Made by a program: the position numbers and the translations under genes. The notes under the pieces were generated by a model that saw only the letters and a program-made list of their open reading frames with translations, was not told where the DNA came from and did no database searches. From the NCBI RefSeq assembly GCF_003363265.1, contig NZ_QRBF01000001.1:434001-498000 (forward strand): a DNA stretch of 64,000 nucleotides, given 5' to 3'. The stretch comes from Dyella psychrodurans. GTDB lineage: Bacteria > Pseudomonadota > Gammaproteobacteria > Xanthomonadales > Rhodanobacteraceae. Positions 1-64,000 of this stretch are shown piece by piece; within the stretch, counting starts at the first letter, position 1, and every line of letters starts with the position of its first letter.

Positions 1-187
1 TCGGGCAGTAGGCGCACCTGGTAAGCGAACAAGGGAGACGCAACGGGACAAGAAACGAGGAAGCGCTCCTGGCTGAAGGCAACGATGATCGAGGAATTCA
101 GGCGCAAGCCACTTTCTTTCCGCTGCCCGGGCGAACGGCCTGGATAGCCAAGCGCAGGTCCACGGGTATTCAAGATGGCGGATCGAC

Positions 188-826
188 ATGAAACTTTATA
201 GCTACTTCCGCAGTTCGTCGGCGTATCGCGTGCGCATTGCGTGCAATCTCAAGAACCTGCCCTACGACTATGCCGCCATTCATCTGAGCCGCAATGGTGG
301 CGAACAGTATTCGGACAGCTTCCTCGAGGTTAACCCACAGCAAACCGTGCCGGTGTTGCAAGACGATGGGCTCGCGCTGTCGCAGTCGCTTGCGATCATT
401 GAGTACCTGGACGAACGCTATCGTGACCGTCCGCTGCTACCGGACTCCATCGAGGGGCGCGCGCGAGTTAGGGCGCTCTCGCAGTACATTGCATGTGAGA
501 TTCATCCGCTCAACAACCTGCGTGTCCTGAAATTTCTGATCGGTCCGATGGGGTTGTCCGATGAGAAGAAGCTGTCCTGGATTCGTCACTGGCTTGAGAC
601 CGGGCTTACCGCGCTTGAAAGGGAACTCGCGGCGGGGGAGGGCAGCTTCTGTTATCGCGATACACCAACAATGGCCGACTGTTGCCTGGTGCCACAGCTC
701 TACAACGCGCGGCGCTTCGGCGTCGACGTGGCCCGTTTTCCGCGGCTTCAAGCGATCGATGAGCGCTGCCAGTTGATCGAGGCCTTCCACGCCGCACATC
801 CTGACCGGCAACCTGATTCCGAATAG
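188..826 (+). CDS. maiA: Zeta-class glutathione transferase (maleylacetoacetate / maleylpyruvate isomerase)
   Basis: 212-residue zeta-class GST. The N-terminal thioredoxin fold carries the family signature RSSSAYRVRIA at about residues 8-18, where the serines activate glutathione, followed by the NPQQTVPVL cis-proline segment and an all-alpha C-terminal half. Known family members catalyse glutathione-dependent cis-trans isomerisation of maleylacetoacetate (tyrosine pathway) or maleylpyruvate (gentisate pathway). A gentisate-dioxygenase-like cupin lies 1.9 kb downstream, so maleylpyruvate is a realistic substrate here, but the sequence does not decide between them. The length is normal. The 187 bases before it hold no convincing reading frame. 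Confidence 0.85.
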   Translation: MKLYSYFRSSSAYRVRIACNLKNLPYDYAAIHLSRNGGEQYSDSFLEVNPQQTVPVLQDDGLALSQSLAIIEYLDERYRDRPLLPDSIEGRARVRALSQYIACEIHPLNNLRVLKFLIGPMGLSDEKKLSWIRHWLETGLTALERELAAGEGSFCYRDTPTMADCCLVPQLYNARRFGVDVARFPRLQAIDERCQLIEAFHAAHPDRQPDSE

Positions 827-926
827 AGAGCCGCCAGATCAGATTTCCCTTGCGCGTACGCTATGGAGCGCTACGTGTTTCGCGAAGATCCGTCTCGCGA
901 CGCGGTCTTCGTGTTGTGACCTGGGA

Positions 927-1877
927 TCACTCTGAAGCGTGACCGAACCCGCTGAAGCCGGAAGCGAAGATGGGCTGCATCGCGCGAGGCAGGAGCTCGC
1001 GCAGCCAGCGTGCAGCCATGTCATCGTGTAGTCGCTCATGCCATAAGAGATCAATGGTCAACTTCGGCAGGCGAATGGGTGTTGGAAAAATCTTCACCGG
1101 TGCGACACCGAGCATCACCTCAGCCAGCGGTCGTGGGATGGTCGCGATCATGTCGCTCGAACTAATGATGAACGGCAGTGCGAGGAAATGCGGCACCCTG
1201 GCCCCGATCTGATGGACCAGACCGAGGCGCTGTAGCGTCGATTCGACCACGTGGTGGCCGGTTCCCTGTGCCTGGGCCACTGCGTGTCGTTCCCGCATGA
1301 AGTCACTGCGCGAAAGCCGGCGTCCAATGCGCGGATGTTTCGAGCTGACGATGCACACGTATTCGCTCTTAAATAGCGGCTTGTGAAGCAGGCTCGTGTG
1401 AAGCGCTGGGTTGAACTCGACGGCGAGGTCGGCCGTGCCGTCACGCAGCGTCGACAGCACCGATTCGATTGGCAGCTCAATCGCCTGGAAGCTGATGAAG
1501 GGGGCTTCTTCACGGCAGATGTCGATGATCCGGGGCAGGATGATCGCGGTGGCGATGTCCGTCATGACGATCGTGAACTGCTTGCGGCTCGTGCGCGAAT
1601 CAAACTGGTCGCGCATCTCAAGTCCCTGCTCAAGCGCGACCAGTGCCTGCGCGATCCGATTGGACAGTGATTGGGCCAGTGGCGTCGGCATCACTCCACC
1701 GGCACATCGAACGAATAGCCGGTCATTGAAGTGTTCTCGCAGCGTGCGTAAAGCGTGACTGACGGTCGGCTGTGACACACCGAGAGCTTCTGCGGCCCGG
1801 GAGACATTCCGGTGATCCCATATCGCACGGAATACGACGAGCAGGTTTAAGTCCAGGGATGTTGGACGCTCATTCAT
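927..1877 (-). CDS. LysR-family transcriptional regulator
   Basis: 316 residues with the LysR winged HTH at about residues 9-67 (LNLLVVFRAIW, then AEALGVSQPTVSHALRTLRE) and a periplasmic-binding-protein-like effector domain. The profile resembles the NodD/NahR-type branch, often tied to aromatic compounds. It is divergent from the dienelactone hydrolase gene that starts 92 bp away, the classic LysR arrangement, so it probably controls the hydrolase and cupin genes. The effector is unknown. The second base pairs of the intergenic gap contain an AT-rich stretch near 1885-1905 that would fit a promoter. Confidence 0.9.
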   Translation of the reverse strand: MNERPTSLDLNLLVVFRAIWDHRNVSRAAEALGVSQPTVSHALRTLREHFNDRLFVRCAGGVMPTPLAQSLSNRIAQALVALEQGLEMRDQFDSRTSRKQFTIVMTDIATAIILPRIIDICREEAPFISFQAIELPIESVLSTLRDGTADLAVEFNPALHTSLLHKPLFKSEYVCIVSSKHPRIGRRLSRSDFMRERHAVAQAQGTGHHVVESTLQRLGLVHQIGARVPHFLALPFIISSSDMIATIPRPLAEVMLGVAPVKIFPTPIRLPKLTIDLLWHERLHDDMAARWLRELLPRAMQPIFASGFSGFGHASE

Positions 1878-1968
1878 TTCTTGAATAGTGAGAACTAAGT
1901 TATATGCATTGTGCCACGAGGTCGCTCCAGGGACACTTTAGACCACCGAGACGAGGATAAGTATCCCC

Positions 1969-2712
1969 ATGAACAGCAGCGATATTGAGCGGGTTTCGTT
2001 TCCAAATGGCGCGTCATGCCTCCTTCTGCGGCCTGTCCAGGCCACGCAGATTGCGCCTGCGTTCGTTGTGATGATGGGGGCAATTGCGGGCGTTAACGAC
2101 TACCTCGTCGCTCGGGCGAGAGCCCTCTGTGCGAATGGTTACACCGTCGCGGTGCTCGATTACTTCGGACGGGAAGGCGCGGCTCCGGATATTTCCACGC
2201 CGGAGCGGATTGGTGTGGCTGTGGCCGCGCTGGACGATCGACGTGTGCTCGCCGACCTTGGTGAAATCCTGGAGTGGGCGCGTACCCAGGGCTTTCCGCT
2301 TTCGAAAGTGGGTCTGTTTGGTTTCTGTATCGGCGGAACCTACGCCGCGCTGGCGAGTGCACAACACGCAGTCGGTTGCGCAGTCGACTACTACGGTCAG
2401 CTCAACTATGCATCGCGCACCGAGCGCAAGCCCTTGGCGCCGGTTGATGTTGCCGAATCTCTTAAAACGCCGTTGTTGTGCCACTACGGCGACTGGGATC
2501 GGCTGGTCAGCCGCGAGGAAATTGACGGATTTACTAGCAAGCTGCGTACAGCCCAGAAGCCGTACGAGCTTTTCATTTACAACGGCGCGCCGCACGCGTT
2601 CGACGAGTGGTTTCGGCCCGCAATTTTTCGGCCGGCGGCGTCGAGCGCCGCCTGGCAGCGCACATTGAATTTCCTGAACTGGCACCTGCGCGGCGACATC
2701 GGCACGCACTAG
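1969..2712 (+). CDS. Dienelactone hydrolase family protein
   Basis: 247-residue alpha/beta hydrolase of the dienelactone hydrolase family. The nucleophile is cysteine: FGFCIGG puts it at Cys120. The acid is probably Asp177 (YGDWDRLV) and the base His209 (GAPHAFDEW), in the usual order and spacing. Known members hydrolyse dienelactones from ring-cleavage pathways, but the family also contains general esterases. It is followed after 39 bp by the cupin gene and is probably co-transcribed with it, with the divergent LysR as regulator. The protein has no signal peptide and should be cytosolic. Confidence 0.88.
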   Translation: MNSSDIERVSFPNGASCLLLRPVQATQIAPAFVVMMGAIAGVNDYLVARARALCANGYTVAVLDYFGREGAAPDISTPERIGVAVAALDDRRVLADLGEILEWARTQGFPLSKVGLFGFCIGGTYAALASAQHAVGCAVDYYGQLNYASRTERKPLAPVDVAESLKTPLLCHYGDWDRLVSREEIDGFTSKLRTAQKPYELFIYNGAPHAFDEWFRPAIFRPAASSAAWQRTLNFLNWHLRGDIGTH

Positions 2713-2751
2713 GCCAACCCCTTTCACTTTACCTAAGGTAAGGAGAGCAAC

Positions 2752-3330
2752 ATGAGTGAGGGCAACGCAGTGAAACACGAAACGTCGCCGGTGACGGAAG
2801 TTGTCGACCGGACCGAATGGGCTCAGATGATGACGGACGACGAGTACTATCCGTTCCTCGTCAAGAAGGACCTGCGTCCCGCCATCTGGCGCTGGCAGGA
2901 CGTGGCGGAGCGGTTTGATGCGGTGTTGAAAGATCCGTTGCGCAATGCGGATCGACGGTTCATTTCGTTGGTCCACGGCGATACCGGCGAAGCGGGTGGC
3001 GTGTTCCCGTCAATCTTTCTGGGCATTCAAGGGCTCAACCCCGGCGAGCACATCGTCGCGCATCGTCACAACTCCTACGCGCTGTACCACATCTTGCAGG
3101 GAGAGGGCTATTCGGTCCTGAATGGCAAGCGCTTCGATTGGAAGCGTGGCGATACGTTCGCCTGCCCACCGATGGCCTTCCACGAGCACATCAACACCGG
3201 CACCGAGGTCGCGATCCAATACGTGATTCAAGACATGCCTGCACGTGCGATGGAGCGGAACCTGATCTGGGAAGAACCCGTGGGCAATGTCTTCCACATG
3301 GTCGAGGGCAATCGCCCGCAAGACTTGTGA
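2752..3330 (+). CDS. Single-cupin protein related to gentisate 1,2-dioxygenase
   Basis: 192 residues with one cupin barrel. Probable metal ligands are His104 and His106 (IVAHRHNSYAL) in motif 1 and His144 (MAFHEHIN) in motif 2. The lead-in (PAIWRWQDV) resembles the N-terminal half of gentisate 1,2-dioxygenases, but those are bicupins of about 350 residues and this has only one barrel, so dioxygenase activity is not certain. A good ribosome site (aaggagagcaac) precedes the ATG. It follows the dienelactone hydrolase gene closely and ends at a rho-independent terminator. Confidence 0.75.
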   Translation: MSEGNAVKHETSPVTEVVDRTEWAQMMTDDEYYPFLVKKDLRPAIWRWQDVAERFDAVLKDPLRNADRRFISLVHGDTGEAGGVFPSIFLGIQGLNPGEHIVAHRHNSYALYHILQGEGYSVLNGKRFDWKRGDTFACPPMAFHEHINTGTEVAIQYVIQDMPARAMERNLIWEEPVGNVFHMVEGNRPQDL

Positions 3331-3336
3331 TGTGGC

Positions 3337-3364
3337 ACGGCATCTCTTTGGAGATGCCGTTTTC
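3337..3364 (+). terminator. Rho-independent terminator of the hydrolase-cupin operon
   Basis: A perfect 10-bp stem (acggcatctc / gagatgccgt) with a TTTG loop begins 6 bp after the cupin stop codon and is followed by TTTCATTC. This closes the two-gene operon. Confidence 0.85.
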
Positions 3365-3577
3365 ATTCAATGGTCGTTTGCTCCGTACGTGCGTGCCGCC
3401 AAGTGGTAACCCGAAGCGGAGCGACCACCGCTTCCAGCCCAATCAAGGGTGACCCAGGAGCCCGGGGTATTCCTCTGTGGAATGGGTCTTATCGCCGAGT
3501 TTGGGCTGCTTTTATCGGCGTCCAATGGCGAAAATCTTCAATGCCGGGCATCCGGCACTGATATAGCCAGGAAGACC

Positions 3578-4216
3578 ATGTTGAATCTATACGCATTCGC
3601 GACACCCAACTCCATCAAAGCAGTGATAGCACTAGAGGAGATCAGTGCTCCCTATCACTTGCACGCCGTGAACGTTCGTGCCGGTGAGCAGAAGATGTCG
3701 AGGTTTCTGGCACTAAATCCGAACGGAAAGATACCCGTGCTTGTTGATGACTCGGCGACGGAGGGCGAGTTCGTTCTTACGGAGTCAGCCGCGATCCTTG
3801 TCCACCTCGCAGAACGTTACGGAAAGCTGCTACCGACCAGTAGCCCTGAACGCGCGCGCGTATTCGAACAGCTGTTCTTTCACGCATCAGGGTTGAGTCC
3901 AGCATTCGGGCAATCGGGCTACTTTCAGAAACTCGCTCCCGAGCCAGCTCCGCATGCCGTTCAACGTTTCCATGGCGAGGCGATGCGCACTGCTCGGCTT
4001 TTAGACAGTCTTCTCGCTCGGCACGAGTTTGTCGCTGGCAACACCTACACCATTGCAGATATCGCCCATTTTGGCTGGCTATGGCGGCGGGCGTTTGCTA
4101 ACGTCGACCTCGCTGAAATGCCAAACTTGGCTCGTTGGTACGACACGATGTCGCAAAGACCCGCCGTCATTCGAGCCATGAATGCCGTGGAATCTCTCAT
4201 TCCAGTCCAGCAGTGA
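3578..4216 (+). CDS. Glutathione S-transferase
   Basis: 212 residues from the ATG at 3578. A longer in-frame start at 3449 adds 43 residues unlike any GST, so the internal start, which begins directly with the thioredoxin fold (MLNLYAFATPNS), is preferred. The cis-proline motif (NPNGKIPVLV), the ESAAI glutathione-binding motif and the C-terminal helical domain (AGNTYTIADIAHFGWLWR) are visible. It is a generic bacterial GST of the YfcG/beta-like type with unknown substrate. It stands alone on the plus strand, facing a convergent LysR gene. Confidence 0.85.
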   Translation: MLNLYAFATPNSIKAVIALEEISAPYHLHAVNVRAGEQKMSRFLALNPNGKIPVLVDDSATEGEFVLTESAAILVHLAERYGKLLPTSSPERARVFEQLFFHASGLSPAFGQSGYFQKLAPEPAPHAVQRFHGEAMRTARLLDSLLARHEFVAGNTYTIADIAHFGWLWRRAFANVDLAEMPNLARWYDTMSQRPAVIRAMNAVESLIPVQQ

Positions 4217-4390
4217 GTGGAGAGTTAGCGAGAAGATTTTAACGATCACCCATGCGATCGCCGGCATCCTCTGCTATCGATAGATGGGGTTATCGGGGGT
4301 AGGGTGGGCTCTCTTTTTCGAAACTTGCACCGCAACGCCGTCAGCGGTGTCGCGACTACCCGTTCTGGATTTACGCCGCGCACTACCGCA

Positions 4391-5245
4391 TCAGGCAGTC
4401 GATAAATTCTTAAAAGCTGTCGCCAAGGTACCCAGTGCCTGGCGTGAACGGCGGTCATTGAGCGCCGAATACAACACGACTTGTTGCGTTGGAAGTGCGG
4501 GTAATGAAAGGGCCTTTCCGATGTCGATAGTGCCCGCCGGTGCCGTCCTTCTCGCCAACACCGCAACAGCCCATCCCATGCTAGCCGCGGCGCCCACGAG
4601 CGCCGCGCCTTTTCCGATAAAGACTTCTGTCCATGCGATGCCCGCATTGTCGAGTGCCTTGACGGCGGCTGCGCGGATGCTGCACGTCTCGCCTTGTGTG
4701 GACAATGGAAGTGGATGGCCTGCGCGAGGCTCCCAGTGCGTGGCGGCTATCCATGCAAAAGACTCGTCGAATAACACCTCGCCATTGCGCCGGTGGTCTT
4801 CCGACTGGAGCACCAAGGCGGCATCCAACGCACCATCGTCATAGCTCTGCATGACGTCGCGTGAGCCTGCCACGCGAAGCTCAATGACAAGGTTGGGATC
4901 GTTCTGATTCATCCATCGCAACAGACCCGGCAACTCGCTGCCCACGAGTTGATGGCTGATGCCGATAACCAGTCGACGCTGCTTCACCTCGAAAGAAGTC
5001 AGCGCGCGCTCATGTGCTTGCACCAACTGACGCGCCGCCTCGACAAAGGCCGCCCCTTCAGCCGAAAGCCTTACTTGGCGCGGAGTTCGCTCCAGGAGGC
5101 GACGCCCTAGCTGTTCCTCGAGTCGCCGCAACTTCAGGCTGATGGCCGATTGCGTACTGCCCAGCGCATCGGCCGCCCGCGTAAAGCTTTGCAGTTCGGC
5201 CGTCAACACGAACGCCCTTACAGCATCCAGGTCCAGAGACTTCAT
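4391..5245 (-). CDS. LysR-family transcriptional regulator
   Basis: 284 residues: N-terminal winged HTH (LDLDAVRAFVLTAELQSF, then ADALGSTQSAISLKLRRLEEQLG) and a LysR substrate-binding domain. It belongs to the branch that usually regulates a neighbouring oxidoreductase or transporter. The next gene upstream on the plus strand (5594) is a secreted lipocalin-like protein 348 bp away, which could be its target, but nothing in the sequence proves this. The start ATG is followed by the standard family opening. Confidence 0.9.
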   Translation of the reverse strand: MKSLDLDAVRAFVLTAELQSFTRAADALGSTQSAISLKLRRLEEQLGRRLLERTPRQVRLSAEGAAFVEAARQLVQAHERALTSFEVKQRRLVIGISHQLVGSELPGLLRWMNQNDPNLVIELRVAGSRDVMQSYDDGALDAALVLQSEDHRRNGEVLFDESFAWIAATHWEPRAGHPLPLSTQGETCSIRAAAVKALDNAGIAWTEVFIGKGAALVGAAASMGWAVAVLARRTAPAGTIDIGKALSLPALPTQQVVLYSALNDRRSRQALGTLATAFKNLSTA

Positions 5246-5593
5246 AGGCTAACCATTGCATTTTGTAATGGCTGAAATACTTATTTATACGCTTTTCTAA
5301 TAGATAGTACATCACTACGCTGTCTTACATCCCGCGCCGATGGTGCGGCGATGCCGCCACCTCGCTCCCCACATCGAATGCAATGGCCTGTTTATGTGGT
5401 CGCCCCTGACTAACCTGCTCGCGCTTCGCGGACACATCATCCAAAGGCGAGATGCCCTGCCATGGCGCAAGGCACCGGTGCTTTGGCCACTGCGCCAACC
5501 AGAAAAAGCCAAGAGTGCGGCGAAGAACGCTGCTGCCGACAAGGTCAGCCGTAACGACTATCCCACGTCACAGACCCACAAGGACCAAGACCC
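5246..5593. other. Intergenic region between LysR and the lipocalin-like gene
   Basis: 348 bp. The first 80 bp are AT-rich and should hold the promoter of the leftward LysR gene. The rest is GC-rich with short overlapping frames on both strands, none with a recognisable domain or good ribosome site. One minus-strand frame (5315-5542) opens with a hydrophobic stretch but then loses protein-like character. No gene is called. Confidence 0.5.
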
Positions 5594-6109
5594 ATGAAGT
5601 TACCGACAACGCTTTGGCTCGCCGCCTCGATGTTTTTACTGACGCATGCCGCCACTGCTTCGGAGACCGTCTCCATGCAAGCCCCCATCACCACCCTCGA
5701 AGGCACTTGGACACTCGCCTTTGCCGACGTTCAACATCCCGATGGCACACGCGGACATGACTATGGTGACTCCCCCAAGGGTGTGCTCCAGGTCGACCAT
5801 GCCGGGCATTACGCCATGTTTATCTTCAACAGTGCGCGTCCCAAGTTCGCCGCCAATGACCGAAGCAAAGGCACGCCCGAAGAATTTCGTGCCGCCCTCA
5901 TGGGAACAAGCTCCCACTTTGGGACGGTGATGATTGACCCTGCGACGCACACGCTGACGTTCCATATAGAAGGGGCGACTTATCCCAATTGGGAAGGAAC
6001 CACACAGGTACGCCATTACCAGATGAGCGGTGGCGTGCTGAGCTACCAAGTCGCTGCACGTCCGAATGGCGATATTCCCCTGACAGGATGGAAGCGAGTA
6101 ACGCCGTAG
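5594..6109 (+). CDS. Secreted lipocalin-like domain protein
   Basis: 171 residues with a clear signal peptide (about residues 1-23, ending near AATAS), then the opening LEGTWTLAF typical of bacterial lipocalin-like proteins (Pfam Lipocalin_5 type), and the repeated beta-strand pattern GHYAMFIF, GTVMIDPATHTLTFHIEG and TQVRHYQMSGGVLSYQV. Such small periplasmic beta-barrels are of unknown ligand. The ATG has a weak purine-rich ribosome site. The gene is monocistronic and convergent with the DUF5107/TPR gene downstream. Confidence 0.75.
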   Translation: MKLPTTLWLAASMFLLTHAATASETVSMQAPITTLEGTWTLAFADVQHPDGTRGHDYGDSPKGVLQVDHAGHYAMFIFNSARPKFAANDRSKGTPEEFRAALMGTSSHFGTVMIDPATHTLTFHIEGATYPNWEGTTQVRHYQMSGGVLSYQVAARPNGDIPLTGWKRVTP

Positions 6110-6182
6110 CCGACGGTTACGCAGCATCCGCGCTCGCCCGACGCATCCAGCCGGGCGCTTTCTCGTCATTCATATTTACCAA

Positions 6183-8939
6183 TTAGTGTTTGTCGACTTT
6201 GGTGGCGGTCGACGGTTGCAAAGGAGCGGCGCCTTCTTTGCGGGGAAGGAAATGCTCCGCCAGCAATGCATCCGCTTTGTTTGGCTGACCGTTCTCTTCA
6301 TAGGCATCGACAAAAGCACGGACAAGCTCTGCGGGCATATCCGCATGTGCGGGAAAGCGTTCGAACATGGCAACTCTTTCCGCTGGAGATTTTCCAAGCT
6401 GCTTCATCGCCCGGCCCATGCCTACGTAAAGCGCTGGATTGGAAGCGTCGACCGAAAAGCCGTGCGTGAAGACTTGAGCGGCCTCTTCGGGGTCGTGCTT
6501 AATGTCGAGCAGCGCCCGACCTAAATTCGCATCGAGCGTCGGGATGTCCGACCGGAGCGATGCGGCGCGACGCCATTCTTCTATCGCTGGATCTACGATG
6601 CCTTTCGAGAACCAGAGCGTCCCGAGAAGAAAATGGGCCGAGGCATCCGAAGCATTGGCGGCAAGCGCTGCCTGCAAAACGGGAATGGTTTCGGCCTGGC
6701 CGGGGAAGATAAAGCGCAGCGACATGTGGGAAGCGGCTTCATCGTCCTGCTTTCCCGATTTTCCGAGTTGCTCGCGGCAGAAACCCCTGTAATAAGCCAA
6801 TAACGGGTTTTTCCCTGGTGGCGCCGTCCCGGGTTCGCTTTCCAGAGCAGGGGCCTGAGGGTAACTGCGCGAGAGCAGAGCGAGTGAATCGCTGTAGAGG
6901 CCCAGGCGGTTGTACTGAACCACGAGACCAAGAATTCGGTTGGGGTCGGCCGACAAATACTCGTCGAAACCTTGCGTCGGTGAGCCAAGGATCGAAAGCT
7001 CGTTCTTCAGAAATGCGTTTGTGGGATATGTGGCAAGCGATGCCAATGCGAGTTTCCGCGCATGATCTGAATTGCCGCTGGCCCGCTCAAGTGCGACGTT
7101 GTCTTCGACGCATCGCTGCGTACTAAAAGAAACCGCTACGTCGGGGCAGGCTTTTGCAAGAACTGTCAGCGCTTCGTTGACATCGTGTTCGCTGGCCAGA
7201 AGCTCCGCGAGCAGCAGGCCTCCCGCCGTTCGATAGGATGGATCTCGATAAGCCGCCTCAAACTCGATACGCGCTTCGCGTGAATGGCCGAGTTGTTCTT
7301 CCGCAATGCCACGGTAATACCGCGTCTCGGCATCCCAGGTTGCGCGGTCCTCAACGCTTTTCAGCAGCTTAGAGGCTTCGTCGAATCGAAAGAGATTCAC
7401 GTCGAGCCTGCCTTGTGCTTTCAGGAGGTCGAAGCTCGCGGGCGTTGCGGCGAACCCTTCGTTGTAGTCGTTCCAGGCCGCGATCAAATTACCCTGCAAT
7501 TCATCATTGCGACCGCGCTCGAGCACATCGCTCGTGTCGTGTGGATTCGTGGAAGGGGCGGTCGTCGACTGGGGCCCTACATGGACTTGATCGCGTGGCG
7601 TCCAGTCGTATTCGCCTTCGGTATGTTTCAAGAGGACCCGGTGGTTGCTGTCCTCAACAACGAACGTATATTTCCCACTGGAGGGAATGTCGTTGATTTG
7701 GTGCGACCATGCCTTCGCTGGGCTGAGGGACGCTTTTTCTTCGTAGACGGGATTATTTCCGTTGAGAATCCTTATGTGCGCATTCGGTATGTCCGAATTT
7801 GCATTGAAGGCGGCCGTTAACGCTGTCTTTCCATCCGCGCCGGGCTTTCTGGCGATCCACACGATGCCATTCAGATTTGCCCGCGAAATACCGCCGATAT
7901 CTCTGACGGGCATCCAAAACTCGGAGAATCGAATGACTTGTTGGGGCTGTAGAAAACCGTAGGTCTCCTGATTTCGAAACAATCCAGCCTGTACCTCTGC
8001 ATAAGCACTGTCGTTGTCGGAGAGGACCTTGCGCCATGCGAGGCCATCCGCATCGGTTCCCCAGCTCCAGATCTTCTTCGCAGGCAGGTCCTCGTACTCG
8101 GCGTAGTGCACAACGCCAGCGTTGGTGTGCGGGTTGTAGATACCCATGAAAGGTTCGCGGCTGCCATAAATGAATCGCGATACGGGACCATCTTTGTGGT
8201 TCGCGATAACGCTGAGATCCATGCCTTTCGAGTTCACCGGCCACGTGTCGATATTCGTGAAACCATGGCTGGCCGTGAATTGCATGGGATACCAGATTTT
8301 TGAGTCGTCCCAGACGCGAACGCCAGCGTTGTTCCACCAATAGAACCTGTGCCTTACGTTGCTTGGGTTTGCGAGCGTGACGCGTTCTTCAAGAACTGTG
8401 CTTCCGGGACGCAGCGTGAGCTGCACGGTCCATTCCATGCCGTAGACGCGATCGCGATTGCCCACGGTGATCGAAGCGCTTCCGTCTGGCGCGCTCGTGT
8501 ACGCATAGTCCACGGGGGAAAGAGAAACCCAGTTGTGAGAAACCGGGAAATTGAATTCGATGCCGAACGCCGCCCATGCGCCGCGATATCCGATCAGGGC
8601 CTTTTTCAAGGTTGGATTCGCATAGAACATCGGCTGGCCGTTGATCTTGTCGATACATGTATAGACATGACCGCCAAGGTCCGGAAGCACGATGCATTTC
8701 AAATACTCGTTTTCGAGAAACACGGCGCGCCACGCCTGAACGCTCTCGGTTCCATGCACGTTTTCCCGAACGGTGTACGGGTAGTTGAATCGGTCTTTCG
8801 CGTAGATGTCGAAAGGGGGATTCGCATCAGGCGATCCCTCATCGGAGGTGGGGATCGATAGATGTCCTTCCCAAACCCTGACTTGGGCATGCAGTTCGGA
8901 TACGAACAAACACAATAAGAGTTCTGCAAGAAAACGCAT
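6183..8939 (-). CDS. Secreted DUF5107 and TPR-repeat protein
   Basis: 918 residues from the ATG at 8939, which has AGAGGG 8 bp upstream and gives a clean signal peptide (MRFLAELLLCLFVSELHAQ). A longer in-frame start at 8999 adds 20 polar residues and is less likely. Residues about 25-420 match the DUF5107 beta-sandwich domain seen in proteins linked to polysaccharide degradation (FLENEYLKCIVLPDLGGHV, FYWWNNAGV). The C-terminal half is a long series of TPR helices (WDAETRYYRGIAEEQLG, LDANLGRALLDIKHDPEEAAQVFTHG and others). It is divergent from a large glycoside-hydrolase-like gene 334 bp away, which suggests a shared role in carbohydrate capture or breakdown at the periplasm. Catalytic activity is not established. 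Confidence 0.8.
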   Translation of the reverse strand: MRFLAELLLCLFVSELHAQVRVWEGHLSIPTSDEGSPDANPPFDIYAKDRFNYPYTVRENVHGTESVQAWRAVFLENEYLKCIVLPDLGGHVYTCIDKINGQPMFYANPTLKKALIGYRGAWAAFGIEFNFPVSHNWVSLSPVDYAYTSAPDGSASITVGNRDRVYGMEWTVQLTLRPGSTVLEERVTLANPSNVRHRFYWWNNAGVRVWDDSKIWYPMQFTASHGFTNIDTWPVNSKGMDLSVIANHKDGPVSRFIYGSREPFMGIYNPHTNAGVVHYAEYEDLPAKKIWSWGTDADGLAWRKVLSDNDSAYAEVQAGLFRNQETYGFLQPQQVIRFSEFWMPVRDIGGISRANLNGIVWIARKPGADGKTALTAAFNANSDIPNAHIRILNGNNPVYEEKASLSPAKAWSHQINDIPSSGKYTFVVEDSNHRVLLKHTEGEYDWTPRDQVHVGPQSTTAPSTNPHDTSDVLERGRNDELQGNLIAAWNDYNEGFAATPASFDLLKAQGRLDVNLFRFDEASKLLKSVEDRATWDAETRYYRGIAEEQLGHSREARIEFEAAYRDPSYRTAGGLLLAELLASEHDVNEALTVLAKACPDVAVSFSTQRCVEDNVALERASGNSDHARKLALASLATYPTNAFLKNELSILGSPTQGFDEYLSADPNRILGLVVQYNRLGLYSDSLALLSRSYPQAPALESEPGTAPPGKNPLLAYYRGFCREQLGKSGKQDDEAASHMSLRFIFPGQAETIPVLQAALAANASDASAHFLLGTLWFSKGIVDPAIEEWRRAASLRSDIPTLDANLGRALLDIKHDPEEAAQVFTHGFSVDASNPALYVGMGRAMKQLGKSPAERVAMFERFPAHADMPAELVRAFVDAYEENGQPNKADALLAEHFLPRKEGAAPLQPSTATKVDKH

Positions 8940-9273
8940 GATGGCCCTCTTTGAACGCCTCAAGGAGCCTGCGGCCCCTCCCGGGTTCGAGTATGCCATC
9001 TCCTTATTTCGTTTGCTTGTGTTTACCTTCGATTATTCGTTTGAAGGTAGTAGATTGCCCGTGCTTTTCCCGGGTTTTTCTTGAAGTGTGGCAAAAGATA
9101 CGCATGAATTATGCGCAATTCTCACATTCTTGGCTCTCTTCCGAGATGCTCAGCGACGCTTAGGCCCCAGTGGAACGTTATTTTACGTTTGTTTACTTTT
9201 TCCTTCGATAGTCTTTATGATTCCTGCCACTCACTGATCCCGGTGAGAAAAAGCTGCGGCAACGGAGAAAACG
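8940..9273. promoter_or_regulatory. Divergent promoter region of the polysaccharide gene pair
   Basis: 334 bp between the divergent DUF5107/TPR and glycoside hydrolase genes. The part from 9000 to 9240 is rich in T and A (runs such as ttatttcgtttgcttgtg and cgtttgtttactttttcc) against GC-rich flanks, as expected for two back-to-back promoters. No exact -35/-10 pair can be assigned by eye. Confidence 0.4.
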
Positions 9274-12270
9274 ATGCACAAGCGGTTCGTATCTTGCGTG
9301 TTGGCACTGGCTGCATGGGGCGCTGTTGTAAGTCTCAGAGCGGAGATTCAGCCTGTGCCGTTGCGCTGGAATGCGGACCGCTTCGGCAATCATCGCTATA
9401 TCGTGCAAGTCGACAAGCCTGCCACGGCCGTGCGTGCCGTGCTGCCATGGCATCGGCGCGATGCGCATCCCGATCAGGTCGCGACCATTGTTGTCGATCC
9501 TGACGGGAACATCGTCGACAACGTCGCGCGTGTGCATATCGATCAAACGTCGGGCGAACTGGTATTCGAAGCGAAAGAGGCGGGTGTCTATGCGATCTAT
9601 TACCAGCCTTACATCGCGAACGGTCGTTCAAATTATCCGACCGTAACCTATCAGGCGCCGCGCGATACCGCCGATGCAGCGTGGCTGAAATCCAGTGGCG
9701 CCAACAATCCTTCGCGCGAAGCAAAACTGCCGCACGCCAAGCTGCTCGGTTATCAGGCGGTGGACGACTTCGATGCGTATACCGACATGGAGCGTTCGGC
9801 TGCGCCGCAGGAAATCACAGCCTTGCTTGCAGCACATCCGGATGCGCCTTGGTTGTTGTTTCCGGAGACGCGCGAACATCCGGTGCGGATGTTCGATCAG
9901 ATTCCCGAGCGTTGGGCGCAGCGTGGCGCGGGCGGCAGTTTCGCCGATAGCGCACAGCGTGGCGAATACTTGAGCTATCAGGTTGGCGCATGGGCAGCGC
10001 GGCGTGACATCCAGAACGTGCAGGTGAGTTTTTCCGATTTAAAAGGTCCGGATGGCGCCGTCATTTCAGCATCGGCGTTTACATGCTTCAACTTGGGTGG
10101 CACGGATTACACCGATAAAACGTTTGTCGCACACGTCAACATTCCGCAAGGTCGTGTGCAGCCGTTATGGATGGGTCTGGATATCCCCGCAACCGCGAAA
10201 CCCGGTATCTATCGCGGCAGCGTAACGCTCAGTGCCGATGACGTGCCTGCGCAAGCGATACCGCTAGTCGTTACCGTGGGTAGCGGGGAAGCCGTCGCAC
10301 ATGGCGATGATGATCCCTTCAAGCTCACTCGTCTGCGCTGGCTCAACTCCACGCTTGCGCAGGACGACAACCTCGTCAAGCCATTCACCTCGGTGACAGT
10401 GCAGGGCAGCAAACTTGGCATACTCGGGCGAGACATCACGCTGGCTCGCAACGGCCTGCCGGCGCAAATCGATAGCCATTTCGACGAGCGCATGACCGGC
10501 TTCAGCAAAACACCGCTGCAGCTGCTTGCCGCCCCGATGCAACTGCTGGTGCAGGATGCCGGCGGTACACATGCGCTTTCCTCATCTGCTGCGCCGAATG
10601 TGCAGATCGATGGCCCGGCCAAGGTCCATTGGCAAGCCACAGGTGCTGTGGGGCCGTTGAAGAGTGTCGTCAACGCTAGCCTAGAAGCTGATGGCACGCT
10701 GATTTATTCGGTTGTGCTGACTGCAACCAAGTCCATAGCGCTGAATGACATCCGCCTGGAAATTCCCTTGCGCAACGATGTGGCCCAGTACGAGCTCGGC
10801 CTTGGCCGAGCGGGCGATCACGCCCCGGGCGACTTCAGCTGGCACTGGAACGTGCAGAACAATCAGGATGGTGCATGGATCGGCGCCGTAAACGGCGGGC
10901 TCGAATTCCATCTTCGCGACGAACACTACCGTCGACCGCTCAATACCAACTTCTACCATGACCAGCCGCTGGTGATGCCCACCTCTTGGGATAATCAAGG
11001 GCAGGGTGGTGTGACGTTCAAGCGTGACGGAACACGCTATCTGGTCACGGCATTCAGTGGTCCGCGCATCATGTCTGCCGGACAGGCATTGCATTACGAC
11101 GTCGTCATGCGCGTCACGCCGTTCAAGACGATTCATCCGGCTGAGCATTTTGCGGAGCGTTATTTCCACGCCTACGGAGATCTGGACACCATCAAGGGCG
11201 AGGGCGCCAACGTGGTGAACATTCATCACGCCACGCCGATCAATCCCTGGATCAACTATCCGTTCCTCGAGCCCGCGAAGATGCGCGCCTATGTGGACGC
11301 GGCGCATCAACGCGGCATGGAAGTAAAGATCTACGACACCATTCGCGAACTATCCGATCGCGCACCGGAACTGCCGGTGCTGGAAAGCCTGGGCCACGAG
11401 ATCATCAGCACCGGTGCGGGCGGCGGCTTTTCCTGGCTGCAGGAACACCTGGATGGCGATTACATCGCGGCCTGGCATGTGCCGGAAAACCGCGACGCCG
11501 CCGTGGTCGACGCGGGGCAAAGCCGTTGGCACAACTACTACATCGAAGGGCTGGACTGGCTGGCACGCAACATCGGCATCGATGGTCTCTACCTCGACGA
11601 TGTCGCGTACGACCGCATCACGATGAAGCGCGTACGCAAGGTGTTGCAAGCGCGGCGCCCGCATCCCTTGATCGATCTTCATTCGGCCAACCAATTCAAC
11701 CCACGCGACGGCCATATCAATAGCGCGCTGCTTTATATGGAGCTGTTTCCATATATCGATCGACTCTGGTTTGGCGAGGAATTCGATTACCAGCACACAT
11801 CGCCTTCGTACTGGCTCACCGAGATTTCCGGCATTCCATATGGTCTGATGGGGGAGATGCTGCAAGGTGGCGGCAACCCTTGGCGCGGCATGCTATTTGG
11901 CATGACCAATCGTTTGCCATGGACGGGTGGCGATCCACGCGAACTGTGGAAGCTGTGGGACAGCTTCGGCATCGAGCAAGCCGATATGATCGGCTGGTGG
12001 GTGCACGACACGCCCGTGCAAACCCGCCGTGACGATGTGCTCGCCACCAGCTATGTGCGCAACGGCAAAACGCTCATCGCCTTGGCTTCATGGGCGCCGG
12101 ATGAAACCCGCGTCAACCTGCATATCGACTGGAAAGCGCTTGGTATCGAGCCGGCTGCTGCAACGCTGGTCGCACCAGCCATCGCCGGTTTTCAGCCTGC
12201 GGCGACATTCAAGCCGGGCGATGCCATTCCTGTCGAACCGGGTAAAGGGTGGTTGCTGATTCTGCAATGA
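9274..12270 (+). CDS. Large secreted glycoside-hydrolase-like protein (DUF6067-type)
   Basis: 998 residues with an N-terminal signal peptide (about residues 1-23, ending SLRAE). The middle part is beta-rich (RGSVTLSA, a domain-hinge sequence around residue 300). From about residue 640 there is a TIM-barrel-like region with WINYPFLEPAKMRAYVDAA, GMEVKIYDTIREL and GIDGLYLDDVAYDR. In the last motif an aspartate at the end of a beta-strand is the likely catalytic or substrate residue. The C-terminus is a small beta domain. This order fits glycoside hydrolase-like proteins annotated as DUF6067, distantly related to GH123. The substrate is unknown. It pairs with the divergent DUF5107/TPR gene. It appears complete and in frame. 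Confidence 0.72.
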   Translation: MHKRFVSCVLALAAWGAVVSLRAEIQPVPLRWNADRFGNHRYIVQVDKPATAVRAVLPWHRRDAHPDQVATIVVDPDGNIVDNVARVHIDQTSGELVFEAKEAGVYAIYYQPYIANGRSNYPTVTYQAPRDTADAAWLKSSGANNPSREAKLPHAKLLGYQAVDDFDAYTDMERSAAPQEITALLAAHPDAPWLLFPETREHPVRMFDQIPERWAQRGAGGSFADSAQRGEYLSYQVGAWAARRDIQNVQVSFSDLKGPDGAVISASAFTCFNLGGTDYTDKTFVAHVNIPQGRVQPLWMGLDIPATAKPGIYRGSVTLSADDVPAQAIPLVVTVGSGEAVAHGDDDPFKLTRLRWLNSTLAQDDNLVKPFTSVTVQGSKLGILGRDITLARNGLPAQIDSHFDERMTGFSKTPLQLLAAPMQLLVQDAGGTHALSSSAAPNVQIDGPAKVHWQATGAVGPLKSVVNASLEADGTLIYSVVLTATKSIALNDIRLEIPLRNDVAQYELGLGRAGDHAPGDFSWHWNVQNNQDGAWIGAVNGGLEFHLRDEHYRRPLNTNFYHDQPLVMPTSWDNQGQGGVTFKRDGTRYLVTAFSGPRIMSAGQALHYDVVMRVTPFKTIHPAEHFAERYFHAYGDLDTIKGEGANVVNIHHATPINPWINYPFLEPAKMRAYVDAAHQRGMEVKIYDTIRELSDRAPELPVLESLGHEIISTGAGGGFSWLQEHLDGDYIAAWHVPENRDAAVVDAGQSRWHNYYIEGLDWLARNIGIDGLYLDDVAYDRITMKRVRKVLQARRPHPLIDLHSANQFNPRDGHINSALLYMELFPYIDRLWFGEEFDYQHTSPSYWLTEISGIPYGLMGEMLQGGGNPWRGMLFGMTNRLPWTGGDPRELWKLWDSFGIEQADMIGWWVHDTPVQTRRDDVLATSYVRNGKTLIALASWAPDETRVNLHIDWKALGIEPAAATLVAPAIAGFQPAATFKPGDAIPVEPGKGWLLILQ

Positions 12271-12360
12271 AACCAATGCAGATTTCCGTTAGGGTATTGG
12301 GGCAGAGTAAGAAGTGTCGGAATATCGTTGACTGAGTCTTCTCATACGGAGATGCCTCTC

Positions 12361-13077
12361 ATGCTTCCATTACTTCAAAAAGCCATCAATGCCCACGGCG
12401 GTGCAGAGCGCTGGGCTGACATCAAGGAACTCCATCTTGGATTCAAAATTTCTGGTGCCATCTGGCATGTGAAAGGGCAGCCGGACATCTTGTCACGCTT
12501 CTCGGCCTCGATTGACACCAGAACACAAACCGTAAGAATGCAGTTTCCTGACGCGGATGATCACAGGTCAGAGTTCACCCCTGACCTGACGGTATTGCAC
12601 ACTCCGCCCGGCATCGTTGAGCGACGCCAACAGCCGCGCGATCGTTTTGACGGCCATTTCATCGCGACCCCATGGGATGCCGCGGATGCGGTCTACTTTT
12701 GCAGCTACGCGTTGTGGACTTACTACAACAGCCCATTCCTCTTTTCTCGTCCGGGAGTCACCGTCCGCACCGTGTCCACTCCCTGGAATGAAGGGAGTGA
12801 AAGTTGGGAAAGGCTGCATATCACCTACCCAGACAGCCTGACGACGCATGGCCGGGAGGCTGTGGCATACATCGACAAAGATGGTCTGGTGCGCAGATAC
12901 GACTACGTCGTGGACATCATGGGTGGCGCCGTGGGCGCGAACTACGCGGACGACTATGAAAACTACGACGGCATACTCCTTCCGAGGCGTCGCCGTGTAT
13001 ATGCTTACGACGCAACCGGGCGCCCTCAAGAGCCAATTCTGGTGGATATCGAGCTCACGGATGCCCGCCTGTCTTAA
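12361..13077 (+). CDS. Conserved hypothetical protein
   Basis: 238 residues from the ATG at 12361, which has GGAG nine bases upstream. An in-frame TTG at 12328 would add 11 residues without a good ribosome site. The protein starts with MLPLLQKAINAHGGAERW, the opening common to a family of outer-membrane-lipoprotein-sorting-like beta proteins, and continues with alternating polar/hydrophobic strands (VRRYDYVVDIMGGAVGANYADDY and others). There is no signal peptide, so it is likely cytosolic. No function can be assigned. It sits 90 bp after the glycoside hydrolase and could be read with it. Confidence 0.7.
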   Translation: MLPLLQKAINAHGGAERWADIKELHLGFKISGAIWHVKGQPDILSRFSASIDTRTQTVRMQFPDADDHRSEFTPDLTVLHTPPGIVERRQQPRDRFDGHFIATPWDAADAVYFCSYALWTYYNSPFLFSRPGVTVRTVSTPWNEGSESWERLHITYPDSLTTHGREAVAYIDKDGLVRRYDYVVDIMGGAVGANYADDYENYDGILLPRRRRVYAYDATGRPQEPILVDIELTDARLS

Positions 13078-13195
13078 GGTGGGCGCATCGAGGCAGGAGG
13101 GCAGGTCCAGGGCGATGCCTATCTGCACAGTGCGAGGTCGAGTACAAGCCAGACCGTGTTCCGACGCATGTCACAAGTCGATATGGTCGATACAG

Positions 13196-13603
13196 CTACC
13201 CGAAAGCTACTGCTTCACCGGGCGGAAGAATGGTGGTCCGTTCGTTGGAGTTCGGGTAGATCCTGTGCCGCTCAGCTGAGACGTGTCCTCGCGACGCGCG
13301 ACTAGATTCACGCTGCGCGCCTAACGCATTCATCGCCATGTCGCGTGCGACGCGATCAAGAAAGGCGATCACCTGGGCGTGTCTACCCTGTAATACGAGG
13401 TGCATGGCTGTTCCGCCGAGTTCATCGATGAAGTCGTTCTCGAACCAATCCAGAACCATCTCCAGGTCAGCATCGATGTTCAGCGCTGCCTTGACGACCT
13501 GCGCCGAATGAGCGATGACAAGGCAAGACCGCCGCGCCGATTCAATGGAGGTGGAGTAGTCCGCGTCGTTTTTTGCCACGGCGAGCATGTATTTTGTTTT
13601 CAT
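13196..13603 (-). CDS. Hypothetical protein downstream of AraC regulator
   Basis: 135 residues starting MKTKYMLAVAKNDADY, with GGAAGA upstream of the ATG. The start lies 3 bases beyond the AraC stop codon, so the two are translationally close and probably one operon. The first 90 residues look like a compact alpha/beta protein (AALNIDADLEMVLDWFENDFIDELG, AFLDRVARDMAMNALG), while the last 40 are arginine- and serine-rich and may be an aberrant tail. No family is recognised. Confidence 0.5.
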   Translation of the reverse strand: MKTKYMLAVAKNDADYSTSIESARRSCLVIAHSAQVVKAALNIDADLEMVLDWFENDFIDELGGTAMHLVLQGRHAQVIAFLDRVARDMAMNALGAQRESSRASRGHVSAERHRIYPNSNERTTILPPGEAVAFG

Positions 13604-13605
13604 GT

Positions 13606-14250
13606 TTAGACTCTTCCATGCGTGACGGAAATCGATTGAATTTGTGCGGCTTGCAGCTCGTCCACGCATCGGCGAACGTACTGAAGCGGAGTCATGCCGA
13701 CGGTGCGGCGGAAGTGCCGCGTCAAGTGACTCTGGTCGGCAAAGCCAGTCTCGACGGCAATGTCGCTGATAGGCATGGCGCGCTGGCGAAGTAAGGCCTT
13801 CGCCTGCTCAAGTCGAGCGTGCAGCAGATACTTCATAGGACTGTAGCCAGTGCTTCGACGGAAGAGTCGCGCAAAGTGAAAGCGACTCATGCAAGCGGCA
13901 TCCGCGATGTCCTGCAGCACCATCTTTTCGCCAAGCCGCCTATGTATGGCATCGATGGCCCGGCGCAGTGCAATACGTGGCAGGCCGCGCTGTCGGACGG
14001 CAGCTAGTCCTGCCGGAATAGGGTCGCCGGCTTCGCTCCACGCACCAGAGTCTTCAAGATGCTTGCTCCGGACGTCGTTGCGTTGGTCATCCAGCTGAGC
14101 CGCGATTCCTGTCTGGTGGCGATCGGTACGAGACTGTGTCTTTGTTTTGTTCGAAATCCCTGCGGCTGTAATTACAAATCGCGTCGAACCTTCCCTCAAC
14201 TTTACGTTGTGAAAAATGTCACTGGCGGGCAATTTCCATAGTTCTGTCAT
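13606..14250 (-). CDS. AraC-family transcriptional regulator
   Basis: 214 residues from the ATG at 14250. The C-terminal 100 residues are a full AraC double HTH (MVLQDIADAACMSRFHFARLF, then ISDIAVETGFADQSHLTRHFR, ending TPLQYVRRC). The N-terminal part lacks a recognisable cupin sensor and opens MTELWKLPASDI, which closely copies the start of the amidase at 16917 (MTELWSMSASEL). That suggests this gene's front end was rebuilt by recombination. It is divergent from ridA, with 389 bp between. A decayed copy of the same HTH lies beyond ridA at 15085-15200. Confidence 0.8.
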   Translation of the reverse strand: MTELWKLPASDIFHNVKLREGSTRFVITAAGISNKTKTQSRTDRHQTGIAAQLDDQRNDVRSKHLEDSGAWSEAGDPIPAGLAAVRQRGLPRIALRRAIDAIHRRLGEKMVLQDIADAACMSRFHFARLFRRSTGYSPMKYLLHARLEQAKALLRQRAMPISDIAVETGFADQSHLTRHFRRTVGMTPLQYVRRCVDELQAAQIQSISVTHGRV

Positions 14251-14639
14251 GTCGTCTCGAGACTGATCGCCTGGCCCTGGTGGCGAGCCGCTGGTCGGTG
14301 TGCCTAGGAGAACGTCTTGACGTATCCCGGATATGTCGTCGCAGGCGATAAAGCGCATTCAAACGTGTAGGAGGGGGCGACAGATACGGTCTGATACAAA
14401 AAAAGACCGGCCAAGGCGCGTTCTTTGCGTCCGCTGGGAGATCCAGGCGAACGCGAAGTCGTGCCGGCGCCGTGGCACAGGCATCATTGATGATCACAAT
14501 TGCTCGTTGATCGTTCTGGCACGCACGATGTGGATACGTCGCCGCTCCGTGTTCGTTGCGCTTGCGCACTGGCGTTCTATAGCGCCTGGCTAACCGACTA
14601 TATGTTGTGCCACTGACGACAACACGCGGGACTATCCCA
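14251..14639. promoter_or_regulatory. Upstream region of ridA and AraC
   Basis: 389 bp between divergent AraC and ridA genes. The last 77 bp (from tgcgcactggcgttctatag at 14563) are duplicated in diverged form at 17256-17329 upstream of a broken ridA copy. Retention of this block in both places suggests it carries the ridA promoter. No other gene is visible here. Confidence 0.55.
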
Positions 14640-15023
14640 ATGAGCAGCAAGATCATTCACACCGACCATGCGCCTGCCGCGATCGGTCCATACAGTCAGG
14701 CCGTGCGCACTGGTAACACGGTATATCTTTCCGGCCAGTTGCCCATTTGTCCCGAGACGCAGCGTCCGGTGAACGATACGGCCGAGGCGGAAATCCACCA
14801 GGTATTCCGCAACCTGAGAGCCGTGGCGGAAGCCGCAGGCGGTGATCTGGCGCACATGGTCAAGCTCAATGTCTATCTTACCGACCTTGCCGACGCGCCC
14901 AAGCTCAACGCCATCATGGGTGAATACTTCACGGCCCCATATCCCGCGCGCGCCGCCGTGCGCATTGCTGGCTTGCCACAGGGCTTCCGCATCGAGGTCG
15001 AAGGGATCCTGGTGCTGGACTGA
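14640..15023 (+). CDS. ridA: RidA family enamine/imine deaminase
   Basis: 127 residues, the standard RidA length, from the ATG at 14640. The longer frame from 14607 adds 11 residues and is not needed. Visible are the opening APAAIGPYSQAV, LSGQLPI, NLRAVAEAAGGDL and PARAAVRIAGLPQG, which carries the conserved arginine that binds the carboxylate of the imine substrate. RidA proteins hydrolyse reactive enamine/imine intermediates such as 2-aminoacrylate. A truncated, frame-broken copy of the first 20 codons with its upstream region is found at 17330. Confidence 0.92.
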   Translation: MSSKIIHTDHAPAAIGPYSQAVRTGNTVYLSGQLPICPETQRPVNDTAEAEIHQVFRNLRAVAEAAGGDLAHMVKLNVYLTDLADAPKLNAIMGEYFTAPYPARAAVRIAGLPQGFRIEVEGILVLD

Positions 15024-15084
15024 TGTCGCAAGCTTCCCTTTAACGCGAACACCAACCCACCATGGCGGCGAACCATGAGCTATG

Positions 15085-15316
15085 GCCTGGCATTCGCGCA
15101 TCCCTTCACATACCACGGCAACGTCACGCCGGCTGCTCGGCGGACGTGCCGCGTCAAATAGCCCTGGTTGGCAGAGTCCTGCTGCGTGATCTTCTCGCTC
15201 GACCATTGGTCGACGGCGTCGGAAATCCCGATAACCGAGCGTCTCGTCGGATTATGACGGCGATGATTCGTATCTTGCGTTGAAGTGCCTCTCGCAACCT
15301 GCCGAGGCGCACCCAT
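15085..15316 (-). pseudogene. Decayed AraC-type regulator fragment
   Basis: The minus strand contains a damaged version of the second AraC helix-turn-helix: DSANQGYLTRHVRRAAGVTL followed by PWYVKGC. It aligns with FADQSHLTRHFRRTVGMTP and LQYVRRC of the intact AraC at 13606-14250. DNA is also similar (gtgccgcgtcaa shared). The N-terminal domain, first HTH and a valid start are missing. The remaining 15320-15519 has no gene. Confidence 0.7.
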
Positions 15317-15519
15317 TTCGATTGAGCGGAATTAGCGCCAAGATGCCTGCGCCTGGTGCCTTGCCGCTGGCACCCCAATAATCAACGGATACGGTCCAAG
15401 CTGCGATCGGCACGTGAGCGTGTCGGGCAGAACCTCGTCGGTCTTTTACGTGGTGTGTTACAGCACATGGCCATGCATCGCCGCGAATGCATGGCCACGA
15501 TGACAATAGGGTGGCAACG

Positions 15520-16917
15520 TCAGACTGGATCTATCGCGACGACGCGCTCGCCACGCGCCTCGATATCCGCGCCGGCCCGCAGGCACAGGTCTTCCCTAAA
15601 GCGCGCGGAGACAATTTGTACGCCTACGGGCGTGCCGTTCACGCTACCGGTGGCGACTGACAATCCGGGCAGGCCCACCGCTGGAAATGCGCGCAACAGC
15701 AGTTGCGCGTCCCATACACGCTGGAAGCCTTCGCGCCCCTGGAGATCCAGGTCATCCGGGAAGGGGAGTTCCGCAGACACGGGCACCAGCAGGACTGGGT
15801 GGCGCGCGAAGAACAACTGCCATTCGCGGACGGCCGTAGCGCGACGCACGAGCGCCCTCGCCACCGCGTCGGGTGTCAGCGCCGCCACGCGGTCACGCAC
15901 GCCGTCAACGACGGCTCGCGCGCCAGGGTCGCCATCGCGTTCCACCGAAGCGATGAGATTGGCGAAGCCGTCTCCGAGCCACAACTGCTCCTGGATTTCG
16001 GCGGCCTCGGTTACCGACGGCGTGTCATCGATTTCCTCGACCTGCCAACCCGCATCCACCAGCCGGTCACGTGCGTCCCACAGGGCCGCCTCTACCTCCG
16101 GAGCGATGGACATGCCACCGGGACGCAGGCATAGCGCGGCGCGACGCGGCATGACCGGACCATCGAGCGGCAGGGGTACGTACCAGGGATCGCGCAGATC
16201 GGCGCCCGACATAACGGAGAGACCGAGCGTAATGTCTTGTATCGTGCGAGCCATTGGGCCGCTGGCGGACATCAGTTGCGGGCCGATGCCGCGTTCGGGC
16301 GAAGAGGCGTTGTAAGCGGGCACGCGGCCAAAGCTGGGGCGCAGCCCATGGATGCCGCACGCGTAGGCGGGATGGCGCAGCGAGCCGCCGATGTCGGTGC
16401 CCAGCGCGATACTGCCGATGCCCGCCGCAATCGCTGCGGCGCCACCGCCCGACGAGCCGCCCGGGGTGAGTCGTGCATCGCGCGGATTGAACGTCTTGCC
16501 GTGCACGAGGTTGCTGGTGAACCAGCGCAATGCGAACGTCGGCGAGTTGCTGCGACCAAGCATCACCGCACCGGCGCGCAGCAGGTTGTCGACCGCTGGA
16601 CTGTTGGAGCTGGCAACCAGCTGCTCCTGAAGTCTCGTGCCGTTGGTGGTGGCGTAACCTTCCACGTCGGTGTTGATCTTTACCGTTACCGGCACGCCTG
16701 CGAGCGGTCCGGGATCGGTTCCACGGGAAAGCGCGGCGTCGACCTGATCCGCTTGGCGCCGCACCTCGTCCGGGCGGCACTCAACAATGGCGTTGATGCG
16801 TGGATTGACCGCATCGAGCCGTCGTAATGCATTTTCAGCCACCTCGCGTGCAGACACCTCGCGCGAGCGGACCAGTGCGGCGAGTTCGCTCGCTGACATG
16901 CTCCAAAGTTCAGTCAT
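15520..16917 (-). CDS. Amidase (amidase signature family)
   Basis: 465 residues from the ATG at 16917, which has GGAGG six bases upstream. The frame is open to 16992 but the extra residues are not family-like. The catalytic Lys-Ser-Ser triad is complete: Lys80 (GVPVTVKIN), cis-Ser155 (TPGGSSGGGAAA) and nucleophile Ser179 (ALGTDIGGSLRHPA), with the 24-residue serine spacing known for FAAH and malonamidase. It hydrolyses a C-N amide bond of unknown substrate. It lies between ridA and relics of a duplicated ridA region. Confidence 0.92.
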   Translation of the reverse strand: MTELWSMSASELAALVRSREVSAREVAENALRRLDAVNPRINAIVECRPDEVRRQADQVDAALSRGTDPGPLAGVPVTVKINTDVEGYATTNGTRLQEQLVASSNSPAVDNLLRAGAVMLGRSNSPTFALRWFTSNLVHGKTFNPRDARLTPGGSSGGGAAAIAAGIGSIALGTDIGGSLRHPAYACGIHGLRPSFGRVPAYNASSPERGIGPQLMSASGPMARTIQDITLGLSVMSGADLRDPWYVPLPLDGPVMPRRAALCLRPGGMSIAPEVEAALWDARDRLVDAGWQVEEIDDTPSVTEAAEIQEQLWLGDGFANLIASVERDGDPGARAVVDGVRDRVAALTPDAVARALVRRATAVREWQLFFARHPVLLVPVSAELPFPDDLDLQGREGFQRVWDAQLLLRAFPAVGLPGLSVATGSVNGTPVGVQIVSARFREDLCLRAGADIEARGERVVAIDPV

Positions 16918-17094
16918 ATGGCCTCCAAGATTGGCTAAATCAAAAGAATGAAAGCAGGCGATCAACCATAGGAGGCCTTCAACGACGGTCATAGAACGCG
17001 AGTGCGCAACCGTTGCGGCGAATCATCCGCAAATGACCGTGTTTGCGTGTTGCTGGGCTGCCGATGCCCATGCGCATCCACTGGAGTGCGCGCG

Positions 17095-17244
17095 TTATGC
17101 GACCGTTTGCGGAATCGTGATGGTCGCTGCCAGACCGCCGCCGTCGCGATTGGACAAAACCAGATTGCCCTCTATGGAGCGGATCAATGGGGCAACGATG
17201 GCGAGTCCAAGACCAGTTCCACCGATCGCCTTGCTATTCGCGCG
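17095..17244 (-). pseudogene. 3' remnant of a histidine kinase gene
   Basis: Fifty codons on the minus strand encode only the end of a HATPase_c domain: the G2 box AIGGTGLGLAIVAPL, then IRSIEGNLVLSNRDGGG, then LAATITIP and a stop at 17095. An in-frame stop at 17245-17247 and no upstream H-box, N-box or start show that the rest of the kinase has been deleted. No response regulator gene remains nearby. Confidence 0.8.
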
Positions 17245-17329
17245 TTAGCGATGGATGCGCACTCGCGTTCTATAGCGTCTTCCCAACCGCGTCTACGCTG
17301 CGCCGATGACAACGTATGGGAGCAGCCCA

Positions 17330-17393
17330 ATGGATGCCAAGACCATTCACAACGGCAATGCGCCCGCCGCTATCGGTTCACGCAGTAAGGCCA
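17330..17393 (+). pseudogene. Truncated duplicate of ridA start
   Basis: The sequence from ATG reads MDAKTIHNGNAPAAIGSRSK and parallels the intact ridA start (MSSKIIHTDHAPAAIGPYSQ). After about 21 codons the similarity stops, shortly before DoxX. The upstream 74 bp (17256-17329) also match the ridA upstream block at 14563-14639, including cgttctatagcg. It is a decayed duplication. Confidence 0.8.
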
Positions 17394-17430
17394 GTCTTTC
17401 GACTCTGTGCCACAGACAAAGGAAATCACC

Positions 17431-17859
17431 ATGACATCTCTAGCTAAAGCCGAATGGGGAAGGGACGGCATCCTTCTCGTTTCCCGAGTTCTCTTGATGC
17501 TGTTGTTCCTCATATTCGGCTTAACGAAGCTCACGGGTTTCGATGAGACAGTCACCCTGTTTGCTCATATGGATGTTCCATTTCCTACGCTCGCCACCCT
17601 GATTGCCATTGCGGCAGAGGTGGGCATCGGTATCGCCCTTGTCGCGGGTTTGTTTACCAGACCATTAGCGGTGTTGATGGCGGTTTATACCTGTGCCACT
17701 TCTGTTCTTGGGCATCACTACTGGAGTCTCGCGGGTTCGGAACGATTCCTGGCGGAGATTGCCTTCTACAAGAACATTTGCATCGTCGGTGGTTTGCTTC
17801 TGCTCTACCTCACGGGTCCCGGCCGTTATTCGCTGGATCAGAAGCTGAGATTTCTTTGA
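17431..17859 (+). CDS. DoxX family membrane protein
   Basis: 142 residues from the ATG at 17431 (AAAGGA 7 bp upstream). Four hydrophobic segments are visible: ILLVSRVLLMLLFLIFGLTK, LATLIAIAAEVGIGIALVAG, PLAVLMAVYTCATSVLGHHY and NICIVGGLLLLYLTGPG. The sequence FGLTKLTGF after TM1 and the closing GPGRYSLD are DoxX/SURF4-like signatures. DoxX proteins are small inner-membrane proteins tied to redox or thiol stress; the exact role is not known. It begins right after the truncated ridA copy, so it may have taken over that promoter. Confidence 0.85.
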   Translation: MTSLAKAEWGRDGILLVSRVLLMLLFLIFGLTKLTGFDETVTLFAHMDVPFPTLATLIAIAAEVGIGIALVAGLFTRPLAVLMAVYTCATSVLGHHYWSLAGSERFLAEIAFYKNICIVGGLLLLYLTGPGRYSLDQKLRFL

Positions 17860-18066
17860 TCCGTGATGCGCTCGCCAGGCGTCGATTCATCATTCGGGCC
17901 GTGAGCCGCAATACCTCAGCATTCGCTACCGTGACTCAAACCAGACAGCCTCCGGCAAAACCGGGGCGGTTCAAGGCGGGAGGTGCCGCTCCCGCCTTGC
18001 GCGTCCAGGAAAATACACATCATCAATCCAGTAGTCGTAGAAGCCTCGACTAGAGGAGGCAGACAA

Positions 18067-18603
18067 TTACATGCCGCCTTCAATCGAGTTGCTGAATCGA
18101 TTCTCTTGCCGCACATACACCAAATTACTTTTAATCGACTTCAGGGTTTTGGGCAACTCGGATGGATCGAGCGCGGTCAACGGCACGCCGGTATCCGCAA
18201 CGCCAAGTTCACGATTTCCCTTGCACAGAGCCGATGCGATGAGTACGTCGCCAGCACGGATGTTATTAATGGTCTTGAGCACTGGATTTTCGCCACAGTA
18301 AGTCCCTTTGAAAGGACGCTCATTTCCTCCAACATAGAGGACAATTCGAGTGGTGTTGGCATTAATCTCGCCATTGCCAGGCGCGCTGGTGCGCGACGCG
18401 TTTGCTTCCAGTATCGACTCGTTCGTGATCGTCGGAACCTGATTATGCAATTCGATGCGAACGGCATCGCCCTGATAGTCAGTGGGTTGTTGTGCGTGCG
18501 ATACACCTACGGATGCGGCCATAGATAAAACCAGCAACCGCGCTGCTGAAACAGAAAATTTACGACGAATGGACGTTTGTGCATTTTGAGTTGACGTTGT
18601 CAT
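18067..18603 (-). CDS. Secreted hypothetical protein
   Basis: 178 residues with a long signal peptide (positively charged to about residue 15, hydrophobic core LLVLSMAASVGVS, cleavage near HAQ). The ATG has GGGAGA upstream. The mature part includes RIVLYVGGNERPF and NIRAGDVLIASALCKGNREL, with two cysteines that could pair. No family is recognised. It stands alone, convergent with DoxX. Confidence 0.65.
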   Translation of the reverse strand: MTTSTQNAQTSIRRKFSVSAARLLVLSMAASVGVSHAQQPTDYQGDAVRIELHNQVPTITNESILEANASRTSAPGNGEINANTTRIVLYVGGNERPFKGTYCGENPVLKTINNIRAGDVLIASALCKGNRELGVADTGVPLTALDPSELPKTLKSIKSNLVYVRQENRFSNSIEGGM

Positions 18604-19038
18604 GAGAATATCTCCCGGTTGTTTCGCGGCGAAGCATTTTCGTCGTGAGTGTCATCTGATGTGAGTTCAAAGCGAGTGCTTGTGAAATGAATTCAAGTCC
18701 ACCGTGTTGGCGGTGTTTCTTGAACGCAGGGCTATTCTGAGCCAGCTTGATCATGACTAAAAATGCATTGTTTATAGATTTCGCATGCCTTTTATATATG
18801 TCATGCCATAAGGTGTTCTCACGACAATCTCCTCATTCGCACCATGACCGCGATCGCGCCCCGTGCTTAGGTGGAAACGTCTCTGACCCATTCCACGCCT
18901 CGTTCAAGGTGCTTCACTTGGTTTAGATGCCACCCCGCAGTCCGCCCTGGTGGTGGTAAAATCAGACACATTCGTTGCTTGGTATCCACACGGCAAGACA
19001 ACCCGGGCTTTTCGGCCTAGCGCCAAGGGGTGACTGTC
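18604..19038. other. Intergenic region before the sulfite dehydrogenase genes
   Basis: 435 bp without a gene. The central part (18750-18830) is AT-rich and probably carries the promoters of the leftward secreted protein and the rightward sorAB-like genes. No clear hairpin or repeat was found. Confidence 0.4.
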
Positions 19039-20280
19039 ATGAGCAAGGAATTGAGGTGCGACACGCCGTCGCGGCGCCGCTTTCTGCAGGCGGCCGGCCT
19101 CTTTGGTTCCATTCGCTTGCTCGGTGGGAGTACCGCGCTGGGAGCCACGGCAAACTCGGTCCGGCTGCCATTCGTCAACGGCGAGCGAGAGCTCACTCGT
19201 GCCTTTCCTCAAAAGGGCGAGATGATTCTTCTGCGGACGCGGCCGCCGTTGCTGGAAACGCCATTCGATGTATTTGATCACGGTGTTTTCACGCCCAATG
19301 ATCGGTTCTTCGTGCGCTGGCATCTACCTTATATTCCCACTCAGATCGATGCGGAGGCGTTTCGTCTCACGGTGCATGGGCACCTCAGCAAGCCGCTGTC
19401 ACTTAGCCTGCACCAGCTCATGACCGAATTTGAGTCGGTTGAGATCGCAGCGATCAATCAGTGTTCCGGTAACTCGCGTGGATTCTTTAATCCTCGCGTT
19501 CCAGGCGGCCAGTGGGCCAACGGCGCCATGGGTTGCGCACGCTGGACTGGCGTGCGCCTGAAGGATGTGCTCGACAGGGCAGGGGTAAGTCGCGGTGCAG
19601 TACAGGTGCGCTTCAACGGATTGGACAGCGGCATTCTCGCGGCTACGCCCGATTTCCTGAAATCGCTCGACATCGATCATGCAAGGGATGGCGAGGTCAT
19701 GATCGCCTACGGCATGAACGGAGAGCAGTTGCCGGTACTGAATGGATTCCCATTGCGGCTGATCGTTCCGGGCTGGTACTCCACCTACTGGGTGAAGATG
19801 CTCAATGACATCGAGGTACTGAACAAGGCCGACGATAACTATTGGATGGCCAAGGCATACCTCATACCGGACACTCCGCATGCGAGCATTACGCCAGGCC
19901 AGACGGGGTTCAAGAGTGTGCCCATCAATCGCATGGTGCCGCGCTCTTTCATCACCAATCTGCGCGACGGTGACCGTGTGCTCGTGGGGCATACCGTAGA
20001 GATCCGCGGCATCGCCTTTGGCGGCGACACCGGATTATCCAAGGTGGTCTGGTCGAGAGATGGGGGAGCGCACTGGACGGACGCCACCCTGGAAGAAGAC
20101 CACGGTAAATACTGCTTCCGACGCTGGAACGCCCATTTCACGCCAACCGCGCGTGGTGAAAGCGTGCTAATGGTCAAAGCGATCAACACCCGTGGTGTTG
20201 AGCAGCCAGCCACTGCCAATTGGAATCCCGGCGGCTTCATGCGTAATGTGGCCGAATCGACCAAAATCACCATCGCCTAA
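19039..20280 (+). CDS. Sulfite dehydrogenase molybdopterin subunit (SorA-like)
   Basis: 413 residues from the ATG at 19039 (AAGGGG 8 bp upstream; a GTG at 19030 is the alternative). A twin-arginine signal SRRRFLQAAG opens the protein, so the folded cofactor enzyme goes to the periplasm. The sulfite oxidase fold is shown by AAINQCSGNSRG with the molybdenum-ligating Cys142, then ARWTGVRLKDVLDRAG and the Mo-co dimerisation beta domain at the C-terminus (SKVVWSRDGGAHW). Known relatives oxidise sulfite and pass electrons to a c-type cytochrome, and the next gene is one. A sulfane dehydrogenase (SoxC-like) role is possible but no sox genes are seen. Confidence 0.85.
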   Translation: MSKELRCDTPSRRRFLQAAGLFGSIRLLGGSTALGATANSVRLPFVNGERELTRAFPQKGEMILLRTRPPLLETPFDVFDHGVFTPNDRFFVRWHLPYIPTQIDAEAFRLTVHGHLSKPLSLSLHQLMTEFESVEIAAINQCSGNSRGFFNPRVPGGQWANGAMGCARWTGVRLKDVLDRAGVSRGAVQVRFNGLDSGILAATPDFLKSLDIDHARDGEVMIAYGMNGEQLPVLNGFPLRLIVPGWYSTYWVKMLNDIEVLNKADDNYWMAKAYLIPDTPHASITPGQTGFKSVPINRMVPRSFITNLRDGDRVLVGHTVEIRGIAFGGDTGLSKVVWSRDGGAHWTDATLEEDHGKYCFRRWNAHFTPTARGESVLMVKAINTRGVEQPATANWNPGGFMRNVAESTKITIA

Positions 20281-20290
20281 GGGCATTCTC

Positions 20291-20641
20291 ATGAAGCCTT
20301 TGCTTGTCATGCAATGCGCGGTAGCACTGGTGCTCGCGGCTTCCGGCGCGTCAATGGCACAAGAGCATCAGTCGACGCCCGTGGCGATCCATTCGGTTTC
20401 TGTTGAACTTCCGTCCAGTACGGCAACTTTTCCAGCTGGTGCGGGTTCCGACATTGCTGGTAAATGCCTAATTTGCCACTCGGCCGGCATGGTGCTCCGA
20501 CAACCGGCACTCACTCAGAGTGAGTGGAAGACCGAAATCAACAGGATGCGAAACGCATATGGAGCACCGATCCTGGACTCTGAAGTGGAAGCGCTGAGCG
20601 CATACCTGACCAAGGTAAACGCGGACCAGCAACGCCAATAA
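20291..20641 (+). CDS. Periplasmic c-type cytochrome (SorB-like)
   Basis: 116 residues from the ATG at 20291. The signal peptide ends near SMAQ. A single haem-binding motif CLICH lies at residues 59-63. Methionines at MVLRQP or RMRNAYG could be the sixth ligand. The gene starts 10 bp after the molybdopterin subunit stop codon, the arrangement of SorAB sulfite dehydrogenases, so it should be the electron acceptor for sulfite oxidation. Confidence 0.85.
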   Translation: MKPLLVMQCAVALVLAASGASMAQEHQSTPVAIHSVSVELPSSTATFPAGAGSDIAGKCLICHSAGMVLRQPALTQSEWKTEINRMRNAYGAPILDSEVEALSAYLTKVNADQQRQ

Positions 20642-20759
20642 CGTCCAGCTTCACATGCTGCCAGCTGCCGCGGCGGCGAGGCCGATGCCCGACAAAATTC
20701 GGCTTCCAGCAATACCGTCGCCCAAGAGTGGAAACACAATTAATGCAGAGGTTGGACCT

Positions 20760-21089
20760 ATGTCGTACGAGAAAGACATTGAATCGCGCCGTCATTTTCT
20801 CAAGGCTGCCGCTGGGACTGCCGCCGCCGTGGTTATAGGTGGCCTGCCGCGCTTCGCGCGCGCTGCGGATCTGCCGCATCTGGCGGAAACAGATCCTACC
20901 GCCAAGGCACTGGGCTACGTTGAAGATGCCAGCAAGGCCACCGATCCCAAGCGCGTGGCCGGCGATACCTGCGCCAACTGCCAGTTTTTCACCAATGGTC
21001 CAGGCGGTTTTGGTCCATGCCAGCTGTTCCCGGGCAAGGCTGTCAGCGCGAAGGGCTGGTGTGTTTCGCACGCGACCAAGAAAGCCTGA
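20760..21089 (+). CDS. High-potential iron-sulfur protein (HiPIP)
   Basis: 109 residues from the ATG at 20760. Tat signal SRRHFLKAAAG leads to an ARAA cleavage site. The mature domain has the HiPIP cysteine pattern Cys71-x2-Cys74, Cys87 and Cys101 (DTCANCQFF, GPCQLFPG, KGWCVSH), which binds one 4Fe-4S cluster. HiPIPs are small periplasmic electron carriers. Lying 119 bp after the sorAB-like pair, it may carry electrons from sulfite oxidation to the terminal oxidase; this is inferred from position only. Confidence 0.92.
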   Translation: MSYEKDIESRRHFLKAAAGTAAAVVIGGLPRFARAADLPHLAETDPTAKALGYVEDASKATDPKRVAGDTCANCQFFTNGPGGFGPCQLFPGKAVSAKGWCVSHATKKA

Positions 21090-21837
21090 TCATTCGTCTT
21101 ACAACAGTCAGTGATTTTACTTGCGGTCAGGTCGATGTGTACTGCAGTTGAAGACTGCAATGCGCGTAACTAATGACGCCGAAAAATATGTTTCGCCTGC
21201 GAAAGGCGCTGACTGTTGACGCGATGCTAGCTATCGCGTTATCTGTACAGGGACACTTGCGCATAACGCGGAGGCACAGGGAGCAATTCGATGTGCGTAC
21301 GTTGGCAAGGGAGCCAGCTGAGAATGGTGGCTGTGCTGGTACTGCTATCCTTTGAGTGTCACGCCCGATCGGTAATTCCAAATAATGCACATAGGAAGCT
21401 GATCGATATCGGTCAGACACTGCAGATATTGGATGGGCGTCCGTACCCGTGCGATGAGTGGGCGAACCTTCCCCTTGCTGGCCAAACGAAGCTAGATGAT
21501 CGGCCTGGGCGTGACGGCCGGCAACGGTGATGACGATTTTTGGCGAGAGCGCCGTCTGGTGCTCGGCGGACGCTCGAGCATCTGTTCTACCGACCGATCG
21601 CATTCATGCCCAATCCGCTGGGTAGCGCTTCGACGCTTTTGCGGTGGCAGCCTGCGACGGCAGGTGCGTTCAGCGATTCTTTTCAGCGCAGAGCATAACC
21701 GCTCGACGCGACGCGCTCATGTACGTGGCGCAAGTTCAGGACCGTTTCGGTGACTCGTATGGGAATTTTTCCAGCACTTAAGGTAGCTGGGTTAGCGCCG
21801 ATGACGACAGCAGTATGCACGCATAAGGAGCATGTCT
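21090..21837. other. Long intergenic region at the left edge of the foreign-looking island
   Basis: 748 bp with no convincing gene. Several short frames exist (for example a plus-strand frame at 21291-21530 with a weak hydrophobic start), but none has a domain, a good start or consistent codon use. It marks the shift from GC-rich metabolic genes to the more AT-rich island and may contain decayed material. Confidence 0.4.
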
Positions 21838-22218
21838 ATGGACCCTGTTCAAGTTGCAGCCACGTCAGCGGAAGGACTTTATGGCGCGTACGCAACGCGT
21901 GGATTGCGGCTCAGCAAAGCAATGTCTGTCCGAGGTATCACCAAGATAAGCGTCCTGGCAAAACAATTGAACGTTTCGGAGAGTGCGGTTAGTCGATGGC
22001 GAAACGAGGGCCCAATGACCCTCCAGAACGTTGTGGCACTTTGCGTCGAACTAAGCATGAGCGCCGATTGGCTACTTTTTGGTATCGGAGATATGGAGCT
22101 AAATACTGCCTGTGCAATTACTACTTTTACATCTGTTTCGAAGCATCTGCGTGCGCTACCTTCGCCGGTCCGTGAGAGTCTTCTGACGTTTCTCGAAACT
22201 CTCGTAAAGACGCATTGA
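21838..22218 (+). CDS. Cro/C1-type helix-turn-helix regulator
   Basis: 126 residues. The ATG at 21838 has AAGGAG 7 bp upstream; the ATG at 21832 is only 1 bp from it, so the later one is chosen. The HTH is at about residues 30-75 (KISVLAKQLNVSESAVSRWRN, then ALCVELSMSADWLLFG). The DWLLFG ending is typical of phage-type repressors of the XRE family. The C-terminal 40 residues are a short helical tail, and no peptidase domain is present. As the first gene of the island it may regulate the operon facing it. Confidence 0.75.
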   Translation: MDPVQVAATSAEGLYGAYATRGLRLSKAMSVRGITKISVLAKQLNVSESAVSRWRNEGPMTLQNVVALCVELSMSADWLLFGIGDMELNTACAITTFTSVSKHLRALPSPVRESLLTFLETLVKTH

Positions 22219-22605
22219 ATAAGACGTAACTAAATGCCGCAACGCTAAAACCGATTATGTCGGAATCTTGCCGTTTGGCGAAAAATGTAACGTGCTGAGT
22301 TGAGATGAAAAAACGTCACTTACGATGCGAGGTGGAATCGCACACGACGATGTGAGTGAAGTCCCGCCAACGATGCCGAAAGAGGGTGCCATTCACGCAC
22401 GTGAAGCCTAGAGTATCGTCTGCGAGACCGCGGCCTCATTGAGCACGATGACAAAGAGCTGCACGGGTCATGCTAACTATGCAAGGCATTCGGACACCGA
22501 CCGTAACTTTGACACTGCGGTCGTTGTCGACGAGAACGTTAGCTTGGCGTATTGGAGTAGCGTGCAGGAAAATGATCAAAAGATGGACCCAAAGCGACGT
22601 ACTTG
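22219..22605. other. Intergenic region between HTH gene and the unknown-protein operon
   Basis: 387 bp, convergent spacing. There is no gene, no clear terminator hairpin and no repeat. Confidence 0.4.
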
Positions 22606-23697
22606 TCACTGCGCGAGAGCGTCTTGAATCTCACTGAACTTTACTGGGCTTGTGGTTCGCCTGGGGCTCAGCTGATCGGTGTCCAGCAAGTCAGGCCTTG
22701 CAATCCGCGTGAGATCCAGCTTAAACGTGGGCTTTACTTTGCCCGGATCCGAAGGTAACAAAGCGCCTGGCTTCTCGGCGGCCGCGGTGAGTCCTGCCAC
22801 CGTGGCGCGGCTCGCGCCAAAAGACTCAACCTGATCTTTCATGAACTCGCGAACTTTAGCCTGCGTTTCTCTTTCCGTTTGGGTCACAGAAGCCACTGTC
22901 GTCTGATTGGCAGCGGTGGCTGCATGCGTGAAATAGCGAAAGGTAAATGTGCCGGCGCGAACTATCATTTTCGAGATGACGGTTTGCAGCGTAACCCCTG
23001 CCTTGGGTGAATACGTATCGGTCTTCGGGTCGTAATTGATGAATTCCTTCAACGCATCAATGACCGCGGTCACCCGGGCAGCGTCAAGATGATTGTGTGC
23101 TGAAGAATGGCCTGTCAGGTCGGTTAGCCACATCCCTGTTCCTGGAGATGTAGGGTGTTGCATCGTCGAAAAGCCACCAATCTCAAAACCGTCGTTGAAA
23201 TTGAACCCGGACATTCGCGTTGGCATACGAATCGCGCTCAAGACTCGCATTCCGTTCTCGACGACGTCGTATGTTGCCTTATCCATATCGCCAGGAATTA
23301 AGCTCAGCACGATGTCGCGCATGAAGGAGGTGCGAACGAATTCATCCATCGCATCCCAGACCATTCGATAGGTCCTATCGAATAATTCCTTAGCCTTCTT
23401 CATATCCGATAGATCTTTCTTACTCACACGGATGGCGCGAGTAAGCCGTGAGCCGGTGTCATGTTTCTTGATGAGAATGGACTTTGTCATGTCCACCGAT
23501 ACACCCTTTCTTTTCGCGAGATCCCGAATTATGGCCGACATGATGTCGGTTTCTCGCCGCAGATCTTTGAGTCCCAGTGCCCTCAGGCGTTTCAATTTCA
23601 TGGAAGTGCTTGCGCCTTTGCCCGTTCCGACCTTTTTGACTTTGGTCTTCGTTGATGACTTGGCACCTTTTTTTGTTTGCTTGTTCTTGTTGGGCAC
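22606..23697 (-). CDS. Unknown protein with lysine-rich N-terminus
   Basis: 363 residues, GTG start with AAGGAG 6 bp upstream. The first 35 residues are almost all Lys/Thr/Ser/Gly and look like a disordered nucleic-acid- or polyanion-binding tail. The rest is a mixed alpha/beta body with LRRETDIMSAIIRDLAKRKG, FDRTYRMVWDAMDEFVRTSF and FNFNDGFEIGGFSTMQHP. No known family is recognised, and there is no signal peptide or membrane segment. It is the third gene of a leftward operon after the collagen-like and 497-residue proteins, 35 bp behind the latter. Confidence 0.6.
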   Translation of the reverse strand: MPNKNKQTKKGAKSSTKTKVKKVGTGKGASTSMKLKRLRALGLKDLRRETDIMSAIIRDLAKRKGVSVDMTKSILIKKHDTGSRLTRAIRVSKKDLSDMKKAKELFDRTYRMVWDAMDEFVRTSFMRDIVLSLIPGDMDKATYDVVENGMRVLSAIRMPTRMSGFNFNDGFEIGGFSTMQHPTSPGTGMWLTDLTGHSSAHNHLDAARVTAVIDALKEFINYDPKTDTYSPKAGVTLQTVISKMIVRAGTFTFRYFTHAATAANQTTVASVTQTERETQAKVREFMKDQVESFGASRATVAGLTAAAEKPGALLPSDPGKVKPTFKLDLTRIARPDLLDTDQLSPRRTTSPVKFSEIQDALAQ

Positions 23698-23732
23698 TGG
23701 GAACTCCTTCGTATCACTGCTGAAGCAGGCGA

Positions 23733-25226
23733 CTAACGAACCAAAATCGCAGCGAGGCAGTATCGCGCCTTTTGGCCACTGGCTACGGGTGCTAGTGGCT
23801 TTACGGTAATGGTGATCGTGTTCATGCCAACCTGGACATAGTCACAGAAGTCTTCGGCCATATAGTCGCTGGTACGAACAATGATGTCCGTGCGATTGGC
23901 GGTGGATCCGTTTCCTTGCGTCGCATCCACCGTTTGCTGGGGCAAATCAACACCATTGATAGTTATCGCGAGCGCGATAGGGGCGTCGTCGACCTTCCAG
24001 TGTTTGAGCAACAAGGTCAGATCGCCGACAGTGTCGGTTACCTTGAAAGCCATCGTGTAGGTCGCGGAAGTTAAAGAAACGTCGGCAATCATGCCCGGAG
24101 CAAAACCCGACGCTTTACAAAGCAACGTGTTCGTCGGTGACGCCAGGAGGAGTGCCCCCTTGCCTACAGGAGGAAATTGGCTTGCGTCGCACTTGTTGAA
24201 GTTGATCCCGGCATCGTTACGGGCGGGGGTGAGAGGATTCAACGCGAGACATTCCAATTGCCACCACGTCAGCGATAGGGACATCTGGTTCGTCGCTGCA
24301 CTGCCGAGAGTCGCCGAGATGGTGTAGCTGCCCGGCGCACCCAGCCTTTGATGGGAGGCAAGTGCATACTTACTGCCGACGTTGAGCGTAAGGATGTTGG
24401 CATCAACATCCGGAAGGTCTCCATTTGGAGTGAAGCTCCATTCTGCAGTGAACGTGAAATCTGTCCCAAACTGAGACAACTGAGACGGTGGAAGAACGCA
24501 GTCGTCCATCAGCATGCGGTCTATGATCGCTTGGGGCAGGTCGATGCTTCCCTTGCTGTCAAGACTGCGAAATTGCATGACGTCCCACGGGTACTCCTGG
24601 CCGCACACCCAACCCGCCTGGAGGTTCTCTTTGTCGATCTTTGAGTAGATGCCCCAGTCTTTAATGGAATAGGAATCCTGCTGTCCCATGCCATGTGTCG
24701 TCGCGGTTCCGGATGAGTTGGATGACTCTCGGGACTGCTGATCGGTGTACGCGTGCTCGTAACTCAACCCGACGGTGAACATCGGGAAGTCCATCATCAC
24801 GCCACCCTGCACGTTAACCCCGAAGGAGTTCGTTTGCGCAGTGGAAGAGCCGACCGACTGTCCCATGGAGCTGGTCAACTGCTTGTCGGATGAATCGCTT
24901 CGCGATGTGGTTATGCTCGAATTGACCGTGATCGGGGAATAGTTGTGCAGTCGTAAGCCGTTTGCTTGAGCGGGGACGTCCGATACCAACGATTTCTCGA
25001 AATTGAAGATCGCTGGGTAGTTCATGTATTGCGTCAGTGAGCCGGCACCGATGTTGACCGGGTTCTGGTTGTAAATCGATGCTTTGAGCGCCGACTGAAT
25101 GTGAAACACCGGCTTGGAGAGCAGGTCGATAGTCGCAATTTTTTTGGTGACAAAGAGCTTCAGCAATAGGGTGCCGTTACCCTGCAAGGACTGGTGCTGC
25201 TCGATAGCGTAAAGATCGGGAATCAT
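23733..25226 (-). CDS. Unknown 497-residue beta-rich protein
   Basis: Start ATG at 25226 with GAGAGG about 9 bp upstream; a GTG three codons earlier is the alternative. No signal peptide. Residues about 95-185 are rich in Ser, Thr, Gly and Gln with alternating strand pattern (QSVGSSTAQTNSFGVNVQGG, MFTVGLSYEHAYT), a composition seen in amphipathic hairpins of pore-forming proteins. That is only a resemblance. The C-terminal half repeats short beta motifs (TYTMAFKVTDTVGDLTLLL, DIIVRTSDYMAEDFCDYVQV). No family is recognised. It lies 20 bp behind the collagen-like gene, in one operon. Confidence 0.6.
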   Translation of the reverse strand: MIPDLYAIEQHQSLQGNGTLLLKLFVTKKIATIDLLSKPVFHIQSALKASIYNQNPVNIGAGSLTQYMNYPAIFNFEKSLVSDVPAQANGLRLHNYSPITVNSSITTSRSDSSDKQLTSSMGQSVGSSTAQTNSFGVNVQGGVMMDFPMFTVGLSYEHAYTDQQSRESSNSSGTATTHGMGQQDSYSIKDWGIYSKIDKENLQAGWVCGQEYPWDVMQFRSLDSKGSIDLPQAIIDRMLMDDCVLPPSQLSQFGTDFTFTAEWSFTPNGDLPDVDANILTLNVGSKYALASHQRLGAPGSYTISATLGSAATNQMSLSLTWWQLECLALNPLTPARNDAGINFNKCDASQFPPVGKGALLLASPTNTLLCKASGFAPGMIADVSLTSATYTMAFKVTDTVGDLTLLLKHWKVDDAPIALAITINGVDLPQQTVDATQGNGSTANRTDIIVRTSDYMAEDFCDYVQVGMNTITITVKPLAPVASGQKARYCLAAILVR

Positions 25227-25246
25227 TGTTCTCACCTCTCGCCTAA

Positions 25247-26458
25247 TTAAGCTGCGGGGGGCGCGTAAGTGCCCGGGATCAGCTGGGGTGGGGCACCAAA
25301 TTGCGAACCATCGGTACCTTTCGCGCCGTTGTTGCCCGCGGCGCCGTTATTGCCTTTGGAACCATCGCGGCTGCCGTGACCACCGCTACCAGCAGTACCG
25401 CCATCGCCGCGCGCCCCCGCCGGGCCTAATGCGCCGCCCTTACCGGGCTTCGCCATCGCACCCTGGTATACGAAGAAGTTGGCGCCTTGCTGATTCGAAG
25501 GGAGGTTGACGAAAAGCTGTCCGCCATTGGGCGAATTTCCGCCTTGTCCGCCATTTCCACCCAGGCCGCCATCGCCACCGTTACCGCCGTTGCCGCCGTC
25601 GGTTCCCTCGCAGCCGGAGCTGCATCCATTACCTCCGTTGCCACCTTTCTGACCCTGGCCGCCGGCACCGCCCGCACCACCGTCACCACCTTGCCCAGAT
25701 TGACCGAAGATCACCAAGGGAGCTTGCGGGGAGGCAAACGATGCGACGTTGATGGAGGAGAGAATGCTCGGCAAACCATCTTGTCCCTCTTTGCCGTCAT
25801 GGCCTTTGTTGCCCGGCTGACCATTAACACCATTGCCGCCACTACCGGCGCCTGTGCATATGCCAGGCGTAGGCGTGGGTGCATCGGGGCCGTTGGGTGC
25901 AGGATTTTGACTGTCGCCAGGACTTCCCGCGGAACCAGCAGAGCCGGGCGCACCCAATATTCCAATGTGATAAGGGCGAGTTCCCCCTTTCACGATCTTG
26001 AGCTGCTCGGTAACCCAGAGGGTGAACTGCGTGTTCTGGAGCACGTACGAACCGCCGTTGAACGTAAGGTTCTCGCAGGCAATGAACACTGGGGCAGTCC
26101 CGGCCGGAAAGATCGCATCTGACGTCAGCGTGATATCGGATCCGACGGTAACGGCGACCTCCATGGGAAACCGTTTGTCGAAGAAGGTCTTGCCGATCTC
26201 GGTATCTAGCGCATGCACGCCACCGGTGAGGAAATCACTGAAGTGATGCAGGCCCGCTTGATAGCAGTCCCTGCAACAGCTCTCAGCGAGATGGTGTCGA
26301 GCGTACGGGCGGTGCTCTTGGCTAATGCCATTGATTGCACCGAACAGCTCTTTGAAATGCTCAGGGGATTTGGCGACGACTTTCGTTTCGATGACATCGC
26401 CTCTCCGAATGCGGTCCAGATCGAGGTTAAGGGCCTTGGCCAGCTGCAAGATGGACAT
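25247..26458 (-). CDS. Collagen-like glycine-rich protein
   Basis: 403 residues from the ATG at 26458 (GGAG 7 bp upstream). The first 150 residues are a folded head with four cysteines (ESCCRDCYQ and FIACENLTF), then a beta segment. From about residue 160 Gly-X-Y stretches dominate, in three blocks: GAPGSAGSAGSPG, a long run with GGNGGNGGDGGLGGNGG, and GALGPAGARGDGG to GNNGAAGNNGAKG. They are separated by beta spacers such as INVASFASPQAPLVIFGQSG. Bacterial collagen-like proteins form triple-helical stalks, but here no secretion signal is visible. First gene of a three-gene leftward operon. Confidence 0.75.
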   Translation of the reverse strand: MSILQLAKALNLDLDRIRRGDVIETKVVAKSPEHFKELFGAINGISQEHRPYARHHLAESCCRDCYQAGLHHFSDFLTGGVHALDTEIGKTFFDKRFPMEVAVTVGSDITLTSDAIFPAGTAPVFIACENLTFNGGSYVLQNTQFTLWVTEQLKIVKGGTRPYHIGILGAPGSAGSAGSPGDSQNPAPNGPDAPTPTPGICTGAGSGGNGVNGQPGNKGHDGKEGQDGLPSILSSINVASFASPQAPLVIFGQSGQGGDGGAGGAGGQGQKGGNGGNGCSSGCEGTDGGNGGNGGDGGLGGNGGQGGNSPNGGQLFVNLPSNQQGANFFVYQGAMAKPGKGGALGPAGARGDGGTAGSGGHGSRDGSKGNNGAAGNNGAKGTDGSQFGAPPQLIPGTYAPPAA

Positions 26459-26862
26459 ATTCACTCCATTGACGCGCGTTGGTGTGGTTGTAATGCGTAA
26501 GAAAAGCGGATCGGAGCAAACAGCTACCCACTCCGGCAACTGCCAGATGAATGTCTCTGTATGCGTGGTCCCCTTTAGCCTTCAAAGCGTCCGAATTCGG
26601 CGCTTGAGCGCGAGGAAATTTATGAGAACGAATACGGCCAACAACGTGACGTCCATCACAGCATGGATGAGTGAAGATGCACTTCACAATGTATCGCTTG
26701 CATGTGATGCCTTGCTTCCTTGCACGTGATGCAAGGTCTTTCAGAGGCGTGCAAATGAGTTGCGCCCTAAGCTAAGAAGAAGGCGTACGCAGTGCTTAGC
26801 TGCTACAGCGTTTGGGTGTTTTAGCGCGGAAAACACGCTCAATTCCAGAGGGATCTCACACG
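26459..26862. promoter_or_regulatory. Divergent control region of the island, with 11-bp direct repeats
   Basis: 404 bp between the collagen-like operon and the ketosynthase gene. It contains two near-identical 11-mers, GCATGTGATGC (26700-26710) and GCACGTGATGC (26722-26732), 22 bp apart start to start, i.e. two helical turns, both preceded by CTT or CTTG. They look like operator half-sites for a regulator acting on one or both operons. Confidence 0.55.
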
Positions 26863-28089
26863 ATGATGGAAAGCGTTGTTGTCACTGGCATCGGTCTTGT
26901 TTCGACGCTTGGTCATTCGCTGCCGGCGATCGCGGATGCTTTGCGAATGGGGAGGAGTGGAATCATTCGCGACGACGAGCGAATTGCGCTTGGATTTCGA
27001 AGCGCACTTACAGGCCGCATCAAGGATTTTGACCCTGCAGAGGTTCTAAGTCGCGTAGAACGGCGAAGCATGTCCGAACCTGCACTGTATGGCGCGGTAG
27101 CCGCAATACGCGCCATACAGGACGCCTCTCTTGATCGAGATCGGCTTCGGAATGCACAGAGTGGTGTAGTCATCGGCAACGATTCCGCAGCCGACGCTTC
27201 CCGCGTTACTGCCGATGCTACGCGCAGTGATGGCACCACACGTTTGCTTGGATCGGCCGCAGTCATTCATGGCATGAATTCCTCGCCATCGATGACACTT
27301 TCGGTTCTTTTTGGTACGCAGGGCGTATGTTGGACCATGTCATCCGCTTGTGCCTCGGGCGCCAATGCGATCGGCATTGGAGGCATGTTGATCGAGAGCG
27401 GTCAGCAAGACATCGTTATTGTCGGTGCGGTGCAAGAGATCAATTGGGCAGGTATGGCAGGTTTCGACGCGCTCGGTGCATTCTCGACCTGGGCGGGTGA
27501 TGCAACGCTGGCCTCACGACCGTTCTCCGTGGATAGAGATGGGCTGGTGCCCAGTGGTGGCGGCGCAGTGCTTGTTCTGGAGTCGGCACGCCACGCCAAA
27601 TCGCGCGGCGCGCGAATTCGTGCCATGTTGCGCGCATATGCCTTTAACTCTGACGGAAACCACATCACATCCCCAGATGGAAATGGCGCGTTCCGATGCA
27701 TGAGTTCAGCGCTCACTCAATCCGGACTGTCGCCAGGTCAAATCGATTATGTGAATGCGCACGCGACAAGCACCGTCGCCGGTGATGCTCTTGAGGCGGC
27801 TGCCATTGCTTCGGTATTTGGTGAATTCCAACCAGCCGTTTCATCGACAAAAGGCGTCACTGGTCACGAATGCTGGATGTCAGGTGCCTCCGAAGTCGCT
27901 TACAGCTTGCTGATGGCAGAACACGGGTTTATCGCGGCAAATAAAAACCTTTTGGAGGCAGATCCTGCATGCGTAGGCCTTGATTTGGTCAGGGAGACGC
28001 GGTCAGTAACACCGCAAAGGTTCCTTTCAAACTCGTTTGGTTTTGGCGGCACAAATGCCTGCCTGATCTTTGAGGCGATGAATGAATAA
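26863..28089 (+). CDS. FabB-like beta-ketoacyl-ACP synthase
   Basis: 408 residues from the ATG at 26863 (AGAGGG about 10 bp upstream). The thiolase-fold catalytic set is complete: Cys163 (TMSSACASGANA), His300 (VNAHATST), Lys330 and His335 (SSTKGVTGHECWMSGASE), and the closing SNSFGFGGTNA. The region after the second histidine (EVAYSLLMAEHGFIA) is FabB-like, but HECWMSG replaces the usual HSLGAAG, so substrate preference may differ. It overlaps the ACP gene by 8 bp. No ketoreductase, dehydratase, acyltransferase or thioesterase is nearby, so this is not a full fatty acid or polyketide cluster. Confidence 0.88.
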   Translation: MMESVVVTGIGLVSTLGHSLPAIADALRMGRSGIIRDDERIALGFRSALTGRIKDFDPAEVLSRVERRSMSEPALYGAVAAIRAIQDASLDRDRLRNAQSGVVIGNDSAADASRVTADATRSDGTTRLLGSAAVIHGMNSSPSMTLSVLFGTQGVCWTMSSACASGANAIGIGGMLIESGQQDIVIVGAVQEINWAGMAGFDALGAFSTWAGDATLASRPFSVDRDGLVPSGGGAVLVLESARHAKSRGARIRAMLRAYAFNSDGNHITSPDGNGAFRCMSSALTQSGLSPGQIDYVNAHATSTVAGDALEAAAIASVFGEFQPAVSSTKGVTGHECWMSGASEVAYSLLMAEHGFIAANKNLLEADPACVGLDLVRETRSVTPQRFLSNSFGFGGTNACLIFEAMNE

Positions 28090-28342
28090 CGACATTGACG
28101 AAATCAAAATGCAGATTCTCGATCTGATTGCCGAATGCTTCGAGGTCGATCGCGCTTTGGTTGTTCCAGAAGCCAGGCTGAAGGCCGATCTAGGAATCGA
28201 TAGCATTGATGGTATCGACCTGCTGGTTGCCATCGAGAAGCGGTTTGGGCTTCGGTTCAATACTGATCAGTTGTCGGATTGGAGAACGGTGAACGATGTC
28301 ATGGATGCGCTGCCCAACGGCGCTAAGGCGCAACCAACGTAA
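28082..28342 (+). CDS. Dedicated acyl carrier protein
   Basis: 86 residues. Four-helix carrier protein with the phosphopantetheine site Ser41 in LGIDSIDGIDL; acidic overall. The gene overlaps the ketosynthase stop by 8 bp, so the two are translationally coupled and surely act together. It is distinct from a housekeeping AcpP (which would sit with fab genes). Confidence 0.88.
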   Translation: MNNDIDEIKMQILDLIAECFEVDRALVVPEARLKADLGIDSIDGIDLLVAIEKRFGLRFNTDQLSDWRTVNDVMDALPNGAKAQPT

Positions 28343-28578
28343 TTCCGCGCAGTTCAATCGGGTGGAACTCGCTTTCTAGCCAAGGCAAGTTTGGCCAGTG
28401 CCGCCAATTACCGAATGTTGGCGCGTCGCTGCACGGATTAATCGCAATAGGACGACAGACTCCTTGGGCGGAACAGGAGCTCAAGGCATCGCAGCAGCGG
28501 CGGGAGGGGACGGCCTAGTGCAATTATCCAAAACAAGCTGCGCCGCACTTACGAAACGATTCTTGCGAAGGGAAATCT

Positions 28579-29532
28579 ATGGGACTGGCAGCGGGCACAG
28601 GCATAAAGACAAAGGCAACTGGAACGCCTAAAAAAAGCACAGCAATTGCCACCAAGAAACGGAGCATAAGCGCCATCCGAAACCTTTCGGCCAAAGCGTA
28701 TGGAATCGAAATTAAGTGGCTTACTAAACATCACTTCAAACGCCCAGATTTCAGCACTGCTAAAAAACAGGCTGCCAGAATCGAAACCGTTCTGGCCACG
28801 AATGATGTGTCATATTTGAAGGCAAACCTCCAGACCGCTGATCTTGCGGCGCCCCATCGAGTCCCATATGCGCGATTGAGGGACGCCATCTTAAATGAGA
28901 CAAATATAAAGTCGATTACTCGAATGGCCGATGCCTTGTTCGAGGCAAGCAAGCATTGTGAGGGTGCGTTCTCGCAAGTTGCAAAGAGCGCACTATCGAT
29001 CACTAACGCCGAGCGCACCTATTACGCGAAACTCGCATCCCTGTATAAAAAGACTCGCCTTTCCGCTCAAAAGGCGCTGGCCGATCTTGTGGCAAATTGG
29101 AAATTGCCAAACATAAGTGCAATCAAAGGCAAAGCAAAACTTTTGCTCATACAAGAGCTCAATAATTTAGCCAGCAACGCCCCAGGATCGGGGCCTGACT
29201 CCAAAGTCAATGCGATAGTTAGCGATCGGATCCATCTTCACATTACAGATGCGGTGACGGAACCGCTAACCCCAAGAAGTAGCGCTGCGCGAATAGCCTT
29301 CCCAAACGATCGCGTCGCAACGACGTACAAAAAAAGCAAGATTGTTAGCGTCACGGGCGAGCTTCCTACAGACCCCATTGGGCTCGGCGCAGTTGCTGAC
29401 GATGTTTCTGTCGCGGGAACCGTTTTCAGGGGGGCGCTTTTTGTTGATCAGTTTCAAAGGGTCTTTAAGCCTAAAAATCACCTCACGGCACAGACGGGAA
29501 CCTTTAGTTATGACTGGGTGGAAGTGAAATAA
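28579..29532 (+). CDS. Unknown lysine-rich protein
   Basis: 317 residues, ATG with GAAGGGA upstream. The N-terminal 35 residues are rich in Lys, Thr and Ala, like the protein at 22606-23697. The middle is helical (ARIETVLATNDVSYLKANLQ, FEASKHCEGAFSQVAKSAL, YYAKLASLYKKTRLSAQKAL), and the C-terminal 90 residues are beta-rich (VATTYKKSKIVSVTGELP, FRGALFVDQFQRVF). There is no signal peptide. The gene is clearly more AT-rich than its neighbours, which points to transfer. It follows the KS-ACP pair after 236 bp. No family is recognised. Confidence 0.6.
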   Translation: MGLAAGTGIKTKATGTPKKSTAIATKKRSISAIRNLSAKAYGIEIKWLTKHHFKRPDFSTAKKQAARIETVLATNDVSYLKANLQTADLAAPHRVPYARLRDAILNETNIKSITRMADALFEASKHCEGAFSQVAKSALSITNAERTYYAKLASLYKKTRLSAQKALADLVANWKLPNISAIKGKAKLLLIQELNNLASNAPGSGPDSKVNAIVSDRIHLHITDAVTEPLTPRSSAARIAFPNDRVATTYKKSKIVSVTGELPTDPIGLGAVADDVSVAGTVFRGALFVDQFQRVFKPKNHLTAQTGTFSYDWVEVK

Positions 29533-29729
29533 TCAGGACCAGAGTTTTGGGCTGTGGTGCGCTCAGGCGGTTCAATCGCACATCTAAGCACGGCCGATGG
29601 TGATAAGGGATTGTTATCGGGGGTAGGGGAGCAGCAGCTCCCGACCCATTGCTGCCATGGGTGCCTATCGGTGGCCGCGCTTCCCAAAGTGGTCAGCATG
29701 GCGGGAAGATGGCGACCAGGAGGGCATTT

Positions 29730-30710
29730 ATGAAAGAAGGCGGAAGCGGCTACCCCCGTAGACAAGTCGGTGGGTTACAAGCTGAATCGGGCGATACAGC
29801 TTTCGGGAAGCATCTTGCAGGTTGCTTTGGCGTACCCGAGCCTGACTTGCGCGCCGAACGCAAGCTGGAGCGGGGGACGATTTCGCTGTCGGAATTGAAA
29901 CTCGATCGTCCCATGGCGGAACCAAGCGGATCACTGGGCTGCGATGAAGCTTTTCTCGTCGATGTCCAACTCGCCAGCATTGTGGGCCACGAATACTGGT
30001 TGAACGGTCGGTCCATACCTGTAGAACCTGCTGTCGCAGGCATGACCTATATTCATGACCTGCGGCTCGACCCCAGAGCGATGGTGCGTGAATCGACGCA
30101 CTCGCTCCACTTCCGCATTCCACTCGCGACGCTCAATGCATTCTCCGAACAGAACGGGACTTCGCCAATCTCGGAGTTGATCCATGGTCCAATGGTCGGC
30201 CGGGACGATCCGGTGATGCGATTTCTGTGTCAAGCGGCCTTGGTCGCACTCAGGGAACAGCACATTGCCAGTGGATTGTTGCTGGACGAAATTCTGAGTG
30301 CCGTGTGCGCACACACGCTGGGAAACTATGGAAATGCCAGCGCCGCCGCTCGTCGCTATTCGTCCGGCCTGGCCCGGTGGCAGGAGCTGCGTGCGAAGGA
30401 AATGATGGATGAGCGCATGGACATCTCCCTCGCGGAGCTGGCGCTGGAATGCAAGTTGTCCGTGACCCATTTCGCCAGAAGCTTCCGGCGATCAACCGGC
30501 GTTTCGCCTCATCAATGGTTGCTCGCCCGCCGCGTCAACAAAGCGAAGTTTTTGCTCGTTGAGTCAGACCACTCAATGGCACATATCGCCTTGGAATGCG
30601 GATTCTCCAGCCAGTCTCACTTCAACGCCGCATTCAAGCAGTGCACGAAGATGAGCCCTGGACGCTGGCGTCGCTCCTTCGCACCCTGGATCGATAGTCC
30701 CTCGGAATAA
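29730..30710 (+). CDS. AraC-family transcriptional regulator
   Basis: 326 residues from the ATG at 29730, chosen for AGGAGGG 6 bp upstream; ATGs at 29649 and 29709 are in frame but less well placed. The C-terminal AraC double HTH is complete (ISLAELALECKLSVTHFARSF, then MAHIALECGFSSQSHFNAAFK, ending SPGRWRRSF). The N-terminal 200 residues are a sensor domain of the type found upstream of hydrolase and efflux genes. The secreted alpha/beta hydrolase 155 bp downstream is the probable target. Confidence 0.85.
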   Translation: MKEGGSGYPRRQVGGLQAESGDTAFGKHLAGCFGVPEPDLRAERKLERGTISLSELKLDRPMAEPSGSLGCDEAFLVDVQLASIVGHEYWLNGRSIPVEPAVAGMTYIHDLRLDPRAMVRESTHSLHFRIPLATLNAFSEQNGTSPISELIHGPMVGRDDPVMRFLCQAALVALREQHIASGLLLDEILSAVCAHTLGNYGNASAAARRYSSGLARWQELRAKEMMDERMDISLAELALECKLSVTHFARSFRRSTGVSPHQWLLARRVNKAKFLLVESDHSMAHIALECGFSSQSHFNAAFKQCTKMSPGRWRRSFAPWIDSPSE

Positions 30711-30865
30711 TGTGACGCTTGATCCCGACAAGACGTATACGTGGGTTTTCGGTCGGTTTTTGAAATTCGAGTCCGTTTTTCGAAAGAGGCGACTATCCCA
30801 CCATGCTCTATTTCCTTTGCCCTACCGGCAACTCCATCTTCATTTGGGCGAAGGAAGAATCCATT

Positions 30866-31666
30866 ATGAAAACCAAGCAAAGAATCTCGTGGCGCTCGCT
30901 TGTCGCCACGTCCCTTATCTGTCTATCGAGCGTATCCCTGACTATGAACAGTTCGTCCGCAGAGGCCGCTTCCGCAGCACCATCGCAGGTGAAGAATGTC
31001 ATTCTCGTGCACGGCGCGTGGGCGGATGGTTCAAGTTGGTCGAAGATCATTCCTCTACTCAACGCAAAAGGCATGAACGTTGTGGCCGTACAACTTCCGC
31101 TCACATCCCTGGCCGACGACGCCGCGACCGTCAAGCGAGCTATTGCCCTGGAGGATGGTCCGGTCCTTTTGGTGGGACACTCCTATGGTGGGGCTGTCAT
31201 AACGGAAGCCGGCAACGATCCTAAAGTAACGGGTTTGGTCTATGTCGCCGCATTCGCTCCGGACGATGGTCAGTCTGCAGGTTCTTTGGGAGCGACCATG
31301 GCGCCCCCTCCGTTGGCCGCTGAGGTTAAGCCGGATAGCCAAGGGTTCCTCAAGCTCACTAAGGCGGGCATCTACGAGAGCTTCGCCCAAGACTTGAGTG
31401 TATCCGACAAGGCCATCTTGTATGCCGCACAGGCACCCACCAATGCAAAGTCACTGGGTGGCAACGTAACCAGCGCGGCGTGGCACAGCAAACCTTCCTG
31501 GTACATCGTTGCTTCCAAGGATCGGGCGATTCAACCGGATCTTGAAAAAAGCATGGCAACCAAGATCCATGCAACCACGTCGACCATTCCTTCCAGTCAC
31601 GTTCCCATGCTTTCGCATCCCGATGCAGTGGCCGATGTGATTGAGCAAGCCGCTGGCTTGAAGTAG
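30866..31666 (+). CDS. Secreted alpha/beta hydrolase
   Basis: 266 residues from the ATG at 30866, which gives a classical signal peptide (MKTKQRISWRSLVATSLICL, ending near AEAAS). The hydrolase motifs are VILVHGAWADGSSW (oxyanion region) and VGHSYGGAVITEA (nucleophile serine). The histidine is in SSHVPMLSHPDAV. It belongs to the EstC/pyrethroid hydrolase-like branch. The substrate is unknown. The AraC gene before it is the likely regulator. An inverted repeat with GC arms (31739-31769) follows 70 bp after the stop. Confidence 0.85.
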   Translation: MKTKQRISWRSLVATSLICLSSVSLTMNSSSAEAASAAPSQVKNVILVHGAWADGSSWSKIIPLLNAKGMNVVAVQLPLTSLADDAATVKRAIALEDGPVLLVGHSYGGAVITEAGNDPKVTGLVYVAAFAPDDGQSAGSLGATMAPPPLAAEVKPDSQGFLKLTKAGIYESFAQDLSVSDKAILYAAQAPTNAKSLGGNVTSAAWHSKPSWYIVASKDRAIQPDLEKSMATKIHATTSTIPSSHVPMLSHPDAVADVIEQAAGLK

Positions 31667-32227
31667 ATCTTGACCTGGTTGCGTGAGCTGTCTGACTACG
31701 CCAGTGTAGCCAACACGCGCCGAGCTCCTCTCTACAATGCAACCCGGGACCTGAAGGGTTCCGGGTTGCGGTCTGAGAGGTCGTGTCCGAAACAAACTAC
31801 TTCAGGATTGCGAAGCACTCCGCGCGGCGACGAACCGGTAGAATTGGCGGTGGCAAAACCATTGAACGCCCGTGCACCACAAGCGGATGTTGTCCAACGG
31901 ACTACACACGATCGTTGGATGGCCTCTGGCGCAGCATGTGGGAACCCCAATTGACAGCCTCGCACGAACGCCTGGATGGGAAGCGCTATGCCATCGAAAA
32001 GGTATGCGGTTGGCCAGCACCACATCGACCCTGGCATGGAGGATGGGTATCGGTGCATTGGCACAGTGATCATTCCGGGGTTCGAGGACTAGCGCGCTGA
32101 CAGATCGCACGTGCGACGTTATCGCCCAGATCCTCGGGAACAGGTGCGGACGCGGAGCTTGTTCATTCGCGTAACCCGACATGGGCCACCAGCGAAATCA
32201 TCGGTACCTTTCCTTGGAGCTGCACCT
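31667..32227. other. Gene-free region with inverted repeat and possible decayed gene
   Basis: 561 bp without an intact gene. GCAACCCGG (31739-31747) and CCGGGTTGC (31761-31769) form a 9-bp stem without a T-run. From about 31800 to 32215 short plus-strand pieces in changing frames (for example LASTTSTLAW, then RSLFIRVTRHGPPAKS) resemble bits of a LysR effector domain, which would make it a relic, but the similarity is weak. Confidence 0.35.
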
Positions 32228-32659
32228 ATGACAACACGTTTGGATGGTCGCTCTTCTCACACCTTCGAAGTCACTCACACAGACGACGAGTGGCGGCAAA
32301 TCCTCACCCCTGAACAGTACGATGTTCTCCGCGGCCACGCGACAGAACGGGCGGGCACCTGCGCGCTGCTCTATGAAAAGCGCAAGGGCACGTTCTTATG
32401 CGCAGGGTGTGACCAGCCGTTGTTCGTTGCAAAAACGAAGTTTGAAAGTGGAACAGGGTGGCCAAGTTTCAATGAGCCGGAACCGGGTTCGGTCGAGACC
32501 ACCACGGATACCAGCCATGGCATGGTGCGCACCGAAGTTCATTGCAGTCAGTGCGGCGGCCACCTTGGGCACGTGTTTCCAGATGGTCCTCCGCCGACGG
32601 GGTTGCGCTATTGCGTCAATGGGGTCGCGATGAATTTCTTGCCGGATTCAACCCGGTAA
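32228..32659 (+). CDS. msrB: Peptide-methionine (R)-S-oxide reductase
   Basis: 143 residues from the ATG at 32228; the in-frame ATG at 32111 adds 39 unrelated residues. Zinc is held by Cys58, Cys61 (FLCAGCDQPL), Cys106 and Cys109 (VHCSQCGGHLGHVF). The catalytic Cys129 is in LRYCVNG. MsrB reduces methionine-R-sulfoxide in damaged proteins using thioredoxin. There is no signal peptide, so it is cytosolic. It is the last chromosomal gene before dif, 272 bp away. The gap holds one short frame to 32874 of no clear meaning. Confidence 0.93.
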   Translation: MTTRLDGRSSHTFEVTHTDDEWRQILTPEQYDVLRGHATERAGTCALLYEKRKGTFLCAGCDQPLFVAKTKFESGTGWPSFNEPEPGSVETTTDTSHGMVRTEVHCSQCGGHLGHVFPDGPPPTGLRYCVNGVAMNFLPDSTR

Positions 32660-32930
32660 GGCAATACGATCTGGACGATGGGTTGGAAAGAGGACTTTTG
32701 AGCTATCACGGTGGCCATGACCGACCACCACTCAGCAAGCACCAGGTCGCTATGTATTGCGTGTTCGATAAGCCGGCACGGCAAAACGCGGCGGGTGCCG
32801 ATGCAGACTTTCTACAGATGTTGTCCATGGAGACCGGGAAATCTTTTGGAATCAACCACCGGCGCGATCTTTAAATAGGGGACAACAATTAAAAATACCG
32901 ACTTCCAGCCGATTTTAGAGCCCTGATCCA

Positions 32931-32958
32931 ATTTGACATAATATACATTATGCGCAAT
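32931..32958. other. XerCD dif site (left prophage junction, attL)
   Basis: 28 bp reading atttgacataa (XerD arm), tataca (central region), ttatgcgcaat (XerC arm). This is the reverse complement of the Escherichia coli dif arrangement, with 25 of 28 positions the same. It is the chromosome dimer resolution site and marks the replication terminus. The prophage begins inside it. The XerD arm is host-derived and the right half is shared with the phage. Confidence 0.93.
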
Positions 32959-32960
32959 TT
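32942..32960 (+). repeat. Left att direct repeat (19 bp)
   Basis: tatacattatgcgcaattt, repeated exactly at 40866-40884. It contains the dif central region and XerC arm. Confidence 0.95.
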
Positions 32961-33051
32961 CGCGGACATCGCCATCATTGGCACGGCAATTGCCTTGCTA
33001 CTCGCCCGATCGCACGGAACGCGCCAGTGGCCACTAAGCACAAGCGCCTAA
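32950..33051 (+). CDS. Displaced C-terminal exon of the phage repressor (attP half)
   Basis: The frame ATGCGCAAT begins in the att core and encodes MRNFADIAIIGTAIALLLAR plus 13 residues to a stop at 33051. In the circular phage this sequence directly continues the HTH gene at 40523 (…SPVYIMRN), giving a 150-residue protein with a C-terminal membrane-like helix. In the prophage it is cut off from its promoter. Whether the 33-residue piece is made on its own is unknown. Confidence 0.7.
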   Translation: MRNFADIAIIGTAIALLLARSHGTRQWPLSTSA

Positions 33052-33554
33052 ACTGGCTCTACGACGACGAACTACAGCAGTTCACGACACCATCAGGAAG
33101 CACCGTAACGCTGCACGAGATCGCAGCGTTACTACATGGTCAAAGCGAATGTTGGCACGACTCCCAAGGTCCATGGACAGGTTGGCGCATGCGCGGAAAC
33201 CGACTCATCCCACCGGGTCAGACACACCGGCAAAGCCACATGGCACCACACAACACTGCCGCGTTCGTGCGCTGGCTTACGGCTGTTCAATCAGATAACC
33301 ACCGGAGCACCGTGAAGGTCGACCGGTACGGTCCATTCCTTGTGTATACGAATTCCCGCTCTTCAGAATCACGTAGCCACCCTCACACAGCTCACCCGGC
33401 AGCAAAGGCTTACGAACCTCAGCCGAACTCTCCGGCACCACACGGCGAACATACACCGGCTCAGCAGAAGCGCCAGGCACGACGCCGGAAGACGAAGGCA
33501 CCGAAACGTACGGGTGCAAAAGAACCCGATACATCGGGATCGTCAGCAACGTAA
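33027..33554 (+). CDS. Phage plus-strand hypothetical protein
   Basis: 175 residues, GTG start overlapping the end of the repressor's phage-encoded C-terminus by 25 bp, so in the circular phage it would be the second gene of the repressor operon. The first 95 residues look like a real small domain (LYDDELQQFTTPSGSTVTLH, GPWTGWRMRGNRLIPPG). The last 80 are Pro/Arg/Lys-rich and lie antisense to the 113-residue gene at 33277-33618, so the C-terminus is doubtful. No family is recognised. Confidence 0.5.
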   Translation: MATKHKRLNWLYDDELQQFTTPSGSTVTLHEIAALLHGQSECWHDSQGPWTGWRMRGNRLIPPGQTHRQSHMAPHNTAAFVRWLTAVQSDNHRSTVKVDRYGPFLVYTNSRSSESRSHPHTAHPAAKAYEPQPNSPAPHGEHTPAQQKRQARRRKTKAPKRTGAKEPDTSGSSAT

Positions 33555-33618
33555 TCGCCGCGGCAAAAGCGTAATACACCCAATCAGGCAGACGACCACC
33601 CCGACGCCGACGATCCAT
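33277..33618 (-). CDS. Small phage membrane protein downstream of Zot
   Basis: 113 residues. Basic N-terminus (MDRRRRGGRLPD), one membrane segment (WVYYAFAAAITLLTIPMY) and a periplasmic domain with two cysteines (GELCEGGYVILKSG, RPSRCSGGYLIEQP). It is the last gene of the leftward phage operon, 113 bp after zot. Its placement and topology fit a small assembly accessory protein (a pXI-like or DUF-type partner of pI); this is inferred. Confidence 0.65.
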   Translation of the reverse strand: MDRRRRGGRLPDWVYYAFAAAITLLTIPMYRVLLHPYVSVPSSSGVVPGASAEPVYVRRVVPESSAEVRKPLLPGELCEGGYVILKSGNSYTQGMDRTGRPSRCSGGYLIEQP

Positions 33619-33633
33619 GCCATACCCCTGTAA

Positions 33634-33658
33634 GGCTTACGTAAGCCCGTCGATCGAC
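33634..33658. repeat. Two adjacent perfect palindromes in the phage gap after zot
   Basis: GGCTTACGTAAGCC (33634-33647) and GTCGATCGAC (33649-33658) lie in the 113-bp non-coding gap between zot and the last phage gene. In a single-stranded DNA phage, stable hairpins in gaps often serve as packaging signal or replication origin; which of these applies is not known. Confidence 0.5.
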
Positions 33659-33731
33659 AGGATACGGCGCTCGACGCGGCTGCTGCAAACTCGCAAAGGA
33701 ACCGCTACAAAAGCGGTTCGGCGTGGAACCA

Positions 33732-35042
33732 TCAAGAACCTCCGCCAAGCATATGCGGTTCGTAATCAGGCCGCTTAGCGAGTTCAGGCGGCTCATATTC
33801 CTTAGCCGTCGCCCGATCCTTCCACCGCGACGAGGAATCGGGCTCCGAAGCACCACCAGACTGGGGAGCAGCCTGCACAACCGCAGGAGACGCCGACTCC
33901 GCCATCAATTGCGAACCACCCTCCCCCTTATCCTCGGGAAGCGGCCAAGGCGTAACGACGACAGCGCGATCCTTCCAGAGCAACTTCACGCCGTACACAT
34001 GCACCTGGACCGTTACGCCAAGGTCACGCAACTGCGCAAACGTAAGGCGCTCGATAACGCCGCCCTGATCTTTCTGCCACTCGACGACACCGAAATCACC
34101 CAACGTGCCGCCTGTCACAACACCCGCAAGGCGTGCACGGGCCTTATTGCACAGATCAAACACATAACTAACCTCAACAGGCATGTCCTTAAGGTCGTAT
34201 GCCAACTTCACGACAGGAGGCGACGGCACCTGCGACCCCGAGTGAACATCAGACTTCGGCGCAGACAACGTAGGCGCCACAGAACCATGACTCTGCGGTT
34301 TCACTAAGCCCTTGCCGTGATCGCTCAAAAGCGACATGAACATATGCACGCCGACAAAAAGCAAAGGAACGACGATCCACGCCCACTTACCCACCGATCG
34401 CCACACGGTAGAGCCACCAGCCGTATATACGGCCGTATTATCCGCACCCGCCGCGTAACCAGCGTACAGCGGAAAAATGGCCTTGTCATAAGACAAGGTC
34501 TTCGTGTCGACCAACTCAAAACGATCCGGTTCCGTCGCATGATATTGCTTCAACACGTAACGACCCGTAACACCCACAGCCGTCATCTTCTGGAAAACGT
34601 TTTTACGCTCCACACGCGCACGCACCGACGAATGCAAGCGGCGATACCACTGCGACATCAGAACGCCATCCATGCCGTTCTGACCGCACAACGCAAAGAA
34701 TTGTTCTACACAAGGATCAATCGCATTACGAGACGCCACGTAGAACTCGTGAGCCTCATCGATGACAAACAGCGCGTCCTTTAGCTCGTCCGCGATACAC
34801 CACGTACCATGTTCGTCCTGATCAGCAACAAACAACTTACGAACCTGACCAGTCGGTACATCGACAAGCAGATCCGCGACGCGATCCACAGGCAACCGCA
34901 GATGCTCCGCAATCGCATCACAATTCAGCCCATTAATCCGCGCAAACACCCGACGACCAGCGGCCAACGCAGGCAACACATGCGTACGCACCGCATCGTA
35001 CGACTTACCAGAGCGAGGAACGCCTTCATTAAAAACAAGCAT
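33732..35042 (-). CDS. zot: Zot-family phage assembly ATPase (pI)
   Basis: 436 residues. Walker A at residues 7-14 (GVPRSGKS) and Walker B LFVIDEAHEF at about residue 91-100, with the following ARNAID and MSQWYRRLH motifs typical of Zot. A single membrane segment (WAWIVVPLLFVGVHMFMSLL) at about residue 220-240 separates the cytosolic ATPase from a periplasmic domain. pI drives extrusion of the phage through the inner membrane and docks to an outer-membrane secretin. The long periplasmic tail is Pro/Ser-rich at its end. It follows pVI directly. Confidence 0.93.
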   Translation of the reverse strand: MLVFNEGVPRSGKSYDAVRTHVLPALAAGRRVFARINGLNCDAIAEHLRLPVDRVADLLVDVPTGQVRKLFVADQDEHGTWCIADELKDALFVIDEAHEFYVASRNAIDPCVEQFFALCGQNGMDGVLMSQWYRRLHSSVRARVERKNVFQKMTAVGVTGRYVLKQYHATEPDRFELVDTKTLSYDKAIFPLYAGYAAGADNTAVYTAGGSTVWRSVGKWAWIVVPLLFVGVHMFMSLLSDHGKGLVKPQSHGSVAPTLSAPKSDVHSGSQVPSPPVVKLAYDLKDMPVEVSYVFDLCNKARARLAGVVTGGTLGDFGVVEWQKDQGGVIERLTFAQLRDLGVTVQVHVYGVKLLWKDRAVVVTPWPLPEDKGEGGSQLMAESASPAVVQAAPQSGGASEPDSSSRWKDRATAKEYEPPELAKRPDYEPHMLGGGS

Positions 35043-35045
35043 AAA

Positions 35046-35672
35046 TCACCACTGAAAGAGAGTTGCAAACTTCCGTCCCAAACGAAACGCATACCCGGCG
35101 CCGATCAGTCCCAAACCAGTTGGAACCTGCAACTCACCCAACAAGTAAGCGACCACAGCACCCGCCTGACCAAAAACACTGGACAACGAGTAATTGCTAA
35201 TCCACGAAGGCGTGCCTATCGCAGAAATCGCCGCCGATACTAGGCTCAAAATGACGCCTAAGACGTACGTCACGAGATCCTTCAAAAAAGAAATAATCGC
35301 AACGAAAACCGTTTGAATGGCGTACGCAATCCACCACGTCAACTTACTCAACCAGCCAGTACCCGGACTCGACGCAGGCCCCTGATTGGAGTTACCGAGA
35401 CCAGTACCCATAGCCGTTGTACCCGAAGAACTCGTCCCACCCGTGACCATGTTTTCGCAGACCAAAGACACGCCCGTGCCCGCATCGGAAACACAAGCCT
35501 GACCGCCTGTACCCTGCTGCGTACAAACGTACACACCATTCACGCTCGAACACGTAACGCCCGGAATAACCGTCTGCGCGTAAGAAAGGCGCGGAAAAAT
35601 CGCCGACAGGAAAATCAGCAGCCCGAAAAACGCAACCACCGCACTAATAGATAGCGATCCGAAACGCAGCAT
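35046..35672 (-). CDS. Minor coat protein pVI-like (DUF2523-type)
   Basis: 208 residues from the ATG at 35672, overlapping the pIII gene by 29 bp. Signal-like N-terminal helix (SISAVVAFFGLLIFLSAIF), a cysteine-containing extracellular segment (VTCSSVNGVYVCTQQ, QACVSDAG, LVCENM), then two or three C-terminal membrane helices (WWIAYAIQTVFVAIISFLKD, YVLGVILSLVSAAISAIG, AGAVVAYLLG). pVI sits with pIII at the virion end. The location between pIII and zot is as expected. It is longer than M13 pVI because of the cysteine segment. Confidence 0.75.
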   Translation of the reverse strand: MLRFGSLSISAVVAFFGLLIFLSAIFPRLSYAQTVIPGVTCSSVNGVYVCTQQGTGGQACVSDAGTGVSLVCENMVTGGTSSSGTTAMGTGLGNSNQGPASSPGTGWLSKLTWWIAYAIQTVFVAIISFLKDLVTYVLGVILSLVSAAISAIGTPSWISNYSLSSVFGQAGAVVAYLLGELQVPTGLGLIGAGYAFRLGRKFATLFQW

Positions 35673-36744
35673 ACGCAGCCGTCGCCAATACGATATAACC
35701 CGCCGACACCATGGCCGACTCCAACGCAGACCCACAATAGAAATCGAAGGTCAACGTGCCGTAGTACTTACTCGCAGGAAGCGTCCATGTAGGACAACTA
35801 CCCGACGCGGTTACATTGAAAAATCCGGTTGTGGCTGAAACGATCGGCGCATTCTGCACCGACGACGAAAACGACGCATAGACGCTAGACGGCGTATCCG
35901 TACTCGGCGTATACAAGGAACCTATCTGACCATCCGCGTTGCCGACATCACACACGCCAGTCGTGCAACTGGTAGAGCTAGCGGACGCAGGATCAGTCGT
36001 CGTCGTATTTGTGGTCGACGTATAAGAGCCAGAACCGCCAGAACCCGTACCACCCGAACCACTTCCCGATGTGGTACCCGCTGTCGTGCTAGTACTCGAC
36101 GAAGACGACGCAGGCGTGCTCGTCGTGGAAGACGTCACATTGCTAGACGAACTCGACGACGCAGGACCCTGCACGTTTGGGTTATACGTCACGCACTGCC
36201 CCGAGTTTTGATCGCAATACGTCGTGGAACCGTTCGCATTAGCCGTTTGAGAAGGTGGCTTGACTATGCCCGTATTAGGTGCGTTCGAACACGAAGCGCC
36301 GGTCTCAACTTCTGCACCAGAATTAGCACCGCCGAGCAACAACGAGAGACAACAGCCTTTATACGACGCCTGTCCACTCCCAGAGGCGTAGCTATATGTC
36401 GTGCCGTTAGCAACTGTTTGACCGGCGGTACACGTCGGCGGACCGTCATACGCACCCAACAGACTAAGGCACAAACTGTTGTTCGGATAATAAGGATCAT
36501 CGCCGGTACACGCACAACCATACGTGTCACTCGCACTACAACCACCCGAGCCGGGACCGACGTATACACAATAACCAGTGCCACCGTCATTGGCATCACG
36601 CGCAGCGCAATTGGTCCAAAGCTGCGCGTTAGCAGGATCCGAGTCATGCGCTGCCGTACTAGACGCATACACGGGCGATGTCGACAACAGGGCGCCGACA
36701 AAGAACACGACAACAGCAAACAACAGCGAGCGATAGGTATTCAT
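35644..36744 (-). CDS. Phage adsorption protein pIII
   Basis: 366 residues from the ATG at 36744. Signal peptide (LLFAVVVFFVGALLSTSPVY, cleavage near ASS). N-terminal domain with more than a dozen cysteines, presumably the receptor-binding fold. It is followed by a long low-complexity Ser/Thr/Gly linker (about residues 200-265), a short C-terminal domain, and a final membrane anchor (SAMVSAGYIVLATAAYAAF). Signal, receptor domain, flexible linker and C-terminal anchor in this order define pIII. The receptor (probably a pilus) cannot be told from sequence. Confidence 0.85.
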   Translation of the reverse strand: MNTYRSLLFAVVVFFVGALLSTSPVYASSTAAHDSDPANAQLWTNCAARDANDGGTGYCVYVGPGSGGCSASDTYGCACTGDDPYYPNNSLCLSLLGAYDGPPTCTAGQTVANGTTYSYASGSGQASYKGCCLSLLLGGANSGAEVETGASCSNAPNTGIVKPPSQTANANGSTTYCDQNSGQCVTYNPNVQGPASSSSSSNVTSSTTSTPASSSSSTSTTAGTTSGSGSGGTGSGGSGSYTSTTNTTTTDPASASSTSCTTGVCDVGNADGQIGSLYTPSTDTPSSVYASFSSSVQNAPIVSATTGFFNVTASGSCPTWTLPASKYYGTLTFDFYCGSALESAMVSAGYIVLATAAYAAFRIAIY

Positions 36745-36818
36745 TCTGAAAACCCCTTTACAGCAGCCCAAGCGCACAACGCGCCCATGAACCCGAAAAA
36801 AAGATCCATCACCATGGC

Positions 36819-37202
36819 CTACACCTCGACCTCATCGTCAGGCGAATCATCCTCTGCATCGTCTTCCGAGCTGTCCTCGTCATCACGCATCGCAGCGCGC
36901 GCCGCCTGCCTCTGCTTGTACCGCGCAAGACGCCGCTCATAAGAACGCTTCACCCGTTCGGCAGCACGCTCGTCAGGTGACATCTCACGCCTCTCACTAA
37001 AAAAGCGAGACATACCCATCGCAGCAGCCGCGACCAAACACACGATGATCAAAACGGAAGCGCCACCAACAATGGCTTGCGTGACTGGCGACGACGAAAG
37101 CGCGCCAACAGCGTCCACCAAATTCGCCAACGAGCCATAAGCGCCCGTACAAGGACCGGACGGATTGCTTGGACCACCTAAGCCACACGGAGACGGACCC
37201 AT
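36819..37202 (-). CDS. Small phage membrane protein with acidic tail
   Basis: 127 residues. Gly/Pro-rich start with two cysteines, one membrane segment (AIVGGASVLIIVCLVAAAAMG), then a basic helix (RVKSYERRLARYKQRQAARA region) and an acidic end (about 12 Asp/Glu in the last 20 residues). It lies between the major coat and pIII genes and is probably a minor coat protein. It is downstream of the coat-gene terminator, so it needs read-through. Confidence 0.65.
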   Translation of the reverse strand: MGPSPCGLGGPSNPSGPCTGAYGSLANLVDAVGALSSSPVTQAIVGGASVLIIVCLVAAAAMGMSRFFSERREMSPDERAAERVKRSYERRLARYKQRQAARAAMRDDEDSSEDDAEDDSPDDEVEV

Positions 37203-37212
37203 AAACGCCCCA

Positions 37213-37247
37213 AGAAAAAAGGCAGGGCAGCAACCGCCACCCTGCCC
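37213..37247 (-). terminator. Rho-independent terminator after the major coat gene
   Basis: On the minus strand GGCAGGG and CCCTGCC form a stem (37246-37240 with 37227-37221) followed by a T-run (six A on the plus strand at 37215-37220). It lies right behind the pVIII gene, the classical way filamentous phages make coat protein in excess over the genes that follow. Confidence 0.85.
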
Positions 37248-37253
37248 GGTCCA

Positions 37254-37481
37254 TCAACGGAAGAACGACGCCACCTTGTTGGCGGCCCACTTCGCGAAGC
37301 CGGGGCCGACCTTGATCGCAGCGGCACCAACCAGCGCCGAAATGACATCGGTCGTGTCCAGACCGGAGAACACGTTAGCCAACGCCGACAAACTGCCGGT
37401 CGTCTGCGCCATCGCGCTACCCGCCACCAGACCAAGGCCCAGCACCAGACCCACCTTCTGCACAACATTGCGAATCTTCAT
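37254..37481 (-). CDS. Major coat protein pVIII
   Basis: 75 residues from the ATG at 37481. Signal peptide MKIRNVVQKVGLVLGLGLVA to SAMA-Q, then a mature part of about 50 residues: an amphipathic stretch (SLSALANVFSGLDTTD), a membrane helix (VISALVGAAAIKVGPGF) and a basic C-terminus (AKWAANKVASFFR) for binding the DNA. Size, layout and position before a terminator identify it as the main virion protein. Confidence 0.9.
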   Translation of the reverse strand: MKIRNVVQKVGLVLGLGLVAGSAMAQTTGSLSALANVFSGLDTTDVISALVGAAAIKVGPGFAKWAANKVASFFR

Positions 37482-37519
37482 GTTCGCTTTCCTCTCTCTG
37501 AATCGGCCACAACGGGCCA

Positions 37520-37786
37520 CTATTTTTTGTTGAAAAAATTCACAACAGTCCCGCAGAGATAGGCGACGAGATAAAAAAACATCACCGTCCCCCAACACCC
37601 TACGAACCACGACACGGCATCACTGGGCTGCGGCGCAGCAAACGCTGAATTCACAGCCTGAAACATGCCGTACGACTCACCATCAACCAGCACGTAACCC
37701 GCGCAATTCAAGCCCGTCGACGAAGATGTAGCCGGACCCTGATCCGTCAACGTGCCATTACTGTTCAGCGTTACGCACTCGCTCAC
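37520..37786 (-). CDS. Phage minor coat / membrane protein
   Basis: 88 residues, GTG start with GGGAGGAA about 8 bp upstream. The N-terminal 60 residues are polar with two cysteines, and the C-terminal 25 are a membrane helix (WFVGCWGTVMFFYLVAYLCG) followed by NFFNKK. It lies between the ssDNA-binding protein and major coat genes, where minor coat genes such as VII or IX usually are. Confidence 0.7.
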   Translation of the reverse strand: MSECVTLNSNGTLTDQGPATSSSTGLNCAGYVLVDGESYGMFQAVNSAFAAPQPSDAVSWFVGCWGTVMFFYLVAYLCGTVVNFFNKK

Positions 37787-37809
37787 GACGAATTCCTCCC
37801 TGCCCTACA

Positions 37810-38103
37810 TCACGCGACTTTGGCGGCCGACGACGGCTTCACAGCGGTCGCCGCACCAACCAACGAGACGAGACGCGGCCGCGTGACCTGCAGGCGCCCA
37901 TTCACGACAGAAAACGACCTGGGATCGAGCACTGCCGGGCCAGCCGGAAGCACCTCATCCGTAGAAAACTCGAACGACGTGGGCAAACCATCAACCGTGA
38001 GAGTTGCCCACTGCTTGAAGTAATGTCGAACAGTGCCGTTACCCTCGAACGTCGCCGCTTCCGGGGGACGGCCCAACACTTCAATCTGCATATCTTTACT
38101 CAT
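37810..38103 (-). CDS. Probable phage single-stranded DNA-binding protein (pV)
   Basis: 97 residues from the ATG at 38103, which overlaps the Rep stop codon in ATGA. The body is all beta (MQIEVLGRPPEAATFEG, RHYFKQWATLTVDGL, TSFEFSTDEVLPAG, VVNGRLQVTRPRLVSLVG) with aromatic and basic residues, as in OB-fold pV proteins. Position after Rep and length fit. pV coats new single strands and switches them from replication to packaging. Sequence similarity alone would not be enough. Confidence 0.7.
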   Translation of the reverse strand: MSKDMQIEVLGRPPEAATFEGNGTVRHYFKQWATLTVDGLPTSFEFSTDEVLPAGPAVLDPRSFSVVNGRLQVTRPRLVSLVGAATAVKPSSAAKVA

Positions 38104-39125
38104 GCTGCTATCTCCAATTGAGCGGGCACATCCCGCCATGCGAAAACCCGCCCAGAAGGCAGGACCGTGACATGCCACGGTGAAATCACCATCTCGCCGG
38201 TAAACCGGTCCATGTATCCACCGGGCACCTTGCGAATATCCGCTGCACCGCCGAGCGCATCGCGCACGAACAACGGAGCGCGCCAAAACCGAATGACCCT
38301 ACGGCCTTCGGGCTTCAAACCACACACGCCGTGCATGCGCGCGCCTTTGGGAATCGACATCGCCTGATCAACTGTGCACTTGCTCGCATACTTCGCCATG
38401 TACGCGACCGGGCGATTAATCTGCACCTTACTCGACAGGACATGCGCGAAGCCGTGCGGCCACCAACCGCGTGCATGCGGGTTAGGAAAATAGTCCTTTG
38501 AACGAACCCAGATCATGCAGTGATAGTGCACAGCGCCACGCTTCTGCATTTCCAGCACCCACACAATGCGACAGCGACAGTCGCGACGTCGAAACCACTC
38601 ACGCACGCACTTTGTGAACGCATTGATGTGATTAGGACGCCAACCACTCACATCCGCGTACGTCAACGTCACAAACAACCGACGCCACCGCTGCCACACA
38701 TCACCAACATGCGCATCCGCGTCGAGCATGTGCGCCGAATTCTGCACCGCCTTCTGCAAACGACGAACGCGAGAAGCAAACACGTCAACCTCGACCACTT
38801 CACGAGCGTGCGTGTCGTTTGTTTTAGATGAGTCAAGTTTCGTAAGAGCACCGCCGCGTGCGGCTCCGCTCGCTTCGCTCGCGGAGGCGCACGCGGCGGC
38901 AAAAGCACAGGAATCCGACGCGAAAAACTTAGCGCGAGCCAAGTCCTGAAATGGGGCATCTATCGCGTTCTGCTGCGCCACGTACTCGCGAGCATTGGCA
39001 GCGCGAATCGAAGCCATAGCGCGCACAGCAGGATTCGACCATGCGCGAACGGCAAAAGGTGCGCGGCCAAGACGACGACCGAGCACGTCCGCAGGACACA
39101 AATCCATCGCAAGACCGTCAATCAT
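38100..39125 (-). CDS. Rolling-circle replication initiator (HUH Rep, pII-like)
   Basis: 341 residues from the ATG at 39125, overlapping the preceding gene by 8 bp (ATGATTGA). The HUH metal site is VHYHCMIW, the catalytic tyrosine motif YMAKYASKC, and the first motif LFVTLTYADVSGW. Rep nicks the plus strand at the origin, stays attached through tyrosine, and religates after rolling-circle replication. The N-terminal 110 residues are alanine-rich and not conserved-looking. Confidence 0.85.
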   Translation of the reverse strand: MIDGLAMDLCPADVLGRRLGRAPFAVRAWSNPAVRAMASIRAANAREYVAQQNAIDAPFQDLARAKFFASDSCAFAAACASASEASGAARGGALTKLDSSKTNDTHAREVVEVDVFASRVRRLQKAVQNSAHMLDADAHVGDVWQRWRRLFVTLTYADVSGWRPNHINAFTKCVREWFRRRDCRCRIVWVLEMQKRGAVHYHCMIWVRSKDYFPNPHARGWWPHGFAHVLSSKVQINRPVAYMAKYASKCTVDQAMSIPKGARMHGVCGLKPEGRRVIRFWRAPLFVRDALGGAADIRKVPGGYMDRFTGEMVISPWHVTVLPSGRVFAWRDVPAQLEIAA

Positions 39126-39315
39126 CAACCACCCCAAATTCTGCGAAGCCGAAGACGGAAACATCGAGCGCGACGCCATCCTCGCTAGCGGCATCCAAGA
39201 GCATCAGCACGCACGCATCGAGAGCCCCCGACAGCGCAGGCTGCGCATCCGACACGCGCACGGACGCCTCACGAACAGCCCGCAACACGCGCCCCACATC
39301 GTCCGCACAAAGCAT
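39118..39315 (-). CDS. Small phage protein upstream of Rep
   Basis: 65 residues, ATG at 39315 in the overlap TGATG with the previous gene; GGGGGA 7 bp upstream. Acidic and helical (DDVGRVLRAVREASVRVSDA, VLMLLDAASEDGVAL). Unknown function. It ends in an 8-bp overlap with rep. Confidence 0.65.
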   Translation of the reverse strand: MLCADDVGRVLRAVREASVRVSDAQPALSGALDACVLMLLDAASEDGVALDVSVFGFAEFGVVDD

Positions 39316-39563
39316 CACGAATCCCCCAGCGAGCGCGCGACTAACGCCGCTTCCCAACGTCGTAAATGATCCGAAACGCGCTCTCGACGCTGAACAGCAG
39401 CGAGCGCAATGGAAAGCCCAGCAACCACGCCCTCTGCGTATACCGATCCGGCATCGCGCAAAACGCGATCATCCGAAACCTTCGACAAATGACGATGCCT
39501 ATCGACGACGCGGCCCTCGAAATCCGTAGCGGACTCCGACATGTGACGAACAACGCCAGTCAT
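39315..39563 (-). CDS. Small phage protein
   Basis: 82 residues. The ATG at 39563 overlaps the previous stop (ATGA), which supports this start over the ATG at 39542. Soluble, charged helices (FEGRVVDRHRHLSKVSDDRV, AVQRRERVSDHLRRWEAALV). Unknown function. The stop overlaps the next start in TGATG. Confidence 0.65.
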   Translation of the reverse strand: MTGVVRHMSESATDFEGRVVDRHRHLSKVSDDRVLRDAGSVYAEGVVAGLSIALAAVQRRERVSDHLRRWEAALVARSLGDS

Positions 39564-39676
39564 TGCGGCCTCGCGAAATCAACAAGGCGAAGCACAAGGC
39601 GCCACAACCCGCGCACTATGTCGCGTAGACCGAGAACAACAGCGAGCACGAGCACGCACGCAAAGACGAAACTCAT
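39560..39676 (-). CDS. Phage hydrophobic microprotein (38 aa)
   Basis: 38 residues beginning MSFVFACVLVLAVVLGLRDI, one membrane helix plus a basic helix. The start sits in the ATGA overlap with the preceding 47-residue gene and the stop in an ATGA overlap with the next gene. Size and topology fit minor coat proteins VII/IX. Confidence 0.6.
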   Translation of the reverse strand: MSFVFACVLVLAVVLGLRDIVRGLWRLVLRLVDFARPQ

Positions 39677-39816
39677 ACACCACCCCGACGACGACGAAAC
39701 CAACGCAGCGCCACGCCGCACACAAACCAACCTGCTAAGCCCGGCCCAAAACAAACGACAGCGACCTCACCACACGCCCAAAGCACGAAGCGCTGAATGT
39801 CCGAGAACTGACACAT
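39673..39816 (-). CDS. Phage hydrophobic microprotein (47 aa)
   Basis: Reads MCQFSDIQRFVLWACGEVAV, then VCFGPGLAGWFVCGVALRWF and an RRRRGGV end. The ATG is in a TGATG overlap with the preceding gene, with GGAGGG about 9 bp upstream. The stop overlaps the next start (ATGA). One or two membrane helices. Too small for usual gene finders. Confidence 0.6.
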   Translation of the reverse strand: MCQFSDIQRFVLWACGEVAVVCFGPGLAGWFVCGVALRWFRRRRGGV

Positions 39817-40004
39817 CACCGAACGCCCTCCCCCACCAACAAATCCGCCACCCGCTCCAATTGCGCCGTACGCATGTTCGTAAAACGCTGCGCCATCCGA
39901 AAACGCGTAAGCGCCTCATCCTGCGAAGCGTGCGAACGGTGCTGCTTACGAAGCGCCACATCGATGCGCTCCTCGTCGGCAGTCATGGGCTGCGTATGCC
40001 TCAT
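39816..40004 (-). CDS. Small phage protein
   Basis: 62 residues starting MRHTQPMTADEERIDVALRK. The ATG at 40004 is fixed by an ATGA overlap with the previous stop. Soluble, rich in Arg and Gln (QDEALTRFRMAQRFTNMRTA). Unknown function. Confidence 0.6.
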   Translation of the reverse strand: MRHTQPMTADEERIDVALRKQHRSHASQDEALTRFRMAQRFTNMRTAQLERVADLLVGEGVR

Positions 40005-40105
40005 GAACGCAACCAATGCCGAACAGCAGAAAGAACCAGCGCAATCGCCACGCCGACAAGTACGCGCTGAACCAAATAACGAAGCGACCAGCCGCGCCCA
40101 GGCAT
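40001..40105 (-). CDS. Phage hydrophobic microprotein (34 aa)
   Basis: MPGRGWSLRYLVQRVLVGVA then IALVLSAVRHWLRS: one membrane helix with basic ends. AGGTGG 6 bp upstream; start in a TGATG overlap, stop in an ATGA overlap. Length is almost that of M13 pVII (33) and pIX (32). Confidence 0.6.
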   Translation of the reverse strand: MPGRGWSLRYLVQRVLVGVAIALVLSAVRHWLRS

Positions 40106-40236
40106 CACGGCCACCTGCGCAACCAGTCTGTGCACACGCAAAAGCACGCGACACACAACACCGCGTACGCAATATCGAGATACACGCTGTTGACCAACAC
40201 GACGAACGGAAGCAACGCGAGGGGAAGAAAAATCAC
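40105..40236 (-). CDS. Phage hydrophobic microprotein (43 aa), GTG start
   Basis: Translation from GTG: MIFLPLALLPFVVLVNSVYL, then DIAYAVLCVACFCVCTDWLR and RWP. Two membrane helices, four cysteines. GGGGGTG lies 6 bp upstream. The GTG overlaps the preceding stop in GTGA and the stop overlaps the next ATG in TGATG. Confidence 0.55.
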   Translation of the reverse strand: MIFLPLALLPFVVLVNSVYLDIAYAVLCVACFCVCTDWLRRWP

Positions 40237-40439
40237 GGCCGCACCCCCGCAACCATCGGCGCGCGACGAATCCCCTCAAGGAATGCCCTCGCCCACTGCG
40301 TATACACAGTGGACGAGGGTTCCTTCGGGGAAGCGGAGAAATAGTCAGAAACGCGAAGGCCGTGCGCGAAAGCAACGAACGACCCGGACGGGAAACCATC
40401 AGGGCGAAACTGGACCGCGAGCGGCGCTGCTACGTGCAT
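40233..40439 (-). CDS. First gene of the phage leftward operon, small soluble protein
   Basis: 68 residues, GGGGAA 5 bp before the ATG. Contains FRPDGFPSGSFVAFAHGLRV and WARAFLEGIRRAPMVAGVRP. It looks like a small regulatory protein but no HTH can be assigned. It starts 15 bp from the first operator palindrome, opposite the repressor gene. Confidence 0.6.
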   Translation of the reverse strand: MHVAAPLAVQFRPDGFPSGSFVAFAHGLRVSDYFSASPKEPSSTVYTQWARAFLEGIRRAPMVAGVRP

Positions 40440-40453
40440 CGGATTCCCCGTTT

Positions 40454-40520
40454 AGTCCAAGGCTGTTGGACTCGAGGCAAAGTAAAGTACCCTTGGACTG
40501 CACAGTCAAGGGGTCTTGGA
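40454..40520. promoter_or_regulatory. Phage operator region with TTGGACT palindromes
   Basis: Between the leftward operon and the repressor. Site 1: AGTCCAA-ggctg-TTGGACT (40454-40472), a perfect 7-bp inverted repeat. Site 2: CCTTGGACTG-CA-CAGTCAAGG region (40491-40511), imperfect. A third half-site TTGGAC lies at 40515-40520, just before the repressor ATG. The shared half-site indicates binding by the divergent HTH protein and autoregulation. Confidence 0.75.
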
Positions 40521-40522
40521 CC

Positions 40523-40933
40523 ATGAACGCAACAAATAATTTGCTTGACAAGTACGCAGAAATATGCGCCGTGTCCTTCGACAAGGACATCGCCGCGAAG
40601 CTACGCGTATCGAAACAAGCCGTCAGCAACTGGCGGAAAGGTCACGCGCACCCCGACGCGGAAAGCGTAGAACGCATGTGCGAAGCAACGAACGAAAGCG
40701 TTGCACACTGGCTTCCACTGATCGAAGCCGACCGTGCGAGAACGCCGGAAGCGCGAAAGGTGTGGCTTCGACTTGCACAGGCGGCTGCAAGTATCGCCCT
40801 AATCATCATGGCCACAAAACACGGCCACGGCGCGGAATCCGCTCAAGCGCTTTTACTGTCACCTGTATACATTATGCGCAATTTAAGACGGTTTGAGGAG
40901 ATCCAGTGCAGGACGTGCAAGCCCTTCCAATAA
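40523..40933 (+). CDS. Phage repressor-type HTH protein, C-terminus replaced at attR
   Basis: 136 residues in the prophage. The HTH is DIAAKLRVSKQAVSNWRKG (about residues 21-39), of the type found in DUF3693-like regulators of filamentous phages, followed by a membrane-like helix (AQAAASIALIIMA) and SPVYIMRN, where residues 115-120 are encoded by the dif core. After Asn120 the frame runs into host DNA (LRRFEEIQCRTCKPFQ). In the circular phage it would instead continue into a second hydrophobic segment, 150 residues in total (see 32950-33051). It controls the divergent phage operon, inferred from the operators. Confidence 0.8.
   Translation: MNATNNLLDKYAEICAVSFDKDIAAKLRVSKQAVSNWRKGHAHPDAESVERMCEATNESVAHWLPLIEADRARTPEARKVWLRLAQAAASIALIIMATKHGHGAESAQALLLSPVYIMRNLRRFEEIQCRTCKPFQ
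40866..40884 (+). repeat. Right att direct repeat (19 bp, attR)
   Basis: Exact copy of 32942-32960. Its left flank (tgtcacctg) is phage DNA and a poor XerD arm, while the repeat keeps the central region and XerC arm. It lies within both the phage repressor gene and the stop codon of the host TetR gene (tta at 40883-40885). Confidence 0.93.
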
Positions 40934-41470
40934 GGCTCGTTCCGGGCGCGTTCGGGCGAGTACTCGTATGCCCAGATGTACTCCTAATAGGAGTCGAGCC
41001 AAGTCTTCCGCGGACTGCGTCGTCGGTATCTCGCCGGTCCGTTGTCCTGCCTCCACGCAGCGACGAAAGAACGCTTCAACCTTGACAAGCACCTCCGCGA
41101 TCGTCGCCTGAAAATCGGGGTCATGGGGCGCTACCTCGAGCGCGGAGTTGACCAGCAGGCACCCCTTTCGATCCTCATCCTGAATTGAGCGTTCGATGAT
41201 CTCCCGGAAAAAGGCTTCGATCGCGGTCCTGGGGGGCAAACTGCTCTCAAAACGCCCTACCCGGTCGCCAAAGCTTGTTTCGACATAGTGCGCAAGCGCA
41301 CGGCGAAACAGGGAGCGCTTGTCTCCAAAGGCGTTGTAGAGGCTCGCCCCAGTAATCCCCATGCTTTGCGCCAGGTCTCGAACGGAGGTGGCCTCATAGC
41401 CATACATCCAGAACTGCTGCGCCGCAGCATCGAGCACGGCCGTTTCGTCGAATTCCCGCGGGCGGGCCAT
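40883..41470 (-). CDS. TetR-family repressor
   Basis: 195 residues. HTH at about residues 10-50 (VLDAAAQQFWMYGYEATSVR, LAQSMGITGASLYNAFGDKR). The C-terminal domain is TetR_C_16-like with CLLVNSALEVAPHDP. The stop codon touches the dif core, and the 19-bp repeat keeps it intact after phage integration. It is divergent from the SDR-sigma-NrsF operon 92 bp away and should repress it through the palindrome at 41517-41533. Confidence 0.88.
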   Translation of the reverse strand: MARPREFDETAVLDAAAQQFWMYGYEATSVRDLAQSMGITGASLYNAFGDKRSLFRRALAHYVETSFGDRVGRFESSLPPRTAIEAFFREIIERSIQDEDRKGCLLVNSALEVAPHDPDFQATIAEVLVKVEAFFRRCVEAGQRTGEIPTTQSAEDLARLLLGVHLGIRVLARTRPERALLEGLARPALDLLKPS

Positions 41471-41516
41471 AGAGCCTCTTCAATGACTTGGGTGAGCCTT
41501 GAATTGATAGGATGCT

Positions 41517-41533
41517 TTGCTATTCTATAGCAA
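41517..41533. promoter_or_regulatory. TetR operator palindrome
   Basis: TTGCTAT-tct-ATAGCAA, a perfect 7-bp inverted repeat between tetR and the SDR gene, in the likely -10 area. Typical TetR operator size. Confidence 0.7.
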
Positions 41534-41562
41534 TTGATCTAAAACGGCCATCTGCCACCAGC

Positions 41563-42369
41563 ATGAATATCAAAGGTAAACGCGTGCTCATCACGGGCGG
41601 GTCCAGCGGAATTGGATTCGCCCTCGCTGCGGCGTTGGGACATAAAGGCGCCCGACTCGTTATTACGGCGCGACGTGCTGACGCTATGGCGGCCGCGGTT
41701 GCCAACCTTAGGAACATGGGCGTGGAGTGCTCATCCGTTGTCGCAGATGTATCGACCGAAGCGGGCCGAGAAGCCACGGTTGCCGGAGCTATTGAGGCAC
41801 TCGGTGGCATTGATGTGTTGGTCAATAACGCCGGCGGTGTCCGCGCTGGAAAACTCGAGCTCACCACGGAAGCTGAAATTCGCGCGATGATCGAGGTGGA
41901 TCTCGTTGCCCCGATACTTCTGACGCGATTGGCACTCCCCCATCTGCGGGCAAACCCACCGGGGCTCATCGTCAATGTGACCTCGGGCATCGCGCTTATC
42001 GGGATGCCTTTCTATACGACGTACGCGGCCGCCAAGGCCGGCCTCGCCCGCTTTGGCGAAGCCTTGCGCCGAGAACTGACCGGAGACGGCATCCATGTCT
42101 TGACGGTTTACCCGAGCGCGACGGACACCCCCATGATGCGCACGTCGCACGCCGGTCCGGAGCTCGGCTTTACACGCGAATCGGCACACGACGTAGCGGA
42201 CGCCATCGCGGCGGGCATCGACGATGACGCATGGGAAATTATTCGGGGCGGTGAAGCGCGTTCGCAGATGATCGCACTCAACCGAGACAATCCCGCGGCA
42301 CTCGACGCTCGTTTCGCCGGTATCAAAGAAGCGCTTGCCGAAGCAGTGCGAGACCACACCGCATTGTGA
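41563..42369 (+). CDS. Short-chain dehydrogenase/reductase
   Basis: 268 residues from the ATG at 41563. Cofactor motif TGGSSGIG, NNAGG, active-site Ser in NVTSGIA and YTTYAAAKAG with the YxxxK pair. Classical SDR using NAD(P)H; arginine-rich turn (TARRADAM) suggests NADPH. The substrate is unknown. The stop codon overlaps the sigma factor start (TGATG), so enzyme and sigma factor are coupled under the TetR operator. This is an unusual front gene for a sigma/anti-sigma operon. Confidence 0.9.
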   Translation: MNIKGKRVLITGGSSGIGFALAAALGHKGARLVITARRADAMAAAVANLRNMGVECSSVVADVSTEAGREATVAGAIEALGGIDVLVNNAGGVRAGKLELTTEAEIRAMIEVDLVAPILLTRLALPHLRANPPGLIVNVTSGIALIGMPFYTTYAAAKAGLARFGEALRRELTGDGIHVLTVYPSATDTPMMRTSHAGPELGFTRESAHDVADAIAAGIDDDAWEIIRGGEARSQMIALNRDNPAALDARFAGIKEALAEAVRDHTAL

Positions 42370-42929
42370 TGGAGCGTGCGACGGTGTATTCGGAAGAAGC
42401 TCGATTAAAGGCATTGTTCATCAGCAGCCTGGACGGAGATGCCGTCAGCTATCGGCTCTTTTTAAGTGACTTGACGCGCTATCTGCGCGGTTACCTGCGC
42501 AAGCGCATACCCAAGATGCGCGAAGACATTGAAGATCTGATTCAGGAAACACTGCTAGCCGTGCACCACGCGCGGCACACCTATCGACCCGAAGAGCCGC
42601 TGACCGCTTGGATTCACGCGATAGCGCGGTACAAGTTGATGGATTTCTTTCGCACGCGTGCGCGCCGCGATTCACTGAATGATCCGATCGACGATCATCA
42701 GGAAATCTTTTCGTTGTCGGACGATGAGCCCGAAAATGCGCGCCGCGACATACGCACGCTGCTTAACTACTTACCCGACAAACAGCGTCTGTCCATCCTC
42801 CATGTTAAACTGCAGGGCATGTCCATCGCTGAGACAGCTACGTTGTTGGGACTTTCCGAGTCCGCCGTGAAGGTAAACGTGCATCGCGGCATCAAAGCGC
42901 TCGCCGCGCGGATGCGGGAGGCGCTATGA
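42369..42929 (+). CDS. sigF: ECF sigma factor (SigF-like)
   Basis: 186 residues from the ATG at 42369 in the TGATG overlap; a GTG at 42366 is possible. Region 2 (EDIEDLIQETLLAVHHARHT, LTAWIHAIARYKLMDFFRTR) and region 4 (MSIAETATLLGLSESAVKVN, VHRGIKAL) are clear. It overlaps nrsF by 4 bp, the known SigF-NrsF arrangement, where NrsF holds the sigma factor at the membrane until metal or redox stress. Its probable promoters are the nine GTAAC-N15/16-CGAA sites listed here. No such site is seen before its own operon. Confidence 0.92.
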   Translation: MERATVYSEEARLKALFISSLDGDAVSYRLFLSDLTRYLRGYLRKRIPKMREDIEDLIQETLLAVHHARHTYRPEEPLTAWIHAIARYKLMDFFRTRARRDSLNDPIDDHQEIFSLSDDEPENARRDIRTLLNYLPDKQRLSILHVKLQGMSIAETATLLGLSESAVKVNVHRGIKALAARMREAL

Positions 42930-43570
42930 GGACCGAAGACCTCGTCGAACTGCTGTCCACGGATATCGAACCGGTCAAGAAGGACGCGCTCGCGATTCTC
43001 GTGACGGGATCGCTGCTGGTCGCGCTGGCAGGAGCATTCGTGCTGATGGCAATCGCCTTCGGCATTCGGCCTGACCTCGCGAACGTTATCACCACCCCCA
43101 TTTTTTGGGAAAAGCTCGCCTTCCCGTTGAGCTTAAGCGTGGGCGCGGTGATCGCCACCAGCCGACTCGGCCGACCTGGAGCCTCAGTCGGCGGTGTGGG
43201 CTTGGTCTTCCTGATCCTGCCAGTGGTCTGTGTGTGGGCGGCGGGCACCGCAGTTGTATACGGGGCGGTGCCGGCTGATCGGGCCCTTGCCGTGTTCGGA
43301 CACACTTGGCGATCCTGCCCTTTCAATATTCTGTTGCTTTCCATCCCCGGTTTTATCGCCATCTTCTACGCCATGGCGCGCTTGGCACCGACGCGTTTGC
43401 GACTCGCGGGTGCCGTCTCAGGACTGCTTGCGGGAACCGTCGCGACCGTAGCGTATTGTTTTCACTGTCCTGAAATGAGCCCTGCCTTCTGGAGCATCTG
43501 GTACGTGCTCGGCGTGATGATCGTCGCCGCGACTGGCGCATTACTGGGGCCTCGGTTGTTGCGCTGGTAG
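42926..43570 (+). CDS. nrsF: NrsF-type anti-sigma factor (DUF1109), paralogue 1
   Basis: 214 residues with six hydrophobic segments. The cytosolic start RTEDLVELLSTDIEPVKK should bind the sigma factor. Both conserved cysteines are present: TWRSCPFNILLLSIP and AYCFHCPEMSPAFW (plus a preceding Cys and His). In Caulobacter NrsF these cysteines are required to sense heavy metals and release SigF. ATGA overlap with sigF makes this the cognate partner. Confidence 0.92.
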   Translation: MRTEDLVELLSTDIEPVKKDALAILVTGSLLVALAGAFVLMAIAFGIRPDLANVITTPIFWEKLAFPLSLSVGAVIATSRLGRPGASVGGVGLVFLILPVVCVWAAGTAVVYGAVPADRALAVFGHTWRSCPFNILLLSIPGFIAIFYAMARLAPTRLRLAGAVSGLLAGTVATVAYCFHCPEMSPAFWSIWYVLGVMIVAATGALLGPRLLRW

Positions 43571-43628
43571 CGGGCTGTTGTCCCCACCTTCCGTTCCGCA
43601 CCCTTTCAGGCTTGTATCGACTCGTTCG

Positions 43629-45230
43629 CTAACCGGCCGTGGCCGAAAGCTCTCTCGAAGCATGGTCTGAGTCCATGCCCCCATGAATCTGAAAGACACT
43701 GACCGCCTTGACCAGTCGACCAGCATCGCCTTCCAGTGCCCCCGCGGCGCTTGCTGTGCGCTGGACAAGCGAAGCATTCTGCTGCGTCGCTTTATCGAGG
43801 TCGGCAACAACCTGACTCACGTGCGCAATGGCCTCCGATTGCTCGGACGTGGCCACCGCAATGCGCCTCACCGTAGCCGTGACGCGTTCCACGGAGTTGA
43901 CGATCTGATTCATCGCGGTGCTCGCCTCTAACACCTGGTGCGCGCCCGACAAGACCGACTCACTCGAAGCTTCGATCAGCGTCTTGATCTCCTTGGCTGA
44001 TTGAGCGCTTCGCAACGCCAACGAGCGAACCTCGGTGGCCACGACAGCAAAGCCCTTGCCGTGTTCTCCGGCACGCGCAGCTTCAACTGCGGCATTGAGC
44101 GCGAGGATGTTCGTCTGAAATGCAATGCCTTCGATGATGTTCACGATATCAGCGATGCGGTTGGCATTCTCCGACACAACATCCATCGTCGATGCGACTT
44201 GAGAGACTTTCTCACTGCCAAGCATCGCATCCGCTCGCGCCTCGCTTGCCAAGGCGTCAGCCTGAAGTGTATTCGATGCATTTTGACGCACTGCCGCGGC
44301 CAACTGCCCCAAGGTCGTCGATGCTTGTTGCAGCGATGTCGCTTGTTGCTGCGTGTGGCCGGATAGTTTTCGATTGTCGCTTGAAATGTGCTGGATACCG
44401 TACGTGACGTCATTCGTACCCTGCCTGATCGTGGCAACGGTTTGCACGAGATCCGACTGCATGACGTTCAGTGCCGCAAAGAGCGAGCCGATTTCATTTT
44501 TCGCGCGATTCTCAATGGTCACGCTCAAGTTTCCCTTCGCAATGCGCTGAAAGGTGTGAGTCACCTCGCGCAAAGGCCGCAGGAGTATTCGGTAGATGAG
44601 CTGCGAGTAGAGGGTCATGAGAAAAATCGAAAGCGCGGCCATGCCTGCAGCCACATGGCCATTTCGAACGGCACGCGCATCCGATTGGGCTTTCAAGGCA
44701 TCGCGACGCTGCTTGGCCGCTTCGATGGCATCGCGCAACGTGGATTGAAAGGCAGAGTCCGCCTTTTCTGCGCCGCTCGTCGCGGCCACATAATCATTCA
44801 AGGAGACGTCATAAAGCGCCTCCTCGCGGGTGCCAAGGATGTCCGTGTACTTCGTATACGCATCGCTTATGCGATGAACTTCATCAGCGGCCGCATCGTC
44901 GCTGGAGACCTTGGCGCTCCAGGACTTGAAGATTTTATCGGCTTGCATACGCAGCGCCGACGCCCGACGCGTATAGTTTGTCGCCGCGATTTGGTTGCCA
45001 CGCTGAAGATTGATGTAAGCGTTATCCATGCTCACGAGCGTCGTGAGCAACAAGCGCTGTATCTCGTGCAACGGTTCGATGTCGGCGGTGGACAGACGGT
45101 CCAGCTCACTTATTGTCTGAGTCGCTTCTCGCGCGTCCGCCCAGGCTTGCGCTACCGACCACCATAGCGCCAGGGAAAACAACCCAAGGAACAATAGCAA
45201 CCACGCCCGTATCGTTAACTTCGCCAACAT
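43629..45230 (-). CDS. Methyl-accepting chemotaxis protein
   Basis: 533 residues: N-terminal TM ([20 protein letters not shown]), a periplasmic four-helix TarH-like sensor, second TM ([20 protein letters not shown]), HAMP ([19 protein letters not shown]), and a full signalling domain with the hairpin tip [20 protein letters not shown]. No C-terminal pentapeptide for CheR docking is seen. It lies 48 bp after DoxX on the same strand, so it could be read with the bufA1 operon, which would link the metal response to taxis. Confidence 0.93.
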
Positions 45231-45244
45231 ACTCCTTTCCCCTG

Positions 45245-45266
45245 GGTGCTTGTCGTTACAAGCACC
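45245..45266. repeat. Inverted repeat between DoxX and MCP genes
   Basis: GGTGCTTGT-cgtt-ACAAGCACC, a perfect 9-bp stem. No T-run follows on either strand, so it may be an attenuating or RNA-stabilising hairpin rather than a terminator. Confidence 0.6.
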
Positions 45267-45278
45267 TCCTTGATCGCG

Positions 45279-45758
45279 TTACTTGATGCCAAATACTTTG
45301 TCGAGCGACAACTTCCCGCCGCCCCGCCCAATGAGGTAGAGCATCAGTCCCGCCCACGACAAATGCGTCGGCCATGCATCGGGATACACGAAGACTTCGA
45401 TCACGGTGGTCATCCCTAACAGCGCCAGTGCGGCACCGCGTGTAAAGAGGCCGAGCACCAGGAGTAACGGAAAGAAGTGTTCGGAGTAGGCGGCCACATG
45501 GGCGGCGATCTCCGGGCGAACAAAAGGCAGTCGATAATCCGTCTGGAACAACTCGTACGTGCCAGGCTTCAGCGTCAGAAATCCCGTGACTTTGGTTCGC
45601 CCGGACAGGAAGAAGATGGCTGCAATCGATATGCGGCATACCAAGGCCAATAGCGAGTGGCTGATGAGGCGTGAAGCAAGATCGGCACCTTGGTTCCAGA
45701 CTACAAACCGTCCGCGAACACGCGGTGCGCCTGAGGTCACGGCACTTGCAATTTCCAT
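45279..45758 (-). CDS. DoxX family protein of the bufferin locus
   Basis: 159 residues from the ATG at 45758 (GGAG 8 bp upstream; a GTG at 45794 is possible). Membrane segments include [40 protein letters not shown] and [13 protein letters not shown]. The sequence SGRTKVTGF after TM1 is the DoxX signature. DoxX-type proteins (sometimes called BufD) often accompany bufferin genes. It lies 84 bp after bufA1, in the same direction. Confidence 0.85.
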
Positions 45759-45842
45759 GTCGAACTCCGGGATAGGCCTTGCGAGATAAATCACGTGCGG
45801 AGGATCCGAAGATCACTCCGCACCAGGTCCGATAGCGTTTAG

Positions 45843-46127
45843 TCAGGATGAGATAGGGGTCAGCGAACCGTGGCCTTTCGGGGTCTTGATCGACGCGCAG
45901 GTTCCGGCCGGCACGTTTTTCCAAGCGTTGCCCTGATAGTCCTTCGCTGCCGTGCCGGCGCAGGTCGTGCCGGCGCCCGCCTTGCAGTCGTTCTGGCCGG
46001 CCAAGGCTACGCCGTAGCACTTCTCCACCTTCTGACCACCGTCGTCGGAGGGCTGGGGCTGAGCGAAGGCGGTGGAAGCCAAAGAGGCAATGAGGATCGC
46101 AGTAGCGGAAAGCGTGATCTTGTTCAT
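45843..46127 (-). CDS. bufA1: Bufferin precursor BufA1 (DUF2282)
   Basis: 94 residues from the ATG at 46127. Signal peptide ([18 protein letters not shown]), then four cysteines: Cys37 ([11 protein letters not shown]), Cys48 (NDCKAGAG), Cys56 (TTCAGTAA) and Cys77 (GTCASIK). This is the DUF2282 four-cysteine pattern. Bufferins are ribosomally made peptides whose cysteines are modified to thiooxazole-type groups by a BufB/BufC enzyme and which bind copper in the periplasm. Its modifying genes are not adjacent but 1 kb away beyond an NrsF paralogue. It is preceded by a sigma-type promoter (46232-46257). Confidence 0.88.
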
Positions 46128-46231
46128 CGGACTGATTCCCTTGAGAGTAGATGTCAGTGACACAGCAGCAGTCTTCCTTCTCGTCACACTGAGTGTGAAA
46201 GGCGATATCTGCCAACCGGTTCGGGAGATAG

Positions 46232-46257
46232 TTCGAACAATTCGATGGCGTGGTTAC
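46232..46257 (-). promoter_or_regulatory. SigF-type promoter of bufA1-doxX(-mcp)
   Basis: Minus strand GTAACC-N16-CGAA, 105 bp before the bufA1 ATG. Agrees exactly with the motif known for the Caulobacter SigF regulon. Confidence 0.75.
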
Positions 46258-46338
46258 AACGCCCCGGAAAGAAGAATGCACGGCTTCGTTTGCGTAGCTG
46301 CTCGTGTCAAATGTCTGACTCTCTAAAGAAGCATCGCC

Positions 46339-46365
46339 GTAACCTTTGTCGGCCATTGACCGAAC
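46339..46365 (+). promoter_or_regulatory. SigF-type promoter of NrsF paralogue 2
   Basis: GTAACC-N16-CGAAC, 90 bp before the ATG at 46455, divergent from the bufA1 promoter. Confidence 0.75.
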
Positions 46366-46454
46366 CAAACCCAATAGACCTTCTCTTTCCTGAGCCGAAA
46401 ATCCTCAGGGAAGATTCGCATTAGGTGGATGGTGGACATCGTGCGGAGATGCGC

Positions 46455-47096
46455 ATGAAAACGCGGGACCTGGTTTCCAGACTGGCTGACGATCTGGTTC
46501 CCATTGAGCCCAATGCCGTGGCAAAACGCATTGGGCGAGCCCTCATACAAGGCCTGACAGCAAGCACCATCGTGCTTGTTGCGCTTTACGGCGTACGAGG
46601 AGATATGCCAGCCATGATGGCGACACCACTCTTCTGGCTCAAACTCATGTTTCCTCTTGCCATCATCGTGCCGGCACTCAAACTGGCAGAGCGACTTGGA
46701 CAACCGGGTGTTCCAACAAAACGAGCGTGGATGACGGTCCTGCTGCCCATACTCACACTCTGGCTGGCCGCCGCGATCATCCTCTTGTTCACACCACGCG
46801 GCTATCGCCTGCAACTCATGCTGGGGTCGACGTGGCGGGTTAGCACGCTGAACATCGTGCTTCTTTCGCTACCGCCACTGGGCCTGGCCATGAAATCCAT
46901 GAAGGGACTCGCCCCGCCCCATCTGGCGCTGGCAGGGGCCGGCGTCGGGTTGCTGGCTGGCGCAGAAGGCGTACTGGTATATACGCTTTACGGCGTTGAA
47001 ATGTCGGTCCCCTTCTGGGGCATCTGGTACGTATTGGCGATCGGAATCACCACCGCCATCGGCGCACTCCTTGGCCCGCGACTTTTGGATTGGTAA
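46455..47096 (+). CDS. NrsF paralogue 2 lacking the sensor cysteines
   Basis: 213 residues from the ATG at 46455 (GGAG 8 bp upstream). Six membrane segments and the sigma-binding start (KTRDLVSRLADDLVPIEPN) are kept, but both sensor sites are changed: TWRVSTLNIVLLSLP has Ser-Thr where the others have Cys-Pro, and YTLYGVEMSVPFW has YGVE where the others have HCPE. It therefore should not sense metals through cysteine. No sigma factor gene is adjacent. It splits the bufferin locus, being convergent with bufC1. It may be a constitutive brake on the sigma factor or partner another one. Confidence 0.85.
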   Translation: MKTRDLVSRLADDLVPIEPNAVAKRIGRALIQGLTASTIVLVALYGVRGDMPAMMATPLFWLKLMFPLAIIVPALKLAERLGQPGVPTKRAWMTVLLPILTLWLAAAIILLFTPRGYRLQLMLGSTWRVSTLNIVLLSLPPLGLAMKSMKGLAPPHLALAGAGVGLLAGAEGVLVYTLYGVEMSVPFWGIWYVLAIGITTAIGALLGPRLLDW

Positions 47097-47126
47097 CGAC
47101 CCATCGCTCAACATACCGCTTGCGAT

Positions 47127-47900
47127 TTAAGAGACCGCGTCACGCACTTTGATTTCGGCAATGGCGCCTGCCGTCAGCAACGTGGACACGCACTGACCAA
47201 GATCCATTTCCGGTTCGCGTTCCAGTGCCCGCCGGGTAGCGGATTCGAGGTCACATTCGGCGGCACATGCGTCCAGGAACGCACAGGCACCGATCGAAAG
47301 CGGCTGCCACACGACGTTGCTAGAAGGCCTAAGGAGCAAAGCCCCCTCACCTTCCCAAACGAGATCGTCAGGAATATCCGCGCCTTCGCGATTGGCTCGC
47401 CAGATGGTGTATGCGGGTTCATCCGCGAACCAATGCCAGCGCGCGCTCGGATGCACGCGAAGCGTGGCTCGCTCCGCCTGTTGCGGCGGCCACGCTGTCA
47501 AATCGATCACCGTTACATGCCGGTCATCGGGTGCGACATGTGCCTCTACCCAAGAGTAATCGAGTCGAGCGACGTTGGGCAGATAAGATAAGGACTTTGC
47601 GGGCTCGAACGAAGCCAGAAAATCAGGAAAGTTCTGGCCATAGCGCAACAGCCGCGTCTCCGTCGGCGGTGATAGGCTGACGTATTCGGCGGCCGCGGCG
47701 CGAAACCAATCCTCGCCCACGAGGCGCACGACGGCTGGGAAGTTCGCTTCCAGCGCATCCACGCAGCCTTGGAATACGGTATTGCGGTACACCGCAAACC
47801 CCGGTTGGTCCATCAAGGCCACCACCCGGCTGTCATGAGGCACCCTACCGTAGAGGGCGTCAACAAACGCATCCTGAAACGAGGCCAATGTAGCTTTCAT
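47127..47900 (-). CDS. bufC1: Bufferin maturation partner BufC1 (DUF2063)
   Basis: 257 residues. N-terminal DUF2063 helical domain (LASFQDAFVDALYGRVP, GFAVYRNTVFQGCVDALEAN, FPAVVRLVGEDWFRAAAAEY) and a C-terminal winged-helix-like part. Its start overlaps the bufB1 stop in ATGA. MbnC/BufC-type proteins bind the precursor and form a heterodimer with the DUF692 iron enzyme. Confidence 0.88.
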   Translation of the reverse strand: MKATLASFQDAFVDALYGRVPHDSRVVALMDQPGFAVYRNTVFQGCVDALEANFPAVVRLVGEDWFRAAAAEYVSLSPPTETRLLRYGQNFPDFLASFEPAKSLSYLPNVARLDYSWVEAHVAPDDRHVTVIDLTAWPPQQAERATLRVHPSARWHWFADEPAYTIWRANREGADIPDDLVWEGEGALLLRPSSNVVWQPLSIGACAFLDACAAECDLESATRRALEREPEMDLGQCVSTLLTAGAIAEIKVRDAVS

Positions 47901-48754
47901 GCCATCGCGTCCATCGATATCCTGCGGTCCAACAAAGATTGCGCCTGCTGGCGCTCGCCGAGCAGAACATCGAACTCCGGCACCTGACCGTCGCGCTCAA
48001 TCAACGTAGGACGAGGGCCGATCCGATCGATCAAGTATCGATACAGGTGCCACACGCCCTCGTTGATCGCGGCGTCATGAGAGTCGATCCATAGCGCGCC
48101 ATTGGCGTCGACGCTGTGCCCCGCCAAGTGGATCTCCATGACGGCATCGGACGGGATGGCATCAAGATAGGCGATAGGATCGATCGGAAGATTGTGCGCG
48201 CTGACGAATACATTGTTGATGTCGACCAGCAGGCCACACCCCGTGCGACGGATGACCTCTCTAAAAAAGTCGCTCTCGCTCCAGTCATGCCCTGTAATGG
48301 TCAGATAATGCGTCGGATTTTCGATCGCAATCCGACGTCCCAGCGTGTCTTGGGTTCGACTGATATTGGCGGCCACCCTTAGCAATGCGTCCTGCGTACG
48401 CGGAAATGGCAACAAGTCCGGGTGGTAATGATCCCGCCATGCTGACCATGCCAGGTGCTCCGACACCAGGGCCGGTTCAACACGATCGATCAAGGCCTTC
48501 AGTCGCTGCAGATGCGTAGCATCGGGCTCCTGCTCTGCGGCGAGCGACAGCGATACCCCGTGCAGCGACAAAGGGTGGCGTCCCCGAATCATTTCAAGCC
48601 ACGCAAGCCGCGGACCGCCGTCAACCATGTAATTCTCAGGGTGAACTTCAAACCACAGTTCACCCTGCTCCACCGCGTAGGCGTCTTCGTAGTGCTGGGG
48701 CTTCAAGCCAACGCCAGCTCCGAGAGCGATGTTTGTATGGCGTGGCGAGATCAT
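47897..48754 (-). CDS. bufB1: Bufferin-modifying iron enzyme BufB1 (DUF692, MbnB-like)
   Basis: 285 residues from the ATG at 48754; a longer frame to 48880 adds a cysteine-rich stretch unlike the family. TIM barrel with the DUF692 metal ligands: LSLHGVSLSL, VSEHLAWS, IAIENPTHYL, LLVDINNVFVSAHN, MEIHLAGHS and DSHDAAI. DUF692 enzymes are multinuclear iron oxygenases that convert cysteines to heterocycles. Coupled to bufC1 by ATGA. Its own sigma-type promoter lies 61 bp upstream. Confidence 0.9.
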   Translation of the reverse strand: MISPRHTNIALGAGVGLKPQHYEDAYAVEQGELWFEVHPENYMVDGGPRLAWLEMIRGRHPLSLHGVSLSLAAEQEPDATHLQRLKALIDRVEPALVSEHLAWSAWRDHYHPDLLPFPRTQDALLRVAANISRTQDTLGRRIAIENPTHYLTITGHDWSESDFFREVIRRTGCGLLVDINNVFVSAHNLPIDPIAYLDAIPSDAVMEIHLAGHSVDANGALWIDSHDAAINEGVWHLYRYLIDRIGPRPTLIERDGQVPEFDVLLGERQQAQSLLDRRISMDAMA

Positions 48755-48814
48755 GGCAATGCCTGCGATTCGATGGAGGTGTCGGTCACGGCACGATGAG
48801 TGACACCGGTCAAA

Positions 48815-48840
48815 TTCGCATGGATGCGCTCCTTGGTTAC
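48815..48840 (-). promoter_or_regulatory. SigF-type promoter of bufB1-bufC1
   Basis: Minus strand GTAACC-N16-CGAA. Confidence 0.75.
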
Positions 48841-48884
48841 ACGCCCCCAGCGTCGCCGCGCTTCGAGGGCACCTGCTCACGGCT

Positions 48885-48910
48885 GTAACCTCCCGTGCCC
48901 CTCGCCGAAC
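48885..48910 (+). promoter_or_regulatory. SigF-type promoter of NrsF paralogue 3
   Basis: GTAACC-N15-CGAAC, divergent from the bufB1 promoter; one base shorter spacer than most. Confidence 0.65.
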
Positions 48911-49076
48911 TTGAACACAGTGGTGGCATGAAGGATTTTACGGACGCGTCCATCACGGATCCTTGCCATGCGCCAAGGCATTCATGAGGTCGCTCGTATG
49001 ACGGGTCGGACACCAAAAGATGCCCTCGGCGTTTCGTTTCATCACCGCCATGAATACTGCCGCCGGTCCCGATGCC

Positions 49077-49718
49077 ATGAACACTGACGCCCTCGTCTCG
49101 CTCCTCGCTACGGACATTGCGCCTGTGCGTGGAGACACCGTCAAACGATACCTGACTGCATCGTCATTGCTGGCATACATCGGTGCGTCCGTATTCGCGC
49201 TGGTCGGCTATGGACTGCGGCCGGACATGGCGATCATGCTGGTTACACCCCTCTTTTGGCTCAAGCTCGCCCTGCCGCTATCGCTGGCCGTTGGCGCATA
49301 CATGATGCTCGAGCGGTTGGTTCGACCTGGTCAGGCCGTCGGACGCAGATGGAGTGGCATCGCGATGCCTGTCCTGGCCGTGTGGTTGGCGGCTGTGATC
49401 GTGCTTTGGGAAGCACCTCCCACCCTTCGCGCCTCGCTGCTCATGGGCAAAACGTGGCGCACTTGTCCGTTCAACATCGCACTCTTGTCGGTGCCGTGTC
49501 TTGTCGCTGTGCTCTTCGCCGTTCGGCAACTCGCACCAACGCATCGCTCCATAGCGGGTGCTGTCGCCGGTTTGCTCGCAGGGGCCATCGGTACGCTCGC
49601 TTACTGCCTGCACTGCCCGGAAATGGGCGTGCCGTTTTGGGCCACCTGGTATCTGCTCGGGATGGCGATCCCCACCGCAATTGGTGCACTGCTTGGCAGG
49701 CATGTAGTGCGTTGGTAA
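49077..49718 (+). CDS. NrsF-type anti-sigma factor, paralogue 3
   Basis: 213 residues from the ATG at 49077, matched to the starts of the other two paralogues (NTDALVSLLATDIAPVRGD); ATGs at 49020 and 49050 are in frame. Six membrane segments. Both sensor motifs are intact: TWRTCPFNIALLSVP and AYCLHCPEMGVPFW. No sigma factor is adjacent. A SigF-type promoter precedes it, so it may add negative feedback when SigF is active. Confidence 0.87.
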   Translation: MNTDALVSLLATDIAPVRGDTVKRYLTASSLLAYIGASVFALVGYGLRPDMAIMLVTPLFWLKLALPLSLAVGAYMMLERLVRPGQAVGRRWSGIAMPVLAVWLAAVIVLWEAPPTLRASLLMGKTWRTCPFNIALLSVPCLVAVLFAVRQLAPTHRSIAGAVAGLLAGAIGTLAYCLHCPEMGVPFWATWYLLGMAIPTAIGALLGRHVVRW

Positions 49719-50082
49719 ACCATGCCGATGAGGTCGCGCACCTGCGCCGCGCATTCCGCAAATCCCCCGATACATACCTGTAGCAAGGGATTCGCCAAGG
49801 CGATACGCATGTCTTCGTCATCCGTGGAAGCAGTACGCCTCAGCACGCCAACAATCAATGCACACCTGATTCGCCGGCATAAAGAAGTTACAGCGCCTAC
49901 GACGACATGGGTCTCGTAGACAGAGTCTGCGCGATGTGTAGAAATTTTGTGACGATGGTACACACGTCACGAAAAGCGCAATTCGTCGCCCGTCGATGTA
50001 ACCAAGATGCTCTTTCCCCGAAGTAACCAGTCGTGGCAACGCATGTTGCCGCAACCATCTATGCTTACATCGAGGAACAACC
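49719..50082. promoter_or_regulatory. Upstream region of the beta-propeller gene with SigF-type promoter
   Basis: 364 bp without a gene. GTAACC-N15-CGAAG lies at 49998-50023, 60 bp before the propeller ATG. A second gtaacc at 50023-50028 has no partner. The rest shows nothing. Confidence 0.65.
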
Positions 50083-51132
50083 ATGAAAAAGGCAATCTAT
50101 GGATCGGCGCTGCTCGCGCTGATGGTGGCAGGTGCCGTCCATGCACAGACCACCAATGGATGGAATAACGGCGATCTCATCGTTACCTCATCAAACGCTG
50201 CGAGCAATGAGTTGCTCGTGTACAACACGCAAGGGACGTTGATCGAGCAGTCCAAAACCGGCGGCGCCGGCGGCGTCACGGGCAATGCCGGCGGTATCGC
50301 GCAAAATCACGATCTTCTTGCCGTCGTCAACTTTGGATCGGGCAACGTTTCGATCTTCCAAAAGGGCGGTGATCGCGTCCCGTTGCAGTTGCAGAAGGTC
50401 GTACCTGCCATTACCAATCCGGTGAGCGTCGCGTTCGGCCGCAATCATCTTTACATCCTTACTGCCACCCACATCGAGTCGCATCCGATCGACCGTTACG
50501 GCGTAAGCGCCCAAGCCGACGGTGAAGCGCAGCTTGCTATTGCAGACGGTTCCGCAGCTCAAGTGGGCGTCCTCGGCGGACAGCTGATTCTTACCGAAAA
50601 GAGCAACGCCATTGAGACAGTCAATCTGACCGACCTAGGCGCCGTGTCGGGCTCCACGAAAGTGGTCGCCAACATCCCTGCCAACGTCAACACACCTTTC
50701 GGGCTTGCAACACGCGGCAATGACGCATACGTGACCATCGCACACTCCGACGAGATCAGCCTGGTGCGTAACGATGCGGTCCTGACGGTCACGGGTTCCG
50801 GTACGCAAACGGCACCCTGCTGGGTGACGCTCGACGGTCCATTCCTGTTCACGGCCAACCCGCCCAGCCACTCGGTGTCCCGTTATACGGTTTACGGCCA
50901 GAAGATCATCCAGAGTGCGGCGGTGGTGGCAACCCTCAACGGCAACCCGACCGACATCACCTACCGCGATAACCTCGCCGCCGTGGTTGATGCCAGCGGA
51001 TCAGTCTCGCACGTGTCCATTTTCGACGTGGACGGGGAAGGCAACTTCAATCTGAAGAATAGCGTCACCATCAACAGCGCGGCGACCAACGGTATTGCCA
51101 TCGTTCGGAACGACGACAATTTCAACTATTAG
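50083..51132 (+). CDS. Secreted beta-propeller protein
   Basis: 349 residues with a signal peptide (KKAIYGSALLALMVAGAVHA). The mature part repeats strand patterns of a six- or seven-bladed propeller of the lactonase/YVTN type (GDLIVTSSNAASNELLVYNT, DLLAVVNFGSGNVSIFQKGG, DAYVTIAHSDEISLVRNDA, GPFLFTANPPSHSVSRYTVY). A single cysteine. The function is unknown. Its SigF-type promoter places it in the metal/oxidative stress response. Confidence 0.8.
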   Translation: MKKAIYGSALLALMVAGAVHAQTTNGWNNGDLIVTSSNAASNELLVYNTQGTLIEQSKTGGAGGVTGNAGGIAQNHDLLAVVNFGSGNVSIFQKGGDRVPLQLQKVVPAITNPVSVAFGRNHLYILTATHIESHPIDRYGVSAQADGEAQLAIADGSAAQVGVLGGQLILTEKSNAIETVNLTDLGAVSGSTKVVANIPANVNTPFGLATRGNDAYVTIAHSDEISLVRNDAVLTVTGSGTQTAPCWVTLDGPFLFTANPPSHSVSRYTVYGQKIIQSAAVVATLNGNPTDITYRDNLAAVVDASGSVSHVSIFDVDGEGNFNLKNSVTINSAATNGIAIVRNDDNFNY

Positions 51133-51231
51133 TCGCGTTCATATCGTGCTGGGGAGTGCACGCACTCCTCAGCACGCCTCCTCCCGTGCGAAGCTAGTCG
51201 TTCGACCAGACAGCGCTTCGTATTCCTCTTT

Positions 51232-51258
51232 GTAACTTCTCGTCCGACGGGAACGAAC
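51232..51258 (+). promoter_or_regulatory. SigF-type promoter of the YkgJ-like gene
   Basis: GTAACT-N16-CGAAC, 28 bp before the ATG at 51286. Confidence 0.65.
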
Positions 51259-51285
51259 AGATCGAAGAGGCAATCCGGGGGAGCT

Positions 51286-52077
51286 ATGTCCGATCTCAAT
51301 TTCAGCTGCACGCAATGCGGCAAATGCTGCCATAACCTAAGACTCCCACTCACGTGCCAAGAGGCTGTCGCCTGGCTGCAGCGGGGTGGCAACGTCGAAC
51401 TGCTGTGCGAGGCGGTTCCCTGGGTGGTTGAACCCGCGGCATCAGATGCCTTGGCGATGCATAAGCGTCAACGCTCCTTTCCCGCCTGGAGCGGGGAGCT
51501 TCCCATTCGTGTCATCGTCGTACTCGCAGCGACGTTCAAGGGTGCCTGCCCTCACCTTGGCAGCGACATGCGATGCGGCATCTACGACAGCAGACCGCAT
51601 GTTTGTCGCATTTACCCAGCCGAAGTGAACCCCTTCCTATCCTTATCGCCCAGCCATAAACAGTGCCCGCCGGAAGCGTGGACCTCCCCTACTCCTTTTG
51701 TGCGTGACAACCAGGTTGTGGACGCGCAGACGCAGCTGCATATTTCACTGCTACGTCATGGCGACCAGCTCGATATAGCGGTCAAGGCGTGGGCCTGCGA
51801 AGCATTGGATATCCAGAGTGCGAGCCTGTCGAATGAAGGGTACATGGCTCACTGCCCTTCCTCCGAAGCGCTCCTGTCCGTATTGCAGCAAACTCCCTCC
51901 ATCGCGGATGGCAGGTCGTCGCGTAGCCAATGGTCGATGGTGACGAATCAAGCCGCAACGTTTGATGCGCTATGTTTGGCCGGTGCAAAGTCCATGTACG
52001 CGAGCGCATCCGCAGACGGACCATCTCGTTACCTGGGCTTTCGTCCCGATGCCCCACTGCAGGAGCAACTGGCTTGA
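51286..52077 (+). CDS. YkgJ-family cysteine-cluster (Zn/Fe) protein
   Basis: 263 residues. N-terminal CTQCGKCCHNLRLPL cluster, then GACPHLGSDMRCGIYDSRPHVCRIYP, the CxxCxxCC…C…C…RPxxCRxYP pattern of YkgJ proteins, which bind zinc or iron. The C-terminal 110 residues are extra and not recognised. Directly behind a SigF-type promoter and 41 bp ahead of a secreted hydrolase gene. Confidence 0.85.
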   Translation: MSDLNFSCTQCGKCCHNLRLPLTCQEAVAWLQRGGNVELLCEAVPWVVEPAASDALAMHKRQRSFPAWSGELPIRVIVVLAATFKGACPHLGSDMRCGIYDSRPHVCRIYPAEVNPFLSLSPSHKQCPPEAWTSPTPFVRDNQVVDAQTQLHISLLRHGDQLDIAVKAWACEALDIQSASLSNEGYMAHCPSSEALLSVLQQTPSIADGRSSRSQWSMVTNQAATFDALCLAGAKSMYASASADGPSRYLGFRPDAPLQEQLA

Positions 52078-52118
52078 GCAACTTCCGACAGAGTCACAAA
52101 CCCTTAACAGGAGTTCAC

Positions 52119-52898
52119 ATGCGTCCGGTACTCGTTCTTATCGCGTCCGTGCTTCTCGCCCTAAGCAGCATGACGACATCCAGGTTTGCCACGGCGGCCA
52201 CCACGTTGTCGTCTCCGGCCATAGCGATGTCAAATGTGACCTTCAAAGCGAGCGATGGCGTGGAGATTTATGGCAGGTACTACCGTGCGGCCTCGCCACG
52301 CGCGCTGATTGTGCTTTTTCATCAGGCCCATTCCAGCAAAGACGAATATAAGACCATTGCCCCGCGGCTCGCGGCGGCCGGATATAGCGCACTGGCCATC
52401 GATCAACGTTCCGGCGGCAATCTTTATGGTCCCAATCAAACGGTTGAAGCACTAGGGCATTCCGCAGACTATCTGGATGCCCAGCGCGATCTCGAAGCCG
52501 CCCTCTCATTCGCTGAAACGCAGAAACTTCCCGTCATTCTCTGGGGTAGCAGTTATTCCGCGTCGCTGACCGTGGTGGTGGCTTCGGAACACGTCAATGA
52601 GATCCGCGCCCTAGCCGTTTTCTCTCCCGGCGAATATTTTGACCAATCTCCCACCATGATTCGCACCGCCGCGGCGAAAATCACCGTTCCATTCTTTGTC
52701 ACTTCTTCGAAAGACGCCGAGGAGATCGCCGCGGCTAAAGCCATTCTGGCTGCCTCGCCCTCGACACTGAAGGTTCAGTATGTTCCAACCACCGGCGGCG
52801 TCCATGGATCATCCACCCTGATCAAAAGTCGCGATCCCGAGGGCGCCGAAGACAATTGGAAGGCCATCCTGGGGTTCCTTTCGCGACTTAATCTCTAA
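52119..52898 (+). CDS. Secreted alpha/beta hydrolase
   Basis: 259 residues from the ATG at 52119 (aacaggag upstream). Signal peptide (PVLVLIASVLLALSSMTTSR, ending near TAAT). Dienelactone-hydrolase-like fold with LIVLFHQAHSSKDEY, ILWGSSYSASLTVV (nucleophile serine) and GGVHGSSTL with the likely histidine. The substrate is unknown. Probably co-transcribed with the YkgJ-like gene. Confidence 0.8.
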   Translation: MRPVLVLIASVLLALSSMTTSRFATAATTLSSPAIAMSNVTFKASDGVEIYGRYYRAASPRALIVLFHQAHSSKDEYKTIAPRLAAAGYSALAIDQRSGGNLYGPNQTVEALGHSADYLDAQRDLEAALSFAETQKLPVILWGSSYSASLTVVVASEHVNEIRALAVFSPGEYFDQSPTMIRTAAAKITVPFFVTSSKDAEEIAAAKAILAASPSTLKVQYVPTTGGVHGSSTLIKSRDPEGAEDNWKAILGFLSRLNL

Positions 52899-52948
52899 GC
52901 CGAGCAGAACATCGCGTACGTCGCACGGTAGCGGACGAGCGACGTTAC

Positions 52949-53818
52949 TTAGCGTGCCAACGCACTGATAGCCTCTCCATACCACCCGAGCGCTATGCCT
53001 TCCGCGAGCAATCGGCTGAAGCGTCGTGTCATGACATACCTGGCCGCGCGCAGCGTCGCGGCCGGTTTCTTGGCCAGCTCATGCGCAATCTCGGCTGCCC
53101 TTGCCTTCGCTTGATCGCCGGACGCCGTCAGTTCCGCAATGGCGCCGAACGTATGGGCGTCGACCGCACTCAGTCGCTTGCTCAACATCAGATAGGAACG
53201 TGCGCGATTGATACCAAAGAGCTCCTGCCAGACCACGTGGATACCATCCCCCGGCGCCACATTGCCGTGCATGTGCGGGTCCTCAAACCACGCGTTCTCC
53301 GCCGAGATGACCACGTCAGCCAGAAAGGCGACTTCGGAGTGTAAGAGCGCCGGCCCATTGACAGCGGCCACCACTGGGATGTCAACGTCGATGAGCGACT
53401 GGATCATGCGCCGACCACGCGCAGCCACCTCCAGCCAACCTAGCGAACGGCTGAGGTCACCGAAGGTTTTGAAATCCACGTCCTTGATGAAGTAATCGCC
53501 TGCGCCCTCGATGACCAGTACGCGGCTATCTGGATCAAGACTCACTTCGACGAACGCTGCGGCGAGCTCCTCATACGCGTCCAGCGTGAGAATGAAGGCG
53601 CTGCCCTGCGTGTTAAGCGTAAGCGTAACTACACCATCGAGCGAACGACGGAGCGCAAAGGTTTTGTAGCTACGCTTGGCTCCAGCGACCATGGACATGG
53701 CTCCGTTAGGGGTGGCGGCTGCTAAGGCCGCACCTGTGATGCTTAAACCGGCGGCTGCAGCGGCCGTCACGCTCTTGCGCAACATGTCTCGCCGGCTCAT
53801 CACGTTTTGATCAGTCAT
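52949..53818 (-). CDS. Tat-exported enoyl-CoA hydratase/isomerase-family protein
   Basis: 289 residues from the ATG at 53818. A twin-arginine signal (SRRDMLRKSVTAAAAAGLS) precedes a crotonase fold: VLVIEGAGDYFIKDVDFKTF, PVVAAVNGPALLHSEVAFLA (oxyanion-hole region) and FEDPHMHGNVAPGDGIHVVW. Crotonases normally act on CoA esters in the cytosol, so a periplasmic one is odd. The usual catalytic glutamates are not in the standard places, so the activity is uncertain. Two genes run leftward: epoxide-hydrolase-like protein, then this one. Confidence 0.8.
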   Translation of the reverse strand: MTDQNVMSRRDMLRKSVTAAAAAGLSITGAALAAATPNGAMSMVAGAKRSYKTFALRRSLDGVVTLTLNTQGSAFILTLDAYEELAAAFVEVSLDPDSRVLVIEGAGDYFIKDVDFKTFGDLSRSLGWLEVAARGRRMIQSLIDVDIPVVAAVNGPALLHSEVAFLADVVISAENAWFEDPHMHGNVAPGDGIHVVWQELFGINRARSYLMLSKRLSAVDAHTFGAIAELTASGDQAKARAAEIAHELAKKPAATLRAARYVMTRRFSRLLAEGIALGWYGEAISALAR

Positions 53819-53923
53819 GTAGAAATTCCTTGCTTTGATGTGCGCGGCGATAAATGCCCGCGCCTTGAAAAGCGTCGCGTCAGGACCGATGCACAACCAT
53901 CGGCCCTAACGGCGGTCTACCTG

Positions 53924-54889
53924 TTATTCCTGTCCGTAGGAACGAATGATTTGGTCGGCGATGCCCGAGGCATCTTCTTCGAGTGCAAAGTGTCCGGTGT
54001 CGAAGAAGTGAATCTCGGCCTTCGGCAAGTCGCGCTTGTAAGCTTCGGCGCCCGGCGGAAGGAAGATCTGGTCGTTCTTCCCCCACACGATGAGTGCTTT
54101 CGGCTGGTACTTCTTGAAGTACGCCTGCCATGTCGGATACTGATCGAGGTTAGTGTGGTAGTTGATAATCAGGGCGCGTTGAATACGCTTGCTGTCGGGG
54201 TTCTGCAGCGTCTGCAAGTCCGCTTTCCATGCATCGGGGTCAAGGTCAGCCGCGTTACGAACGCCGGTGCGATACATCAATTCGGTGAACTGCGGCTCGA
54301 CAGTACTGTCTGCAAACTGTTTACCGGCAGGGGTCAACTCACCCTCAAGGCTCCGGATACCTTTGATGTTATCGGCCGAGAGGCCGTCCAGATACGCATT
54401 TGCGTTTTGAATAATGAAGCCGCGAACCCAATCCGGATGATGCACTGCCATGCGAAACCCAACGGGGCCACCGAAGTCTTGCATGTAGATGATGAAGTGT
54501 TTCAGGCTCATTTTCTGAACAAATCCTTCTGTCACCGTGGTGAGATTGGCGAACGTCGGCTCAAACACAGCCTCCGAAGGAGCATCGCTATTGCCCGAGC
54601 CGGGATAGTCCGGTGCTACGACATGGAAGTACGGCGACAGCAATGGAAGGAGGTCACGGTACATGTGCGAGGATGACGGGAAACCGTGCAGCAACAGTAT
54701 CGTCGGCTTGCTCGAATCGCCTGCTTCGCGATAAAAAATCTTAATTCCGTTGACGTCGACCGTGTGATAGCGAACGGCGATCGTTGCCGTAGAAATGAGT
54801 GCATTGGGATGCGCCGCGACAGCAGGCGTTCCAGTCACGCCGAGCATCGCAGCGAGAACGGAGGTTCGTAGAAAGGCGTTCAAGCCCAT
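53924..54889 (-). CDS. Secreted epoxide hydrolase / haloalkane dehalogenase-like protein
   Basis: 321 residues from the ATG at 54889; a TTG at 54907 is the alternative. Signal peptide (LNAFLRTSVLAAMLGVTGTP, ending AVAAH). Motifs: ILLLHGFPSSSHMYRDLLP (oxyanion), IIYMQDFGGPVGFRMA (Asp nucleophile), and DTGHFALEEDA (His base). The aspartate nucleophile fits epoxide hydrolases or dehalogenases, not esterases. It is divergent from a LysR gene 267 bp away, its likely regulator. Confidence 0.87.
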   Translation of the reverse strand: MGLNAFLRTSVLAAMLGVTGTPAVAAHPNALISTATIAVRYHTVDVNGIKIFYREAGDSSKPTILLLHGFPSSSHMYRDLLPLLSPYFHVVAPDYPGSGNSDAPSEAVFEPTFANLTTVTEGFVQKMSLKHFIIYMQDFGGPVGFRMAVHHPDWVRGFIIQNANAYLDGLSADNIKGIRSLEGELTPAGKQFADSTVEPQFTELMYRTGVRNAADLDPDAWKADLQTLQNPDSKRIQRALIINYHTNLDQYPTWQAYFKKYQPKALIVWGKNDQIFLPPGAEAYKRDLPKAEIHFFDTGHFALEEDASGIADQIIRSYGQE

Positions 54890-55156
54890 GACAAAAGTGC
54901 TCTCCAAGGGTGAAAGATTCGATCAGTAGCCGACTGTGAAATGACTGCGGTTGTTCTGGCCATCACCTGCTAAGACAGGTACCGTCACATTCCCGAGCAC
55001 CTTGAAAGCGATCGCTGTCCGAAGGACCAGTGTGAGTGGACGATGCACCATCGCGGTAAAGTCTCCGTTTTCGATGGCCACAAGATTAGAGACACCTCAT
55101 TGTCCTTATAAGACGGCTAGTTTCAGTTTTACTAATCACTTAAAGTGAACAATAAG

Positions 55157-56089
55157 ATGTCGACGACCTTAAGTTCCATCAATCTCAATCGCTTCGCCGT
55201 CTTCGTTGCGGTGGTAGAGGCCGGATCACTCACGAGGGCGGCCTCGCGTCTTGGCATCGCCAAAACGATGGTGAGTGCACACCTGCAGCGACTCGAGACA
55301 GAAATCGGAGCGAGCCTTCTGGTGCGTACGACGCGAAGGCTTCACCTCACCGAAGCAGGCGAAATGTTCTATGAGGCTGCCCGGATAATCGTTCGAGAAG
55401 CCGAAGAAGCCGTCAACGCGATTGGACAGAGCGCCAACAATCCACGAGGCACTTTACGGATCACCGCCCCCGTTGACTATGGAGCTACTGTGATAGCTCC
55501 GCTGGCGATAGCCATGCAGCAGCGGTATCCGGCGCTTAAGATTGATTTGCTGACAGGAGACAGACTCTTTGATCTGATCGCAGAGGGCATCGATGTCGCG
55601 ATACGCCTTGGGCGTTTGGCCGATTCGACTCTGCAAGCCGTGCAATTGGGACGTGTGGAAGAGTGGCTTGTCGCGGCTCCGGGTGTTCTGCCAGCCAAGA
55701 TCAAGACTACAAGTCCGAAGGACCTGACCGACTTGCCATTCATTGGCCTGTCGATACTCCCCCGCCCTACCACATGGCGATTTGAACGAGATGGACAGAG
55801 CAAACAGACCGTGACGTTTTCCGCATCTTTCACAGTCAATACGGCCCACGCTGCACGTGCGGCCGTGCTTGCCGGCGGCGGCCTGGCTGTTCTGCCAGAT
55901 TTCTCGATCGCTCAAGATGTGGAAGAAGGTCGATTGGTACGGGTGTTGCCGAAATGGAAGTTGCCGGGAGGCGGCATCTTTGCCGTGTACCCCATGGCCA
56001 AGTTCAGGCCACAAAAAATTCGGGTCTTCGTGGACGCGCTTAAAGCGGAAATAGAACAATCAGGCAGAGGTGTGTCACGTGTGCGGTGA
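55157..56089 (+). CDS. LysR-family transcriptional regulator
   Basis: 310 residues from the ATG at 55157; a GTG at 55145 adds 4 residues. HTH SLTRAASRLGIAKTMVSAHL followed by the linker helix and a full effector domain (ITAPVDYGATVIAPLAIAMQ, GIDVAIRLGRLADSTLQAVQ) of the DsdC/PecT-like CrgA branch. Probably controls the divergent hydrolase pair. Confidence 0.9.
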   Translation: MSTTLSSINLNRFAVFVAVVEAGSLTRAASRLGIAKTMVSAHLQRLETEIGASLLVRTTRRLHLTEAGEMFYEAARIIVREAEEAVNAIGQSANNPRGTLRITAPVDYGATVIAPLAIAMQQRYPALKIDLLTGDRLFDLIAEGIDVAIRLGRLADSTLQAVQLGRVEEWLVAAPGVLPAKIKTTSPKDLTDLPFIGLSILPRPTTWRFERDGQSKQTVTFSASFTVNTAHAARAAVLAGGGLAVLPDFSIAQDVEEGRLVRVLPKWKLPGGGIFAVYPMAKFRPQKIRVFVDALKAEIEQSGRGVSRVR

Positions 56090-56148
56090 CGTGACATTAC
56101 ATCACTGATCATGCATCGAACGTAGCAGCCGAGTGGTTACTTGTCCGA

Positions 56149-56898
56149 TCACCCAATCGCAGCGACAAGCCCTTCGGCCACCCATGCTGCCAGGAATTCT
56201 CCCGCCGCAGAGGCGCCGTGATTATCCCCGAGAAGGTGAGCGAGATTGCCGCACAGTTCGGCGAACGATGCACCATTCGAGACGTGATTGAGCGCGCGCA
56301 TTTCAAGCTCATCGATCGTTTGGAAACGGCAACGATGCCCTTCTCGCCAAACCCGAATGGCCGCCACGTCCGCGAAGTATTCGACGGCGGGAGGCACCTT
56401 TTCGGACGCCATTGCGGACCATAGCGCACCGCAATTGCTCCGCACGGCGAACACACGCAGGGTTGGCACGAAATGGATCCTGGCGTGGTCCCAGTCGATA
56501 TCTTTGATCATCGTTTCGGTAGTTACCGCCATGCCGTCCGGACCATCAAACGCGCGACGCAGGGTCCAATCCAACAACGCCAATTCTCCGACTTCGGGGC
56601 TATCGGGATAGAGCGCATCCAGCGTGTCCGCAAAGTGCGCACCGTAGTCACTGATCGTCCAGCTGACGGGTGGATGGGTTTCGATGTAACGACGCACGCC
56701 ATCATGAAACTGGTCATCTCCCAACCATGCCCAGGTACGCTCAAAGGTTTCACGCATGCACTCTTCCAACTGAGCGCGGTAGGCGTGATGGTAGACAGCC
56801 AACCCCGGAGTAGCGCCTGTGGGGACGTACTGATCGAGGACGTTGGGACCGTCCACCAAAAAGGAGCAAAACTGTCGCTGCATGTCCAGGAGGCTCAT
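56149..56898 (-). CDS. bufC2: Bufferin maturation partner BufC2 (DUF2063)
   Basis: 249 residues from the ATG at 56898, in an ATGA overlap with bufB2. DUF2063 start (LLDMQRQFCSFLVDGPNVLD, GLAVYHHAYRAQLEECMRET, FERTWAWLGDDQFHDGVRRY). Divergent in sequence from BufC1 and of the type that pairs with six-cysteine BufA2 precursors. Should recruit the BufA2 precursor to BufB2. Confidence 0.88.
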   Translation of the reverse strand: MSLLDMQRQFCSFLVDGPNVLDQYVPTGATPGLAVYHHAYRAQLEECMRETFERTWAWLGDDQFHDGVRRYIETHPPVSWTISDYGAHFADTLDALYPDSPEVGELALLDWTLRRAFDGPDGMAVTTETMIKDIDWDHARIHFVPTLRVFAVRSNCGALWSAMASEKVPPAVEYFADVAAIRVWREGHRCRFQTIDELEMRALNHVSNGASFAELCGNLAHLLGDNHGASAAGEFLAAWVAEGLVAAIG

Positions 56899-57746
56899 GC
56901 GAAACACTCCTCCGACTGACACGCTGCGGAGGCCACCGTTCGCGCGATGTTCAATTCATCGAGCAATTCGCTCAGCGGCGGGATATTGTCGTCGCGCTCA
57001 ATCATGCTCGCGACCGAACCAAATCGTTCGCAGGCTGCACGGTAAACGGACCACACTGCGTTAGGGACAGGCTGATCGTGTGTATCGATGAGGCGATTCT
57101 CTCCCTGACTGTGACCGGCCAAATGCATCTGTCTCACATAGCCCTTGGGAATAGCAGAGAGGTACTGGTAGGGATTAAAGCCTTGATTGACGCCACTCAC
57201 GTAAATGTTGTTGACGTCCAATAATAAATAGCACCCTGCCCGGCGACACAATTCGGCGAGAAACTCTGGCTCGCTGTAGTCGGCCTGTGAGTAGCTCAGA
57301 TACGTCGAGGGGTTTTCCAGAAGAATCGGCCGCTGCAGGAAATCCTGCACCTGATTCACGTTGGCGCAGGCCACATCCATGGCCTCATTCGTGTAAGGAA
57401 GTGGGAGCAAGTCATGGGAGTTGAATCCGCCCACACCTGTCCAGCACAGGTGATCGGAGACCCAAAGCGGCTGTATGCGCTCAGCCAGGTCTTTCAACCG
57501 CCGAAGATAATCGAGCTTCAGCCCGTCGGCCGAACCAATCGACAATGACACACCGTGCATCGCGACGGGATAGTGCGCCCGTACTGCTTCCAGAATGGCG
57601 AGCGGCTTGCCTCCTTGCACCATGAAGTTCTCGGAAATTACCTCGACAAAATCGACCGAAACTTGGCCGTCAAGGAATTCCTGGTAGTGCACAGGGCGCA
57701 AACCTAGGCCGAATCCTTCGAAAGCAGGTAAGTCAAGCGTACGCAT
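56895..57746 (-). CDS. bufB2: Bufferin-modifying iron enzyme BufB2 (DUF692)
   Basis: 283 residues from the ATG at 57746. DUF692 motifs: VAMHGVSLSIGS, VSDHLCWTG, PILLENPSTYLSY, YLLLDVNNIYVSGVNQG, RQMHLAGHSQG and DTHDQPV. Same multinuclear-iron TIM barrel as BufB1 but clearly a separate subfamily. It sits 54 bp after bufA2 and is coupled to bufC2. Confidence 0.9.
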   Translation of the reverse strand: MRTLDLPAFEGFGLGLRPVHYQEFLDGQVSVDFVEVISENFMVQGGKPLAILEAVRAHYPVAMHGVSLSIGSADGLKLDYLRRLKDLAERIQPLWVSDHLCWTGVGGFNSHDLLPLPYTNEAMDVACANVNQVQDFLQRPILLENPSTYLSYSQADYSEPEFLAELCRRAGCYLLLDVNNIYVSGVNQGFNPYQYLSAIPKGYVRQMHLAGHSQGENRLIDTHDQPVPNAVWSVYRAACERFGSVASMIERDDNIPPLSELLDELNIARTVASAACQSEECFA

Positions 57747-57800
57747 AGTGAATTCCCAGAAAAGAGAGCCCAACTGTAGGGAGCAGTCGGGCTCTGACGA

Positions 57801-58076
57801 TCACTTCGACGGAGCGGTCAGGCTGCCACCGGCTGCGTGGCATGCGCTGGCTGTCAAGTCTTTGAATCCTTGGCCCTTGCAGGAGTTCTGGCCTTTGCAA
57901 GCGTGATCGCCCGATTTGCAATCGGATTGTCCTTTGCACGCATTGACGCCGTAGCACGGCTGCGCCTGGTCGCCCGCCGCGGGCGACGCATGGGCCGGGC
58001 TCACCTGAGCGAGGCTGGCAAAAGCGATGAAAGCCGCGGCGGCCGCGAGGCTGGTACCACTGGAGAGCTTGATCAT
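57801..58076 (-). CDS. bufA2: Bufferin precursor BufA2 (six cysteines)
   Basis: 91 residues. Signal peptide (LAAAAAFIAFASLAQVSPAH, cleavage near AS). Cysteines at 41, 47, 53, 60, 66 and 79 in the pattern CYGVNACKGQSDCK, HACKGQNSCKGQGF and SACHA. The six-cysteine core with CKGQ repeats is the BufA2 type. Expected to bind copper after cysteine modification by BufB2/BufC2 in the same operon. Confidence 0.9.
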   Translation of the reverse strand: MIKLSSGTSLAAAAAFIAFASLAQVSPAHASPAAGDQAQPCYGVNACKGQSDCKSGDHACKGQNSCKGQGFKDLTASACHAAGGSLTAPSK

Positions 58077-58126
58077 GGGACAACTCCTACGTTGAAAGAA
58101 TGGGATGCCGTGATGGCATGGGGGAG

Positions 58127-58152
58127 TTCGTCGTCTTTTCTGAAGAAGTTAC
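58127..58152 (-). promoter_or_regulatory. SigF-type promoter of bufA2-bufB2-bufC2
   Basis: Minus strand GTAACT-N16-CGAA, 51 bp before the bufA2 ATG. Confidence 0.68.
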
Positions 58153-58273
58153 ACGGCACCCACAATCGACATGCCTGCAAGCAGGGCCGGAAGCGATCCC
58201 ACCTTTTGCACACCATCGATTGCTGTGTCACGGCACTGAGCATGTACTGCATCGGCCATGGGCCATTCGTCAT

Positions 58274-58300
58274 GTAACGACCGACAAGCGAGGCACGAAC
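58274..58300 (+). promoter_or_regulatory. SigF-type promoter of the metallopeptidase gene
   Basis: GTAACG-N16-CGAAC, 64 bp before the ATG, divergent from the bufA2 promoter. Confidence 0.6.
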
Positions 58301-58363
58301 ACTAACGAAGGGTTTTCTTTCTTGAGATAGGCCCGGGATATCGGCTGTGATCGCGGAGGTGAC

Positions 58364-59335
58364 ATGAAACGTCGGCGCTTTCTCCAATGGGCAGGTGGCT
58401 TGACCATCGCCGCATCGTCACCCTTGCGTGCTATCGCGCAATCCGATGACGATCCGCAGGACATTTACAACAGGCTGAAGCAATCACTCGATCTTCGTTT
58501 CGTTGTAGCAGGCGGAAACATCGATGTCGCCATTGCTGGAAATGCCTCCCCTCTCGACAAACACCGTATAGAAGTGTGGATACGCAGAAGTGCATCGGCC
58601 ATCGCGGCCTATTTCGGGCGCTTCTCCGTAGCGCATTGGAGCTTGCTCGTCACACTTAACGAAGGTGACCACATCGGTCCTGCTACAACCTGGGGACATC
58701 CAACATCCATGACGCACATCGCGTTGGGGCGAAACGTCAGCGAGAGCGCCCTGCACGATGACTGGGTGATGGTGCATGAAATGACACACCTGGCACTCCC
58801 AACACTGCCGCAACGCAATGCGTGGTTTATGGAGGGCAATGCGACGTACGTTGAACCCATTGCTCGCGCGCAATGGGGACAACTCACGCCGCAAGAGGTG
58901 TGGCGATGGGCCGTCGACGATATGCCCAAGGGACAACCGCACGACGGCGACGAAGGGCTCGATCACACCCATACCTGGGGCAGGACTTACTGGGGCGGCG
59001 CCATGTACTGGCTGCTTGCCGAAATTGCCATCTATAAGAACAGTGGTGGCCGATATCGCCTTCAGGACGCACTACGGGCCATCCATAGCGAAAGTGGCGG
59101 CAACACGTCATTTTGGAGCGTGGAGCAAACCATCCTCGTCGGAGACGCCGCCGTGCAAGGCGATACTCTGAGTTCGCTTTACCGAGAACTCAAGGATCGC
59201 CCAGTGGCGATTGATCTCCATGGCGCACTCCAGCAATTGGGCATTTCGGAAGTCGATGGTGCTATTCGCTTTGACGATCGTGCGCCGCTTGCCGAACTTC
59301 GACGTTCTATTACAACGCTACAAGCTCCAACGTAA
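58364..59335 (+). CDS. Exported gluzincin-type zinc metallopeptidase
   Basis: 323 residues. Basic start MKRRRFLQWAGGLTIAASSP suggests a Tat-like or Sec signal ending near AIAQ. The zinc site is VMVHEMTHLALP (His138, Glu139, His142) with the third ligand Glu157 in WFMEGNATYVEP, spacing typical of gluzincins (M1/M61-like). It is divergent from the second bufferin operon and has its own SigF-type promoter, so it may process BufA2 or clear metal-damaged periplasmic proteins; neither is proven. Confidence 0.85.
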   Translation: MKRRRFLQWAGGLTIAASSPLRAIAQSDDDPQDIYNRLKQSLDLRFVVAGGNIDVAIAGNASPLDKHRIEVWIRRSASAIAAYFGRFSVAHWSLLVTLNEGDHIGPATTWGHPTSMTHIALGRNVSESALHDDWVMVHEMTHLALPTLPQRNAWFMEGNATYVEPIARAQWGQLTPQEVWRWAVDDMPKGQPHDGDEGLDHTHTWGRTYWGGAMYWLLAEIAIYKNSGGRYRLQDALRAIHSESGGNTSFWSVEQTILVGDAAVQGDTLSSLYRELKDRPVAIDLHGALQQLGISEVDGAIRFDDRAPLAELRRSITTLQAPT

Positions 59336-59384
59336 CTCAGTTAAAGCTTCTCCCTACTTTCGTCTGACCGTTTGCGAAAGAGTT

Positions 59385-59411
59385 GTAACCCCGAGACATC
59401 GGCAAACGAAG
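59385..59411 (+). promoter_or_regulatory. SigF-type promoter of a short transcript
   Basis: GTAACC-N16-CGAAG, a full match to the motif, in a region without an annotated gene. Confidence 0.72.
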
Positions 59412-59470
59412 TGACTCAGCAAACCATTACCAAATCCTTCGTAAGGAAATAGGACAACCGCATAGCTGCG

Positions 59471-59599
59471 ATGTCTGCAAAGCCCCAGCCGTTTGCCGCG
59501 TGGACTTTAGTGCCTGCCGTGACTCATGAGCCTGAGTTGACGGTCCTGCGGGATGTTCCGGAGCCCCGGACATCCCCTTTGATGGCTGAGTCGACGTAA
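59471..59599 (+). CDS. Possible 42-residue peptide within the short transcript
   Basis: Frame from ATG at 59471 reads MSAKPQPFAAWTLVPAVTHE and ends LMAEST with a stop at 59597-59599. The nearest purine-rich site (aaggaaatagg) is about 20 bp upstream, too far for a normal start, and the frame runs through the hairpins. Low confidence as a gene. Confidence 0.25.
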   Translation: MSAKPQPFAAWTLVPAVTHEPELTVLRDVPEPRTSPLMAEST

Positions 59600-59638
59600 C
59601 GATACTCCCACCGTTACGCCGGCCCAGCCGTCTTTTTT
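59584..59638 (+). terminator. Strong rho-independent terminator
   Basis: GGCTGAGTCG…CGGCCCAGCC outer stem (one mismatch, one wobble) enclosing CGTAACG…CGTTACG, followed by seven T at 59632-59638. Confidence 0.8.
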
Positions 59639-59762
59639 TGTTCCCATCCGTTGGGCTGTGCTCTTTCGGTGCGAGCCAACGCGAGGTGGCCTGAAACGTC
59701 ACAACGGTATCTGATCACGTCCGGAGGAACCCAGTTACATAAGGACCATGCTTAAAGAGGGT

Positions 59763-60386
59763 TTAGTGGGCGCTTGCAAAGACGAGGCACGCATCGGGTT
59801 TGCCTGCGGCCTCCACCCATACGTGTGTGGTGCTGCGAACGAATTGTTTTGAGACGCCGATGTCTTCGTTTCGCAAGTACGGCGCATAGACCATGACGTG
59901 TGGCGGATATAAGGTCTTTGCCTCCCCCGTTTTTGGATCGAGTTGCACGAAGTCATGAGAGAGCATGTAGGCAATGCCGGGCTTTGCGGGCGGCCGCAAA
60001 CGCCCTGCGCTGTACTCCGCGTCGATCATGCGGTCAACGCTAGGGCCATCGACGCCACTCACCATGATCCGTGCTCGTTCGAGGCTCGCCTGGAGGGTGG
60101 TGCGTGAACCCTCGGCGTCGTAACAGACGGGAGCGGTCACGTGAATGTCGCGTTCGACGAGACAGTTGAAACCGTTGCGACTCGCTCGAACCAAAACGAA
60201 CCCGGAAGGCTCGAGTACGTAAACACCAGCGTCCACTCGCAGCTCCGGCGGTGCCGCGCTAAGTGCCATGGTGATTTCTCGATTTCGGTCAAGCTGAGGA
60301 ATGCCTTCCGGGAGTGTGCTCGCCATGGCGCTCGCCGCGGACAGCAACGTCAGGATCGCGGCGAGGCGAAGTGTGTGGTGAATCAT
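59763..60386 (-). CDS. Secreted hypothetical protein
   Basis: 207 residues from the ATG at 60386. Signal peptide (HTLRLAAILTLLSAASAMAS). The mature part (ALSAAPPELRVDAGVYVLEP, FVLVRASRNGFNCLVERDIH, MLSHDFVQLDPKTGEAKTLY) resembles secreted proteins of unknown role found in soil bacteria. Two cysteines. No function can be given. It is convergent with the short transcript. Confidence 0.7.
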   Translation of the reverse strand: MIHHTLRLAAILTLLSAASAMASTLPEGIPQLDRNREITMALSAAPPELRVDAGVYVLEPSGFVLVRASRNGFNCLVERDIHVTAPVCYDAEGSRTTLQASLERARIMVSGVDGPSVDRMIDAEYSAGRLRPPAKPGIAYMLSHDFVQLDPKTGEAKTLYPPHVMVYAPYLRNEDIGVSKQFVRSTTHVWVEAAGKPDACLVFASAH

Positions 60387-60445
60387 CCGGTCGTCCTTAT
60401 GTGGTGTTGATAAATAAGCGTGTAAACAGCCTGATTTCGGTTCGA

Positions 60446-61348
60446 TCACGTAGTTCGCCATGCGAAGCCAGGCCGCCACTTCAGATTCACGCCCAGCGTG
60501 CCGAGCACGATCAGCGCGACACCTGCCATCTGAACCAGGGCCAGGCGATGTCCGTACAGCAGGTAATCCAACAGCAGTGCCATCAGAGGATAGATAAACG
60601 ACACGACGGCAATGGTCACCACAGGCAGCCGCGGATAAGTGGAATAGAACAGCACATACACGATCCCGCTATGGATCACGCCAAGGCCCAGCAACCACGC
60701 CCAGTGAAGCCCCATGTGGAACACGCTACTGCTGCTGAAGCCCGCGAGCATGGCAACGCCGACCCAGCACTGGATCATGACCAGGGCGAACGGACGCCCC
60801 TTGCCGACCTGACGCGACATCAACAACGACACGCCGCAGAACAGCGCTGCGAGAAACGCCAATCCGACACCGATGAGATAGTTCTGTTCCGTGTGCCGAA
60901 GCAGGCGGACAGGATCGCTGGTGCAGATCACTCCCACGAAACCAAGTACCGTCCATGCCAGGTCGGCCGGCTGTGTGCGTTCACCTTGCACGAGCGTTGC
61001 CAGAATCAGCATCACGAACGGGAAGCATTGATAAACCAGCGTGGCAACCCCGATGGACGATCGCGCCATGCCTGCAAAGAGCGCCACCCAATTGAGCACC
61101 AGCAATACCCCGCTCAATACCGCCCCGCGGAGTAGCGCGCGCTCGTGCCACAGTCCTCGCAAATAGCCCTTGGCCAGCCCCCAGCCGAGCAGAAACAGAC
61201 CGCCGAACAGACAGCGATAGAACACTGCCGTAAACGCGTCTTGGTGGCTTTCATGCACGAATACGCCTACCGAGCTGATCAAACACTCGGCAAACACCAG
61301 TTGCAAGACGGCGCCGCGCGTGTCGTTGGGCCGGGATGAAGGGGGCAT
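60446..61348 (-). CDS. DMT-superfamily (EamA) transporter
   Basis: 300 residues from the ATG at 61348. Ten hydrophobic segments in two EamA halves (for example LLRGAVLSGVLLVLNWVALF, LILATLVQGERTQPADLAWT, FIYPLMALLLDYLLYGHRLA). EamA proteins export metabolites or amino acids. It is divergent from the MocR regulator 107 bp away, a common pair in which the PLP-dependent regulator controls the exporter. Confidence 0.9.
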   Translation of the reverse strand: MPPSSRPNDTRGAVLQLVFAECLISSVGVFVHESHQDAFTAVFYRCLFGGLFLLGWGLAKGYLRGLWHERALLRGAVLSGVLLVLNWVALFAGMARSSIGVATLVYQCFPFVMLILATLVQGERTQPADLAWTVLGFVGVICTSDPVRLLRHTEQNYLIGVGLAFLAALFCGVSLLMSRQVGKGRPFALVMIQCWVGVAMLAGFSSSSVFHMGLHWAWLLGLGVIHSGIVYVLFYSTYPRLPVVTIAVVSFIYPLMALLLDYLLYGHRLALVQMAGVALIVLGTLGVNLKWRPGFAWRTT

Positions 61349-61455
61349 GGTGGGCTGTGCTTTCCAGAACGATGGGAGGCAGCGTAAGACCCACGATGCG
61401 ACAGATACAGATTCAGATAGAATAAAAATAGACAAGTACAGATGGAGTACCCTCC

Positions 61456-62880
61456 ATGCTTCTCTATGAACGCGTTGCCGCGGCACTGCGCGCGCAAATC
61501 GCTCACGGCACGCTACGCGCCGGCGAGCGCCTCCCATCGATCCGGCGCTTGGCGGAGGGACACGGCGTCAGTGTGGCCACCGCGGTTCAGACATACCTGC
61601 AACTGGAGCGCGAAGGCTTGGTAGTAGCACGGCCGCGCTCGGGTTATTTCGTGCGCGCATCGACACCGCAGTTGCCGGCCTCCCCGCCTGCAAGACGCCG
61701 TGTACCGGGCGAAGTCAACAACCCCGCACTGCTCGATGCCACGGAAATACGTGCGCGCGGCGACTTGCTTCCGCTGCATAGCGCGACGCCTGCCCTCGAG
61801 TTGCTGCCGCAAGGAGCGTTAATGGCATCGGTGTCGCGTTGCCTTCGTCGCGCGCCAGCCGTGGTGCTCGAATACGCGCCGGCACAAGGCCACTTGGCAC
61901 TGCGACGCCTCATCGCCCAACGTTATGCCCAAGTAGGCGCGCCGGTATCACCGGAAGAAATCGTGATCACTGCCGGCGCGATGGAGGCGATCAACCTGGC
62001 CTTGCGTACCATCACCTCACCGGGCGACGTAGTGCTGGTGGAAACGCCGACCTACCACGGGATCCTTCAAGCAGTCGCCGCATTGCATCTGAAAGTGCTG
62101 GAAGTTCCGAATCTGCCGGGCCAAGGTATCGACGTGGCTCGCCTCGACCATCTGCTGCAGCAGAACTCCGTGCGCGCGGCAGTTTTGGTACCCAATTTCA
62201 ACAATCCACTGGGTAGCCTGACGAGCGACGCCGACAAGCGAGCCTTGGTAGACAGCTGTGCCCGGCACGGTGTCGTCATCATCGAGGATGACATCTATGG
62301 TGAGCTGGCTTGGTCCGGGCAGCGCCCATCTCTGCTTCGCCGGTGGGACACTCGCGGCATGGTGATCAGCTGTGGCTCGTTTTCCAAAATGCTGGCGCCC
62401 GGTATGCGCCTCGGTTGGCTGGCGTGCAACCAATGGACCGACGCCTTGGTGCGCGCCAAATTCTTCTCCACGGTGGGAGGTACCAGCCTTACCCAGCTGG
62501 CCATGTCGGACTATCTGCAACGCCACGATCTGGAGCGACATCTTCGCCGCCTTCGCCGAACATTGGCGGATAACGGGCAGCGCATGTTCGAAGCCATCGC
62601 GCGTTACTGGCCCTCCGATACGCGCGCAAGCGAGCCACAAGGGGGCTTGTCGCTGTGGGTGCAACTGCCCGCGCGCGGCGATAGCCGTGTGTTGTCCAAG
62701 GCGGCGCTGTCGAAGGGTATCCGCACGTCGCCTGGCGTGCTGTTTTCCAGCCGAGGCGAATATGCCGATTACGTGAGGCTAAGTTGTGGCCTGGTGTGGA
62801 ATGAGCGGCTGGACCGCGCCATGAAGGAACTGGGAAAATTGGCGGCCAAGCTCGACGGATCGAAGGTCATAACTCCGTAG
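61456..62880 (+). CDS. MocR-family (GntR/aminotransferase) regulator
   Basis: 474 residues. N-terminal GntR winged HTH (LYERVAAALRAQIAHGTLRA, LPSIRRLAEGHGVSVATAVQ) linked to a fold-type I aminotransferase domain with the PLP lysine in ISCGSFSKMLAPGMRLGWL, plus NFNNPLGSL and EDDIYGELAW. Such regulators sense amino acids or PLP. It faces the DMT transporter and probably regulates it. Confidence 0.93.
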   Translation: MLLYERVAAALRAQIAHGTLRAGERLPSIRRLAEGHGVSVATAVQTYLQLEREGLVVARPRSGYFVRASTPQLPASPPARRRVPGEVNNPALLDATEIRARGDLLPLHSATPALELLPQGALMASVSRCLRRAPAVVLEYAPAQGHLALRRLIAQRYAQVGAPVSPEEIVITAGAMEAINLALRTITSPGDVVLVETPTYHGILQAVAALHLKVLEVPNLPGQGIDVARLDHLLQQNSVRAAVLVPNFNNPLGSLTSDADKRALVDSCARHGVVIIEDDIYGELAWSGQRPSLLRRWDTRGMVISCGSFSKMLAPGMRLGWLACNQWTDALVRAKFFSTVGGTSLTQLAMSDYLQRHDLERHLRRLRRTLADNGQRMFEAIARYWPSDTRASEPQGGLSLWVQLPARGDSRVLSKAALSKGIRTSPGVLFSSRGEYADYVRLSCGLVWNERLDRAMKELGKLAAKLDGSKVITP

Positions 62881-63071
62881 AATATCGTCGGTCGCATGGC
62901 ATATCAGCGATGGCTTCCGTGGCCAGCGCAATAGTCGACAGGCGCATTGATTCCATTTTTCGTCTTGAGTGCGGATCTTGCGCGATCGCTGACGAGCGAA
63001 GCGTTCGAATGAGTGCTATCGCCAATGAGGTGCATTAATCTTCGGGCGTCTGATCTTCTGGGCAGTGTCAA

Positions 63072-64000
63072 CTACCGCAACAGCAACAAGTAACTCGCTG
63101 CAGCCCAGCTGAAGTTAGCCGACTGGTAACCTTGGCCAGTGAGTGGATCGTAATTTTCGTACATGGGAGCTTGCGCGGTTAACCCTATAGCGTTCAGCAC
63201 GAGTCGTCGCGCCATGTCATCCGCCTGCTTCGCATAGCCGTAACGGCGAAGTGCCTCCACTCCGAAATAAGCCTGATCCAGCCACACCGGTCCACGCCAG
63301 TATCCCGTGATGGGCGAGAAGTGCGGATCGTCCTGTGCCAAAGTAGGAAAAGGCATGTAGGTTGCAAACTTGTGCGGATCGAGCATCACACTGACGACGC
63401 GAGCGGCCTCTTCCGGACTGGCGATGCTTGCCCACAGCGGTGCCCAGCCCTCCGAACCGTAGACGCGCACACGATCGTCGCGACCCAGCCGGGCATCGAA
63501 AAAGTAACCGTACTGACGGTCATACATACGCGTCTGGATAGCTTCGCGCATGGCTGCCGCTTCTTTCAGCCACTGACGAGCGTCGGTGCTCTTGCCGATC
63601 GCCTTGGCGATCGTGGCGAGATCGATTTTCTCCTTGTAGAGATAGGCATTGAGATCGACCGATTCCTGATTCATCGACCACGCACCTTCGCCATTCTTCA
63701 GCATGATCACGGTGTCGAAGCGAACAGCATTGTCCATGCCGCTTTCCCACTTCGCCGCGATGGCGGTGCCGTCGGTGGAGCCATATTCGGCCAGACCGTT
63801 GTGGTCGTGGTCGCGCGCGCCGAACCACCAGCGGTGATAACGCACCAGCCTGTCGTACATCTCGGCAAGAAAGGCTTTGTCGCCAGTAGCCCGATAGATG
63901 GCCAATGTGGCCCAGGTCGCCAAAGGTGGCTTGGTATCGCGCCAGTTGTCGTTCGCCTTGTCCAGGTAGATGCAGTCAGGGACCATGCCATCCGCAGTCT
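63072..64000 (-). CDS. GH63-type glycoside hydrolase, 5' end outside the window
   Basis: At least 308 residues; the frame is open through the right edge, so the true start lies beyond 64000. It is the (alpha/alpha)6 barrel of GH63/mannosylglycerate-hydrolase-type enzymes: KWESGMDNAVRFD carries an acid residue, and ITGYWRGPVWLDQAYFGVEA and NFSWAAASYLLLL follow. Family members cleave alpha-glucosides or related sugars. The signal peptide region is not visible. Confidence 0.85.
   Translation of the reverse strand, partial: TADGMVPDCIYLDKANDNWRDTKPPLATWATLAIYRATGDKAFLAEMYDRLVRYHRWWFGARDHDHNGLAEYGSTDGTAIAAKWESGMDNAVRFDTVIMLKNGEGAWSMNQESVDLNAYLYKEKIDLATIAKAIGKSTDARQWLKEAAAMREAIQTRMYDRQYGYFFDARLGRDDRVRVYGSEGWAPLWASIASPEEAARVVSVMLDPHKFATYMPFPTLAQDDPHFSPITGYWRGPVWLDQAYFGVEALRRYGYAKQADDMARRLVLNAIGLTAQAPMYENYDPLTGQGYQSANFSWAAASYLLLLR

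Follow-up and report, generated by a model that had tools for sequence, protein, structure and literature searches.

A cluster of ECF16-type promoters around two bufferin operons of Dyella psychrodurans: probable members of a SigF/NrsF-type envelope stress regulon

The 64-kb stretch of the Dyella psychrodurans genome analyzed here (the window) contains an ECF sigma factor gene, three genes of the NrsF anti-sigma family and two bufferin operons, interspersed with genes of other families:

32228..32659, + strand: msrB, methionine sulfoxide reductase B (PF01641, E 1.2e-46)
42366..42929, + strand: sigF1, ECF sigma factor (PF08281, PF04542; NCBIfam PRK12536 subfamily model above cut-off)
42926..43570, + strand: nrsF1, NrsF/DUF1109 anti-sigma factor with cysteines including 131 and 181 (PF06532, E 3.7e-67)
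45279..45794, - strand: DoxX-family protein, downstream of bufA1 (PF07681)
45843..46127, - strand: bufA1, bufferin precursor (DUF2282; PF10048 on the longer ORF 45843-46187)
46425..47096, + strand: nrsF2, NrsF paralogue without cysteine (PF06532, E 2.7e-61)
47127..47900, - strand: bufC1 (DUF2063; PF09836)
47897..48754, - strand: bufB1, MNIO bufferin maturase (NF050167 above cut-off and PF05114, both on the longer ORF)
49020..49718, + strand: nrsF3, NrsF paralogue with both sensor-type cysteines (PF06532, E 4.4e-69)
50083..51132, + strand: secreted-looking, lactonase-like beta-propeller (PF10282, E 9.9e-06)
51286..52077, + strand: YkgJ-like CxxCxxCC protein (PF03692, E 1.9e-09)
52119..52898, + strand: alpha/beta hydrolase (PF12146), probably in the same operon as ykgJ
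56149..56922, - strand: bufC2 (DUF2063; PF09836, E 8.7e-20)
56895..57773, - strand: bufB2, MNIO bufferin maturase (NF050167 above cut-off; PF05114)
57801..58076, - strand: bufA2, bufferin precursor (NF050166 above cut-off)
58364..59335, + strand: metallopeptidase-like protein, HEMTH with a downstream E (by eye, from the sequence)

The bufferin identities proposed in an earlier sequence-only reading are borne out by the Pfam and NCBIfam models, with BufB1, BufB2 and BufA2 exceeding the cut-offs of the bufferin cluster models; BufA1 has no NCBIfam match and is identified by DUF2282 only. Two starts were chosen by eye, that of bufA1 as the ATG preceding the signal peptide and that of bufB1 as lying downstream of its promoter. 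Known Buf1 and Buf2 clusters share bufA, MNIO, DUF2063 and DoxX genes with those of the window. The metallopeptidase has no Pfam domain above cut-off and a weak TAT signal (TAT_signal, E 0.06).

Ten exact copies of GTAAC-N15-17-CGAA were found in the window by exact search, against a chance mean of 0.99, and ten were reached in none of 100 shuffles. Each is annotated as an ECF16-type promoter:

32171..32196, + strand: before msrB; exact motif, identical site before msrB in another Dyella genome (G001)
46232..46257, - strand: before bufA1; exact motif, kept in Dyella flava
46339..46364, + strand: before nrsF2; exact motif, kept in D. flava
48815..48840, - strand: before bufB1C1; exact motif, D. 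flava comparison
48885..48909, + strand: before nrsF3; exact motif, D. flava comparison
49998..50022, + strand: before the propeller gene; exact motif, family conservation
51232..51257, + strand: before ykgJ-hydrolase; exact motif, family conservation
58127..58152, - strand: before bufA2B2C2; exact motif, D. flava and G001 comparison
58274..58299, + strand: before the metallopeptidase gene; exact motif, D. flava comparison and homologous loci
59385..59410, + strand: no gene; exact motif

The nine copies named in the sequence-only reading are all exact (GTAAC-N16/17-CGAA) and in place, and its three divergent pairs are confirmed; it overlooked the site that ends 31 nt before msrB. It also began the regulon at sigF, yet no site with up to one mismatch was found upstream of SDR-sigF1-nrsF1 in window positions 41001-42400 or in the matching D. 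flava stretch. An N16 spacer occurs in two of the ten sites, and the base before GTAAC is T in 16 and C in 3 of 20 chosen sites. As had been recognized, this is the published ECF16 (SigF) promoter, whose reported consensus, (T/C)GTAAC-N17-CGAA, equals the window motif (PMC8315932; PMC3511200). Genome-wide, the exact pattern (N16-17) has 43 matches versus 69 for a reversed control pattern; it is thus not enriched, and the bare motif was rejected as proof of regulon membership. Most of the 33 matches outside the window (23) fall inside ORFs called by a simple script. Locally, the picture reverses: 10 sites per 64 kb stand against 0.47 expected from the rest of the genome, and 9 per 17.3 kb against 0.13. 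The clustering is not due to chance. Eight of the nine sites are kept in D. flava with changed spacers. Within window positions 1-31000 the motif precedes none of 17 genes; background rates, which are rough, amount to 186 in 3626 stretches (310 nt each) and 113 in 691 called genes, in loci that had been retrieved because of the motif or the genes behind it. Judged from sequence, the cluster is probably an accessory section, rich in bufferin genes, of an envelope stress regulon of the ECF16 (SigF/NrsF) type.

The promoter class and the membership of the propeller, YkgJ and metallopeptidase genes are supported, but the local SigF is only a candidate for the controlling sigma factor. SigF1 has ECF-type sigma-70 regions 2 and 4, and its gene overlaps the downstream nrsF1; the genome holds a second, core sigF-nrsF pair (SigF2, contig C9) that carries the same promoter type, and the two sigma factors are 33% identical over 178 residues. 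A divergent site pair lies upstream of core nrsF in all 25 loci (L075-L099), and an own operon under the motif is likewise found in Caulobacter and Brucella, but not at sigF1. Core SigF2 could be the main sigma factor for most of these promoters, leaving sigF1-nrsF1 to bufferin 1 only or to another signal, a reading whose chances we put somewhat below even. It is favored by the negative scan before sigF1, by G001, where a single core-type NrsF match was found but the sites before ykgJ, bufA2, the metallopeptidase gene and msrB persist, and by the nine propeller genomes that were also in the NrsF survey (G001, G004, G005, G006, G010, G011, G014, G028 and G036), each with a single core-type NrsF match and, except in G014, a motif-led propeller gene. 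Against it, sigF1-type genes in Pseudomonas, Burkholderia and Herbaspirillum loci adjoin bufferin 1 operons that carry this motif, and sigF1-type sigma factors therefore very likely recognize it. Two sigma factors could share or split the sites.

The short transcript claimed at the gene-less promoter is retained as a candidate only:

59418..59640, + strand: candidate small RNA, with a long 3' stem predicted ahead of a T run (fold z -4.00)

None of 200 shuffles folded as strongly as this 223-nt segment, and the promoter is placed inside the cluster with a T before GTAAC. These features speak against a chance or relic site followed by ordinary intergenic or terminator DNA. Nevertheless, we put the chances of that explanation somewhat below even: the segment has no match in 146 other genomes of the family, nor downstream of the metallopeptidase in D. 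flava or G001; its 3' stem was not called by a simple terminator scan; and motif matches elsewhere in the genome lie largely within called ORFs. At the Rfam gathering score there were no matches in the window, the short transcript and the propeller leader included.

All three NrsF proteins of the window contain the Pfam NrsF domain above cut-off, and none reaches the 300-bit cut-off of the NCBIfam equivalog NF042994 (NrsF-1 126.3, NrsF-2 98.8 and NrsF-3 136.9 bits). The two conserved cysteines are both present in NrsF-1 and NrsF-3, whereas NrsF-2 has no cysteine at all. From the aligned sequences, this loss is a new observation that extends through the NrsF-2 clade (support 100/99; Dyella, Burkholderia, Caballeronia and Trinickia): cysteine 131 is lost in all seven members and cysteine 181 also in three, in a tree that leaves out an NrsF-2-like gene of Herbaspirillum cut off by the end of its contig (L189). 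When 369 genomes of the class were surveyed, NrsF-2 matches came from 8, source genome included, with cysteines read in two (L202 and L204). A cysteine-less NrsF-2 may act as a brake that stays on under stress. Mutant data are evidence against such a working brake: in Bradyrhizobium, C129S or a double change reportedly abolishes inhibition of EcfF by OsrA, and in Caulobacter NrsF the loss of either cysteine (C131S/C181S) leads to derepression. NrsF-2 may instead be non-inhibitory, or a decoy or adaptor, a reading that these mutants favor and that we regard as a sizeable minority prospect. Against it, nrsF2 has a dN/dS of 0.10 against D. flava, lower than the 0.21 of nrsF1, and the well-supported clade spans four genera. 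More speculative still is an extended reading of the sequences in which the bufferin-linked clade would supply a stress-blind second anti-sigma factor that caps or ends the response while sharing its sigma factor with a sensing inhibitor, and in which the small RNA and the propeller leader would add post-transcriptional control.

Conservation in other genomes, with homologue start codons taken from alignment ends, strongly supports the propeller and YkgJ-like genes as regulon members, as had been proposed. The exact motif precedes 18 of 19 full-length propeller genes (window copy included; six partial or weak match rows set aside), the remaining locus being without one where examined. The propeller mRNA leader contains a further element:

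50033..50052, + strand: propeller mRNA leader hairpin (covariation in leader alignment)

This covarying hairpin is a new observation from a sequence alignment that omits the propeller locus without motif (L116); the window leader lacks the hairpin that comes first in its homologues. For YkgJ, with one weak row set aside, the motif is found at 10 of 16 genes (window copy included) and is absent from six where examined; the order ykgJ-hydrolase is kept in D. flava and G001. Membership of the metallopeptidase is also supported, directly or as the second gene of motif-led operons: seven of 12 loci are motif-led, either directly or after a hydrolase, thioredoxin or DUF1223 gene (families identified from one example each), and five have no exact motif where examined, in a count restricted to loci outside L162-L179 (<=32% identity). 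A second copy in the source genome adds to the support. Structure predictions of the propeller (2 sequences, mean pLDDT 35.8) and of the metallopeptidase (1 sequence, 35.4) were discarded as a basis. That the motif recurs merely through shared ancestry of upstream DNA is very improbable, since some homologues are close but in comparisons across genera GTAAC and CGAA are retained and the spacer sequence is not, and gene order varies, ykgJ lying next to msrB in G001, unlike in the window.

Elsewhere the motif precedes dipZ, ccdA, thioredoxin, DUF1223 and catalase-like genes; sites before an AraC-type gene (C11:130811), a MAPEG gene (C9:343959) and a small protein without Pfam match (C14:71304) count only as possible members. 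With msrB, the redox genes among these make the proposed copper or metal stress response too narrow a description, as thiol and methionine oxidation defence would be covered too. Known ECF16 systems may be compared on this point. The Caulobacter crescentus SigF regulon is reported to be copper-induced and to hold DUF692/DUF2282 genes and MsrPQ (PMC8224329); its SigF-NrsF system shares with the window the promoter (GTAACC-N16-CGAA), NrsF cysteines 131 and 181, bufferin-type operons and methionine sulfoxide repair. Its reported inducers are copper, chromate and cadmium. One sigF-nrsF operon is described there, in contrast to the two sigF pairs and three clustered nrsF genes, one without cysteines, of Dyella, and the propeller, YkgJ, hydrolase and metallopeptidase go beyond the regulon as described. 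Bradyrhizobium EcfF-OsrA, an ECF16 system with a DUF1109 anti-sigma factor, is reported to respond to hydrogen peroxide and singlet oxygen and to target a cytochrome c biogenesis (DsbD-like) protein, a periplasmic thioredoxin and Msr (PMC3420878); the named targets as cited here include no bufferin or propeller, though several are merely "hypothetical". Brucella BcrS-AbcS is likewise described as ECF16 with the same promoter, an Msr system and a hypochlorite response, and its account names a methionine-rich peptide and, as far as it is cited here, no bufferins (PMC8315932). Sinorhizobium RpoE7 (ECF16) reportedly acts at TGTAAC...GCGAAT-type promoters and controls a DUF692/DUF2063 operon that runs divergently to its own gene, but it has few targets, and its promoter fusions were uninduced by peroxide, cadmium or chromate.

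In the resting cell, the sigma factor would be held by membrane-bound NrsF proteins. Copper, other thiophilic metals or oxidants would act on cysteines in NrsF-1, NrsF-3 and core NrsF as the sensors, freeing the sigma factor to transcribe the metal-binding bufferins and the repair and redox genes msrB, dipZ, ccdA, thioredoxin, DUF1223 and catalase-like. Its targets would also include the genes for the propeller, YkgJ with its hydrolase, and the metallopeptidase, proteins that probably serve likewise in repairing the envelope or handling metals. With nrsF2 and nrsF3 placed behind the same promoter, delayed negative feedback would follow.

Through these promoters, the propeller, YkgJ with its hydrolase partner and the HExxH protein pass from poorly described families to a defined stress regulon of a bacterial family, as its predicted members. 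In the bufferin survey, sigma factor and NrsF genes accompany Buf1 but not Buf2 clusters; here an ECF16-type promoter is placed before a Buf2 operon. NrsF-2, a paralogue stripped of its cysteines by evolution, offers a natural experiment on NrsF cysteine function. Retention of the promoter before several of these genes in related species points to a broader programme of metal and oxidation stress.

The sequence-only reading had placed nine copies of the SigF-type promoter motif GTAAC-N16/17-CGAA in this region, three pairs of them divergent; all nine are exact and where it put them, the three pairs are borne out, and a tenth exact site lies at 32171, upstream of msrB. The published ECF16 consensus is given as (T/C)GTAAC-N17-CGAA (PMC8315932), and GTAACC-N16-CGAA is reported as the pattern used to search for SigF sites in Caulobacter (PMC3511200). 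Of 20 chosen sites, 16 carry a T directly before GTAAC and 3 carry a C, and the sites fit this promoter class. Across the genome, the overall count falls below that of a reversed control pattern (43 exact matches versus 69), so a bare match has little meaning, but local density is far above that of the rest of the genome, with 9 sites in 17.3 kb where 0.13 are predicted from the rest and 10 in 64 kb where 0.47 are predicted. The window covers positions 434001-498000 of contig C1 in the source genome, G000; outside it there are 33 matches, 23 of them within ORFs as called by a simple script. The clustering, unlike single bare matches, is meaningful.

SigF1 and all three NrsF proteins exceed Pfam cut-offs, and BufB1, BufB2 and BufA2 exceed the NCBIfam bufferin cut-offs; BufA1 is assigned by a DUF2282 match only. 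The propeller weakly matches a lactonase-type Pfam family, and the YkgJ protein, encoded directly before an alpha/beta hydrolase, carries a CxxCxxCC domain. A Pfam search of the metallopeptidase returned no domain above cut-off; a HEMTH motif was read by eye from its sequence. One further gene keeps its place between nrsF1 and DoxX in Dyella flava:
43629-45230, chemoreceptor gene between nrsF1 and DoxX, with MCPsignal and HAMP domains

Eight of the nine sites are kept in D. flava, with changed spacers. Three further sites in that genome fall between the propeller and nrsF3 (L100:13774-18056, a fetched locus):
at the beginning of a DUF1223 gene
17 nt upstream of an FMN reductase gene
about 305 nt upstream of an ATP-grasp/luciferase-like pair

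Across 147 family genomes searched, 18 hold a total of 19 full-length propeller genes (two in the source genome, G000), and 18 of these genes have an exact motif 60 to 98 nt upstream of the start. The same holds at 24 to 46 nt for 10 of 16 YkgJ genes, the window copy counted. Among 12 metallopeptidase loci, again counting the window copy, three have the motif just ahead of the gene or at its estimated start (one start being uncertain), and five lack it. In the other four the gene is second in a motif-led operon, behind a hydrolase (twice), a thioredoxin or a DUF1223 gene, these families being confirmed for one hydrolase, the thioredoxin and the DUF1223 gene. The second metallopeptidase copy in G000 is likewise preceded by a motif, and in another Dyella genome (G001) a stretch of about 5.5 kb with four sites holds msrB, the metallopeptidase, the ykgJ-hydrolase pair and bufA2B2C2. 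A search of titles and abstract openings, covering few subscription journals, found neither the propeller, YkgJ and metallopeptidase genes as ECF16 targets nor a cysteine-free NrsF, which is no proof of absence.

The propeller mRNA leaders (19 genes: the 18 with a motif plus that of D. flava) are predicted to form two hairpins, of which the first is missing in the window copy. For 13 pairs, named by hand after 12 from RNAalifold, 92.6% of alignment cells are paired, against at most 55.6% for slid partners, and nine pairs are changed on both sides in some row. Observed pairing or covariation was matched in 0 of 500 shuffles and the number of further pair types in 3 of 500, in a test biased in favour of the structure, which was taken from the same alignment. 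At the gene-less site, the candidate small RNA segment 59418-59640 has a fold z of -4.0 and contains a 42-codon ORF without further support. A simple scan for terminators made no call at its 3' stem; no relative was found among 146 other genomes, nor a counterpart after the metallopeptidase gene in D. flava or G001.

NrsF-1 has cysteines at positions 131 and 181, the numbers reported for the two conserved cysteines of Caulobacter NrsF (PMC3511200), a match by position number and not by alignment. NrsF-2 lacks cysteine altogether and, in a 35-row tree, belongs to a clade of two Dyella, Trinickia, three Burkholderia and Caballeronia members (support 100/99, the bootstrap being not fully settled). 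Cysteine 131 is absent from all seven and cysteine 181 from three, including the Dyella pair; all 28 rows outside the clade retain a cysteine at the first site. A cysteine-bearing NrsF occurs in the same stretch in five of six fetched clade loci, as in the window, and none was found in the fetched stretch of the Caballeronia locus L183. All five Burkholderia, Caballeronia and Trinickia loci place the NrsF-2-type gene behind that for DoxX, within a row of bufferin genes led by a motif, and nrsF2 has a dN/dS of 0.10 between the two Dyella species. NrsF-2 may be an anti-sigma brake that does not yield to stress. In Bradyrhizobium, the anti-sigma change C179S is reported as stress-blind, and C129S and the double change as abolishing inhibition (PMC3420878); in Caulobacter, each single cysteine change and the double change are reported to cause derepression (PMC3511200). 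Because of these mutants, the idea has direct precedent both for and against it.

The predicted regulon extends to other parts of G000, where motif sites stand before the following:
divergent sites, dipZ and the second (core) sigF-nrsF operon
divergent sites, ccdA and thioredoxin
second propeller
DUF1223 protein, site within the called N-terminus
second metallopeptidase
L031:352-1557, catalase-family protein, site within the called N-terminus

Where the site falls inside a called N-terminus, as it does for DUF1223 and the catalase-family protein, we assume that the gene truly starts later. A third operon of the bufferin type (bufA2-like, MNIO, DUF2063) lies at L211:1812-3849 (G000:C11, about 130.8-132.9 kb); the sole exact motif of that fetched stretch sits between the operon end and an AraC-type gene. 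Three other Dyella genomes (G007, which is D. flava, G010 and G012) retain both sites at ccdA and thioredoxin. In L183, ccdA-thioredoxin and the bufferin row are divergent and each has motif sites, which brings core and accessory parts together.

A divergent site pair stands upstream of nrsF in all 25 core-type loci (L075-L099), with flanking genes checked in G000, G007 and G003; upstream of sigF1, no motif was found in the stretch scanned with up to one mismatch. A bufferin survey describes sigma and NrsF genes as accompanying Buf1 clusters, not Buf2 (PMC12452194). The bufferin 1 cluster of one genome, G058, comes with a sigma factor and an NrsF that are nearer to the core pair. Window-type NrsF proteins occur in 4 of 61 genomes (G000, G007, G025 and G026), and from this distribution the local cluster is accessory, whereas the core sigF-nrsF pair is common in the family.
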